From positions 1-40,696 of IMG/VR virus record IMGVR_UViG_3300022751_000025: a DNA stretch of 40,696 nucleotides; one strand, written 5' to 3'. How positions within the stretch are numbered: position 1 is the first letter of the stretch; every line of letters begins with the position of its first letter. The translations under genes were made by a program, and so were the position numbers. Below the pieces are notes generated by a model. That model searched no databases, had not been told where the DNA came from, and worked only from the letters and a program-made list of their open reading frames with translations. Origin of the DNA: a virus. Below, one piece after another: positions 1 through 40,696 of this stretch.

Positions 1-127
1 TTACTCAGTAAGCACGTCCGGCTATTGGGATGGGGCTGTATGCTTCTGGTACATTGACATTGATAATAATGTAAGGTCTGGCAAAATAATGCAGTACAAC
101 CCGCAAAACGGAAAGAGAATAAAAGAT
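1..127. repeat. Terminal direct repeat (contig closure overlap)
   Basis: Bases 1-127 are identical to 40570-40696. The repeat lies inside the primase gene and the reading frame continues across the join, so the contig closes into a circle of 40,569 bp. A length of exactly 127 matches a common maximum assembly k-mer, so this is more likely an assembly overlap on a circular or circularly permuted molecule than a biological terminal repeat. Confidence 0.97.
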
Positions 128-526
128 CCTCAGCCATTAGTTACATGGGTTCATAAAGTTTTGAGAATACCTGAATACAATATGGAAATATGTCTTTTTG
201 GTGAGCATTTAATCAAACGATTTCCAAATCATAAGATATGTATTGTTGAGTCTGAAAAGACCGCTATTGTCGCCTCAATTGCTTACCCTGGGTTTCTGTG
301 GATTGCATCAGGTAGTTTGACAAATCTAACTTATAAAAGATGTAAAGTACTTGAAGGCCGTGAAGTAATATTGTATCCTGATGTTGGAGCAGAAGAAAGA
401 TGGACAGAAAAAATGGAGCAATTGAAAGAGTTGCTGCCAAGCGTTAAGTGGTCACTAAGGTCATGTAAAAGCGAAATAAAAGGATATGATTTATGTGATT
501 TTATAATAGATAATTTAAAAATATGA
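2..526 (+). CDS. DNA primase, C-terminal part (TOPRIM region); gene crosses contig join
   Basis: C-terminal portion of the primase that begins at 40154. Joined across the closure it gives one uninterrupted 313-aa protein. This part holds a TOPRIM-like segment: a CIVESEKTA stretch (the E of the toprim core), then GFLWIASGS, then EVILYPDVGA (the D-x-D-like acidic element). It would make RNA primers for lagging-strand and origin synthesis. Its stop overlaps the start of the SF2 helicase by 4 nt (ATGA), so the two are translationally coupled. The first in-frame ATG in the window (89) is internal and not the true start. Confidence 0.88.
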   Translation, partial: YSVSTSGYWDGAVCFWYIDIDNNVRSGKIMQYNPQNGKRIKDPQPLVTWVHKVLRIPEYNMEICLFGEHLIKRFPNHKICIVESEKTAIVASIAYPGFLWIASGSLTNLTYKRCKVLEGREVILYPDVGAEERWTEKMEQLKELLPSVKWSLRSCKSEIKGYDLCDFIIDNLKI

Positions 527-1914
527 AGCCAAGAGATTACCAATTAAAAGGGGTTAATTCAGTTATCAAAAAGATTTCTGAGGGATATAAAAGAATAGTT
601 TTCCAGCTTGCCACGGGTGGCGGAAAAACCGTATGTATGTCCTACTTGATACAACGTTACCTATCAAAGTTTACAGACGGAAAAATAGTTATTTTGGTCC
701 ATAGGCAGGAATTACAACATCAAACATTAAAGGCATTATCCGCTTTTGGAGTGACCAACGTTAAAGTAGTGATGATTGAATCGTTTATGAACCAGGTTAA
801 AAAGAATGGAGTCATGTCTTATGATATGGTTATTATAGACGAATGCCACGTCGGTAACTTTAAAAAAGTATTTGAACATTATGAAGAAACAATAATTATC
901 GGATTTTCAGCGACCCCTATTTCAGCTACCAAAAAGCACCCATTAAAGTCTGATTACGAAACAATTGTTTGCGGGATAGAAATTAATGATTTGATTGCAT
1001 CTGGTAATCTTTCCCCTTGTATACATTATACGCCTGACACCGGAATGGATAAGTCATTGATTAAAAAGACAGCAGGAGAATACAATATGGCTTCTATGGC
1101 TGCAGAATTTTCTAAACCCAAATTAATAGATGCAGTTGTTGACAGCTACGAGAAATATTCAAAAGGTAAAAAGACGCTTATTTTTAATACCACAATTGAG
1201 CATTCAATACTGGTTCATAACTGTTTTAAGGATAAAGGATATAATTCAAGAACGCTAGATAGTAATTTTACAGATGAAGCAAGGAAAGAAGTTTTGCAAT
1301 GGTTTGAAGATACAGAAGGAGCGATATTAAATAATGTTTCTATATTAACTGCCGGTTTTGACTGCCCATCAATAGAGGCTGTTATCTTCAATCGGTCAAC
1401 AAAATCATTACCTTTATGGCTCCAGTGCTGCGGAAGAGGCGCACGAATAAAAGACGGAAAAGAATATTTTTTATTGATAGATTTAGGTGATAATATTCAG
1501 GGGGAAGGTCACGGGTACTGGAATCAAAAACATGACTGGGAAATGTATTTTTTGCATCCAGATAAGCCAGGAGAAGGAGTTGCGCCAACAAAAAACTGCC
1601 CTGAATGCGATGCTTTAATTCACATGGCAGTTACTTTATGTCCTTATTGTAAGCATGAAATGCCCAGGGAAATTGTTTACAGTGACATGATTTTAGAGCT
1701 GAAAATATTACCAGACAAGCCGGTTAAAAAAAACTCGTCTCCAGCATTAGAGTCCGCGGTCAATGAGGTGGTTCGTAAAATAGATAAATTGAATATACCT
1801 CATTTAGATAAACGCGAACTACTCAGAAAATCACTTGTAGAATTATACGACTCCGCATCATGGGAGCTTAAACCACATCTTTTAAAACATTTATTGAATA
1901 AATATGCAGCTTAA
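523..1914 (+). CDS. SF2 DEAD/DEAH-box helicase
   Basis: 463 aa. Walker A ATGGGKT (30-36), DECH box (106-109), SATP motif III (129-132) and an arginine-finger motif VI with GRGAR near residue 305 place it in helicase superfamily 2, the DEAD-like helicases common in phage replication modules. Near residues 359-380 there is a four-cysteine pattern (CPEC then CPYC) that probably binds zinc. It overlaps the primase upstream by 4 nt and the SF3 helicase downstream by 11 nt. Its likely role is unwinding or remodelling DNA at forks or during recombination; the exact substrate cannot be read from sequence. Confidence 0.92.
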   Translation: MKPRDYQLKGVNSVIKKISEGYKRIVFQLATGGGKTVCMSYLIQRYLSKFTDGKIVILVHRQELQHQTLKALSAFGVTNVKVVMIESFMNQVKKNGVMSYDMVIIDECHVGNFKKVFEHYEETIIIGFSATPISATKKHPLKSDYETIVCGIEINDLIASGNLSPCIHYTPDTGMDKSLIKKTAGEYNMASMAAEFSKPKLIDAVVDSYEKYSKGKKTLIFNTTIEHSILVHNCFKDKGYNSRTLDSNFTDEARKEVLQWFEDTEGAILNNVSILTAGFDCPSIEAVIFNRSTKSLPLWLQCCGRGARIKDGKEYFLLIDLGDNIQGEGHGYWNQKHDWEMYFLHPDKPGEGVAPTKNCPECDALIHMAVTLCPYCKHEMPREIVYSDMILELKILPDKPVKKNSSPALESAVNEVVRKIDKLNIPHLDKRELLRKSLVELYDSASWELKPHLLKHLLNKYAA

Positions 1915-3298
1915 TTTAGTACACCTCGCAGCGCAAAGATCATTTGCACACTTCACTTTATGGAGATCAAAACCAACAGGAGGTTGGGAATTTAATTTTG
2001 TAGACCTTGCCGGATTCCTAACTACAAGAGGTTATTTTGTATTTAGGACATCAGTAAGTAAACATATTTACATCAGGATTATAGACAATATAGTGCGTGA
2101 AGTTGGTAAAAAAGACCTAAAGGACGAAATATTAGATTATGTAAAAAAAGAAGAGCCAGCATACATTTATGAATTTTTCCTTAAAAAAATAGGTAATGCC
2201 GTAAATGATGAATTTTTAGAGACATTACCGGCAAAGGATGTAGATTTTAAAAAGGATCGTAAGGATGCTATGCAGATATATTTTCAAAATTGCATTGTTA
2301 AGATCACCAGAGATAAAATATCAACATTTCCTTATACAGAACTTAATGGTTATATATGGGAAAGCCAGATCATACAAAGGATTTTTGATCCGGAAGCAGT
2401 GTCAGGATCTGATTTTAGAACATTCTGTTGGAATATTTCAAATGCGGAATTACCGCGTTACGAATCTATTTGCAGTACTTTAGGTTATTTGATACATAAT
2501 TACAAGAACCCTGCTTACTCGCCGGCTATAATATTAAACGACGAGGTGATATCAGACCATCCAGAAGGAGGGACGGGTAAAGGCGTTTTATTAAAGGCTG
2601 TAGAGCAATATTTAAAAACAGTATCAATAGAAGGAAAGACATTCAATTTCGATAAGAATTTTGTTTATCAAAGGGTTAATCCAGACACGAAAATATTGTC
2701 ATTCCAAGATGTTAACAAGAACTTTGATTTTGAGCGTTTATTCAGCGTTTTAACGGACGGTATAGACGTAGAGAAGAAAGGTAAGGATAGTATGCTTATT
2801 CCTTTTGAAGATGCTCCAAAAGTAGTAATAACCACTAACTACGCTATAAGAGGAACCGGCAACAGCCATATGAGGCGCAGACATGAATTAGAGATAAGCC
2901 AGTATTATAATAAGGATAGAACCCCTTATGATGAATTTAAAAAGATGATGTTTCACGAGTGGAATAAAACAGAATGGGAACAGTTCGACGCTTTTATGGT
3001 TGAGTGCTGTCAGTTTTATTTAATGCGAGGACTAGTTAAACAAGCTCTTATCAATCTACCGGAAAAAAGGCTCATGGCTGAGACTTCATCAGAATTTATT
3101 GAATTTATGGACGAGTACAGACCAGCAGAGGGAGCGGTTGTTAACAGGGTAGATTTTTATAAACGCTTTCTTTCTGACAATCCTACTTCTAAAATAGCTT
3201 CGAAAACATTTTACAAATTCGTTAAATTTTACGTAGAATTTCACAAACTGGCTTTTAAAGAAGGCAAGTCAAACGGGGTGATGTCTTTCTATTTTTAG
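1904..3298 (+). CDS. SF3-like replicative helicase / D5-type primase-helicase
   Basis: 464 aa. Walker A EGGTGKG lies near 220-226, a Walker B-like ILSFQDV near 264, and a motif C-like KVVITTNYA near 305 followed by RRRHE, the usual SF3 order of phage and plasmid D5/P4-type helicases. The N-terminal ~200 aa are not recognised and could contain the DNA-binding or primase-like portion. The gene ends 28 bp before the first iteron of the non-coding region at 3326, the position expected of an initiator helicase. I infer that it melts the origin; this is not shown. Confidence 0.85.
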   Translation: MQLNLVHLAAQRSFAHFTLWRSKPTGGWEFNFVDLAGFLTTRGYFVFRTSVSKHIYIRIIDNIVREVGKKDLKDEILDYVKKEEPAYIYEFFLKKIGNAVNDEFLETLPAKDVDFKKDRKDAMQIYFQNCIVKITRDKISTFPYTELNGYIWESQIIQRIFDPEAVSGSDFRTFCWNISNAELPRYESICSTLGYLIHNYKNPAYSPAIILNDEVISDHPEGGTGKGVLLKAVEQYLKTVSIEGKTFNFDKNFVYQRVNPDTKILSFQDVNKNFDFERLFSVLTDGIDVEKKGKDSMLIPFEDAPKVVITTNYAIRGTGNSHMRRRHELEISQYYNKDRTPYDEFKKMMFHEWNKTEWEQFDAFMVECCQFYLMRGLVKQALINLPEKRLMAETSSEFIEFMDEYRPAEGAVVNRVDFYKRFLSDNPTSKIASKTFYKFVKFYVEFHKLAFKEGKSNGVMSFYF

Positions 3299-3336
3299 AT
3301 GTTTTTACCCTATTTTTGCCCTATTGGGGTAAGTAT

Positions 3337-3364
3337 GGGGCAAGTAAAAAACGCTACTTGCCCC
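3337..3364. repeat. Perfect inverted iteron pair
   Basis: GGGGCAAGTA and TACTTGCCCC with an 8-nt spacer form a perfect 10-bp-arm hairpin. It is followed by an A-run rather than a T-run on the plus strand, so it is a poor terminator for the upstream helicase gene. A dimeric binding site or hairpin origin element fits better. Confidence 0.8.
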
Positions 3365-3544
3365 GAAAAAAATAGACAAATAGGTGTTTAAATATGTTTA
3401 AATGATGTTTGGGGCAATTGGGGCAAGTAAAAAGACTAATATAAAATGAAAAAATACTTTTTCCCGCAAAAATATATAAATTTAGTTGCCCCAATTGCCC
3501 TAATCGTTATTCTTTATGCTTTAAAGGCCTTTTTTGCTATTTTC

Positions 3545-3617
3545 TACTTGCCCCAAAAGCCAATATTTTTACCCCAACTCCGATTTTACTTGCCCCAAGA
3601 ACAATTCTACTTGCCCC
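3545..3617 (+). repeat. 21-bp-spaced iteron array
   Basis: Four direct copies of the iteron in strict 21-bp register. Three are perfect TACTTGCCCC (3545, 3587, 3608) and one is degenerate (3566-3575, 7 of 10 matches with the CCCC in register). Helically phased iterons are typical of initiator-binding arrays. Confidence 0.8.
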
Positions 3618-3650
3618 GAAAAAATAACAAAAACCTTAAAATTAATTAAA

Positions 3651-3986
3651 ATGTCAGAAATTCAACTACAAGCTAAAATATTTCAGCACTATTGGAATAA
3701 TCATCAAAACACTAGAGGCCTTATATTCCATGTTCCTAATGGAGGCAAAAGAAGCATGGTTGAATCAACGCAATTAAAAGCATCTGGAGTAATACCAGGT
3801 ATACCCGACTTAATGATTCTAAACGACGGAAAAGCATACGGAATAGAACTTAAAACAGAAATAGGAAAATTAAGACCTGAGCAGATTAAAATACATGCGA
3901 TATGGATAAGTAATAATATCCCTGTATTCCTGTGCAGATCTTTTGAAGAGTGCAAGGAGATTATAGATTCTATTTTTGGATTGTAA
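3651..3986 (+). CDS. VRR-NUC domain nuclease
   Basis: 111 aa. The segment with GGKR, PGIPDL, a following IELKT and then GKLRPEQ is the signature of the VRR-NUC family of PD-(D/E)XK-like nucleases; the acidic residue of PDL and the ELK carry the predicted metal site. Phage members are stand-alone and are thought to cut branched DNA. The start is set at 3651 because an upstream in-frame ATG (3534) would translate the iterons. It lies just after the candidate origin, which suggests a role in processing replication intermediates. Confidence 0.85.
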   Translation: MSEIQLQAKIFQHYWNNHQNTRGLIFHVPNGGKRSMVESTQLKASGVIPGIPDLMILNDGKAYGIELKTEIGKLRPEQIKIHAIWISNNIPVFLCRSFEECKEIIDSIFGL

Positions 3987-3987
3987 A

Positions 3988-4003
3988 GCAACAACATTGT
4001 TAC
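3988..4003. promoter_or_regulatory. Palindromic operator-like site A (GCAAC-N6-GTTAC)
   Basis: GCAACAACATTGTTAC, 9 of 10 half-site positions match GTAAC-N6-GTTAC. It lies in the 51-bp gap between the VRR-NUC gene and the gene at 4038. Confidence 0.6.
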
Positions 4004-4037
4004 ACCGGAAAAGAAAAGTAATAGGTAAGTTTGTGGT

Positions 4038-4523
4038 ATGATCAAAGAAATAAAAACAGAGAAATTCTCAGGGCTGGCAATGCTGGTGCCGGATGACGCA
4101 ACAAAATTCAGCCTTAAAAAAACCAAGAAGGGTAAGCCTGATCAACTTCACTATTTCATACCGTATACTTGTGATGCGGTATCAAATCAAAGATTAGTTA
4201 TTCTTCCCAGTGAAGACTATCTGTTTGTAGGCAAAGCAACAGAGCTTACAGAGGAACAGTGTGCTGAGATCACGCCTAACTCATTTTATGGAAGATTTAT
4301 AGATTACAACATGCTTGAGGTTAATTGTGGCACTGCAAAAGAATCCTTCGCTTCCCTCATGCAGTCGTTGCAATGCTATTCAGTTAATCCTTTGTCAGAC
4401 CCGGAGGGCACCATGAGGCAGGGTGATGGATATGTTTATTATAGCGCTTCTGATGAAGAATTTGAAGAGTACGAAAAAGCACAGGCCAACACCGGCACCT
4501 GGTTGATACTTAAAAAACTATGA
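4038..4523 (+). CDS. Protein of unknown function
   Basis: 161 aa, soluble, mixed composition with an acidic C-terminal third (repeated EEFEEYE-like residues) and no recognised catalytic motif or membrane segment. It is the first gene after palindromic site A and overlaps the next small gene by 4 nt (ATGA), so it probably heads the packaging operon. No function is proposed. Confidence 0.8.
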   Translation: MIKEIKTEKFSGLAMLVPDDATKFSLKKTKKGKPDQLHYFIPYTCDAVSNQRLVILPSEDYLFVGKATELTEEQCAEITPNSFYGRFIDYNMLEVNCGTAKESFASLMQSLQCYSVNPLSDPEGTMRQGDGYVYYSASDEEFEEYEKAQANTGTWLILKKL

Positions 4524-4684
4524 CTCGAAGACACGAAAAGATTAAACCGCATTTGACTGAGCAGTATAATAGGCAGCAGGAAAGAATAGACTTGTGGATT
4601 AGGATAGCTCATAATGCTTTATACAATCCGGTTACAACAGGTATTAACATGGGTTCTTTTTTCTCTACTCGTTTTAAAAAGTAA
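4520..4684 (+). CDS. Small basic protein
   Basis: 54 aa, beginning MTRRHEKIK and ending STRFKK, rich in Arg, Lys, His and Gln, with a Trp in the middle. The ATG overlaps the stop of the preceding gene by 4 nt, the usual sign of translational coupling, and it sits 32 bp before the small terminase. Unknown function; a nucleic-acid-binding packaging accessory is possible but not shown. Confidence 0.65.
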   Translation: MTRRHEKIKPHLTEQYNRQQERIDLWIRIAHNALYNPVTTGINMGSFFSTRFKK

Positions 4685-4716
4685 AATGACTATATTCGCC
4701 TAAACAATTCTAAACA

Positions 4717-5235
4717 ATGACTGAGCAGGTAAAGCGTTTTCTTGATGAATACTTTGTAACTCTAAATGGGTACAAATCAGCTGTTTACGCTGGTTTTTCT
4801 GATAAAACAGCAAGGCAACAAGCTAGTCATATGCTAGATGTTGAGGAAAATATAGAATACCTTTCTGTTTTAAGGGCTGAATATGCAAGTAAAAATGGGA
4901 TAAATAAAGAATCGATTCTTAATGAATATAGAAAAATTGCGTTCTCTGACGTACGTAAAATATTAACCATTGATGGCGGACTCAGGTCAATTGATGACTT
5001 GGACGATGATACTGCTGGAGCTATTGCTGGTATTGAATCTTTCGATGAGGTAAGCAGGGACGGAGAAAGGCTTGGTACGAATAGAAAAATAAAGCTTCAC
5101 GATAAGTTAAGAGCTTTAGAGGCTTTATCTAAGCATTTAGGTTTATTCGAAAAAGATAACAGCCAATCGGCACCAATCGTAAACAATATAATTAATTTAG
5201 GAGAAGGAGAAGATCCGAATGCCGTTACTACCTAA
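4717..5235 (+). CDS. terS: Terminase small subunit
   Basis: 172 aa. The N-terminus has the helix-turn-helix pattern of the Terminase_2 family: a segment with NGYKSAVYAGFSDKTARQQA, then a long helix (AEYASKNGINKESILNEYRKI begins it) and a C-terminal region ending in a flexible acidic tail. TerS recognises the packaging site on DNA and controls TerL. The gene overlaps the large terminase by 17 nt. A -7-like box TATATTCG at 4691-4698 may provide a weak local promoter. Confidence 0.88.
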   Translation: MTEQVKRFLDEYFVTLNGYKSAVYAGFSDKTARQQASHMLDVEENIEYLSVLRAEYASKNGINKESILNEYRKIAFSDVRKILTIDGGLRSIDDLDDDTAGAIAGIESFDEVSRDGERLGTNRKIKLHDKLRALEALSKHLGLFEKDNSQSAPIVNNIINLGEGEDPNAVTT

Positions 5236-6523
5236 GCAAAAGAATGCCGTATTCTATCTGAATGATAATACCACGTCTGAAATAATATACGGTGGTGCTG
5301 CAGGTGGTGGTAAAACTGCATTAGGATGTTTAAGGGAGATTGAACAAGCTCAAAAATACCCAGGATCTAGGGGTTTATTAGGCAGGTCTAAACTCAAAAC
5401 ATTAAAGGAAACAACCCTAAATACTTTTTTTGAACAGGCTGCTATACACAAAGTATCCAATCAATTCAAGTTCAATGCACAGGAAAATATTATTCACTGG
5501 AAAAACGGCAGCGACACCTTGCTAAAAGACCTTTTCCTATATCCTTCTGATAAAGAATTTGATAGCCTTGGATCGTTAGAGATTACAAGGGCTTTTGTTG
5601 ACGAGTGTAACCAGATCGTACATAAAGCATGGGATGTTGTAGGCTCCAGAATCAGGTACAAGCTGAACCAATTCGACTTAATGCCTAAACAGCTGGGTAG
5701 CTGTAACCCCTCTAAAGGCTGGGTATACACCAAAGTTTATAAGCCTAACCGTGATGGGATTTTAAGGCCAGATATCAAGTTCATACAAGCATTACCAAAA
5801 GACAATCCATATTTACCCCCTTCTTATGTTCAAAGGTTACTAAGAATGGAGAAAAATAGTCGTGAGCGTCTGTATTATGGCAACTGGGAATATGACGACG
5901 ATCCTGCAGCTTTAATGTCTATTGACGCTATAAATAACCTTTGGACAAATACCTTTGTAAGGTCTGGCAAGAAGTATATAACAGCTGATATTGCTCGTTT
6001 TGGAAAGGATAAATCAGTTATTATAGTTTGGGATGGGCTACGGGCAATAAAAATAGTTGTCCTGTCTAAAAAATCAGTTACATGGGTTGCCCAGGAGATA
6101 GCGGATTTGAGAAATGAGTATATGATACCTCTGAATCAAGTTATTTGCGATGAAGACGGTGTAGGCGGAGGTGTAGTTGATATACTTGGTTGTGTTGGTT
6201 TTGTGAATAATTCAACTCCTAAATATTCAGAAAACTTCGAAAATCTAAAGGCTCAATGCTACTATAAATTATCAGAAATAGTTAATTTATCGCTAATGTA
6301 TTTAGGTTGCATTACCGACAGTGATATGATTGCTGAAACAATAGAAGAGCTGGAGCAGGTGAAGCAAAAAGATATGGATAAGGATGGTAAAAAGAAAATC
6401 ATCCCTAAAGACGCTGTAAAAGAATTGCTGGGAAGATCTCCGGATTATTCAGATGCCATAATGATGCGAATGTATTTTGAGATTGAAGATAACATTGATG
6501 AATTTCAATCATGGTCGGGATAA
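5219..6523 (+). CDS. terL: Terminase large subunit (packaging ATPase and nuclease)
   Basis: 434 aa, the usual length. Walker A is GGAAGGGKT (25-33); the Walker B-like acidic pair is in AFVDECNQI near residue 130. The C-terminal RNase H-fold nuclease shows TADIARFGKDKS near 255, CDEDGVGGG near 310 and SPDYSDA near 413, whose Asp residues should bind metal. TerL cuts the concatemer and pumps it into the prohead through the portal encoded next. It belongs to the Terminase_3/6-type TerL group. Confidence 0.95.
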   Translation: MPLLPKQKNAVFYLNDNTTSEIIYGGAAGGGKTALGCLREIEQAQKYPGSRGLLGRSKLKTLKETTLNTFFEQAAIHKVSNQFKFNAQENIIHWKNGSDTLLKDLFLYPSDKEFDSLGSLEITRAFVDECNQIVHKAWDVVGSRIRYKLNQFDLMPKQLGSCNPSKGWVYTKVYKPNRDGILRPDIKFIQALPKDNPYLPPSYVQRLLRMEKNSRERLYYGNWEYDDDPAALMSIDAINNLWTNTFVRSGKKYITADIARFGKDKSVIIVWDGLRAIKIVVLSKKSVTWVAQEIADLRNEYMIPLNQVICDEDGVGGGVVDILGCVGFVNNSTPKYSENFENLKAQCYYKLSEIVNLSLMYLGCITDSDMIAETIEELEQVKQKDMDKDGKKKIIPKDAVKELLGRSPDYSDAIMMRMYFEIEDNIDEFQSWSG

Positions 6524-6554
6524 TTGTAATTATGTAACTATATTGTTACTTTTA
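6524..6554 (+). promoter_or_regulatory. Promoter for portal/head operon
   Basis: TTG at 6524-6526, a 20-bp spacer and TACTTTTA at 6547-6554, close to the Bacteroidota consensus TTG-N19/20-TAnnTTTG, ending 5 bp before the portal ATG. The right arm of palindromic site B overlaps the -7 box. Confidence 0.6.
6534..6549. promoter_or_regulatory. Palindromic operator-like site B (GTAAC-N6-GTTAC)
   Basis: GTAACTATATTGTTAC, perfect half-sites. The right half-site shares its TAC with the -7 box of the portal promoter. Confidence 0.7.
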
Positions 6555-6559
6555 CAGTC

Positions 6560-7945
6560 ATGGAAATAAAACAGTATTTCAAAAGCGTGGCATCAGCTGT
6601 AATGGCCCCGGTAGTAAAGTCATTATCAAATACCTTCCCCGCTTATGGTGCTGGATTTACCATGATGATGGGCGGTACTTTCAATATGCTGGGAATCGGG
6701 AACAAAGCAGCATATTCAAATAAAATCTTCTATACCGCTTCAAATATATTCGTTCGTAAAATAACAGAGGCTCCTATTATATTCAGCGAGGAGAAAAACA
6801 AAGCCGCAGCCCGTAAGTTTGCCTCTAAATATTATTCAAAATCAATATCCAATGAAGACAGGGCTTTTATAAAAGCGGCCGTATTGACCGAACTTGAAAA
6901 CCATGATCTTAACGATATGTTCGATAAGTTGGGTATAGAGGGGATGGAGGATTTTTGGTATAACTATAATCACGGAGATGGTTTTTTATTCTTTGAAACA
7001 TTAGATCCCGAATTTAGCCGCAGCACTAAACCGGTTGCTGTCCACTCTTTAAATCGTGATCGTGTTACCCCTGTTCAATCCTTAGAAAGGTTTGAAGCTA
7101 TTAGCCATTACCTGTATACAACGAATAACGGTACTCAAATCAGGATTGATAAAGACAACATGCTACATCTTAAGCACTGGAATCCAAATCACGGTGATTT
7201 AAAGGGGCTAGGAGTCGATTTAATTGCTAACCCTGATATATCACTTAACACGGCTAATACAACAGCACAGGGGGCCGCATTTGAGAATGGAGGACGAGGT
7301 ACGTTATTCAGCTCAACAGTAGATATTACTAGTGAGGGTAAGCGGGTAGGTAAGATGACCGTTCAGGAGATGGCAGACCTGAAAAAGACGGTTCTCGAAG
7401 ATATGTCCGGGGCTAGGAATAACCGTAGGCAGAAATTCACCAACAATGATGTAAAGGTAACGCCATATGGGGACACTTTAGCTGAAATGGAGTTGGTAGA
7501 ATCTGAAAAATCTAACTGGCTTAACATATTTGCTATTATGGGATTACCATGGGCGTTGTCTCCTGTAGGCTCAATGGCCAGTGAAAACTCTGTCATTGTG
7601 GGCTATAAATCGCTTGTAACAAACTTATGCATATCTGAACTTCGTAAATTTGACCAGAAGCTGAGTCAAAAAATCGGTAAATGGTGGCCAGGAGTAATCG
7701 GAGCGCACGATTTAACCGAATATAGCGAGCTTGCGCCTGATTTAAAGCTGATGAAAGAGACATTCGGGGCCCCTTTATTGCGTGTTGATGAAGTCAGAAA
7801 GATGTACAGATTCGACGAAATTGGGGGTGATGAAGGTAATGCAATATTAGTTCCATCTGGTTTTATGCAGCTAAAGGATATCATATCAGATGAATTTGCT
7901 GATACTCCTAATCCTGACGATGAAAACGCACCTAATAGCTTGTAG
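6560..7945 (+). CDS. Portal protein
   Basis: 461 aa. Size, position right after TerL and the central region (residues ~140-330, with TPVQSLERF, DKDNMLHLKHWNP and a SLNTANTTAQGAAFENGG helix stretch) fit the HK97-type phage portal family. Twelve copies form the ring at one capsid vertex through which DNA enters and to which the connectors bind. The C-terminus is acidic and disordered (DTPNPDDENAPNSL). The gene begins its own transcription unit behind palindromic site B. Confidence 0.87.
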   Translation: MEIKQYFKSVASAVMAPVVKSLSNTFPAYGAGFTMMMGGTFNMLGIGNKAAYSNKIFYTASNIFVRKITEAPIIFSEEKNKAAARKFASKYYSKSISNEDRAFIKAAVLTELENHDLNDMFDKLGIEGMEDFWYNYNHGDGFLFFETLDPEFSRSTKPVAVHSLNRDRVTPVQSLERFEAISHYLYTTNNGTQIRIDKDNMLHLKHWNPNHGDLKGLGVDLIANPDISLNTANTTAQGAAFENGGRGTLFSSTVDITSEGKRVGKMTVQEMADLKKTVLEDMSGARNNRRQKFTNNDVKVTPYGDTLAEMELVESEKSNWLNIFAIMGLPWALSPVGSMASENSVIVGYKSLVTNLCISELRKFDQKLSQKIGKWWPGVIGAHDLTEYSELAPDLKLMKETFGAPLLRVDEVRKMYRFDEIGGDEGNAILVPSGFMQLKDIISDEFADTPNPDDENAPNSL

Positions 7946-7947
7946 AT

Positions 7948-8112
7948 ATGGCAAAATTAGATTATAGTTTCGGGTTCGATCCAACGGAAATGTTAAAGAT
8001 GTATCATAAAGGTATCGAAGATTGTTTTATTCTAATTTCAGATTTTAGTGAGCTGGAATCCTTGTGTGGCATAAATAATATACAAATCAGTCATGATAAT
8101 GACGATATTTGA
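7948..8112 (+). CDS. Small acidic protein
   Basis: 54 aa, beginning MAKLDYSFGFDP and ending HDNDDI; acidic and soluble. It starts 2 bp after the portal stop and ends 3 bp before the MuF-like gene, so it is clearly part of the head operon. No domain recognised. Confidence 0.72.
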   Translation: MAKLDYSFGFDPTEMLKMYHKGIEDCFILISDFSELESLCGINNIQISHDNDDI

Positions 8113-8115
8113 GGT

Positions 8116-8955
8116 ATGGCCATAAACGAATTTAAACAGGAACGAATAGACTTCGCCAAGTTTCATAAGACAGCCGAGAAACAGTTATTACCATTCTTTA
8201 AGAAAGCATTAGCCAACAACCTGGGAAATGTTACCGCTTGGGTCGAAACTAATGGCTTGATTGGTGTTCCTGTATCAATGCTTATTGATCAGGCTGTATG
8301 GCGTGAAGTATACCCTAAAGTTTACCAGCTAATCGGAATGAAGATGTGTAGACAGGAATATTACAGACAAAGGAGATTAGAAGGTGCTGCAGAAACAAAA
8401 GCAAGTGCAATTGAATTCCTTGTTGATGTATGGTCTGGTAAAATGCGGGAATATGCTGGCGAATATGTGAATTTCATTGAATCTAAGCTTAACGCGACTA
8501 CTATTGAGATTATTGAGCGCGCATTGGGTGAAGCAGGATCATTAGAATTAGATGCTAAAGGTAGATTGAGATTTTTCTACGACAAAATAAAGTCCGATTT
8601 CTTATCAAGATCAAAAAATATATCAAGAACAGAAACTACACGAATTGCGGCGCTGGGTAAAGAAATCGGGGCTACTTCATGGATAGAAGAACAAGGTCAA
8701 GGAGGGTATCGGGCGTGGTTAGGGCGTGTTTCCGGTGAAAGGCCAACACATTTAGCTACTAACAACACCGTAATACAGTTAGATGGTTTTTATACCGTAG
8801 GCGGTCATCAATGCAAAAGACCTGGAGATTCATCTCTCCCTATTGAAGAAGTCGCGAATTGCCGTTGCTGTGAAACTTTTATGTCAGGGAGAAGATACGA
8901 CCAATATTTGAAAAGAGGTCGTATCGCTGGAGGTAAAATAACGGGAGCTAGTTAG
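8116..8955 (+). CDS. MuF-like head morphogenesis protein
   Basis: 279 aa. The C-terminal half carries the Phage_Mu_F signature: SRTETTRIAALG, then W-x-E-x-Q, RPTHLATN, a GGHQCKRPGDSSLP segment and NCRC at the end. Members of the SPP1 gp7 / Mu F family are minor head proteins bound to the portal and sometimes ejected with DNA. It lies directly after the portal and ends the first head block, facing the leftward cassette that begins at 10208. Confidence 0.88.
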   Translation: MAINEFKQERIDFAKFHKTAEKQLLPFFKKALANNLGNVTAWVETNGLIGVPVSMLIDQAVWREVYPKVYQLIGMKMCRQEYYRQRRLEGAAETKASAIEFLVDVWSGKMREYAGEYVNFIESKLNATTIEIIERALGEAGSLELDAKGRLRFFYDKIKSDFLSRSKNISRTETTRIAALGKEIGATSWIEEQGQGGYRAWLGRVSGERPTHLATNNTVIQLDGFYTVGGHQCKRPGDSSLPIEEVANCRCCETFMSGRRYDQYLKRGRIAGGKITGAS

Positions 8956-8979
8956 TATAAATATGTAACTGGTTACGGA

Positions 8980-9132
8980 TTATTTCAACAATTCTGAAAC
9001 CCATTCAGTGAACATTTTATTTACTGACCTCGGGTATTTTTCGGTCAACTCAGTCCATACTTTTGAATCTATTCTTAGCCCTGGAGTTATAGTTTTATAT
9101 TTTTTTGGTCTACCTGCTTTTTTCTTTTCCAT
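8980..9132 (-). CDS. Small AT-hook / ribbon-helix-helix-like DNA-binding protein
   Basis: 50 aa. The N-terminus has KKKAGRPKKYK, an AT-hook-like GRPKK, followed by LRIDSKVWTELTEKYPRSV and a helix to the end, which resembles a ribbon-helix-helix fold (beta strand, then two helices). It is the last gene of the leftward cassette 10208-8980, after the terminator-like hairpin at 9143-9171. It may be a cassette regulator. The start is the only ATG that keeps the basic N-terminus. Confidence 0.68.
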   Translation of the reverse strand: MEKKKAGRPKKYKTITPGLRIDSKVWTELTEKYPRSVNKMFTEWVSELLK

Positions 9133-9142
9133 GATTTTTAGG

Positions 9143-9171
9143 TTTAAAACCCCGCAACTTTCGAGGCGGGG
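9143..9171 (-). terminator. Rho-independent terminator, minus strand
   Basis: CCCCGC (9150-9155) pairs with GCGGGG (9166-9171) around a 10-nt loop. On the minus strand it is followed by TTTTAAA. It lies between the PP-loop gene and the RHH-like gene and may reduce expression of the latter. Confidence 0.7.
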
Positions 9172-9209
9172 CGGATATGGCGTTAATATTATAATTGAAT
9201 TATTAGTAG

Positions 9210-9977
9210 TTACTTAAACTTCTCTTCGCAAAAAATACCGCAATCAGGCATTTTTAGGGTTTTCATACTTCTGCCTTTTGCCTCTACTGGCAATTCATCA
9301 AGAAATAATCTTTTCCCTTTATATCTTACTAATCGGCAACCTAGCCTCCTGCTCTGCTCTGCTCTTTCTTTAAATACATCCGGATAAACTTCCCTTACTT
9401 TATTCCAGTAAGTAGGGGATGTCGCTTTAACACAACCTTTACAATTAGCATTAACGAACCCCATACGGTAAGCTTCTGGAAGCTCTATGCCAGCTGACAC
9501 GATGATATCTATACACTCCTGTTTTCCTATTTTGTGGAATCCTAAGATGTCAATAACGTTGCTCCGTTCTGTAAGTTTAAATCGGTCTAGCCTCCCCTTT
9601 TCTTCAGAAGTGAACCCCATTACAATATGATCGAATGTATTGTTTTGCTCCCAGTATTTACGTGCGTCTTTTTTAAGCGTAGAAGTACAAACGGCTCCAT
9701 ATATACCAGACATGTACGTAAGCTTATCAAAAACCTGTACTATTGAAGCGTCAGGAAATTTAGGGTTTACGCATTTTTCTATAGGATGCCCAATCCATCT
9801 TTCTACATCATTTAAAAACCTATGATTATCGTCCCCCTCTTCTGATATAGGGTTATTAACTATACGTATAGTGTTGTTGCTTCCATATAGATCTACTACG
9901 TATTTAGCAGCAACCGCTGAAGCAGCGCCACAAGAGAACCACACTACTATTGTTTTACCTTCTAATACTTCTAACAT
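9210..9977 (-). CDS. PP-loop ATPase, PAPS-reductase-like family
   Basis: 255 aa. The N-terminal SCGAAS (15-20) is the SxGxxS-type PP-loop of N-type ATP pyrophosphatases, as in PAPS reductases and related nucleotide or RNA modification enzymes. Conserved-looking cysteines follow: C97, C179-x2-C182, C214 and C246-x3-C250, a pattern able to hold a metal or Fe-S cluster. Phages often carry such genes, but substrates are mostly unknown; sulfate reduction and base or nucleic-acid modification are both possible. It is encoded against the structural operon, in a cassette with two small genes. Confidence 0.82.
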   Translation of the reverse strand: MLEVLEGKTIVVWFSCGAASAVAAKYVVDLYGSNNTIRIVNNPISEEGDDNHRFLNDVERWIGHPIEKCVNPKFPDASIVQVFDKLTYMSGIYGAVCTSTLKKDARKYWEQNNTFDHIVMGFTSEEKGRLDRFKLTERSNVIDILGFHKIGKQECIDIIVSAGIELPEAYRMGFVNANCKGCVKATSPTYWNKVREVYPDVFKERAEQSRRLGCRLVRYKGKRLFLDELPVEAKGRSMKTLKMPDCGIFCEEKFK

Positions 9978-10001
9978 AATCGTTTGTTTTTGTTTTAATG
10001 A

Positions 10002-10027
10002 AGCCCGGATATTTCACCGGGCTATTT
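10002..10027. terminator. Hairpin with weak terminator features
   Basis: AGCCCGG (10002-10008) pairs perfectly with CCGGGCT (10017-10023), 8-nt loop, followed on the plus strand by ATTTTAG. It lies between two leftward genes. On the minus strand there is no strong T-run, so it may instead be a processing or stability hairpin. Confidence 0.5.
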
Positions 10028-10031
10028 TAGT

Positions 10032-10208
10032 TTAGTTAAGTGTTTGTACTAATGCGCGCTCAGCAATGAAGACTATTTTATCTCCTGATGCGAATATCGA
10101 ACACATGATTAGTTCGTTTTCTGATATCTCATTTTCAACCTGAAATACGATACCGCCAAAAATAAATAATTGGCCTTTTTTGATGTTTTTTAATGTTACT
10201 GTTTTCAT
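10032..10208 (-). CDS. Small protein of unknown function
   Basis: 58 aa, starting MKTVTLKNIKKGQLF. The GQLFIFGGIVFQV and later GDKIVFIAE segments predict a small beta-rich fold. The start at 10208 is preferred over longer forms because the promoter at 10239-10269 would be inside any longer gene. It is first in the leftward cassette and precedes the PP-loop gene by 54 bp. Confidence 0.7.
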   Translation of the reverse strand: MKTVTLKNIKKGQLFIFGGIVFQVENEISENELIMCSIFASGDKIVFIAERALVQTLN

Positions 10209-10238
10209 AATCTTATACCGTTTGTTTGTTTCGGTATG

Positions 10239-10269
10239 TAAATATACGAATAATAAATGCACGTGCAAA
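10239..10269 (-). promoter_or_regulatory. Leftward promoter of the PP-loop cassette
   Basis: On the minus strand TTTG (10269-10266), a 19-bp spacer and TATATTTA (10246-10239), near-consensus for Bacteroidota, about 30 bp before the ATG at 10208. Confidence 0.65.
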
Positions 10270-10318
10270 TATATATATGATCTATTATTTAACATGACAT
10301 TAATATGACAATTTGAAT

Positions 10319-10352
10319 TTTGTACGACAATCGAATAAATAATTTATATTTG
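10319..10352 (+). promoter_or_regulatory. Promoter for cysteine-peptidase-like gene
   Basis: TTTG (10319-10322), 22-bp spacer, TATATTTG (10345-10352), then only three bases before the ATG at 10356. Transcription should begin at or next to the start codon, giving a leaderless mRNA. Confidence 0.6.
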
Positions 10353-10355
10353 AGT

Positions 10356-10820
10356 ATGCTAAAACAAAAAAATCCATACGGCTGCGGTTTATACGCGGTG
10401 GCAAATGCTTGTAATTTAGACAAATTCGCCACGGATGAACGTGTAGAGTCAAGTAAAATAAACGGGTCATCAAACGGCATGCTGTCTAAGTACTTATTAG
10501 AAGATGGAACGGGGTTTTACCTACAGCCCTTATTTTATGACGCGCATGCTGATAAATTACCCTTCAATCAAACCGAATATAAGGTCAATGGAGATGTGTT
10601 AGCACTTCCATTGGTGTTATGCTGCAAATTATCAGAAAATGGATTCTGGCACATGATAGGCGCACACCTTGATAAGCATGGAGTGCTGTATGTTTATGAC
10701 TCGCTGCGGGATGATGTATTTGAAACTACATTGGCAGAGGTGCACAATTATTACCATTCCGTGTTTGGGCTATATGCCTTTTGCGACCTTAACACTGGTG
10801 AATATGCGTTTATTTTGTAA
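10356..10820 (+). CDS. Papain/C39-fold cysteine-peptidase-like protein
   Basis: 154 aa from the ATG at 10356; an upstream in-frame ATG at 10320 would lie inside the promoter. C10 sits in YGCGLYAVANA, like the catalytic Cys-Gly at a helix start in C39/papain-fold peptidases. H99 in WHMIGAHLD and D115 in LYVYDSL match the usual H then D order. No signal peptide. It lies between the head genes and the prohead protease, in its own transcription unit. It might process a head protein or act on the host; catalytic activity is inferred only from the triad spacing. Confidence 0.62.
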   Translation: MLKQKNPYGCGLYAVANACNLDKFATDERVESSKINGSSNGMLSKYLLEDGTGFYLQPLFYDAHADKLPFNQTEYKVNGDVLALPLVLCCKLSENGFWHMIGAHLDKHGVLYVYDSLRDDVFETTLAEVHNYYHSVFGLYAFCDLNTGEYAFIL

Positions 10821-10832
10821 CCAAAATGTTAC
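10817..10832. promoter_or_regulatory. Palindromic operator-like site C (GTAAC-N6-GTTAC)
   Basis: GTAACCAAAATGTTAC, perfect half-sites, overlapping the stop codon of the cysteine-peptidase-like gene and 22 bp before a TATATTTG box. Confidence 0.65.
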
Positions 10833-10854
10833 TTTAATATGTAGATGTAAGTCG

Positions 10855-10928
10855 TATATTTGAATTGAAAAACATAATGAGAGCGTTAATTTAGAAACCG
10901 ATATAGCTGGATGGCGTATCGGTTTTTT
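10855..10928 (+). ncRNA. Candidate small RNA with own promoter and terminator
   Basis: TATATTTG at 10855-10862 (with a weak TTTA 18 bp upstream) is followed within 70 bp by a strong terminator at 10895-10928. No gene of normal size fits between; only a 5-codon ORF (ATG at 10877) exists. A transcript of about 60 nt or a short leader with early termination is predicted. Confidence 0.45.
10895..10928 (+). terminator. Rho-independent terminator
   Basis: AAACCGATA (10895-10903) pairs perfectly with TATCGGTTT (10917-10925), 13-nt loop, followed by a T-run to 10928. Confidence 0.85.
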
Positions 10929-10934
10929 ATTTAA

Positions 10935-10964
10935 TTTGCATTTGTGATTTAATTACTATATTTG
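10935..10964 (+). promoter_or_regulatory. Promoter for protease/capsid operon
   Basis: TTTG (10935-10938), 18-bp spacer, TATATTTG (10957-10964), 24 bp before the ATG at 10989. Palindromic site D follows directly, between this box and the gene. Confidence 0.65.
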
Positions 10965-10970
10965 ACGTAG

Positions 10971-10986
10971 GTAATATTATTGTTAC
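10971..10986. promoter_or_regulatory. Palindromic operator-like site D (GTAAT-N6-GTTAC)
   Basis: GTAATATTATTGTTAC, 9 of 10 half-site positions match. It ends 2 bp before the ATG at 10989, downstream of the -7 box, a position where binding would block elongation or initiation. Confidence 0.6.
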
Positions 10987-10988
10987 AT

Positions 10989-11117
10989 ATGGATAAGGAA
11001 AAAGAAAATAAGTCAGAAGAAGCCCTGAAAAAGGCAAAGGATAAAACATCTGATCCTAAGATTAAATCCGAAATTGACAAGAAATTGAAATACGTAAATA
11101 ATCAATTCAATAAATGA
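10989..11117 (+). CDS. Small highly charged protein
   Basis: 42 aa, almost entirely Lys, Glu, Asp, Ser and Asn, beginning MDKEKENKSEEALKKAK; probably one helix or disordered. It overlaps the prohead protease start by 4 nt (ATGA), which supports translation. It might be a small scaffold-like helper or a leader for coupling; the function is unknown. Confidence 0.65.
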   Translation: MDKEKENKSEEALKKAKDKTSDPKIKSEIDKKLKYVNNQFNK

Positions 11118-11938
11118 GCGTTTTTAAAAGCATCTACTTTCCTAAAAAAGAGTTCGCCACTAAAGAAGAAATGTTTTCCGAATTCAGGGATAACATCGCT
11201 GGTATCATTGATTTGAAGAAAGCTGATATTCAAAAATCATGCGATAAAGGCGTAGCCGTAACGTGTAAATCTTTGGATTTGTTGAAGTTCCAGGATCAAC
11301 TAAAGGCTATCAAGATTGATGATAATTACTACTATGTAGCGGTTAATACTACCCGTATTCTGGATAGCCATAATGATTTACATCTTGATGGGCTATGGAA
11401 TAAATCTGTTAAAGATCAACAGGGTAATAATTACTTAGTAGCCGACCACAACTTGTGTATTGATGATGTTATTGTCAAAAAAGAACACATAGAAATGTTT
11501 GTGGCTATGCTGCCATTTGCGTTACTTGGAAAGGATTACCCCGGTAATACTCAGGCACTGGTTTATAAGTTTCCAAAAGACAAGGTAATCCATAGCAAAG
11601 CTAAAGAATGGCTAGATAGCGGAGACCAGATTGAAGCCAGTGTAAGGATGCAGTATGTTGATATTGCCTTTGCAATGGATAGCAACGCACCACAGGACGC
11701 AACAGAGAAAAAGAATTATGATGATAATTTCGGGTACATAGCGAACAGTAAAGATTTCGAGTATATCCCATATTACTTTATCATTAAAGAAGCTAAGAAT
11801 ATCAGAGAGAGTAGCCTTGTGGTATTTGGAAGCAACCCCGTAACAGGGAATATCAACAACGTAGAGCCGGAGAAATCCACTTTAACTATAGAGCCGCCCG
11901 TGAGCACTCAAAAGTCAGTTTGGGACTATTACATTTAA
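11114..11938 (+). CDS. Prohead serine protease
   Basis: 274 aa. The NTTRILDSHNDLHLDGLW segment, H112 in LVADHN, and S176 in GDQIEASVRMQYVD match the layout of HK97-type prohead proteases (catalytic His then Ser before a beta strand). These enzymes cut the scaffold domain of the capsid protein and themselves before DNA packaging. The C-terminal ~50 aa look disordered. The capsid gene follows after 10 bp and has a matching removable N-terminal domain. Confidence 0.82.
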   Translation: MSVFKSIYFPKKEFATKEEMFSEFRDNIAGIIDLKKADIQKSCDKGVAVTCKSLDLLKFQDQLKAIKIDDNYYYVAVNTTRILDSHNDLHLDGLWNKSVKDQQGNNYLVADHNLCIDDVIVKKEHIEMFVAMLPFALLGKDYPGNTQALVYKFPKDKVIHSKAKEWLDSGDQIEASVRMQYVDIAFAMDSNAPQDATEKKNYDDNFGYIANSKDFEYIPYYFIIKEAKNIRESSLVVFGSNPVTGNINNVEPEKSTLTIEPPVSTQKSVWDYYI

Positions 11939-11948
11939 ACAAAAGAAA

Positions 11949-13346
11949 ATGAAAAAAGGTAAATTATTCGGGGTGGCCATAGCGCATGTAGAAGGCTTAA
12001 AGGCAAACCGATTCTTCGGGGATGATGACGAAGAGACAAAGAAAAAAGAGGCGCTTAAAGCCGTAAAAGACGCTGCGGAAAAAGCGGCTAAAGACGCTAT
12101 GCCTGATCTAATCAAGGCAGGTATTGAATCAGAAGAAGCAAAAGCGATTATCAAAGCTATTGTTGAATCTGTATCAAAACACTTAAAAGTAACTGATCCG
12201 GCAGACGATACCGAAAAAACAGTTGAAGAGCTGTTCAAGGCTATGCAAAAACAGCATAACGATTTGGCATTGGCTTTTCAGAATAAAGGTAAAGACGAGA
12301 ACAAAAAAGGTTCTTTTATTGCTTTTGTTGAGAAAAATATTGCTGACAACCCGGGAACTTATAACGAAAAAACAGATACAGGTATCGGTGCAAACAGAAA
12401 TTACAGCGCGCAGATGACAATTAAGGCTGCGGCTTTAATGACAACTGCAAACGTTATTCCTAATATCGCTGGCGGTTTTTCTCCTCTATTTGGTAACTAC
12501 ATTGATGCTGAAATCGGTCATGTTCCAAAGCCTGATAATGTTATTTTACCACTAATCACGGTAAAAAATCAACCAGGTACAGAAAACATCTGGTATTCAG
12601 GCCGTATCAACGAAGAAGGGGACGCTCAGTTTATCGCAGAGGGCGCGTTAAAACCGCTTGCTGATGCTGAATGGAAATCATACAAAGCCCTTATTTTTGA
12701 AGTTGCTGTACGTTGGAAGTTCACAAAACGTTTAATGAACCATGCACCGGCTGTTGTTTCTGACTTTTTAGAGCATGCAAACGAACTGGTTGAGCAAAAG
12801 ATTGACGATTCACTATTGTTCCAGGTTGCTGATGCGACTAATTTCGCTGGATTGGCTCAATCTGCAGGTGCATTTGTCGTGCCTCCGCAATTAGCTGAAT
12901 ACTACGAAAGAGCTAACATTTATGATGTGATTAACGCAATGGCGTCACGTATCCGTTTGTCTAACTTTAAAGGCCAGTTAACAGCTGTTTTAAACACTGT
13001 TTGGGAGGCTAAAATGATGGGTATCAAGGATGCAGAAGGTCGTTATATTACTCCTCCTTTTGTTACTCCTGATGGACGTAAAGTTGGTTCTGTAAATATT
13101 GTTTTCTCTAATAAAATCGACGACGACGCAATTTTGATAGGTGATCTTAAACGCTTCAATGTTGTTTTCGCTGAGAATATCCAATATGACGAAGGTTACG
13201 AAAATGATGATTTCTCTAAAAACTTAGTTTCCCGTAAATTGGAGGCTTTCTTAGGTACCTACATCAACCCTGCTTATGCTGGATCGATTCTGTACGATGA
13301 GATATCTAGTGTTCTTACTGATATTTCAGCACCTGCAGTAGTATAA
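11949..13346 (+). CDS. Major capsid protein with N-terminal scaffold (delta) domain
   Basis: 465 aa. Residues ~25-115 are Lys/Glu/Ala-rich and predicted helical (DDDEETKKKEALKAVKDAAE begins it), like the delta scaffold domain of HK97-type capsid proteins. Residues ~150-465 form the HK97-fold capsid region, including FSPLFGNYIDAEIG, a WYSGRINEEGDAQFIAEG loop and LDxRKL-like C-terminal parts. The preceding prohead protease should remove the N-terminal domain. It is the main shell protein; the hairpin at 13359-13386 follows it. Confidence 0.92.
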   Translation: MKKGKLFGVAIAHVEGLKANRFFGDDDEETKKKEALKAVKDAAEKAAKDAMPDLIKAGIESEEAKAIIKAIVESVSKHLKVTDPADDTEKTVEELFKAMQKQHNDLALAFQNKGKDENKKGSFIAFVEKNIADNPGTYNEKTDTGIGANRNYSAQMTIKAAALMTTANVIPNIAGGFSPLFGNYIDAEIGHVPKPDNVILPLITVKNQPGTENIWYSGRINEEGDAQFIAEGALKPLADAEWKSYKALIFEVAVRWKFTKRLMNHAPAVVSDFLEHANELVEQKIDDSLLFQVADATNFAGLAQSAGAFVVPPQLAEYYERANIYDVINAMASRIRLSNFKGQLTAVLNTVWEAKMMGIKDAEGRYITPPFVTPDGRKVGSVNIVFSNKIDDDAILIGDLKRFNVVFAENIQYDEGYENDDFSKNLVSRKLEAFLGTYINPAYAGSILYDEISSVLTDISAPAVV

Positions 13347-13358
13347 TTAAACATTTAT

Positions 13359-13386
13359 ATCCGCTATGCTTAACGGCGTAGCGGAT
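13359..13386. terminator. Hairpin after capsid gene
   Basis: ATCCGCTATGC (13359-13369) pairs with GCGTAGCGGAT (13376-13386), 11 bp with one G-U pair and a TTAACG loop. The following TTAATTT is only a weak T-run, so it may give partial termination or protect the abundant capsid mRNA. Confidence 0.65.
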
Positions 13387-13406
13387 TAATTTAAACATCA
13401 ATACAA

Positions 13407-13655
13407 ATGTCAAACGAAAGAACGCCAACATTAGAATTAAACAAAGATTCGGAAGCACGTTTTAGCTCTAAAAAAATGCTTACTGATAATGCCGATAAAG
13501 GCACTAAGATAAGATACACAGACCGAATGGCTGTTGAGATTATTAAAGATACTGACTTTTATAAAAAAGGACAGCTCATTAACCCTCACAAAGTAAAGGG
13601 GCAGGCTTTGATTGATCAAAAGATAGGTAAAAAATACGTTGCTAAAGAAGACTAG
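13407..13655 (+). CDS. Small protein of unknown function after capsid
   Basis: 82 aa, soluble and charged, with YTDRMAVEIIKDTDFYKKGQ in the middle and a C-terminus ending GKKYVAKED. The centre looks like a small beta-fold and the position suggests a head protein, but no family is recognised. It is followed at once by a strong bidirectional terminator. Confidence 0.75.
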   Translation: MSNERTPTLELNKDSEARFSSKKMLTDNADKGTKIRYTDRMAVEIIKDTDFYKKGQLINPHKVKGQALIDQKIGKKYVAKED

Positions 13656-13674
13656 CAGCTACATTTGAAGATAT

Positions 13675-13707
13675 AAAAAGCCATGTATTAATTTGCATGG
13701 CTTTTTT
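13675..13707. terminator. Bidirectional rho-independent terminator
   Basis: AAAAAGCCATG (13675-13685) pairs perfectly with CATGGCTTTTT (13696-13706), 10-nt loop. There is a T-run on either strand. It lies between convergent genes ending at 13655 (plus) and 13706 (minus). Confidence 0.9.
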
Positions 13708-13966
13708 ATTGAGGAATACCATGCCACAGCGCGTCATAACTGACCCTTATTGCTCTTCGATCACTTCCTGTTTCAGAGAAAAGTCTAACACTTGCACGTA
13801 CCATTTTTAATATCATTACCCGGTAATAAAGATCTTTGTTTATAATAGGGTGGCTATCAGGAAATGTGCATAATACAACGGCTTTCCCATTTGAACATTT
13901 CATTGTCACTTTGTTCATGATAAAATTGTCATTTTCCCATCCTGTTTGAATCGTTATATTTTCCAT
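13706..13966 (-). CDS. Protein of unknown function (antisense cassette 2)
   Basis: 86 aa, beginning MENITIQTGWENDNF, then CSNGKAVVLCTFPDSHPI. It is predicted to be a mixed beta/alpha small soluble protein with two Cys near the middle. It is 2 bp downstream of the leftward gene that starts at 14235 and shares the bidirectional terminator at 13675. Function unknown; an accessory (moron-like) gene is the best description. Confidence 0.72.
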   Translation of the reverse strand: MENITIQTGWENDNFIMNKVTMKCSNGKAVVLCTFPDSHPIINKDLYYRVMILKMVRASVRLFSETGSDRRAIRVSYDALWHGIPQ

Positions 13967-13968
13967 AA

Positions 13969-14235
13969 TTAATATTCTAAAATAGAAGCTAAATTTCTAA
14001 AATCAGGTAAATCTTTTGTATGGCATAACACGGCATAATCACCCATATGGCTATTTAATAAAACTTCCATGCCTAAAAGGATAAATTTCCCTGTTGGTTT
14101 TTCACATATAGATCCACTTATATGTAAAAACCACATTTCAGACATGTATATTCTATTTGGACAGTACCCTTTATTAGTTATGTATTTAGTTCTTTCTTGG
14201 AATATTCTGTTTAAAAGACCTTCTCTGTTTGTCAT
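13969..14235 (-). CDS. Protein of unknown function (antisense cassette 2)
   Basis: 88 aa, beginning MTNREGLLNRIFQERTKY. The ATG at 14235 is chosen over a TTG at 14241 because the TTG lies inside a TATATTTG promoter box that ends three bases before the ATG, which predicts a leaderless mRNA. Contains CPNRIYMSEMW and SHMGDYAVLCH; no domain recognised. First gene of a two-gene leftward cassette inserted between capsid and connector genes. Confidence 0.7.
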   Translation of the reverse strand: MTNREGLLNRIFQERTKYITNKGYCPNRIYMSEMWFLHISGSICEKPTGKFILLGMEVLLNSHMGDYAVLCHTKDLPDFRNLASILEY

Positions 14236-14238
14236 TCT

Positions 14239-14246
14239 CAAATATA
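14239..14246 (-). promoter_or_regulatory. -7 box of leftward cassette 2
   Basis: TATATTTG on the minus strand, followed by AGA and the ATG. No TTG is found at the expected -33 position; palindromic site E is centred about 42 bp upstream of the ATG. Confidence 0.6.
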
Positions 14247-14259
14247 CAAAACCCTATAA

Positions 14260-14289
14260 TTGAAAATTGTAACATTATCACTACATTTG
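14260..14289 (+). promoter_or_regulatory. Promoter for connector/tail operon
   Basis: TTG (14260-14262), 19-bp spacer, TACATTTG (14282-14289): full match to the Bacteroidota consensus, 17 bp before the ATG at 14307. Confidence 0.72.
14269..14284. promoter_or_regulatory. Palindromic operator-like site E (GTAAC-N6-aCTAC)
   Basis: GTAACATTATCACTAC, 8 of 10 half-site positions match. It lies between the -33 and -7 elements of the rightward promoter and overlaps the -7 box. Confidence 0.5.
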
Positions 14290-14306
14290 AATTAAATACT
14301 TAAGCC

Positions 14307-14894
14307 ATGGCATTTCAGTTGATAGACGATTCAGAGTTTAACGAACCAGTAACACTAGCAGAGGTTAAATCTTATTGCCGTATCGATTCGGATTATACAT
14401 CTGATGATAACGAACTTGAAATAATTATGACTGCGGCAAGGACGCGTATAGAGGCTCAAATTAATATAGGGCTCGCTAATCGTGATGTTATTTTACAGTG
14501 GTCTGGTTACGGTATTGAATTGCCTTTATCCCCTACTGGCGAAATAATAGAGGTGACCGATAAAGATGGCGTAATGACAACAGATAAATACACAACCGAT
14601 AATTACCAGGCCAAATCAATTGGCATTAACGATGTCTGCTGTGGTAGTGGGTTTAACTATTTTTATAACATCAATGGCAGCGTAGAAATAAGCAGAAATT
14701 CGGAATACATCAGCAATGATTTATATTCTGTTAAATACAACACCGGATATTCTGAACTGCCTAAAGCTTTAAAAATGGCTCTACTTGCGGAGATAGATTT
14801 TTTGTTTAAGCAAAGAGGCGAACCGGATGATAGCTTGATAAGTCCATCAGCATTACTTTTATGTTCATCGTATTCACGTAACCCGATACTATAA
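14307..14894 (+). CDS. Head-tail connector protein (gp6-like)
   Basis: 195 aa. The N-terminal region NEPVTLAEVKSYCRIDSDYTSDDNELEIIMTAARTRIE is split here only by description; its VTLAEVKSYCRID start and helical ARTRIEAQI stretch are the signature of phage connector proteins of the HK97 gp6 family, which form the ring under the portal. Two adjacent Cys (VCCGSG) lie mid-protein. It heads the tail operon and overlaps the next gene by 1 nt. Confidence 0.85.
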   Translation: MAFQLIDDSEFNEPVTLAEVKSYCRIDSDYTSDDNELEIIMTAARTRIEAQINIGLANRDVILQWSGYGIELPLSPTGEIIEVTDKDGVMTTDKYTTDNYQAKSIGINDVCCGSGFNYFYNINGSVEISRNSEYISNDLYSVKYNTGYSELPKALKMALLAEIDFLFKQRGEPDDSLISPSALLLCSSYSRNPIL

Positions 14895-15241
14895 TGGTAA
14901 ATTCAGGTCAATTAAACCAGCGCATTGAGATATATGCTAGTGAAGATGTAGACGATGGTGCCGGGGGTGTATATCCTCAGTCTGTCCTATATTGGGCAAC
15001 GAGCGCACAGGTTTTACCTCTTAAATATAATCGTTCATTACAGGCTAATCAAGAGCTTTTAAAAGACGGTTTTAAATTTACCATACGCGACCGGAATGAT
15101 AAGACTATTCACCCTGATATGCAAATTAAATACCGGGGTTCATGGCTTACCATTCAATCTGCCATACCGGATTATGTGTACCGTGAGTTTATGGTAATTA
15201 CTGCGATATGGGCAGAAAGACCAGAAAGGATTAGTGAGTAA
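14894..15241 (+). CDS. Head-tail joining / head closure protein
   Basis: 115 aa. The start SGQLNQRIEIYASEDVDDGAG and later DRNDKTIHPDMQIKYRGSWL followed by W in TAIWAE match the SPP1 gp16 / HK97 gp7-like head-tail joining family (small beta barrel). It would plug or extend the connector and dock the tail. It shares one base with the neighbours on both sides, so the order connector, joining protein, gp10-like and terminator is the standard siphovirus one. Confidence 0.85.
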   Translation: MVNSGQLNQRIEIYASEDVDDGAGGVYPQSVLYWATSAQVLPLKYNRSLQANQELLKDGFKFTIRDRNDKTIHPDMQIKYRGSWLTIQSAIPDYVYREFMVITAIWAERPERISE

Positions 15242-15744
15242 TGGCTAGGATTTTCAGGAATGCTACAGATTTGGCCCGAGCAATGGAAGGGGGAAGTCAC
15301 AATTTTCTAGAGGAAGTAAAGGGAATCACGGAATACAACCTCGGAGAAATTGAAACAGAGGCGATACGTAATGCTCCTGGGGCAGGACAAAGCATTGCTA
15401 CTGAACATGGGCCAGAATCTCAAAGTGATATTGCTAGAGGGCGTTCATGGACTCCGATTAGTCAAGCTATCGGATATAGATTGTCTCCAGATGGCTTCTC
15501 AGGCAGTGTTTATGTAGAAACATCTGCAGGTGAGATAGCTATTTATGTGGAGTTTGGTACAGGCCAAAGTGCAAGGAGGTATTTAGCAACTGTACCGCCT
15601 GAATTTAGAACGGTCGCAAGCAGGTATTATATTGATGGTAAAGGGACGATACTAAATAAGCCTTATTTACTGCCAGCGTTTTTTAAATACCAAATTGAGT
15701 ATGTAAAGGAGCTGAAAAACGCCATTAAAAACATGAGATTATGA
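15241..15744 (+). CDS. HK97 gp10-like tail component
   Basis: 167 aa. IAIYVEFGTGQSARRYL in the second half, ending in a segment with NKPYLLPAFFKY, is the hallmark of the HK97 gp10-like family (E-F/Y-G-T then PFxxPA). These proteins sit at the head-tail interface and help complete the tail. It overlaps the following tail terminator gene by 4 nt. Confidence 0.87.
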   Translation: MARIFRNATDLARAMEGGSHNFLEEVKGITEYNLGEIETEAIRNAPGAGQSIATEHGPESQSDIARGRSWTPISQAIGYRLSPDGFSGSVYVETSAGEIAIYVEFGTGQSARRYLATVPPEFRTVASRYYIDGKGTILNKPYLLPAFFKYQIEYVKELKNAIKNMRL

Positions 15745-16217
15745 AATTAGTTACCACCCCAATACGATCAGCACTGGCCACTTTATTAAGCGGTATTCCG
15801 TTTATGGGTAAAACGATAAATTCATTTGAGGAATATTTACAGGAATCGACCACTAAAAAGAAAGCTGTTTTAACGGTAGGCAGTCAGCAGGTGACGGCAT
15901 ATATAATATTGCTTAATCAAACGGTTAACGATAATTCTTCAAAGTGCTTGCGTAATGATGAAGCAAGTATACAGGTTCAAGTCACTACGGTATTTCCGGC
16001 AGATGCAGGCGGTTCATTGGTAGCAGAGCAAATCGCTGATTTAGTATTAGCACGATTGTTTGATGTAGACAACATGCAGATTACTGGCATTAATTTACCG
16101 GAACAGTTCGAAATATGGCGAGCCAGGTTTATATCATCAAGGAATATAAATTACAACACCGACACTAACCGTGTTTGGATTACTCAATTAACCTTATCTT
16201 TTTCAGTTAATCAGTAA
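15741..16217 (+). CDS. Tail terminator / tail completion protein
   Basis: 158 aa. Position after the gp10-like protein and the pattern of one long helix (PIRSALATLLSGI) followed by beta strands (AYIILLNQTVND, ASIQVQVTTVFPA) and a helix (VAEQIADLVLARLF) fit the gpU/DUF3168-type tail terminator family, which caps the tail tube. Family assignment rests on context and secondary-structure reading. Confidence 0.7.
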   Translation: MKLVTTPIRSALATLLSGIPFMGKTINSFEEYLQESTTKKKAVLTVGSQQVTAYIILLNQTVNDNSSKCLRNDEASIQVQVTTVFPADAGGSLVAEQIADLVLARLFDVDNMQITGINLPEQFEIWRARFISSRNINYNTDTNRVWITQLTLSFSVNQ

Positions 16218-16221
16218 CACT

Positions 16222-16347
16222 ATGACACTAGAAGAGCAAGCAGAAATATTATACCCTATGCCAGAACGACCTTGTGAATGGAATCGTAAAAGGGTTCTGT
16301 TTAAGCGAAGAAAATGGGTTGAAAAACAATTGGTTAAAGACATCTAA
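16222..16347 (+). CDS. Small basic protein
   Basis: 41 aa: acidic start (MTLEEQAEILYPMPERP) and very basic second half (WNRKRVLFKRRKWVEKQ). It begins 4 bp after the tail terminator stop and its stop overlaps by 3-4 bp, tail to tail, with the decayed leftward gene at 16344-16499. Unknown function. Confidence 0.6.
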   Translation: MTLEEQAEILYPMPERPCEWNRKRVLFKRRKWVEKQLVKDI

Positions 16348-16499
16348 ATATCATCAGCACAATTACCTGTACACTCTTCGCAACAAGAACACAAAGTATA
16401 ATCTTCATATAATTCAGACCTATAAGGACACTTGTGAGGCTCAACTCTTTAATGATTACATGAGGTACCCTCATTATCAAACTCATACATTTCTTTCAT
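16344..16499 (-). pseudogene. Cys-rich small zinc-binding-like protein interrupted by an in-frame TAA
   Basis: In one frame the minus strand encodes 16 residues (MKEMYEFDNEGTSCNH), a TAA at 16449-16451, and then 34 more residues beginning RVEPHKCPYRSELYEDY and containing CSCCEECTGNC before a TAG. The Cys/His pattern across both halves (CxH, HxC, CxCC, C, C) looks like one zinc-binding domain. A single C-to-T change of CAA (Gln) explains the TAA. There is no start codon suited to the second half. All three stop codons serve as stops elsewhere, so recoding is unlikely. Confidence 0.55.
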
Positions 16500-16503
16500 A
16501 CCA

Positions 16504-16511
16504 CAAATATA
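16504..16511 (-). promoter_or_regulatory. -7 box of leftward cassette 3
   Basis: TATATTTG on the minus strand, four bases before the ATG at 16499. No TTG at -33; palindromic site F is centred about 42 bp upstream of the ATG. Confidence 0.55.
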
Positions 16512-16533
16512 CAAACCTCGTATTTGTAGTTTT

Positions 16534-16549
16534 GTACTATTGTTGTTAC
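16534..16549. promoter_or_regulatory. Palindromic operator-like site F (GTact-N6-GTTAC)
   Basis: GTACTATTGTTGTTAC, 8 of 10 half-site positions match; it covers the -33 element of the tail-tube promoter. Confidence 0.45.
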
Positions 16550-16570
16550 AAAGGGATTTAACTATATTTG
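16540..16570 (+). promoter_or_regulatory. Promoter for tail tube operon
   Basis: TTG (16540-16542), 20-bp spacer, TATATTTG (16563-16570): full consensus, 21 bp before the ATG at 16592. Confidence 0.75.
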
Positions 16571-16591
16571 AAATAAAAAAACTAACAGCCC

Positions 16592-17071
16592 ATGGCATTT
16601 TTAAACGGACGTACAGTATTGCTGTACATTGACACTGAGACACCAATTGATACCGAAGTGGAAGATGTTACCACTGAGGCCGCTATACTGGTGGCGTGTT
16701 TAACATCAAACGGATTCGAAGGTACGACTTCGGCAATTGCAACTACTTCTAAATGTTCCGGCTCATTTGCTGAATCATTGGATGGCGAAAAAGGATGGAC
16801 TATGTCCGCTGAAGGTCAGGCGATATCTTTATTAGGAGGTGATCTAAGGATCAACCACAATAAGTTATTCAAACTTTGGAGATCAGGTGCCGCTTTCTGG
16901 GCATTTATGATGGACACAGCGACGCCAGTAATTACAATGCGTTATGGCGTTGCAAGGATTGATTCATTTAATGATGGCGCTCCTGACAATGAAGCACAAA
17001 CCTTCTCTATTAGCTTAACTGGTATCGGACAGCCTGGAGATCAGGACGACATTGCACCTATTGTACCTTAA
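16592..17071 (+). CDS. Major tail tube protein
   Basis: 159 aa. The start FLNGRTVLLYIDTETP, the central SGSFAESLDGEKGWTMSAEG and the C-terminal AQTFSISLTGIGQ are typical of phage tail tube proteins of the gpV/TP901-1-like beta-sandwich fold. Hexamers stack to form the tail tube on which the tape measure sets the length. It directly precedes the chaperone and tape-measure genes, the conserved siphovirus order. Confidence 0.88.
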   Translation: MAFLNGRTVLLYIDTETPIDTEVEDVTTEAAILVACLTSNGFEGTTSAIATTSKCSGSFAESLDGEKGWTMSAEGQAISLLGGDLRINHNKLFKLWRSGAAFWAFMMDTATPVITMRYGVARIDSFNDGAPDNEAQTFSISLTGIGQPGDQDDIAPIVP

Positions 17072-17072
17072 T

Positions 17073-17459
17073 ATGACAGGAGCTAGAAAAACATTCGAGA
17101 TAGAGGGAGTAAAACATTCCCTTTATTTTGGTATGGTGGCAACTGAGATTATACTCGTGAAATCAGTTAAGTATGCTGAGGCAAAAGATCCGCACGGTAT
17201 AAAAACTACTGCTGAAATCATATATGGGGGATTGTGTAACAATGCTGATTTATCGGATATTGACAGGCCGACATTTGAAGAGGCGTATTTAATTGCGGAA
17301 TCTATTATTAGCGACGAACAGTTGATCAAAGACATACTATCTGCATGGACAGAAAGCAAGCCATACGTTTCATTGATGGAGCGCCTGAATGGTGATAAAA
17401 AAAAAGCGGAAACTCCAGAAGTAGGAAAAAACAACAAGTCGAAGACTGGAGCGAAATAA
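17073..17459 (+). CDS. Tail assembly chaperone, short form (gpG-like)
   Basis: 128 aa. The start at 17073 (MTGARKTFEIEGV) is used rather than an upstream TTG that overlaps the tail tube gene. The protein is mostly helical with EEAYLIAESIISDEQLIKDI, then a Lys-rich tail. Its place between tube and tape measure, and the slippery site near its end, identify it as the gpG-type chaperone that binds the tape measure protein. Confidence 0.82.
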   Translation: MTGARKTFEIEGVKHSLYFGMVATEIILVKSVKYAEAKDPHGIKTTAEIIYGGLCNNADLSDIDRPTFEEAYLIAESIISDEQLIKDILSAWTESKPYVSLMERLNGDKKKAETPEVGKNNKSKTGAK

Positions 17460-17755
17460 AAGCATTCGCATTTGGACAACTTGACTTAAAGCCGTGGGAG
17501 TATGCCAGGTTAACGCATAGAGAATATGTGACAATGTGTATCGGTTATATGGATAAAATTCATCAGCAGGAACGATACGAGCGGATGATCAACTACAATA
17601 TCGTTAAAGGCTGGGCAGACCCTAAGAAGTTCACTCAAACACCTGAAAGGTGGTGGCCTATTGCTGGTGATGTTGTTGTAAAAATGAAAAGGCCATCAAA
17701 AGCTAAATTGTTAAAGATAAATTCAATATTCAAAAATTTAGGTAAAAATGGCTGA
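17073..17755 (+). CDS. Tail assembly chaperone, long form by -1 frameshift (gpGT-like)
   Basis: A second open frame runs from 17399 to 17755 in the -1 frame. It begins exactly at the poly-A stretch 17397-17405 and has no ATG for its first conserved portion (EDWSEIKAFAFGQLDLKPW is coded well before the first GTG/ATG at 17528). Two slippery sites are in phase: A AAA AAA within 17399-17405 and the classic A AAA AAC at 17426-17432. Slippage at the latter gives a 227-aa fusion. This matches the lambda G/GT arrangement; the long form links tube and tape measure. Confidence 0.78.
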
Positions 17756-19868
17756 CGGTCAACTATCGGTAGAACTTAGGGCGGAGGTACAGAAGTATAT
17801 CCGCGATATGAACAATGCCGGAAAAGCTACTAAGCAGACCGGAGGCACAATTGATAGCGCGGCGAGTAAAATAGGTGGTGCAGTTGCGGGGGCATTCTCG
17901 ATAGGAGCAATAGTTTCATTTGGTAAGGCCGTACTTGATGTTACCGCGGAGTTTCAAAAGTTTTCTGCAGTACTAGGTAACACACTAGGCAGTCAGGCAT
18001 TAGCAGACTTAAAGCTAAAAGAAATACAAGATTTCGCGGCTAAAACCCCATTTGGAGTAAATGAGTTAACCGGAGCGTTTGTTAAATTAGCCAACGCAGG
18101 ATTTAAGCCTACTGGTGACGAAATGACAAAGCTGGGCGACTTAGCTTCATCAACAGGTAAATCATTCGATCAACTAGCGGAGGCGATACTTGATGCTCAG
18201 TCTGGTGAATTTGAACGGCTAAAAGAGTTCGGTGTAAGAGCCAAGGATGCTGGAGATTCGGTAATATTTACCTATAAAGGCGTACAGACTCAGGTTGACA
18301 AAACAGCCGGATCAATACGCAACTATATCACTTCTTTGGGTGATGCAGAGGGCGTATCTGGTTCTATGGAGAAGATATCTGCCACTCTTACAGGACAGAT
18401 CAGCAATCTTGGCGACACATGGGATCAAATGTTGTTATCGGTAGGAAAGAATACATCAGGCGTGTTTTCTGGCTCTATAAGTATCATTGGAATGGCCATC
18501 CAAAAGGTAACGGATTTTAATAACCAACTGGAAATTGCCTCTAAATACAAAATAGGGAATACGTTTACCCGTATTTTAGAGGGGATTAAATCGCTAACAC
18601 CTGGTGGAGCGGGGCCATCTGAGAATCAAGTCAAAATATTAGGTATTGAAACGGCTAATGAAAGCGTAAATAAATTCGTTAGTAACGCAATTGCAGGAGC
18701 TAAATCTGCAAAAGATTTCGGCGACGCACTGAAATCTCTGAAAGAAAGAGGTGATAAGGACTTAAAAAACATTAAAGATCCTCAATTAGCTAAAGGAATA
18801 AAAGACGCTTATCAAAATGGCGTTAAGGCTATTCAGGACGCAAGATCTAATCTTTTAAATACTGTTACCTCTGACGCTAATTTCGGAACATCAAAGGGTG
18901 ACAAAAAAATAAAATCTGTTTCTGATATACTTTCAGAATTGCAGGAAAACTTACGCAAAACATCAAATCAGTTTAAAGCTACTTTTGACCAGACTAACGA
19001 AGGTAAAATAAAGGATTACCAAACCGCTATTGATGAACTGTCTAAGAAAACCGGAACCGATGCAGTTAATGCTATAAATAAACTAAAGAACGCACAGCAA
19101 AGCTTATTTCAATTAAGCCAAGGTAAAACGCTAACTGGGTCTGTAAATCAAGGCTTGCCAGAACAAAGAAACTCTTTAGGGCAAACCGGATTAAATGGTA
19201 TTGAAGTTACCGACCCTACGCTGAACGCATTTAAGAAAGTAGAAGAGGCAAGGAACAAATTACTGGAAGGTCAGATACAGTTTAATAAAGATTTCAATCA
19301 AATAATTACGTCAGGGCTAAGCAATGGGCTTGGTTCGTTAGGCGATGCAATTGGTGGTGCGCTTGCTTCTGGCGGTAACGTATTAGAGGCTGCTGGGCAA
19401 TCTTTATTATCTTCATTAGGTGGAATTTTAGTTGATTTAGGGAAATTATCCATACAAACGGGTATTGGTATTGCTGCGGTTAAAAAAGCTTTACAATCTT
19501 TAAATCCAGCTGTAGCAATTGCTGCAGGTATTGGTTTGGTTGCTTTAGGGTCATATTTTAAAGGTAAGGCATCACAGATTGGCGGTGGTAGCTCTGGGGA
19601 ATCCGGCTCATCACGCACAAGATCCGCAATACCGCAATTTGCCGCTGGGGTGAATAACTTTTCAGGGGGTATGGCATTAGTAGGGGAGAGGGGGCCAGAA
19701 TTAGTTAACCTACCTACAGGATCAAGTGTTATCCCAAATAGAAGAAGCATGAATATGATAGGCAGGCAAGATACCGATATCGTGTTAAACGGCAGTTTAG
19801 AAGTTGGTTTAGACCGCCTTTATGTCCGTTTAATGCAGGAAGGTAAAAAACAGGGGAGGTTAGGGTAA
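17748..19868 (+). CDS. Tape measure protein
   Basis: 706 aa. N-terminal ELRAEVQKYIRDMNNAGKAT and the FAAKTPFGVNELTGAFVKLA region followed by GEFERLKEFGV are typical of tape measure proteins. There are long helical and Gly/Ala-rich hydrophobic stretches near 540-620 (AAGQSLLSSLGGILVDLG and AAVKKALQSLNPAVAIAAGI), which may insert into the host membrane. At about 0.15 nm per residue it predicts a tail of roughly 100 nm. Its ATG overlaps the frameshifted chaperone end by 8 nt. Confidence 0.92.
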   Translation: MADGQLSVELRAEVQKYIRDMNNAGKATKQTGGTIDSAASKIGGAVAGAFSIGAIVSFGKAVLDVTAEFQKFSAVLGNTLGSQALADLKLKEIQDFAAKTPFGVNELTGAFVKLANAGFKPTGDEMTKLGDLASSTGKSFDQLAEAILDAQSGEFERLKEFGVRAKDAGDSVIFTYKGVQTQVDKTAGSIRNYITSLGDAEGVSGSMEKISATLTGQISNLGDTWDQMLLSVGKNTSGVFSGSISIIGMAIQKVTDFNNQLEIASKYKIGNTFTRILEGIKSLTPGGAGPSENQVKILGIETANESVNKFVSNAIAGAKSAKDFGDALKSLKERGDKDLKNIKDPQLAKGIKDAYQNGVKAIQDARSNLLNTVTSDANFGTSKGDKKIKSVSDILSELQENLRKTSNQFKATFDQTNEGKIKDYQTAIDELSKKTGTDAVNAINKLKNAQQSLFQLSQGKTLTGSVNQGLPEQRNSLGQTGLNGIEVTDPTLNAFKKVEEARNKLLEGQIQFNKDFNQIITSGLSNGLGSLGDAIGGALASGGNVLEAAGQSLLSSLGGILVDLGKLSIQTGIGIAAVKKALQSLNPAVAIAAGIGLVALGSYFKGKASQIGGGSSGESGSSRTRSAIPQFAAGVNNFSGGMALVGERGPELVNLPTGSSVIPNRRSMNMIGRQDTDIVLNGSLEVGLDRLYVRLMQEGKKQGRLG

Positions 19869-21016
19869 TGGCGTGGGAAATTGACAGATTCGGGGTAAAA
19901 CCTAGCGGATTATTTGCTAAATGGAGATACACTACGGTTGTTGTAGATGAAAATGGCAACATTACAAACGTCCCTATTCCAGGAAAAGAAGTGATGAACC
20001 TGCCTTTTATCTCTGACTACAAGAAAAACGACAGGCGGTATTCAGACGGTCAGATGATTACCGAATATTGCAACCTTGACACTTTTACGAATTACCGGAT
20101 TTACGCAACAAACGAACGCCCTTTTGCAAGGGTTGAGACTGATATTAACGCTGCTAAATGCGGATATGAGGAGCCGTTGCCGGAACCAGCTGTGCCTTCA
20201 AATCCTTTTGGTAATCCGTCGTATGGGGTTTACCGGACATTCAGTTATTGCGATGTTGACGATGCAAATGTGAACGTTACCATAGAGGCTAAAAATTATG
20301 ATGGTTTAGTGTTCCCGATCAAAGTGGGCGGTAGAAGTCCTGTAATATTGTCCTACAAAGAGGTTGACGATAAATTTGAACCGATACGGCCTTTAGAATG
20401 TAAGTTGTCATTTGTGGTAGAAGATGATTTCGTGTTGCAAGAGTTTTATAGTAACGACGAACGAACATTCAGGGTTACGGTTGAGAAGTACGGAAGAGTG
20501 CAATTCAAAGGGTACATTATCCCTGACAGTTGCTCCGAGCCTTTCGATGCGCCGCCTTATGAAGTTACCATAAGAGCTACAGACGCAATAGGCGGACTTA
20601 AATCAGTTACTTATCCTGTTCCCGTTGGTAGCAGCGCAGAGGTTAAACAATCATTTGTTGACATACTTGCTTACTGTTTTGCAATGACCAATTTAAACCT
20701 CAACATTGCTACCATATGCAATCTGTATGAGGAAAAAATGCCAACAGGGCTAAATGATGACCCATTGTCTTTGGCCTCTGTTAATCCACTTAGGTTGTCC
20801 AAAGATAGCGGAGTGACGATGAGTGTGTATGAAGTTTTAGAACAGGTTTCCAGAGCATGGGGTGGTTATATCGTGCAGTCCGGTGGCGTATGGAACTTCG
20901 TAAGGGTAAACGAATTGAGTAATACCAGAATAAGGAGGCGTAATTATAATTATAAAGGCTTATTTTTATATGCCGATAATTTAGTCAGCGAGCGAATAAT
21001 AGGAGCATTAAGATGA
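19868..21016 (+). CDS. Tail tip protein (distal tail/hub-like, unassigned)
   Basis: 382 aa. It follows the tape measure with a 1-nt overlap, where distal tail and hub proteins are encoded. Beta-rich, with FSYCDVDDANVNVTIEAKNY and GRVQFKGYIIPDSCSEPF, and a DAPPYEVTIRATDAIGGLK segment seen in Bacteroidota phage tail proteins. Pro-rich linker near 110-125 (EEPLPEPAVPSNPFG). Specific role in the tip is not certain; hub or baseplate-like is inferred from position. Confidence 0.68.
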   Translation: MAWEIDRFGVKPSGLFAKWRYTTVVVDENGNITNVPIPGKEVMNLPFISDYKKNDRRYSDGQMITEYCNLDTFTNYRIYATNERPFARVETDINAAKCGYEEPLPEPAVPSNPFGNPSYGVYRTFSYCDVDDANVNVTIEAKNYDGLVFPIKVGGRSPVILSYKEVDDKFEPIRPLECKLSFVVEDDFVLQEFYSNDERTFRVTVEKYGRVQFKGYIIPDSCSEPFDAPPYEVTIRATDAIGGLKSVTYPVPVGSSAEVKQSFVDILAYCFAMTNLNLNIATICNLYEEKMPTGLNDDPLSLASVNPLRLSKDSGVTMSVYEVLEQVSRAWGGYIVQSGGVWNFVRVNELSNTRIRRRNYNYKGLFLYADNLVSERIIGALR

Positions 21017-22821
21017 TAGTATATACATTCAGGCCATTAAACGGAGGCAGAAGTACAGTTGTAAATATTGACTACGATCCGGCAACGGACACGATCACTG
21101 CGGCTAATGTTTCCGGTGGAATTCCTAATGTAAATTACCCCGATACGGTACCCGACAAAAACCCTGGCGATATCATTTACCAGATGCAATATAACGGGGA
21201 AACTGTTACCTTGTACTGGCAGGACAATTACCCTTTTGCTTATTCTCAATTAGTCACGCCCCCTGATGTCATTATTCCGGTTATTGTAATTGATAGCATC
21301 ATTGTTATTCAGCAATCGCAGGTAGGTTTAAATGATGGTTCAGCAACCGTCAATGTTTCAGGAGGCACGCCACCGTATCAATATTCTTTAGATGGTGTTG
21401 TTTACCAAAATAGCAATGTGTTTAATATGCTGGACGCTGGCTCATACACTGTATTTGTAAAGAGCGCATCAGATCCGGTAACGCAAGGCAATTTCACTAT
21501 TGAGGCGGCTATACCAGAGCCTCCGGTGGTAGATATAGCGGTTCAGGATTTAATTGCATTAGAGGGCGCGGAAATAAGCATACAGAATGCATATAAAAGG
21601 GTTGAGGTTATCTCTGAATTTGGGAAAGTTCCTTCGTTATTGTATAATGGTAATTTCGAGATGTGGGACGGTCAGAATTTTAATTTCTGGACTAGATATG
21701 GAGGGCTGGACTTTTCACGTATTCAGCGAACTGTCAAAAATGCAAACGGTGTTCAAATACCGATTATTAATTATGCATTATTATTTAACAAACGTGCTGT
21801 TGCGGGTAAATGGCTGGAAGCCTCATATATTCAGGTTGCAGAAGGTGATGCGATTAAAATACAATACAGCGTAGGTAAAACATTAACCACTAACAGACCT
21901 ACAAATACTTACTATCAGTTTAAAATGCGAATTAAGGTAGGTAATTATTATCTGTTTAATGCGGATTCGGGTACAGATTATAAATGGGTTACTGATCTTA
22001 CTTTTGTCAGCAATTTAGTCCAAAACCCAACAGGAGATTTAAGTACCTACTCGTTTAATTTTACCGCTCCGCCTTGCCCTGTTAATGGTACTCTTACTAT
22101 TCAGATATTTGGTTTTGATCACGTCAAAAAAGAAGCCATACTAAATCCAGATGGTAGCGTAAATAATACGGGAAACCTAATACCTTTATCAGATTATGTC
22201 CCAGTTTCAATAGACGATATTTCGGTATCAAAAACCAGCGCAAAAGGGGATAATGATATTGACGGCCTATTGTCTATCTCTGAGAATCTAGCATATTATA
22301 CAGAGAAACCGGACAGGATAGAAATATTGTTCGGTGACTATTTTACTACAGGCGACACCGCTGCGGGGTTCAATGCTCTTTACGGAATTAAGATAGATAA
22401 TAGATATTCTACGGGATGGTATGAATACGGAACAACAAGTTCTCCGGTTGCATTTGGACTGTCGTTGGCTAAATCAATATTAAGAGCTTACCAAAAGCCA
22501 TTTAGATTTTGGGTTGGGTCACTCAGGCTTAAAAAACAAGTCAAAGAATTTTCATATCTGAACGTATATAGTTTTAATGTTCCCGATCAGCGTAAATTCA
22601 ATGATAAGTTGTTTACATTTATGGGTGGAGATATCGACCTAAAGTATAACACGGTTGAAAGTGTAAAGCTGGCTGAGATATTCGATAAGCCTGCTAAATC
22701 TAATGATATAACCGTACCTAATCTGCCAGGATCAACACCGCCAGTTTTCGTTCAAGATCCTAACTATGATTTTAATAATAATGGTATCTTTACAGATGAA
22801 TTTACACTTGAATTTACATAA
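21013..22821 (+). CDS. Tail tip/fibre protein with SprB-type repeat
   Basis: 602 aa, coupled by a 4-nt overlap to the preceding tail gene. Residues ~107-152 (GLNDGSATVNVSGGTPPYQY, then YQNSNVFNMLDAGSYTVFVK) match a SprB repeat, known from Bacteroidota gliding adhesins. The rest is beta-rich, with a long middle domain resembling a carbohydrate-binding sandwich (YNGNFEMWDGQNFNFWTRYG start) and a C-terminal tail-type region. It is likely to be exposed at the tail tip and used in binding the host surface. Confidence 0.7.
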   Translation: MIVYTFRPLNGGRSTVVNIDYDPATDTITAANVSGGIPNVNYPDTVPDKNPGDIIYQMQYNGETVTLYWQDNYPFAYSQLVTPPDVIIPVIVIDSIIVIQQSQVGLNDGSATVNVSGGTPPYQYSLDGVVYQNSNVFNMLDAGSYTVFVKSASDPVTQGNFTIEAAIPEPPVVDIAVQDLIALEGAEISIQNAYKRVEVISEFGKVPSLLYNGNFEMWDGQNFNFWTRYGGLDFSRIQRTVKNANGVQIPIINYALLFNKRAVAGKWLEASYIQVAEGDAIKIQYSVGKTLTTNRPTNTYYQFKMRIKVGNYYLFNADSGTDYKWVTDLTFVSNLVQNPTGDLSTYSFNFTAPPCPVNGTLTIQIFGFDHVKKEAILNPDGSVNNTGNLIPLSDYVPVSIDDISVSKTSAKGDNDIDGLLSISENLAYYTEKPDRIEILFGDYFTTGDTAAGFNALYGIKIDNRYSTGWYEYGTTSSPVAFGLSLAKSILRAYQKPFRFWVGSLRLKKQVKEFSYLNVYSFNVPDQRKFNDKLFTFMGGDIDLKYNTVESVKLAEIFDKPAKSNDITVPNLPGSTPPVFVQDPNYDFNNNGIFTDEFTLEFT

Positions 22822-22824
22822 GAA

Positions 22825-24243
22825 ATGGATTATACCCCACAGTTAGAGGCTTATAAGGTATTAGTAAACCAGCTAGTGGGGTCGAAAGTATCAGAGGACA
22901 GTATAGATCCTACAGATGTAGCCGCCATTGGCATACAGCTGGCAGATTTACTTATCCCAATTCTAAATACCATTAATGATTTCGGTATTGATGGAGGGAC
23001 ATTGCCACCTGATAATGCAGATGGTAATAACCTTGATCTTTACGTACAAGGCGGTACTTCAATTATATTTTGGCGTAAAAGGAACGGAATTTGGCAACCA
23101 GAAGCAGGAGTTGAATTAGGTATTCAAATTGTAGACGGAAATATCAACCTGCAGGCCAGTGTTGTTGATTACGTCATAACGGTTTCTGCAGGGAGTTGGG
23201 GAATAAACAATACGATATATAGTAAGGCTGTTCAAACTCAATTTACAATCTCTGATCCTGACTTGAACTTTGACAGGATTGATACTGTTACCGCTAACAC
23301 TGCTGGAGATATATTATTGCTGATAGGAACGGCAAGCATTAACCCGACACCTGTTGACTTGCCGGATAATTCAGTAGTAGTATCGTATGTTTACGTACCT
23401 TCCGAGTCTTCTGGCAACTTGCCTTATATAGCGGACAGTAACGCGTCACCATCAACAATCATAAGCGACACAACTGTATCGCTTACCCAAACATGGAGTA
23501 GTTATAAGATAAACAGAATACCACAGCCATGGACAAATGAACCTACACCATTATATGGTGTAAGGTGGAAGGAAATTGATGGCGTGTTTTATGAATTCTT
23601 TTCTTTGGTAGTGGATAATGTGAGTGAGCCTAGTTTAACAAGCTCAGCATCATGGTTTAAAACAACATTGAAAGGATATCCAAACGTTTACAATAGCAGT
23701 AATAACTATAACTCGGGCGTCTATGTTACAGGGGACGCTAATAGTAAAATATACCGTTCTAAAGTATCAGGCAATCAAGGGCATACTCCTTCCGGCGGAA
23801 TTACTACTGACTGGTGGGAGTATATCGGTAACTACATCGGTTTTTACCAGGAATCAGGGCTTTACAATATTGGCGACTTCGTAATACATGCTGCTGATGG
23901 CAACCAAACCTACTATTCACTTAAGGATAACAACGAAGACCCATTAACCGCAATCGGAGGCAGTACATGGCAGTTAATCGGCTTCGTTCAACAGGACATT
24001 CCAGACGCAAAAACAACTCTTACATTCTCCCAATCCGACCTCGTAGAAGAATATGAAGGAGCGTATTATTTACCTTTTACAATGCCAACGGGAAAAACAT
24101 TTGTAAACTGCGAGATATTCAGTGCTGGTAATTACAGGTACTTATCCGCTGACCTTCTTTCTAAACAATCAGCATGGCCTACGCATAGGCTTTCTGGATT
24201 TGACAATAATGATGCACAAACAATTACACTAACTTTTATATGA
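22825..24243 (+). CDS. Tail fibre protein with two carbohydrate-binding-like modules
   Basis: 472 aa. The N-terminal 60 aa are helical and could attach to the tail. Near the C-terminus two similar modules occur: YNSGVYVTGDANSKIYRSKV followed by TDWWEYIG, and YNIGDFVIHAADGNQTYYSL followed by STWQLIG. This Y-x-x-G-x-x-V ... Y-x-(S/K) ... W pattern resembles CBM5/12 chitin-binding-like modules that are common in phage fibres. It is likely a receptor-binding or adhesion subunit. Confidence 0.7.
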   Translation: MDYTPQLEAYKVLVNQLVGSKVSEDSIDPTDVAAIGIQLADLLIPILNTINDFGIDGGTLPPDNADGNNLDLYVQGGTSIIFWRKRNGIWQPEAGVELGIQIVDGNINLQASVVDYVITVSAGSWGINNTIYSKAVQTQFTISDPDLNFDRIDTVTANTAGDILLLIGTASINPTPVDLPDNSVVVSYVYVPSESSGNLPYIADSNASPSTIISDTTVSLTQTWSSYKINRIPQPWTNEPTPLYGVRWKEIDGVFYEFFSLVVDNVSEPSLTSSASWFKTTLKGYPNVYNSSNNYNSGVYVTGDANSKIYRSKVSGNQGHTPSGGITTDWWEYIGNYIGFYQESGLYNIGDFVIHAADGNQTYYSLKDNNEDPLTAIGGSTWQLIGFVQQDIPDAKTTLTFSQSDLVEEYEGAYYLPFTMPTGKTFVNCEIFSAGNYRYLSADLLSKQSAWPTHRLSGFDNNDAQTITLTFI

Positions 24244-26150
24244 TGAAAATTAAACTATTAATATTGATGATGCTCTTTTCTTTTGGATTGAGCGCACAGA
24301 CAAGCTGGACTAATGTAGGTAATGGTCTGCAGCAGCGTGTAGTTAACGGCAGGATAGAGCATAGGTTCATTAAAACAACTGGATACGCACCTTTTGGGAT
24401 ATCTGATAGTTTGGACAGGAAGTTAAATCTTACTGGCGGTAATATGGCTGGTTCAGTTTACTTTTACCCGTTAGGAGTTACTCAGGGTTCTTTGAATCCT
24501 TTAGCAGGTACGGGCATTATAATGGGCAAAAACAGCGATAATTCTAATATATATTATGAATCTTCCGGAGATGCCACAGGGGATTCAAATCTAATATTTG
24601 AAAGCGGAGATAACACAAGTACTTTTGGGGGTTCTACAGAGGGTTTTCTATTTAGAAAATACGGGGCTGAATCAGGCGGTTCGGTAACTGACTTACTAAG
24701 GATCAATTTATCTCAATTAAAATACAAAGCATTCGATATATATCATCAAGGAAATTTATCAAATTTAAGAACCGATTTAGGATATAATCAACCTAACGGG
24801 TTCGCTTCTTTGGACGCTTCCGGCAAAGTTCCGCTAACACAAATTAACGATGCTCTACTAGGTGCTGTGAATTATAAAGGAACTTATAACGCCTTAACGA
24901 ACACACCTGCTTTGCCTGCCGCTGCAACGACTAATAAAGGTTATTATTATATTGTGTCAACTGCAGGTACGCAATTTGGCTTAACACTGGCAGTTGGTGA
25001 TTGGATAATAAGCAGCGGTACGTCCTACGGGAAGGTAGACAATAATAATTCGGTTACTTCGGTAGCAGGTAGACAGGGCAATATAGTTTTAACAAAATCA
25101 GACGTCGGTCTTGGCAATGTAGATAACACATCGGATGCCAATAAACCTGTTTCGACAGCAACCCAAACAGCGTTAAATTTAAAACAAAACTCATTGGGGT
25201 TCACGCCTGAAAATGTAGCAAATAAAGCCACTTCTTTAGCCTCTCCTGATAATACCAAATACCCTACATCATTGGCGGTAAGTAACGCAATAGCGGCTAT
25301 ACCCGTAGCGGCCGGGGGAGAGACCCTTGGAAGCGTCGTAGCGAGAGGCGCCACAACAACGGATATTATCAAAATAGGATTAGGAACAACCGACCCTTTT
25401 TCTAACTTAGATTTAAACGTAGAAAGAGATAGCCCCTTACCCACCCCCGGAACAATAAACGGAAGCATGTTTATTTCCAATAGAAAAGCGTATGGTACAC
25501 AAATCGGTGTGATGGCAAGCGGGGACACCTACTTTCAGTCACAGAGAAGCGCAGGGACAGAAGTTTACAGGCTAATTTTTAACCCGAGTGGCGGTAATGT
25601 GGGCATAGGCACAACTACAGTACCCGATAAACTTACGGTTGCGGGAAATGTTTCAGCAACTGCTTTTATAGCAGGTAATGCTATTATCTCAGGCGCCCCG
25701 ACAGATGGAGCAATATCTTTGAATTACAATAACAATCAAACAGGCGGTTTATTATACTACGGAGGAACAAGTAGTCCTAAATTTACAGTAGGCAACGGCG
25801 GTTCGGTTACTTCTTCGGGCGATATTACTACGAATAGCAGATTTGTTCTGAACACTAATACCGCAGCTTTCCAAGCAGGTACCATATTCAGGCATCCAGA
25901 CTACGGGGTTATTAACGTAGGCATACCGCAAGCACTAGGAGATTGGGGGGTGTACAAGTTAGGCACAGGATCTACGTTCGTTCTTTCGACAAAAGGGAAT
26001 GATGTGTCCGTACCAGCGGGCAACCTTACGGTAAATCAGGATGTAAATATTAGTACAATCGGGAAAGGCGTGGTAATTAAATCACCTGACGGTTCAAATT
26101 GGAGAATAACAGTATCAGACGCAGGAGCATTAATAACAACTAAATTATAA
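24240..26150 (+). CDS. Tail fibre protein with predicted secretion signal
   Basis: 636 aa. Residues 1-19 (MMKIKLLILMMLFSFGLSA, cleavage before Q20) are a typical Sec signal of Bacteroidota. The mature part is fibre-like: NGFASLDASGKVPLTQINDA, GRQGNIVLTKSDVGLGNVDN with TSDANKPVS, a widespread tail-fibre motif, and GNVGIGTTTVPDKLTVAGNV near the end. No obvious C-terminal chaperone domain is visible. A signal peptide on a virion fibre is unusual; it overlaps the previous fibre gene by 4 nt. Confidence 0.75.
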   Translation: MMKIKLLILMMLFSFGLSAQTSWTNVGNGLQQRVVNGRIEHRFIKTTGYAPFGISDSLDRKLNLTGGNMAGSVYFYPLGVTQGSLNPLAGTGIIMGKNSDNSNIYYESSGDATGDSNLIFESGDNTSTFGGSTEGFLFRKYGAESGGSVTDLLRINLSQLKYKAFDIYHQGNLSNLRTDLGYNQPNGFASLDASGKVPLTQINDALLGAVNYKGTYNALTNTPALPAAATTNKGYYYIVSTAGTQFGLTLAVGDWIISSGTSYGKVDNNNSVTSVAGRQGNIVLTKSDVGLGNVDNTSDANKPVSTATQTALNLKQNSLGFTPENVANKATSLASPDNTKYPTSLAVSNAIAAIPVAAGGETLGSVVARGATTTDIIKIGLGTTDPFSNLDLNVERDSPLPTPGTINGSMFISNRKAYGTQIGVMASGDTYFQSQRSAGTEVYRLIFNPSGGNVGIGTTTVPDKLTVAGNVSATAFIAGNAIISGAPTDGAISLNYNNNQTGGLLYYGGTSSPKFTVGNGGSVTSSGDITTNSRFVLNTNTAAFQAGTIFRHPDYGVINVGIPQALGDWGVYKLGTGSTFVLSTKGNDVSVPAGNLTVNQDVNISTIGKGVVIKSPDGSNWRITVSDAGALITTKL

Positions 26151-26152
26151 CT

Positions 26153-26683
26153 ATGAAAAACCTATTATTAATCTTTGTTGCCCTGTTGTCCTACGGCAAT
26201 GTAAACGGACAGTCAAAAACTGTACCTCTATATTTTAATACCGCTTTAGGCGACATGAAAGCATACCCTGGAACAGATAAGCTACAAGCAACGGCTGCAG
26301 GGCTATCTTCAATGAGTGACGATAACGGAGGTACTTACCGTTGGGACGCGACAAGTACGGTTACGGATGACGGTTTTAAGTTTATACAAGCCACAGGAGT
26401 AACTACAGGTCGTTGGGTAAGAGTTGGTAACGCTAATACGCTAAAAGGTTCTACAACTTTAAGCGGGGCCTTGCTAACTACAACATACACAGTTTCGTTT
26501 AATGCTACTCTCCCTTTCGTCCCTATAACAGTTATATACACTCCGCGTACGCAATCGGCAGCTCAGCCTAGCTGGATCCCGGTAGGCGGGATAACTACGA
26601 CGGGTTTCACGATTTCATATCAAACCGTTCCAGTAGTAGGAACAAATAATATGATTATTGACTGGATAGCTATTAAGCAGTAA
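26153..26683 (+). CDS. Small fibre-region protein with predicted secretion signal
   Basis: 176 aa. Residues 1-19 form a second predicted signal peptide (MKNLLLIFVALLSYGNVNG, cleavage before Q20). The mature part has GGTYRWDATSTVTDDGFKFI and GVTTGRWVRV, a pattern of phage fibre/tailspike head-binding or pectate-lyase-type N-termini, then a beta-rich C-terminal half. It closes the tail block. Two neighbouring fibre-region proteins with signals suggest deliberate export. Confidence 0.72.
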   Translation: MKNLLLIFVALLSYGNVNGQSKTVPLYFNTALGDMKAYPGTDKLQATAAGLSSMSDDNGGTYRWDATSTVTDDGFKFIQATGVTTGRWVRVGNANTLKGSTTLSGALLTTTYTVSFNATLPFVPITVIYTPRTQSAAQPSWIPVGGITTTGFTISYQTVPVVGTNNMIIDWIAIKQ

Positions 26684-26792
26684 GATCCGAATCATCCTCT
26701 TTGTTTTCTTTTACCCATTTATACGGTCTGAAATTCCAAACAAAGAGGATGATTAATACGCATACCAACAGTTCTAAATTCCAGTTTTCCAT
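26673..26792 (-). CDS. Small single-pass membrane protein
   Basis: 39 aa: MENWNLELLVCVLIILFVWN gives one N-terminal transmembrane segment, followed by a charged tail (KENKEDDSD). It begins 2 bp after the stop of the leftward gene at 26795 and overlaps the end of the fibre gene by 11 nt. A 17-bp perfect inverted repeat lies inside it (26690-26706 / 26738-26754). Last gene of leftward cassette 4. Confidence 0.62.
   Translation of the reverse strand: MENWNLELLVCVLIILFVWNFRPYKWVKENKEDDSDLTA
26690..26754. repeat. 17-bp perfect inverted repeat
   Basis: Arm AATCATCCTCTTTGTTT (26690-26706) and its exact complement at 26738-26754, 31-nt spacer. It lies at the junction of the rightward tail block and the leftward cassette and inside a small gene. 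It has no following T-run. Confidence 0.8.
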
Positions 26793-26794
26793 AG

Positions 26795-26959
26795 TTAAAA
26801 ATTACGAGGATATCCCACAGATGTATACCCGTCTTTACTTCTTTGATCTATTTGACGATCATTCCAGTCTGATGCTATTTTAAAAGCATAAATAAGGCTG
26901 CCAGCCACTACCCATAGAATCGCTATGAAGCGGGCTAAAAATATTAATTTTCTTTTCAT
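26795..26959 (-). CDS. Small single-pass membrane protein
   Basis: 54 aa from the ATG at 26959, which overlaps the upstream stop by 4 nt (ATGA). KRKLIFLARFIAILWVVAGS begins a basic start and one transmembrane segment (~5-26), followed by a charged soluble tail (SDWNDRQIDQRSKDGY). An earlier in-frame ATG at 27013 would overlap the upstream gene more extensively and lacks coupling. Function unknown; a superinfection or lysis-related role is possible. Confidence 0.66.
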   Translation of the reverse strand: MKRKLIFLARFIAILWVVAGSLIYAFKIASDWNDRQIDQRSKDGYTSVGYPRNF

Positions 26960-27132
26960 ATGGTTGGCTTTATAGATGAAACGTGTTTTATGTTTTTTAA
27001 TGGCGTTTGCCATATGTCGCTGATGAATAACTGAATTAAAAACACATCATCATTCATAGGATCAACAGATATGCCTTTGCATATTACATGCATCCTCCCA
27101 TTTACAGGCTCTTTAAACTCAATTTTCAACAT
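26956..27132 (-). CDS. Small protein of unknown function
   Basis: 58 aa, beginning MLKIEFKEPVNGRMHVI and containing CKGISVDPMNDDVFLIQLF. Its start overlaps the end of the preceding leftward gene by 14 nt and its stop overlaps the next start by 4 nt; this tight packing is the main evidence that it is real. Soluble, no domain recognised. Confidence 0.66.
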   Translation of the reverse strand: MLKIEFKEPVNGRMHVICKGISVDPMNDDVFLIQLFISDIWQTPLKNIKHVSSIKPTI

Positions 27133-27349
27133 CGAATATGCCTTTAGTTAGGTGAAAAATAGATCCTGGCAATAGCTTAAATGATTCCGATGTTCCTTGA
27201 ATAAACAAAGCCGGACATACATTATTGTAACCTGATGTCATCCATTCTTTAATAACTGAATCCCTGTCTACACCGAATAATTCGACTTGATGTCTGCCGT
27301 TAAACTTGCACTTTTCTTGAAGTGATAAAATAAATTTGTGTATTACCAT
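27119..27349 (-). CDS. Small protein of unknown function, first gene of leftward cassette 4
   Basis: 76 aa, beginning MVIHKFILSLQEKCKFNGRH. It is followed without gaps by three more small leftward genes. TATATTTG (minus strand, 27361-27354) ends four bases before its ATG, so a leaderless mRNA is likely. No domain recognised. Confidence 0.7.
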   Translation of the reverse strand: MVIHKFILSLQEKCKFNGRHQVELFGVDRDSVIKEWMTSGYNNVCPALFIQGTSESFKLLPGSIFHLTKGIFDVEN

Positions 27350-27353
27350 AGTT

Positions 27354-27361
27354 CAAATATA
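27354..27361 (-). promoter_or_regulatory. -7 box of leftward cassette 4
   Basis: TATATTTG on the minus strand, four bases from the ATG at 27349. No good -33 TTG; palindromic site I is centred about 48 bp upstream of the ATG. Confidence 0.55.
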
Positions 27362-27378
27362 ACAGGTAAAATAACGTG

Positions 27379-27409
27379 TTGTATCATTGTCGCATATTTG
27401 TTACATTTA
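27379..27409 (+). promoter_or_regulatory. Promoter for membrane-protein operon
   Basis: TTG (27379-27381), 20-bp spacer, TACATTTA (27402-27409), one mismatch to TAnnTTTG, 23 bp before the ATG at 27433. Confidence 0.55.
27389..27404. promoter_or_regulatory. Palindromic operator-like site I (GTcgC-N6-GTTAC)
   Basis: GTCGCATATTTGTTAC, 8 of 10 half-site positions match; the right half-site overlaps the -7 box of the rightward promoter. Confidence 0.45.
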
Positions 27410-27432
27410 CATCTTACTTAAACGATATAGAT

Positions 27433-27543
27433 ATGCCAGATGGACTTCCACACCCGCCGACCACACCGATCAAGCCGCCTAACGTAATTGTAGAAGAGGA
27501 AAACCCTACTGAAAACGAAGATGTTAAAGAGAAATTGGATTAA
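27433..27543 (+). CDS. Small Pro- and Glu-rich peptide
   Basis: 36 aa: Pro-rich first half (MPDGLPHPPTTPIKPP) and acidic second half, ending DVKEKLD. It overlaps the following membrane protein gene by 23 nt. Probably disordered. It is the first ORF behind the promoter at 27379-27409. Confidence 0.55.
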   Translation: MPDGLPHPPTTPIKPPNVIVEEENPTENEDVKEKLD

Positions 27544-27874
27544 AGGTTCGATAGCAGTGTACGTAATGTGCCTGCTATCTTATAATTTTTTTGGAAGGAA
27601 CTCAACGGGCTGGACGGATTTTTATTACACCTTTGAAAAGGGTATGGCCTTTTTGTCTACACTTTGGGGATTTAATAAGCATACTTTGTCAGATCGTATT
27701 TTCATTGATTACGCAAGGTTTACACAAGCCGGAACATGGGCATTCTTTATAATTTGCTCATTCAATGAAAAGTTATGGGTATACAATCAAACGGTAATTG
27801 TTTCTGTTCTTATCATGGCTTCTTTTGGAACGGTATGTGTGCAGCATTATCTTATAAAAGAAACAAGGATATGA
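27521..27874 (+). CDS. Membrane protein, possible holin component
   Basis: 117 aa. About three hydrophobic segments: ~9-26 (GSIAVYVMCLLSYNFF), ~68-83 (AGTWAFFIICSF) and ~91-108 (TVIVSVLIMASFGTVCV). First of four consecutive small membrane proteins lying before the endolysin, a place where phages encode holins. It overlaps the next gene by 4 nt (ATGA). No family recognised. Confidence 0.72.
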   Translation: MLKRNWIKGSIAVYVMCLLSYNFFGRNSTGWTDFYYTFEKGMAFLSTLWGFNKHTLSDRIFIDYARFTQAGTWAFFIICSFNEKLWVYNQTVIVSVLIMASFGTVCVQHYLIKETRI

Positions 27875-28131
27875 AAAGAATAAAATACTTAGTTTGGACG
27901 ATGCCCGCGGGTATGTTAGCAGTTTTAGGGGGCATATGTATTATATTCCAGTCATGTAACATCCCGATTGAAATTACCCCGAAAGGGAGGTTCGTAAATA
28001 TTGAAAATTTATATACCCCGTTTATTGCCTGCGGATTGATTTTATTGATCGGTACAGGTTTCAGTATTTTTAACTTTGTTCAGTTAGCAAAGATTAGCCG
28101 GATATTAAAGGAACGTGGCTATTCCATTTAG
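27871..28131 (+). CDS. Small membrane protein, two segments
   Basis: 86 aa from the ATG at 27871, chosen because it overlaps the preceding stop as ATGA; an ATG at 27775 would lie deep in the upstream gene. Hydrophobic segments at ~9-27 (WTMPAGMLAVLGGICIIF) and ~50-70 (FIACGLILLIGTGFSIFNF). Candidate holin or accessory lysis protein by context only. Confidence 0.68.
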   Translation: MKRIKYLVWTMPAGMLAVLGGICIIFQSCNIPIEITPKGRFVNIENLYTPFIACGLILLIGTGFSIFNFVQLAKISRILKERGYSI

Positions 28132-28139
28132 GATGAGAA

Positions 28140-28433
28140 ATGACAGATATACAAAAAGAGCAATTGGGGCTATCCACCAAATGGAAAAAGTTTCAACTAT
28201 ACAGCGTTCAGTTTGCGTGCGGTTCACTGTCTGCTTATTGGATATTGTCCTTGTCTGTAGTGGAAAAAGCATTTACCAGGGCGCACTTGGAAACATTTTA
28301 CGCACTTTCTTTAGTGGCTATAATTATGATAGGGATAATCTCTATTTTTTGCTCTGGAGGTATCGGTCTATTGCGGTTAATCAATGCAAAGCGAGTTTTA
28401 CAGGTAATAGAGAAGGAGAAAGACAATGAGTAG
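28140..28433 (+). CDS. Small membrane protein, two segments
   Basis: 97 aa. Soluble start (MTDIQKEQLGLSTKWKKFQ), membrane segments near 24-43 and 54-77 (YALSLVAIIMIGIISIFCSG), then a basic/acidic C-terminal helix ending EKEKDNE. It overlaps the next membrane gene by 8 nt. Two-segment architecture with a charged C-terminus fits class II holins, but so do many other small proteins. Confidence 0.7.
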   Translation: MTDIQKEQLGLSTKWKKFQLYSVQFACGSLSAYWILSLSVVEKAFTRAHLETFYALSLVAIIMIGIISIFCSGGIGLLRLINAKRVLQVIEKEKDNE

Positions 28434-28773
28434 CGATATATTCACAGTAGGGACGGTTATTACCGTTATAAACGTAGCGATAATCGCTGTTCTGGTTACA
28501 AACATCTATCAGTCTTATTCTCATGCTGCAGATATTAATAAAGCAAGAACTAAACTAGATGTCGACTTTTACTTTCTACAAGTATTCAATTCAATGATAT
28601 TTTTAGTGGCTAACTTTATAGCTCTATACACAGGGGTTTTAACGTACCTTATACATCCATATGTTTCACTTGATTCAATTGTATGGTGGAGATTAGCGGA
28701 TCGAGTAGGGATGCTGGTTGTAGCTATTAACTTGATTTTAATACGGACTAAATATAATCCGTTCGGTAAATAA
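28426..28773 (+). CDS. Small membrane protein, three segments
   Basis: 115 aa. Segments near 8-27 (VGTVITVINVAIIAVLVTNI), 53-75 (FNSMIFLVANFIALYTGVLT) and 91-107 (RVGMLVVAINLILI). Last gene of the membrane-protein block and followed by a terminator at 28795-28826. Candidate holin/antiholin partner of the upstream genes. Confidence 0.7.
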   Translation: MSSDIFTVGTVITVINVAIIAVLVTNIYQSYSHAADINKARTKLDVDFYFLQVFNSMIFLVANFIALYTGVLTYLIHPYVSLDSIVWWRLADRVGMLVVAINLILIRTKYNPFGK

Positions 28774-28794
28774 AAACATGTTTGTTGTTTGGGG

Positions 28795-28826
28795 GCTGGC
28801 AGTCGTGAGATAGTCAGCTTTTTTAT
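28795..28826 (+). terminator. Rho-independent terminator
   Basis: GCTGGC (28795-28800) pairs with GTCAGC (28813-28818), one G-U pair, followed by a T-run. It ends the membrane-protein operon. Confidence 0.75.
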
Positions 28827-28829
28827 TGC

Positions 28830-28865
28830 AAAAAAAATCCCACTCAAATTAATGAGCAGGATTTT
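28830..28865 (-). terminator. Rho-independent terminator, minus strand
   Basis: AAAATCC (28834-28840) pairs with GGATTTT (28859-28865), continued by CTCA/TGAG after a small internal loop. On the minus strand it is followed by eight T. It ends the leftward NTG-repeat gene. Confidence 0.75.
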
Positions 28866-28889
28866 ACCAAAGCTTAGAAATTTCAAAAA

Positions 28890-29702
28890 CTAAACATTAA
28901 TTCCGGTTATTAATTTGAATTTATCTTTATCAAAGTTAGGTAATGAAGTGAATACCTTTTTATTTTCATCACTCAAATTATGCCACATATTAGACCATGC
29001 TTCATGCATAGAGATTGATTTCAAAAATCCTCCAGTAGTTTCGTGTGATGGGTATTGTTTCTTTTGATCTCCTGTCATTTCCGATGAAAATACCCATATA
29101 TTAGGATTAAGGTAATTTTTCATAATATTGTATGCCTGGTGGCGTTCCCAATCTCTAACCAATATATCAGTCTCAACATCAAACAATTTTACCTTCGGAT
29201 TATTATCAGAACAAAAAGCCCCGGTGTTCCTGTACCCGGTGTTACTGTCCCCGGTGTTCCTGTCCCCGGTGTTCCAGTCCCCGGTGTTACTGTCCCCGGT
29301 GTTCCTGTCCCCGGTGTTCCTGTACCCGGTGTTCCTGTACCCGGTGTTCCAGTCCCCGGTGTTCCAGTCCCCGGTGTTAGATCTTCCTGTATTGTTTTTA
29401 CCTATATTACAAATTGACAATACTTCATGCCACGTTAGTTCTCTTATGAATTCTATTCTACCAGAACAGTGTTTATCTCCTTGTGTGTCTAAATAGCCAT
29501 AAGAAATAATTTCAAAAACTCTATTTTCTGAATTGAAATCGTAATAATTAAAGCAATCATTGGCTATCTCACAAAAATGAAATCCTTTACTGCATATTTT
29601 TATTTCACCTTCAATTGAGAATACTTTACCAAATTCAAATTGGTAATTACGGCATTTCATGTTTTTGTCAGTCACCTTGTAACCCTTAGTTTGTTTTTCC
29701 AT
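28890..29702 (-). CDS. NTG pentapeptide-repeat protein
   Basis: 270 aa. Residues ~104-163 are twelve tandem pentapeptides of the form NTG followed by DW, DR, DS, YR or RS, the N-x-G pattern of the Pentapeptide_2 type, which should build a narrow beta-helix-like rod. The flanking domains are soluble: an N-terminal ~95 aa with GFHFCEIANDCFNYYDFN, and a C-terminal ~105 aa. The protein is alone in leftward cassette 5, between membrane proteins and endolysin. The role is unknown; a binding surface or decoy is possible. Confidence 0.78.
   Translation of the reverse strand: MEKQTKGYKVTDKNMKCRNYQFEFGKVFSIEGEIKICSKGFHFCEIANDCFNYYDFNSENRVFEIISYGYLDTQGDKHCSGRIEFIRELTWHEVLSICNIGKNNTGRSNTGDWNTGDWNTGYRNTGYRNTGDRNTGDSNTGDWNTGDRNTGDSNTGYRNTGAFCSDNNPKVKLFDVETDILVRDWERHQAYNIMKNYLNPNIWVFSSEMTGDQKKQYPSHETTGGFLKSISMHEAWSNMWHNLSDENKKVFTSLPNFDKDKFKLITGINV
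29221..29385. repeat. 15-bp tandem repeat, 11 phased copies
   Basis: CCGGTGTT recurs exactly every 15 bp from 29221 to 29371 (11 copies), with variation confined to the two codons after NTG. It codes for the NTG pentapeptides of the leftward gene and looks recently expanded. Confidence 0.9.
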
Positions 29703-29757
29703 TATATTTGAAATTTTTTAGTGTCCTCAAACCTACAAAATTACTATTTCACTTTTT

Positions 29758-29773
29758 GTAACAACTTTGCTAC
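29758..29773. promoter_or_regulatory. Palindromic operator-like site G with -7 box (endolysin promoter)
   Basis: GTAACAACTTTGCTAC, 9 of 10 half-site positions match. Its right end runs into TACCTTTA (29771-29778), a near-consensus -7 box four bases before the endolysin ATG. Confidence 0.58.
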
Positions 29774-29782
29774 CTTTACCTT

Positions 29783-30478
29783 ATGAAAATAGTAGGCAAT
29801 ATTTTATTTGACGACAAAGGCAAACAGGTACCTTTTAAGCGATCCCCAAACATAGGCGGTCAATTTAAGCCTGAATATATAATTATTCATTACACGGCAT
29901 CAAGTAGCGCAGATGGAGCTATTTATTGGATGGTTAGTCCGCAATCAAAAGTATCAGCGCATTTGCATGAAGATAGGTCTGGCAATTTCGTGCAATTAGT
30001 GCCTTTTACCACTGTTGCTTGGCATGCTGGCCAGTCGGAATGGAAAGGAACAGTAGGTTTAAATAGTCACTCAATCGGTATTGAATTACAGAATACAGGC
30101 ACACAGGCATATCCACAAGTTCAATTAGACGCTTTAGCATTGGCCTGTAAAGCTATATGTGCTGTATATCAAATAAAAGAAATATTAGGCCATTCTGATA
30201 TTGCTCCCGGAAGAAAGAAAGATCCTGGGCCGCAATTCCCTATGGAGTGGCTGAGGAAAGAAGTATTGAGTGTGGAGCCGACTGTAAATCTAGTAACCAC
30301 TAAAAAGACTACCTCTGACTTAAATATACGGGAAACCGGAAAACCCACAGCAAAAATCATATCTACACTACCAAAGGGAACAGATGTAAATGTACTAGAC
30401 GAAAAGGATGGCTGGTCTAGTGTATTTGTATGCAATAGCAAAATAATAGGCTGGGTAAGCTCAAAATATTTATCGTAA
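29783..30478 (+). CDS. Endolysin: N-acetylmuramoyl-L-alanine amidase with SH3 domain
   Basis: 231 aa. The N-terminal amidase_2 domain has zinc ligands H36 (IIIHYTASS), H137 (GHSDIAPGRKKDPG) and D147, and E101 in IGIELQN. Residues ~170-231 form a bacterial SH3-type cell-wall-binding domain (TTSDLNIRETGKP, GWSSVF, GWVSSKYL). It cuts the bond between lactyl and L-Ala in peptidoglycan. No signal peptide, so a holin is required. It begins its own transcription unit at site G. Confidence 0.94.
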   Translation: MKIVGNILFDDKGKQVPFKRSPNIGGQFKPEYIIIHYTASSSADGAIYWMVSPQSKVSAHLHEDRSGNFVQLVPFTTVAWHAGQSEWKGTVGLNSHSIGIELQNTGTQAYPQVQLDALALACKAICAVYQIKEILGHSDIAPGRKKDPGPQFPMEWLRKEVLSVEPTVNLVTTKKTTSDLNIRETGKPTAKIISTLPKGTDVNVLDEKDGWSSVFVCNSKIIGWVSSKYLS

Positions 30479-30499
30479 ACAATTAAACCAAAATAAATT

Positions 30500-30916
30500 A
30501 TGTCAATTTTAGATTTCCTTAAAGGCGTACTAGCGACCTTTATTTCAAACTTCCCTAAATTCTATGAACGTCTTTACAAAAAGATAGTTCCAGAAATCAA
30601 AGAACAGGTATCGGTAATTACCAAAGTTGTTAACGGTATCAAGCAATTTGTAGATAGTCCATTAGCTGACGTCTTAACCCAAATTATTCCAGGCGGAGTA
30701 GATGACGTAATGAAAGACTGGCTAAGAAAAAAATTACCAGCAATCCTTACCAATTTAGGTTACCTAGAAAACGGTATTATAAAGCTGTCAGACGATTCAA
30801 AAGCAAAAGGAGGACAGCTAGTCGCTTTGTCTTCTGTTCTTACCTCAGAGATCACAGAAATGCCCTTGAGCCAAGCGGCAATCACAGCGCAGGTAGTTTA
30901 TCAGGCTGAACAGTAA
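30500..30916 (+). CDS. Protein of unknown function after endolysin
   Basis: 138 aa. Beginning MSILDFLKGVLATFISNFPK, with amphipathic helices and no strong transmembrane segment; a Val/Ile/Leu-rich middle and an Ala/Gln-rich end. Located 21 bp after the endolysin and ahead of a strong terminator, so it is co-transcribed with lysis. It may be an atypical holin/pinholin-like or spanin-related helper; this is guesswork from position. Confidence 0.75.
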   Translation: MSILDFLKGVLATFISNFPKFYERLYKKIVPEIKEQVSVITKVVNGIKQFVDSPLADVLTQIIPGGVDDVMKDWLRKKLPAILTNLGYLENGIIKLSDDSKAKGGQLVALSSVLTSEITEMPLSQAAITAQVVYQAEQ

Positions 30917-30964
30917 AAATAATCCCCCTGTCATTGGTTAATTGATGCAGGGGGATTATTTATT
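30917..30964. terminator. Bidirectional rho-independent terminator
   Basis: AAATAATCCCCCTG (30917-30930) pairs perfectly with CAGGGGGATTATTT (30948-30961). It separates the convergent late rightward genes and the leftward operon ending at 30963. Confidence 0.88.
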
Positions 30965-31328
30965 ATAAGGGTATATTTAGGAGTAACCTAATAGCGGTAG
31001 CGCACGTGTGGATGGCTTCCGTTCTTACTTCTTCAAGTTTACCGCCTTCCATTTCGTATTGAACAGCGGCTCTGGTTAATTCTCCGTTTTCCTCGCCTAC
31101 AATTGAAGCAGCGTATACCAAGTCCTCTGGCCAGTTAGGGTGTTTGATTTGTGCTCTATCGATTTCTAATAACACAGATTGTATGATATTATTAAGGTCT
31201 GAATCAATTGATACCATTAAATTGTGTAAATCTATTGATGCGTCCTTTGCGTCTTTTTTGGAAACAAAATCCTCCTCTGAATGGGCGATGAGTAAATCAA
31301 TAGCCCGTTGTAGTATTTCTTTTTTCAT
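30963..31328 (-). CDS. MazG-like nucleotide pyrophosphohydrolase
   Basis: 121 aa. IVGEENGELTRAAVQYEME (E79, E80, E83) and KLEEVRTEAIHTCATAIRLL (E100, E104) are the paired EExxE / ExxxE motifs of the all-alpha NTP pyrophosphatase (MazG) superfamily, whose Glu residues hold Mg and hydrolyse (d)NTPs. Phage versions may clean modified nucleotides or lower (p)ppGpp-type alarms. Last gene of the leftward early operon. Confidence 0.85.
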   Translation of the reverse strand: MKKEILQRAIDLLIAHSEEDFVSKKDAKDASIDLHNLMVSIDSDLNNIIQSVLLEIDRAQIKHPNWPEDLVYAASIVGEENGELTRAAVQYEMEGGKLEEVRTEAIHTCATAIRLLLNIPL

Positions 31329-31333
31329 CTTTT

Positions 31334-31426
31334 CTAATAATTATTTAATTGTTCGTTTGCTTTCTTCTCTTCTCTCATATCCTTTACAATCCGGTAATAG
31401 AATATGTAATATAAAAATCTTATCAT
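31334..31426 (-). CDS. Very small membrane peptide
   Basis: 30 aa: MIRFLYYIFYYRIVKDMREE, an aromatic hydrophobic start and charged end. The ATG follows the upstream stop (31428) by one base and the stop is 5 bp before the MazG-like gene, so it fits the operon spacing. Could be a leader or membrane micropeptide. Confidence 0.45.
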   Translation of the reverse strand: MIRFLYYIFYYRIVKDMREEKKANEQLNNY

Positions 31427-31427
31427 G

Positions 31428-32096
31428 CTATTGCTTTTTAAATTGATCCCTTACCAATTTTCCAACCAGAACAGCTGCCTGAATCGGTGAATATTTCGTA
31501 GCGTAATATTCAGCTTTAACCTCTATCTCTTCATCACTGATCGCATTCTGACTAGACATCAGCCTGTTAATTTCCAGTGCCTTTTTATTGTCTTCCGCTT
31601 TCAGGTCATTGTAGGAGGCTAGTAGCAAGTCGTATGCAGGGTGTTTAAACTGATCTGAAAATCTCTTCATTGCGCACATTACTTCTTCTTTATGATAACA
31701 ATCTTCTCCGTAAGGATCCTCAGTTACATCTAACGCACTTAGTATTTCTTCTGCGCTCTTCACCTCCCCTGACTGAGGGGTGTTTGATGGTTGGAACGCA
31801 TTATCCCTTAAGTGTTGAACCTCTTTTTCAAGTTCCTTAATCCTGTGGGGATAAATTCTTAAAAGGCGCTCATTCTCATCTCTATGAACATCACAAAGAA
31901 TGCATTTATCTTCTGTTTCGAAGTTTGATAATGCAGTATAGCATTGACACCCAGAACATTTTTTACTATTTTCCACCATATTACCTGTATCTAGCAGGTG
32001 TTGAGCGAATTGTTTTAAAAATCCAACTAAAAAAGTATTGTAATTTTTTGCATCGCAAAACTCTTTTGCTGCAATTTGTAATTCTTGCTTATTCAT
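31428..32096 (-). CDS. Protein with zinc finger and coiled coil, unknown function
   Basis: 222 aa. A four-Cys motif (CSGCQCYTALSNFE, then KCILC) near residues 47-68 resembles a small zinc ribbon, followed by a predicted coiled coil (RIKELEKEVQHLRD). The C-terminus contains DEEIEVKAEYYATKYS, KFxDQFKH-like segments and LVRDQFKKQ. The first five residues MNKQE are the same as in the upstream neighbour. Overlaps it by 4 nt. Function unknown. Confidence 0.78.
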   Translation of the reverse strand: MNKQELQIAAKEFCDAKNYNTFLVGFLKQFAQHLLDTGNMVENSKKCSGCQCYTALSNFETEDKCILCDVHRDENERLLRIYPHRIKELEKEVQHLRDNAFQPSNTPQSGEVKSAEEILSALDVTEDPYGEDCYHKEEVMCAMKRFSDQFKHPAYDLLLASYNDLKAEDNKKALEINRLMSSQNAISDEEIEVKAEYYATKYSPIQAAVLVGKLVRDQFKKQ

Positions 32097-32418
32097 GGTT
32101 TTATAACTTTTAGTTTAATTCTGTAAATTTCAGCCGCAAGAAATGCTCCTGCTATTTTAAGTCTCTCAATATCAAATTCAGCAGGCGACATTCTAGCTCG
32201 CTTAGCTTCTATTTTCTCCTTAAACCAAGTGCCCCAGCTTTCTGGATACCAGTAATGACCCTCCCAATTATCGTGGACTAAGCACATTACTACGCCCTGT
32301 ATTTCGCCCTTTTTGTAATATTTATTATTCTTAACATCGAACCCGTGTTTTTCGATTTGTTCTCTACGTTCATCGGCAATCAACTCTATGCCTGTTTTAA
32401 TTTCTTGCTTATTCATGG
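32082..32418. repeat. 17-bp direct repeat at two start codons
   Basis: TTCTTGCTTATTCATGG occurs at 32082-32098 and again at 32402-32418, exactly 320 bp apart. On the minus strand each copy contains the start and first five codons (MNKQE) of a gene. Confidence 0.8.
32093..32416 (-). CDS. Conserved-looking phage protein of unknown function
   Basis: 107 aa, beginning MNKQEIKTGIELIADERREQ, then EKHGFDVKNN and WEGHYWYPESWGTWFKE, Trp-rich in the middle. The RREQIEKHGFD pattern is common in small proteins of Bacteroidota phages (family memory only). Overlaps its neighbours by 4 nt on both sides. Soluble; no catalytic motif. Confidence 0.76.
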   Translation of the reverse strand: MNKQEIKTGIELIADERREQIEKHGFDVKNNKYYKKGEIQGVVMCLVHDNWEGHYWYPESWGTWFKEKIEAKRARMSPAEFDIERLKIAGAFLAAEIYRIKLKVIKP

Positions 32419-32622
32419 CCTGTGTTTTCTAGAGTTCCAAAATCTTTCTAAGCTTGCCTTTTTATCAGCTTCTTGTGCTGCACGGTTAAGGCTGTCACGC
32501 AACTTAATTTCCGTACTGTCAATGCGCGGTTTCTTATACCCAGTAACGCATGCTGTAATATACATCAAGCAGAAAACAGCGGCTACGCACTGTATTAGTA
32601 ATGCTTCAAGTTCTCGTTTCAT
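32413..32622 (-). CDS. Small predicted lipoprotein
   Basis: 69 aa. After a short charged start the hydrophobic stretch VAAVFCLMYITAC ends in a lipobox-like ITAC (C25), followed by a soluble charged tail (RDSLNRAAQEADKKASLERF). It could be membrane-anchored by lipidation, as outer-membrane spanin subunits are, though it lies in the early operon rather than the lysis block. Overlaps neighbours by 4 nt. Confidence 0.6.
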   Translation of the reverse strand: MKRELEALLIQCVAAVFCLMYITACVTGYKKPRIDSTEIKLRDSLNRAAQEADKKASLERFWNSRKHRP

Positions 32623-33026
32623 GATTCATGTAATTTAACCCAACCTGCTTCTACCATTTGCTCAACTGATAAGCCCATCCAAGGTAATGCGTAGCCTTTT
32701 GAGCGGAGGTAGTCAAAGTTGGATGGCGTAAGATGATTTAAAAATCCACCTATACCATTTGCAAATGCTGAATATGTAGTAGTATAGTATTCTCCTTTAC
32801 TATCTGGAACTCTGACTATGTCGTATGGGTTTATTGAGGAAATTGGCTTGAGAATTAACTGACCGTTTGATGTATAATTTCTCTGCCCTAACGTGTCAAT
32901 CCAACCATAAGGTTTATCCGAATCCAACCGTATAATGTCTAACGTAGTTAAGCAATGATCAGCCATAAACTTATTACCTATGTACTGAGCAAAGAACTTT
33001 GCTTTGTTTTCTAATGTTATTTCCAT
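32619..33026 (-). CDS. Protein of unknown function
   Basis: 135 aa, soluble. Segments: AKFFAQYIGNKFMADHCLTT, GWIDTLGQRNYTSNGQLILK and C-terminal PWMGLSVEQMVEAGWVKL. The pattern of an N-terminal YIG-type helix and a beta core is often seen in small phage early proteins, but I do not recognise a function. Its start region is duplicated just upstream (21-bp tandem repeat, 33017-33058). Confidence 0.76.
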   Translation of the reverse strand: MEITLENKAKFFAQYIGNKFMADHCLTTLDIIRLDSDKPYGWIDTLGQRNYTSNGQLILKPISSINPYDIVRVPDSKGEYYTTTYSAFANGIGGFLNHLTPSNFDYLRSKGYALPWMGLSVEQMVEAGWVKLHES

Positions 33027-33058
33027 GTTAATTTATATTATTTCCATGTTAATTTATA
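33017..33058. repeat. 21-bp tandem duplication at a start codon
   Basis: TTATTTCCATGTTAATTTATA occurs twice in tandem (33017-33037, 33038-33058). On the minus strand it duplicates the ATG and leader of the gene starting at 33026; the upstream copy gives only a 4-codon ORF. Confidence 0.9.
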
Positions 33059-33063
33059 TTATT

Positions 33064-33141
33064 TTAAAGGTAAAACAATCCTGATGTAAATATGATTAGC
33101 ATGAACAGGCATAGTATGTTGGTTTTATGGTTGTGGGTCAT
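33064..33141 (-). CDS. Micropeptide with one membrane segment
   Basis: 25 aa: MTHNHKTNILCLFMLIIFTS and a short end. The ATG overlaps the stop of the preceding gene as ATGA, which is the main support for translation. Single hydrophobic helix; unknown function. Confidence 0.45.
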   Translation of the reverse strand: MTHNHKTNILCLFMLIIFTSGLFYL

Positions 33142-33479
33142 GGTGCTAATGTTAATAAAATTGCAGTTCCTTGTTTTTTAAAAGTGAAACTTCCTTTAAT
33201 CATAAGTTTCTTACCTAAGAAACCCCATCCTGAAAACCTGTATAAGTTTTCTCCTAAACAGGTTTCATCAAGTAGTTTCATCCCTGATTCGTATGTTTTA
33301 CCTGTTTTTTGATCTTTCCATTTTATATTTAAAGAAGATCTTCCTCTTGAAAATCCATCATAAAGTAATGTTGCATCGAAAACGTAGTTTTCTTTTTTAT
33401 ATGCCACTTCAAATGCATACCCTTCCCATGCTAATTGGTTTCCATCTTTATCAAAAGATATTTCAAAATATTTACCCAT
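33138..33479 (-). CDS. Protein of unknown function
   Basis: 113 aa, beta-rich: MGKYFEISFDKDGNQLAWEG, NYVFDATLLYDGFSRGRSSL, then GMKLLDETCLGENLYRFSGW. Alternating hydrophobic strands suggest a small beta sandwich or barrel. It starts 1 bp after the stop of a 32-aa micropeptide gene and overlaps a following micropeptide by 4 nt. No family recognised. Confidence 0.75.
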   Translation of the reverse strand: MGKYFEISFDKDGNQLAWEGYAFEVAYKKENYVFDATLLYDGFSRGRSSLNIKWKDQKTGKTYESGMKLLDETCLGENLYRFSGWGFLGKKLMIKGSFTFKKQGTAILLTLAP

Positions 33480-33480
33480 T

Positions 33481-33579
33481 TCACCCCTGTTTTACGCCTC
33501 GTGAGCAGATTAAAAAATAAATTCCTGTGATGATTACCAATACTTTAAAGGTAATAAATAGTGTTTCGTTTGAGATCAT
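33481..33579 (-). CDS. Micropeptide with one membrane segment
   Basis: 32 aa: MISNETLFITFKVLVIITGI continuing hydrophobic, then SRGVKQG. The ATG overlaps the stop of the HTH gene by 4 nt (ATGA). Likely a single-pass membrane peptide, second in the leftward early operon. Confidence 0.5.
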   Translation of the reverse strand: MISNETLFITFKVLVIITGIYFLICSRGVKQG

Positions 33580-33752
33580 TTTGTGAGTATTTGATAAATC
33601 GCTGAAACTGTTAAACCGTATTTCTTAGCTATCCTTTCTATACGATAAGCCGACCCGGATTGTGATTCTCCTTTAATATAAGAGCTGTTCATTTCTTTCT
33701 GATAAGCTAACTTAATAGCTTCATTACGTTTGTCTCTTTCTTCTTTTTTCAT
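33576..33752 (-). CDS. Small HTH protein, first gene of leftward early operon
   Basis: 58 aa from the ATG at 33752. Basic start (MKKEERDKRNEAIKLAYQKE), then YRIERIAKKYGLTVSAIYQI, a helix-turn-helix of the simple resolvase/sigma-like type. A longer reading from 33797 would run through the TACATTTG box (minus strand 33780-33773). It may regulate the divergent early operons. Confidence 0.7.
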   Translation of the reverse strand: MKKEERDKRNEAIKLAYQKEMNSSYIKGESQSGSAYRIERIAKKYGLTVSAIYQILTK

Positions 33753-33912
33753 ATTGTTTGTTTTTATTAAGACAAATGTAATTACTACGTTTGACAATTC
33801 CTAATTTTGTATATAAAAAATAATATAAAATATTTTATTAAATATATTTGCACATATCATTCATTTTGCTTTACTTTGTCCTGTCGATCACAAACAACAT
33901 CGGCTAAATATT
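33753..33912. promoter_or_regulatory. Divergent early control region
   Basis: The 160-bp gap between the leftward (33752) and rightward (33913) early operons. It holds TACATTTG on the minus strand (33773-33780), TACGTTTG (33786-33793) and TATATTTG (33843-33850) on the plus strand, and the 14-bp AT palindrome ATAAAATATTTTAT (33825-33838), a possible operator for the nearby HTH protein. Confidence 0.6.
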
Positions 33913-34041
33913 ATGAAAACAGGAATTGAAATCAAAGGAAAAATACCAGCTTGGAAAATAGTTGTGATGTCGTTAGTTGCATCTGGAATTGTTGCACTGA
34001 TTGGTTATGGTATATATAAAATTATTGAAAGGGGGTATTAA
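33913..34041 (+). CDS. Small single-pass membrane protein
   Basis: 42 aa: soluble start MKTGIEIKGKIPAWK, membrane segment VVMSLVASGIVALIGYGIY, then KIIERGY. First gene of the rightward early operon, 2 bp before the next gene. Function unknown. Confidence 0.62.
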   Translation: MKTGIEIKGKIPAWKIVVMSLVASGIVALIGYGIYKIIERGY

Positions 34042-34043
34042 TT

Positions 34044-34253
34044 ATGAAAGATTTAAAAGAGTTTGACTTTCAGCAAAAAGTGTTAGAAATGACTTCGGAG
34101 TTTGGAGGATACGAAGATTCAGTGGCTATTTGTAATTTTGAATTTAATGGTGAAAAAGTCCAGGTGAGAATTAGCCTTGTGTGTGCCAGTGAAGATAATT
34201 ACTCAGATTACGAAGGAATACCAACGATTGAATTACCTGACTTAGATTTATAA
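34044..34253 (+). CDS. Small acidic protein of unknown function
   Basis: 69 aa, beginning MKDLKEFDFQQKVLEMTSEF and ending TIELPDLDL; acidic, soluble, probably alpha/beta. Early gene directly after the membrane peptide. Confidence 0.72.
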   Translation: MKDLKEFDFQQKVLEMTSEFGGYEDSVAICNFEFNGEKVQVRISLVCASEDNYSDYEGIPTIELPDLDL

Positions 34254-34256
34254 ATT

Positions 34257-34385
34257 ATGACCCCCTACCAAACCCTACTACACCGAAACATCAACTTCAA
34301 GGCGTCAATTCTGAAGTTATCGCCAACACTTAATACAGTGACAATAAAATTCAATGCTATGGTTTTACATAATGCTAAGAAATAA
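34257..34385 (+). CDS. Small basic protein
   Basis: 42 aa: MTPYQTLLHRNINFKASILK, then LSPTLNTVTIKFN and ending AKK. It starts 3 bp after the previous stop and its stop overlaps the next ATG by one base. Unknown function; support is from spacing only. Confidence 0.5.
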   Translation: MTPYQTLLHRNINFKASILKLSPTLNTVTIKFNAMVLHNAKK

Positions 34386-34615
34386 TGGATCAAATAACAA
34401 AAAATAAAATAGCACAATGCCTGGCGTTGTCTATGGAGATTGAAGGGGCATTTTTCTACAAAAACCCTAATGTATCGTTGATAAGTGTTTATAAAATAGA
34501 AAACAATCAGCAAGTATGGGATTATTCGGCATACTACGATGAAGAGTTTAATAACATCGACAAGATGATCAAAGATTTGTCTAATCACATCAATAATGAA
34601 ACCCCCTCACATTAA
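34385..34615 (+). CDS. Small protein of unknown function
   Basis: 76 aa, starting MDQITKNKIAQCLALSMEIE and containing NQQVWDYSAYYDEEFNN; soluble and acidic. It overlaps the next micropeptide gene by 20 nt. Confidence 0.7.
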   Translation: MDQITKNKIAQCLALSMEIEGAFFYKNPNVSLISVYKIENNQQVWDYSAYYDEEFNNIDKMIKDLSNHINNETPSH

Positions 34616-34685
34616 ATACACCATATTCCTGCGCGTCACAATGGCAATAGGAATTATTTATTCGATTGTTTACTTACTCCGGTAA
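34596..34685 (+). CDS. Micropeptide with one membrane segment
   Basis: 29 aa: MKPPHIKYTIFLRV, then hydrophobic TMAIGIIYSIVYLLR. It overlaps the end of the previous gene, and its stop lies within palindromic site H. Weakly supported. Confidence 0.42.
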   Translation: MKPPHIKYTIFLRVTMAIGIIYSIVYLLR

Positions 34686-34697
34686 CCAAATCGTTAC
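34682..34697. promoter_or_regulatory. Palindromic operator-like site H (GTAAC-N6-GTTAC)
   Basis: GTAACCAAATCGTTAC, perfect half-sites, 36 bp before the gene at 34733. This is the only copy in the early rightward operon. Confidence 0.65.
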
Positions 34698-34732
34698 ACC
34701 AATTAAAACGGATAATCCGTAAATTTAAAGGA

Positions 34733-34909
34733 ATGACAGACATAGAAGACGACCAGGCAAAAATCAGATTTGTATTTGATCTATTCACCCAGATACAAAC
34801 GCTGACTTATAAAACAGAAGTTGCCCAGGAAATGAGCAACGGAGTTAATGAGGCTATAAAAACCATAATAAAGCCTTATATGATTGAACTTAGTAAAAGA
34901 TTACATTAA
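34733..34909 (+). CDS. Small helical protein of unknown function
   Basis: 58 aa: MTDIEDDQAKIRFVFDLFTQ, then KTEVAQEMSNGVNEAIKTII. Mostly helical and charged. It lies 16 bp ahead of a gene probably linked to recombination. Confidence 0.65.
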   Translation: MTDIEDDQAKIRFVFDLFTQIQTLTYKTEVAQEMSNGVNEAIKTIIKPYMIELSKRLH

Positions 34910-34925
34910 ATAACAAACAATAAAC

Positions 34926-35432
34926 ATGGAACAATTAACCCACTACAAAAAGCTGAAAGACCCCAATTATATTGGTGCGTACGAACTTATGCCAAGCGAA
35001 GGAGTGACTATTGAGTTAGTCGTTACCATTGAAGGGGCTAAAAAAGAAGAGCTGAAAAATGCTGAAAAAAATCAGGGTATGGTACTTTATCTTAAAGGCC
35101 ATAAGCCAATGATTGTAAACTCTGTTAACGCTAAATCAATAACAGCCGCATTAGGCAGTCCATTTGTTGAGCATTGGACCGGAAAACAGATTACACTATA
35201 CGTAGTCAAAATTAAAGCATTTGGCGAAACAATGGAAGCATTGCGCGTCCGTAAAGAAGCTCCAAAAGTAGTATTGCCGGATCTGCCTTTAAACAGCAAA
35301 ACGCACTTAGGTACGGTAGAAGCTATCAAAGAAGGAAAAACAACTCTTGCCGATGGTCTTTCATTCCTGCAATCAAAATATACATTGTCCGCTGAGCTTA
35401 TTAAAACATTGGAAGATGCGGTTAAAAAATAA
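34926..35432 (+). CDS. Conserved phage protein next to YqaJ-like nuclease
   Basis: 168 aa. NYIGAYELMPSEGVTIELVV, then a GHKPMIVNSVNAKSI segment, HWTGKQITLYVVKIKAFGE and ALRVRKEAP form a beta-rich OB-like domain often found directly before exonuclease/recombinase genes in phages. The C-terminal ~45 aa are helical (ADGLSFLQSKYTLS). I infer a role in DNA binding or recombination with the adjacent nuclease, which it overlaps by 17 nt. Confidence 0.72.
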   Translation: MEQLTHYKKLKDPNYIGAYELMPSEGVTIELVVTIEGAKKEELKNAEKNQGMVLYLKGHKPMIVNSVNAKSITAALGSPFVEHWTGKQITLYVVKIKAFGETMEALRVRKEAPKVVLPDLPLNSKTHLGTVEAIKEGKTTLADGLSFLQSKYTLSAELIKTLEDAVKK

Positions 35433-36258
35433 TTTCTACGCCAGGTGCTCATCTATTGGGGCAATATTAAGCGAACCAAAAACAAAGCATCCGAAAACAA
35501 TATATGAAGATCATGTCGAATCTTTATTATCCAACAGATTAAAGGCTGACCAAACTTCAAATAAAGAAACGGCAACTTACAAAAAGTTAGTAGCTAAAAT
35601 AGCAGATATGGAAGCTCAAACCGACTTGCTAAAACTCAACTCCGAAAAACTTCATTTATCAAAAACTTGCATAGAGGTAATTTACGACTTTATTAAAGAG
35701 CAGCCTGAGTTTTACGGTCGTTCTGTTAATTTCAGATCTAAGTATACAGAAAAAGGTAATGCTATGGAGGACCAGTCAATTGGATTAGCTGCTTCTTATT
35801 TCGGATGGGGTGACGTTAAGAAAAATACAGTCCGCAAGTATAATGATTACCTAACTGGAGAGGCAGATGTAGTATTGGCAGGATCTATTGAGGATATTAA
35901 AAACAGCTGGTCACAAAAGACTTTTCCTTTATTCGGTACCGATATACCGATTGATGGTTATGGGTGGCAGGGTCAGGGTTACATGGAACTTTACGATAAG
36001 CCTCAATTTGGTTTGGTGTATACATTAATGGATGCACCGGAAAGAATGGTAGACAGAGAGGCCCGGATAAAGATGTATGAACTCGAATTAGACGATATGG
36101 AAGCGGATCTGTACGATGAGGTTAAAGAGTCAATGACATACAGTAACTTTCCTTTAGAGCTAAGGATTAAGCGTTACCAATTAGACAGAGATCACAAGTG
36201 CATGGATGCCGTTAAATATCGTGTTGATGACATACGTAAATTTATAGAACAGCTATGA
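35416..36258 (+). CDS. YqaJ-like PD-(D/E)XK exonuclease
   Basis: 280 aa from the ATG at 35416 (MRLKNNFYARCSSIGAI); longer starts lie deep within the previous gene. The RCSSIGAIL start is typical of YqaJ-like viral recombinase nucleases. Catalytic elements: GNAMED near 115-119, GEADVV with D151, then EDIK (D160-x-K162) and the helix WQGQGYME. Such enzymes degrade dsDNA ends and work with a single-strand annealing or binding partner, likely the gene upstream. Overlaps the next gene by 4 nt. Confidence 0.86.
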   Translation: MRLKNNFYARCSSIGAILSEPKTKHPKTIYEDHVESLLSNRLKADQTSNKETATYKKLVAKIADMEAQTDLLKLNSEKLHLSKTCIEVIYDFIKEQPEFYGRSVNFRSKYTEKGNAMEDQSIGLAASYFGWGDVKKNTVRKYNDYLTGEADVVLAGSIEDIKNSWSQKTFPLFGTDIPIDGYGWQGQGYMELYDKPQFGLVYTLMDAPERMVDREARIKMYELELDDMEADLYDEVKESMTYSNFPLELRIKRYQLDRDHKCMDAVKYRVDDIRKFIEQL

Positions 36259-36458
36259 CAAAACAAGATTACAATTCAGCTATTAACAATGTGACGGATA
36301 AAATTATACTTTCTGTTGCTTTGGCTCATATCAAATTGGATTCTATGTTGTCTACAATGGAGCATAGAAATAATGTCAGAAATATTGATATGCAATTCGG
36401 TAAAGGATACCACGATAAATTCATGACCTCTGTTCTATCAGAGATACACCAACTTTAA
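36255..36458 (+). CDS. Small protein of unknown function
   Basis: 67 aa: MTKQDYNSAINNVTDKIILS, a helical SVALAHIKLDSMLSTMEHR, and a basic end. Coupled to the nuclease by a 4-nt overlap. It is the last gene before the attenuator-like region. Confidence 0.7.
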   Translation: MTKQDYNSAINNVTDKIILSVALAHIKLDSMLSTMEHRNNVRNIDMQFGKGYHDKFMTSVLSEIHQL

Positions 36459-36466
36459 AAGCCTAA

Positions 36467-36550
36467 TCCATCCGGCTTGATAGGATGGAATCACAATTAA
36501 AAAATCATATTTCTACTATCAGATTTAGCCGGGTTATGTCCGGCTTTTTT
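36467..36550 (+). promoter_or_regulatory. Attenuator-like leader with competing hairpins
   Basis: Three structures exclude each other. Hairpin A: TCCATCC (36467-36473) with GGATGGA (36483-36489). Pairing B: CCGGCTTGATAG (36472-36483) with CTATCA (36516-36521) and AGCCGG (36527-36532). Terminator C: AGCCGG (36527-36532) with CCGGCT (36540-36545) and a T-run. B destroys C and A destroys B, the classic antiterminator design. Confidence 0.6.
36527..36550 (+). terminator. Rho-independent terminator (attenuator arm C)
   Basis: AGCCGG and CCGGCT with a 7-nt loop and six T. It lies between the genes ending at 36458 and starting at 36625. Confidence 0.78.
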
Positions 36551-36589
36551 ATTGTATCATAAATGTGACAAAAATAAATTGCCATTTTC

Positions 36590-36621
36590 TTGATGGTATT
36601 GATTTCTATTACCTACATTTG
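36590..36621 (+). promoter_or_regulatory. Promoter for methyltransferase operon
   Basis: TTG (36590-36592), 21-bp spacer, TACATTTG (36614-36621), then three bases and the ATG at 36625. This spacing predicts a leaderless mRNA. Confidence 0.58.
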
Positions 36622-36624
36622 GAT

Positions 36625-36804
36625 ATGAAAGAACGTGAATGGTTAAAAAAGACATTAATGCTATCTATTGGGGAGCAATATGAGGCATCAGCGACACACA
36701 CAAGCGCAATTAGAAATGCTCGTGATAAAGCTCAAATACAGTCGGGTAGAAAGTACTCAACTAAGTCGGGCAAAGGAATATTAACAGTTAAAAGGACAGC
36801 GTAA
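36625..36804 (+). CDS. Small basic protein, leaderless
   Basis: 59 aa starting MKEREWLKKTLMLSIGEQYE, with a Lys/Arg/Ser-rich C-terminal half (RDKAQIQSGRKYSTKSGKG). The ATG at 36625 is preferred over a GTG at 36565 because the promoter lies between them. It precedes the methyltransferase by one base. Likely nucleic-acid binding; function unknown. Confidence 0.65.
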   Translation: MKEREWLKKTLMLSIGEQYEASATHTSAIRNARDKAQIQSGRKYSTKSGKGILTVKRTA

Positions 36805-36805
36805 G

Positions 36806-37639
36806 ATGAACGTATTAAGCTTATTCGACGGAATGTCGTGTGGTCAAATAGCAATAGAAAGAGCGGGATTAAAAGCGGATAATTACTATGCTAGTGAGGT
36901 AAAAAAACATGCAATAAAATGCACATTAGACAATTACCCTAATACAATACACGTAGGTGACGTTACTAAATTAAAAATACCCAAAGGACAAATAATAGAT
37001 TTGATTATTGGCGGTTCTCCGTGCCAGGATATAAGTAATATAAAGCCAGGTATGGATATTTATGGAGAAAAAAGCAAACTATTCTTTGAGTATGTTAGGC
37101 TACTGAAAGAATGTAGACAATACAACACAAATGTTAAATTTCTACTAGAAAACGTTAATGGTGATAAAAAATCCATTGACATTATATCTGAAATATTGGG
37201 TGTTCAGCCGATACGAATAAATAGCAATTTAGTTAGTTATCAAAACAGAGACAGGCTGTATTGGACTAACATACCAAACGTAACAATTCCTTCCGATAAA
37301 GGCATAAATTTTCAGGACTATATTTTACCTGAAAACGAATACACGCAAAAATTCAAAGTAAATAAGACCCCTAGTCGGGTGTTGATGTACGAAAAGCAGT
37401 GTCCTAATATAACCTATCGTAAAAAAATAAATTGCCTTACGTGCAAACAAGATAGAAGAAACAATTCCGGACTAATAGACTTTCAGGATTTTTGCCGATA
37501 TCTAACAACGCAAGAATTAGAATTAGCTCAAACCGTTCCATTAGGTTATACTAAATCAGTAACCAGAAACCAAGCGGAGGATTTACTAGGCGATGGATGG
37601 ACTGTAGACGTTATATCTCATATATTTAAACATATTTAA
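36806..37639 (+). CDS. DNA (cytosine-5) methyltransferase
   Basis: 277 aa. Motif I LSLFDGMSCGQ (FDG 7-9), catalytic motif IV GGSPCQDIS (C73), motif VI LLENV (ENV 115-117), motif VIII QNRDR (146-150), motif IX-like RYLTTQELELAQTVP and motif X GDGWTVDVI. It is short, with a small target recognition domain, close to DNMT3-like phage enzymes. No cognate restriction nuclease is adjacent, so it is an orphan that may protect phage DNA from host restriction. Confidence 0.93.
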   Translation: MNVLSLFDGMSCGQIAIERAGLKADNYYASEVKKHAIKCTLDNYPNTIHVGDVTKLKIPKGQIIDLIIGGSPCQDISNIKPGMDIYGEKSKLFFEYVRLLKECRQYNTNVKFLLENVNGDKKSIDIISEILGVQPIRINSNLVSYQNRDRLYWTNIPNVTIPSDKGINFQDYILPENEYTQKFKVNKTPSRVLMYEKQCPNITYRKKINCLTCKQDRRNNSGLIDFQDFCRYLTTQELELAQTVPLGYTKSVTRNQAEDLLGDGWTVDVISHIFKHI

Positions 37640-37641
37640 TC

Positions 37642-37845
37642 ATGAAACAAATACGCCAACACCTATCAGAACTTCCGGAACCACACCGGACAAACTGCCT
37701 TAAAGAGATGAATATCGGCATGGGTAGTGAATTAGTAGAAACACAGTATGATGCGATATACCTAGGTATCGACTGGCATAACAACATGGATTATTACGAA
37801 GAGTTGCACGACTCAATAGTAGAAGGGAGGGCTTTTAATGGTTAA
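37642..37845 (+). CDS. Small protein with LPxPHR motif
   Basis: 67 aa: MKQIRQHLSELPEPHRTNCL, then acidic remainder with DWHNNMDYYEELHDS. The IRQxxxxLPEPHRxN part matches LRQxxxxLPQPHRxN in the protein at 39943, so the two are distant paralogues. Overlaps the next gene by 8 nt. Confidence 0.7.
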   Translation: MKQIRQHLSELPEPHRTNCLKEMNIGMGSELVETQYDAIYLGIDWHNNMDYYEELHDSIVEGRAFNG

Positions 37846-38095
37846 TAAAATGAACAAGTACAGGAGAAATAAGGATATGTACGAGCAAGTACCAGGTTCA
37901 AGGGGAGGTATGCCTATTAAGAAACATATTGCCGGTAATATTTTAGAGCAATACTTCGGGTTAGGCAAATCAATAACTGAAATAGAGAAAGAATCAAAGG
38001 TATCTCATACCACTATATCTAGCTACATTTCAAAAGCCCTGCCTTTAAGGGTAAGCGAATCAACAATAACATTAAAATTACAATCGAAGGTATGA
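37838..38095 (+). CDS. HTH DNA-binding protein
   Basis: 85 aa (an alternative start at 37850 gives 81). Basic start MNKYRRNKDMYEQV, then the helix-turn-helix GKSITEIEKESKVSHTTISS, and a C-terminal tail. The HTH resembles simple homeodomain-like phage regulators. It may control the early rightward operon. Confidence 0.7.
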   Translation: MVNKMNKYRRNKDMYEQVPGSRGGMPIKKHIAGNILEQYFGLGKSITEIEKESKVSHTTISSYISKALPLRVSESTITLKLQSKV

Positions 38096-38316
38096 AAAAA
38101 CAATTAATGGCAGAAATAATGCTGGAATTAACAGCGTCAGCCGGATACAGAAAAGCAATAAAAGAAATGAACGCCATGCAAAGAGCGTTCAGCACACAAC
38201 GTTTTATTTACCTTCATGCCCCGAGTCAGCAAACGCAGGACTTATTAAGAGACCAGGGATTTACTGTTAAACGCACTTCAATGAAGGATTATATACAGTT
38301 TAAAATAGAATGGTAA
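38092..38316 (+). CDS. Small protein of unknown function
   Basis: 74 aa: MKKQLMAEIMLELTASAGYR, helical, then HAPSQQTQDLLRDQGFTVKR. Alpha/beta pattern. Overlaps both neighbours (4 nt and 1 nt with the chosen start). Function unknown. Confidence 0.7.
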   Translation: MKKQLMAEIMLELTASAGYRKAIKEMNAMQRAFSTQRFIYLHAPSQQTQDLLRDQGFTVKRTSMKDYIQFKIEW

Positions 38317-38762
38317 TGGCTAAGAAAAAAGAAGAAATACCAGTTTCTGTAAGCACTCTCAGCAAAGAAGATCACGCATACATTACTCTTTCAGCAAAAA
38401 AAATACCTTACAAAATAGATATCAACAAAGGTCAAATACTAATACCTCCAGATCACTTCGATATTGCTAAGGATGACTTAAACGTTATGCATATAGTGGG
38501 CAAGTTTAAGTTTTCAATTCAATCAACTATAGGTGCAGAATATTTACCTATTAAGGAAGAAGATATTAAATTTGAAGGTAAAAAAGAAATCGTTTGCATT
38601 GGCTTAAGATTTAAGAACAAAGCTAAGACAGTTTTTGAAGTTATTGACATTGACAAATACAATACAGTAACTTACATAAACGAACGAGAAGCAAAGAAGC
38701 AGATATCTAAAAATGAATTGCTATCTAAAATTAAAAAGGGGTTTTACCTGATAATTCGTTAG
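38316..38762 (+). CDS. Protein of unknown function
   Basis: 148 aa from the ATG at 38316 (MAKKKEEIPVSVSTLSKEDH); an ATG two codons earlier is also possible. Lys/Ile-rich with predicted beta strands (KIDINKGQILIPP, FKFSIQSTIGAEYLPI) and helix. Soluble. No family recognised. Confidence 0.72.
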   Translation: MAKKKEEIPVSVSTLSKEDHAYITLSAKKIPYKIDINKGQILIPPDHFDIAKDDLNVMHIVGKFKFSIQSTIGAEYLPIKEEDIKFEGKKEIVCIGLRFKNKAKTVFEVIDIDKYNTVTYINEREAKKQISKNELLSKIKKGFYLIIR

Positions 38763-38766
38763 TCAC

Positions 38767-39399
38767 ATGCCACGCAAAGGAACAATAAAAACACCAGAAC
38801 AAAAGGCCGAAGCAAACAGAAAGGCCAGGGAGAAGCGATCTGCCTACAGAGCGGCAAACCCATTGCCACCTAAATTAACGCCAGAAGAATCCAAACGACG
38901 TGCCTATGAAAGGTCTGTCAAGGCAAACGCAAAATCAAAGTCTATAAGGGACGCAGAAAGAGCGGCTGGTATACCGGCAAAGAAAAGAACACTTAGTTCA
39001 GAAGAGAAGGAGAGAATGCGTCTACGGGTAAAAGAATACAGGGCTAAGCAGAGATTAATAAAGCCACCACGCATACCAATGACTCCCGAACAACTTAAAG
39101 AGCGTAAAAGAATCAATAGCCGCAAGCAGTACGAAAAAAGATTAGCACTACAAGGTAAAACAAGGCAGGTGCCTATAACCAAAACAAAAATGGAAAAAAT
39201 ATTAAAATCACGTCCGGCAAACAGGATCAGCGAAAAAGTGATTAAGCCTGTAAAGGTTGATTTAAACAAGCAGGTGCCTTGTGAAATAAAGGCTAATGAT
39301 ACTGGGAAAATTAAGGTAAGGCTAGACGCTAATACAGAGGTTTATGCATTGCCTGGTTATGATATTGACGCTTTGAGGAGGAAGTATTTAAGGGTATGA
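38767..39399 (+). CDS. Lys/Arg-rich protein with repeated helical motif
   Basis: 210 aa, very basic. At least four similar segments occur: TPEQKAEANRKAREKRSAYR, TPEESKRRAYERSVKANAK, SSEEKERMRLRVKEYRAKQ and TPEQLKERKRINSRKQYEK, each starting (S/T)xEE/Q and followed by a basic helix. This is expected of a DNA-binding or DNA-organising protein. A C-terminal ~50 aa region follows (CEIKANDTGKIKVRLDANTE). It overlaps the HNH endonuclease by 4 nt and may act with it. Confidence 0.72.
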   Translation: MPRKGTIKTPEQKAEANRKAREKRSAYRAANPLPPKLTPEESKRRAYERSVKANAKSKSIRDAERAAGIPAKKRTLSSEEKERMRLRVKEYRAKQRLIKPPRIPMTPEQLKERKRINSRKQYEKRLALQGKTRQVPITKTKMEKILKSRPANRISEKVIKPVKVDLNKQVPCEIKANDTGKIKVRLDANTEVYALPGYDIDALRRKYLRV

Positions 39400-39788
39400 A
39401 GCCTAATCGCCAAAAAGTGCACGAAAAATATAATGGTCACTGTGCATACTGCGGTATCGTAATCGCCATAAAAGATATGCAGGTTGATCATTTGATCCCA
39501 CAAAGAAATTATGTGTGGCAACTTAAAAATAACTTTAAAATTCCGCCTTTCCTGATGCACCTCACGTTTTCAGATGTAAACCATATCGATAACCTGATGC
39601 CAACTTGTAGGAGCTGTAACGGCTTTAAATCAACCTTTGATTTAGACCTATTTAGGTCTGAAGTATCTGAACAAATAAACAGGTTACGCAGAAGTAAACC
39701 AACATTCAGGCTGGCTGAAAGATTCGGCTTAATAGAGTGTAGACCAAAGGAGATTGTATTTTATTTCGAGACATTGCAAGGGGAGTAA
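39396..39788 (+). CDS. HNH endonuclease
   Basis: 130 aa. C16-x2-C19 (CAYCG), D31-H32 (VDHLIPQ), H63-x-D65-N66 (NHIDNLMPTC) and C71-x2-C74 form the complete HNH fold with structural zinc. It is a standalone HNH nuclease of the kind that aids packaging or homing in phages. No intron or intein boundary is visible around it. A terminator overlaps its stop. Confidence 0.9.
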   Translation: MKPNRQKVHEKYNGHCAYCGIVIAIKDMQVDHLIPQRNYVWQLKNNFKIPPFLMHLTFSDVNHIDNLMPTCRSCNGFKSTFDLDLFRSEVSEQINRLRRSKPTFRLAERFGLIECRPKEIVFYFETLQGE

Positions 39789-39800
39789 TTTCCCCTTTTT
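39778..39800 (+). terminator. Rho-independent terminator after HNH gene
   Basis: AAGGGGA (39778-39784) pairs with TCCCCTT (39791-39797), 6-nt loop containing the stop codon, followed by a T-run. Confidence 0.78.
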
Positions 39801-39805
39801 ATTTT

Positions 39806-39837
39806 TTTGGAAATACAAAACATTAAACATACTTTTG
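39806..39837 (+). promoter_or_regulatory. Promoter of candidate ncRNA
   Basis: TTTG (39806-39809), 20-bp spacer, TACTTTTG (39830-39837): full consensus match. Confidence 0.75.
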
Positions 39838-39842
39838 GTTAC

Positions 39843-39931
39843 TTAATTACTAGGAACGCGGCCACGTTCATCAAAGACATTTTAAAACCTGATAGGGGGA
39901 TTCTGGCCGGATGAACCTTATCAGGTTTTTT
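39843..39931 (+). ncRNA. Candidate structured small RNA
   Basis: About 89 nt from the predicted start to the terminator at 39885-39930, with no ORF. A 5' hairpin GAACGCGGCCACGTTC (39854-39869) has GGCC at its apex. The terminator loop holds another GGCC (39905-39908) and GATGAAC (39910-39916), which is complementary to GTTCATC (39866-39872), so a kissing or pseudoknot interaction is possible. Confidence 0.58.
39885..39930 (+). terminator. Rho-independent terminator of ncRNA
   Basis: AAACCTGATA (39885-39894) pairs with TATCAGGTTT (39919-39928), extended by GGG with CCT (one G-U), and is followed by seven T. Confidence 0.85.
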
Positions 39932-39942
39932 TCATTTAAGTT

Positions 39943-40173
39943 ATGTCACAACGAAAACAAAACCTTTCACTACGGCAATGGATATACTCTTTGCCACAAC
40001 CTCACAGAGATAACATTTGGCATTCATTAAGTCCGACACTTAAATTAAACAACCAGGTTTATCCCTCAATTATTTCAGCAGTTTGCATGGTAGATCCGAA
40101 TAATGGATTTTCTCCACCGAAATATTATCAAGACCTATTTAATCAACTAAACAATGAATGTAAACGAGATTAA
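39943..40173 (+). CDS. Small protein with LPxPHR motif
   Basis: 76 aa: MSQRKQNLSLRQWIYSLPQP, then PHRDNIWHSL; the LRQxxxxLPQPHRxN core is shared with the protein at 37642. Its end overlaps the primase start by 20 nt, and it begins 12 bp after the ncRNA terminator. Function unknown. Confidence 0.7.
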   Translation: MSQRKQNLSLRQWIYSLPQPHRDNIWHSLSPTLKLNNQVYPSIISAVCMVDPNNGFSPPKYYQDLFNQLNNECKRD

Positions 40174-40696
40174 GCAGGTCAAGAACAATTCTGACATCAT
40201 AAAGGTAATAGGTCATTTCCTAGATATCAAACCTAAGCAGAATAACTACGTTTCGAAATGCCCATTCCATAACGAGAAGAGCATGTCTTTTACGGTTAAC
40301 CGTAATAAAAATATATTCAAGTGTTTTGGCTGCGGTGTATCTGGGGATGCGATAGATTTTGTAATGCGTGTCAAATCTTATAATTACAAGCAAGCGGTAG
40401 AATGGATTTCGGAATTTCAAAATATACACATTGATAAAGAGTACATTTATATCCCCGAACCAGAAAGGCCAGTTTCATTTTTGCCAGCTTCAATCATTAA
40501 ACCAATCAAAATGCCAAATAATTTCATGTCATGGTTGCAGTCAATATTCCCAAATAATAAACAATTGGTTTACTCAGTAAGCACGTCCGGCTATTGGGAT
40601 GGGGCTGTATGCTTCTGGTACATTGACATTGATAATAATGTAAGGTCTGGCAAAATAATGCAGTACAACCCGCAAAACGGAAAGAGAATAAAAGAT
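40154..40696 (+). CDS. DNA primase, N-terminal part (CHC2 zinc finger); continues at position 2
   Basis: N-terminal portion of the 313-aa primase. The CHC2-type zinc-binding domain is complete: C-P-F-H near residue 36 and C-F-G-C-G near residue 59, with NRNKNIFKCFGCGVSGDAID between and after, as in DnaG. The start at 40154 overlaps the preceding small gene by 20 nt. The frame stays open to the end of the window and continues through 1-526. The last 127 bases repeat the beginning of the window. Confidence 0.92.
   Translation, partial: MNVNEIKQVKNNSDIIKVIGHFLDIKPKQNNYVSKCPFHNEKSMSFTVNRNKNIFKCFGCGVSGDAIDFVMRVKSYNYKQAVEWISEFQNIHIDKEYIYIPEPERPVSFLPASIIKPIKMPNNFMSWLQSIFPNNKQLVYSVSTSGYWDGAVCFWYIDIDNNVRSGKIMQYNPQNGKRIKD

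Follow-up and report, generated by a model that had tools for sequence, protein, structure and literature searches.

The phage genome and its relatives

The stretch of DNA analysed here, which we call the window, covers positions 1 to 40,696 (40,696 nucleotides) of the virus record IMGVR_UViG_3300022751_000025. Its ends repeat, and the record looks like the complete and circular genome of a tailed phage. The proteins of the window match terminases, amidase, helicase, DNA methylase, exonuclease, HNH and related families; from gene order and homology we read the structural genes as portal, MuF-like, protease, capsid, connector and tape measure genes. One protein matches phosphoadenosine phosphosulfate reductase (phrog_424) and is probably encoded by 9210-9977 on the minus strand, inside the structural region.

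When annotated phages were searched for near-identity, no match was obtained, and even the nearest named phages, judged by terminase, share only 58% identity. Since the closest terminases in named genomes are those of Pedobacter, Sphingobacterium and Flavobacterium, we take the host to be a Bacteroidota bacterium, perhaps a member of the Sphingobacteriaceae. The portal protein was also used to look for the host in 395 Bacteroidia genomes and gave only a prophage portal at 30% identity. Searches with terminase and portal returned many viral relatives.

A palindrome is enriched between genes

An earlier note on this DNA had described a dispersed palindrome, GTAAC-N6-GTTAC, at nine intergenic sites, and on rescanning the window we found all nine coordinates and mismatch counts to be correct (Table 1). 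Three copies are exact and three have one mismatch, where dinucleotide shuffles give 0.04 and 1.16, respectively (mean of 200); none of the 200 shuffles contained at least six sites with at most one mismatch. Intergenic DNA makes up 8.7% of the window, yet all six of these palindromes lie in it, the one at 10971 fully so only if the gene behind it starts at the ATG at 10989. The enrichment is limited to the 6-bp spacer: with spacers of 2-5 and 7-10 bp, the window contains 0-3 matches each, at most one of them intergenic.

Table 1. The nine intergenic palindromes of the window, with predicted promoter boxes and following genes
Position	Strand	Palindrome (mismatches)	Predicted arrangement, plus side	Predicted arrangement, minus side	Genes
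3988-4003	+	GCAACAACATTGTTAC (1)	upstream (activator) type; box TAAGTTTG at 4026-4033, gap 22		4038-4523 and terminase genes
6534-6549	+	GTAACTATATTGTTAC (0)	overlap (repressor) type; right half overlaps 5-of-6 box TACTTTTA at 6547-6554		portal gene, 10 bp further
10817-10832	+	GTAACCAAAATGTTAC (0)	single mixed case; box TATATTTG at 10855-10862, gap 22, and a 5-of-6 overlapping box		small pre-protease ORF (late gene)
10971-10986	+	GTAATATTATTGTTAC (1)	overlap type; just downstream of full TTTG-N18-TATATTTG promoter, box 10957-10964		small pre-protease ORF and protease, immediately following
14269-14284	.	(2)	overlaps TACATTTG (14282-14289), -33 TTG 19 bp upstream	exact TATATTTG at 14239-14246, gap 22	between divergent promoters: connector gene (+); 13969-14241 (-)
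16534-16549	.	(2)	box TAGTTTTG ends at first base of palindrome	exact TATATTTG at 16504-16511, gap 22	16592-17071 (+); unassigned short ORFs (-)
27389-27404	.	(2)	overlaps TACATTTA; weakest of the nine	TATATTTG box 27 bp off, outside usual phase	27119-27349 (-)
29758-29773	.	(1)	two-way; overlaps box TACCTTTA (29771-29778)	exact TAGGTTTG at 29728-29735, gap 22	amidase (+); 28890-29702 (-)
34682-34697	+	GTAACCAAATCGTTAC (0)	upstream type; 5-of-6 box TAAATTTA at 34720-34727, gap 22		early gene block beginning at 34733

Copies with two mismatches, as a class, are at the level of chance (17 observed, 15.4 expected from shuffles), and four of them are intergenic. The three listed in the earlier note are real, but they are three of these four intergenic copies out of 17. 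Since the class is not enriched, the sites at 14269, 16534 and 27389 needed other support. For 14269 and 16534 this came from the minus strand, where an exact promoter box lies at the diagnostic distance. At 36554-36569 there is a further intergenic copy with two mismatches (GTATCATAAATGTGAC), the tenth in all and absent from the earlier list; no box was seen there at the diagnostic distance.

When related phages were scanned, the motif outnumbered its backwards-read control by 24 to 3 in G001, 10 to 2 in G003 and 9 to 2 in G004, but it was not enriched over this control in the more distant relatives G010, G011, G012 and G015. The enrichment recurs in the near group. The motif is thus conserved among close relatives; nor is it spread evenly over genes and intergenic DNA, and the reading of the earlier note stands on both points. 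G001 (IMGVR_UViG_3300022919_000004, 77 kb) contains two gene sets of phage length, and terminase, portal and motif are present in both; it may represent two joined related phages or an assembly artefact.

The consensus of the palindrome is about (T)GTAACAA-NN-TTGTTAC(A), and the letters GTAAC/GTTAC themselves are conserved, beyond mere pairing, which argues against a role as RNA hairpins. Palindromes arising by chance in AT-rich intergenic DNA would agree with the frequency of the two-mismatch copies, but not with the excess of exact and one-mismatch copies, the restriction to spacer 6, the conservation, or a preferred distance to promoter boxes that is absent from the reversed control (see below). 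Chance, or another role such as hairpins, is already contradicted by these controls and we give it almost no credence.

The palindrome takes two positions at predicted promoters

A TAnnTTTG box near -7 marks the sigma-A promoters of Bacteroidota, joined in Bacteroides fragilis by TTTG near -33 (PMC7366714); in Flavobacterium psychrophilum the -7 box spans -12 to -5 (PMC9723704). We observed that TAnnTTTG peaks 22 bp after the palindrome, at 21 of 167 non-redundant orientation-sites against a background of 1.8 per offset, with smaller counts among the 167 at gap 23 (8 sites) and gap 32 (6 sites). When the site set was loosened and only exact boxes were counted, 18 fell at gap 22 (mean, 1.26); no gap-22 peak was present in the reversed-motif control. 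Exact TAnnTTTG boxes also form a smaller peak at gap 27 (8 sites, background 1.26), displaced by half a helical turn from the main class, and the minus side of 27389 belongs to this set.

On predicted boxes, not mapped starts, gap 22 would place the palindrome centre near -42, as in class II activation, and gap 32 would place it one helical turn further up, at about -52. In the second, overlapping set, three placements were found: the right half of the palindrome supplies the TA of the -7 box, the box ends at the first base of the palindrome, or the palindrome covers the start region immediately downstream. The overlap excess at two of the offsets is partly built in, as motif and box share letters. 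A TTG at -33 was present at 1 of 29 upstream-type promoters and, at suitable distance, at 19 of 29 promoters of the main overlap type, in which the right half forms the box TA. These features suggest that a site upstream of a promoter whose -33 element is missing would activate, and that a site on or between the core elements would block the polymerase.

The upstream arrangement is like that of CRP/FNR class II promoters, with a 5-N6-5 palindrome near -42, no good upstream hexamer and an alternative position one turn up. The spacer of the dyad, about 6 bp for CRP (4 bp for FNR), agrees as well, 6 bp being the only one enriched here. Unlike in CRP (TGTGA) or FNR (TTGAT), the half-site is GTAAC(AA), and unlike in the classical systems the promoter has a Bacteroidota -7 box. 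Since the half-site differs and the factor is only putative, we do not file the sites as a CRP or FNR regulon. The CRP/FNR-like geometry proposed in the earlier note was strengthened by gap 22 and the missing -33 element, but the family of the factor stays putative, and the second, repressor-like placement at late genes had been overlooked, as had the leftward genes.

A single factor could also silence all these promoters, the early ones included, as during lysogeny or dormant infection; the overlap-type sites are clearly repressor-like and a site near -42 could hinder the polymerase too. Such pure repression is improbable in our view, since the fixed gap of 22, the 32-bp alternative one turn off and the missing -33 element are signs of activation, and neither a CI-like nor an integrase family is among the 21 Pfam families listed for 50 window proteins (E <= 0.01).

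The position of the palindrome follows gene class

Counting plus-strand sites only, we found 30 of the 39 overlap-only sites before late genes and none of the 16 upstream-only ones (P = 7e-8), the late genes counted being portal, small pre-protease ORF, connector, tail completion, major tail and amidase. Upstream-type sites head plus-strand genes of non-structural type and accessory genes that run leftward. The arrangements recur in relatives: the overlap type is found at the portal gene also in G001, G003, G004, G005, G525 and G527-G530, and site 21466 of G004 has an arrangement identical to that at 10971. In G001 and G529, the gene homologous to that behind 34682 is preceded by sites with gap 32.

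Some palindromes face promoters on both sides. Among the 121 intergenic palindromes with no more than one mismatch, 25 are accompanied by a minus-side promoter of the upstream type, mostly opposite a late gene on the plus strand; in the window, examples of such two-way sites are 29758 (one mismatch), 14269 and 16534 (two mismatches). It had been stated earlier that all nine palindromes head rightward units or lie between them, which is right as far as the rightward genes go, but on the other side of 14269, 16534, 27389 and 29758 there is a leftward box as well. The gene 28890-29702 (-), behind 29758, encodes pentapeptide-like NTGDWNTGYRNTG repeats and is probably the DUF7666 match.

Search for a regulator encoded by the phages

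No cNMP-binding or Crp-type HTH domain was found above cut-off in 16 phage records (the window and 15 related ones), so the earlier statement that no such regulator is encoded holds for CRP/FNR domains in all of them; G523 has one sub-threshold HTH match. In the window, weak HTH matches were obtained for 33576-33797 (58-73 aa, HTH-like) and 37838-38095 (85 aa, HTH_40-like). A phage regulator was also sought by comparing the protein families of 11 motif-bearing genomes, and no non-structural family was present in all.

The same regulon with its two geometries could be run by a small, fast-evolving phage regulator, for instance the 33576-33797 or the 37838-38095 protein. Small proteins can diverge past detection, and host genomes seldom contain the pattern (see below), as expected if hosts have no use for it. 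However, about ten operators per genome should fix the recognition surface of such a protein, and still no common non-structural family was found; in addition, half-site and phasing recur at a host promoter. We consider a phage regulator unlikely, if clearly a better candidate than pure repression.

Candidate sites in host genomes

The combined operator-plus-promoter pattern was found in 7 of 395 Bacteroidia genomes, with fewer matches than the control, and two of the seven matches concern one gene, which from its sequence we read as an M28-like peptidase. The exact palindrome was not enriched in 121 Sphingobacteriaceae genomes. A host regulon would therefore be very small, and a broad one of the exact palindrome was not seen in either genome set. 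A search with the exact consensus was about level with its control, and most matches, viewed in context, were without promoter spacing.

In one Sphingobacteriaceae genus, TGTAACAANNTTGTTA gave 29 listed matches in 41 genomes, against 4 for the control. At the peptidase promoters (genomes L205-L209, L212-L222, L224, L226, L229, L231 and L233), TAnnTTTG follows TGTAACAANNTTGTTA after 22-23 or 32-34 bp, and the intervening sequence has diverged. This promoter was found with the phage pattern as query, in a genus that may not be that of the phage's host, so that its weight rests on conservation across species. The half-site and the one-turn phasing are those of the phages, which suggests one factor, and we regard the M28 peptidase promoters as a candidate host regulon. 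Two genomes of this candidate host genus have about 23 and 34 matches to cNMP-binding domains.

A second conserved host site, TGTAACAATATTGTTAA, is found in four genomes (L242, L246, L259 and L260) ahead of a YeeE/YedE-like transporter pair; no TAnnTTTG was found near it in these genomes, and inspection of the neighbourhood by eye revealed no obvious adjoining CRP-type regulator. Among host CRP-family genes, none had a convincing palindrome at its own promoter. HcpR of Bacteroidetes was considered too; the present sequence is not printed in the HcpR paper found. Searches of the open literature gave nothing matching, either on a CRP/FNR motif of Bacteroidota or on phage switches under CRP control.

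Discussion

We propose, with a probability of about 60%, that the palindromes make up a phage-wide regulon of one dimeric factor, most likely host-encoded and of CRP/FNR type, that would turn early genes on and late genes off. Binding and the identity of the factor we infer from sequence, and activation, repression and timing from geometry only. The factor is probably host-encoded because the phage records compared have no CRP/FNR domain above cut-off and no common early gene, and the M28 peptidase element has the 22/32-bp phasing. Where the earlier note left the choice between a host factor and a small HTH/RHH protein, the absence of a common family and the match at a host promoter now favour the former and disfavour the latter.

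At early and accessory promoters, the factor would sit upstream of the -7 box, at about -42 and sometimes at about -52, and activate transcription; at late structural and lysis promoters it would sit between or on the core elements and block the polymerase. As long as it is active, the factor would hold the phage in the early programme, and once it disappears, becomes inactive or is titrated by the replicating DNA of the phage, the late promoters would open. That a single host transcription factor is in this way the early-to-late switch of the whole phage group, which seems to encode none of its own, with many palindromes working two ways between divergent promoters, is a more tentative proposal, for which we would put the odds a little below even.

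Gene timing in phages of Bacteroidota is poorly charted. The distance rule, 22 bp versus overlap, predicts early and late genes in about 20 metagenomic phage records whose annotations are mostly without function. If the factor is indeed that of the host, phage development would be coupled straight to the physiology of the bacterium, with no phage regulator in between, and co-option of the CtrA type would be extended to a two-way switch. Alphaproteobacteria phages co-opt host CtrA (lytic deferment), with repression in one phage and activation in others, and Spo0A in phi29 and LexA-controlled phages are further cases cited (PMC9437464). As in the CtrA phages, predicted sites of a host regulator cluster here at promoters of lytic phages. 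In contrast to the CtrA phages, in which factor and binding have been demonstrated, both are putative here; moreover, activation and repression are both predicted for the same genome, and the distance rule links them to gene class.

Two phage systems offer further comparison. At OR of lambda, one CI site activates the leftward promoter from about -42 and blocks the divergent promoter, and a like dual use of one site is predicted here; unlike in lambda, no CI-like protein was found, the sites are single and spread genome-wide, and late structural promoters would be the blocked ones. The stoperators of mycobacteriophage L5 are many short sites dispersed between genes, asymmetric and bound by the phage repressor. 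Unlike them, the sites described here are palindromic, tied to promoter cores and, as predicted from their position, partly of activator type.
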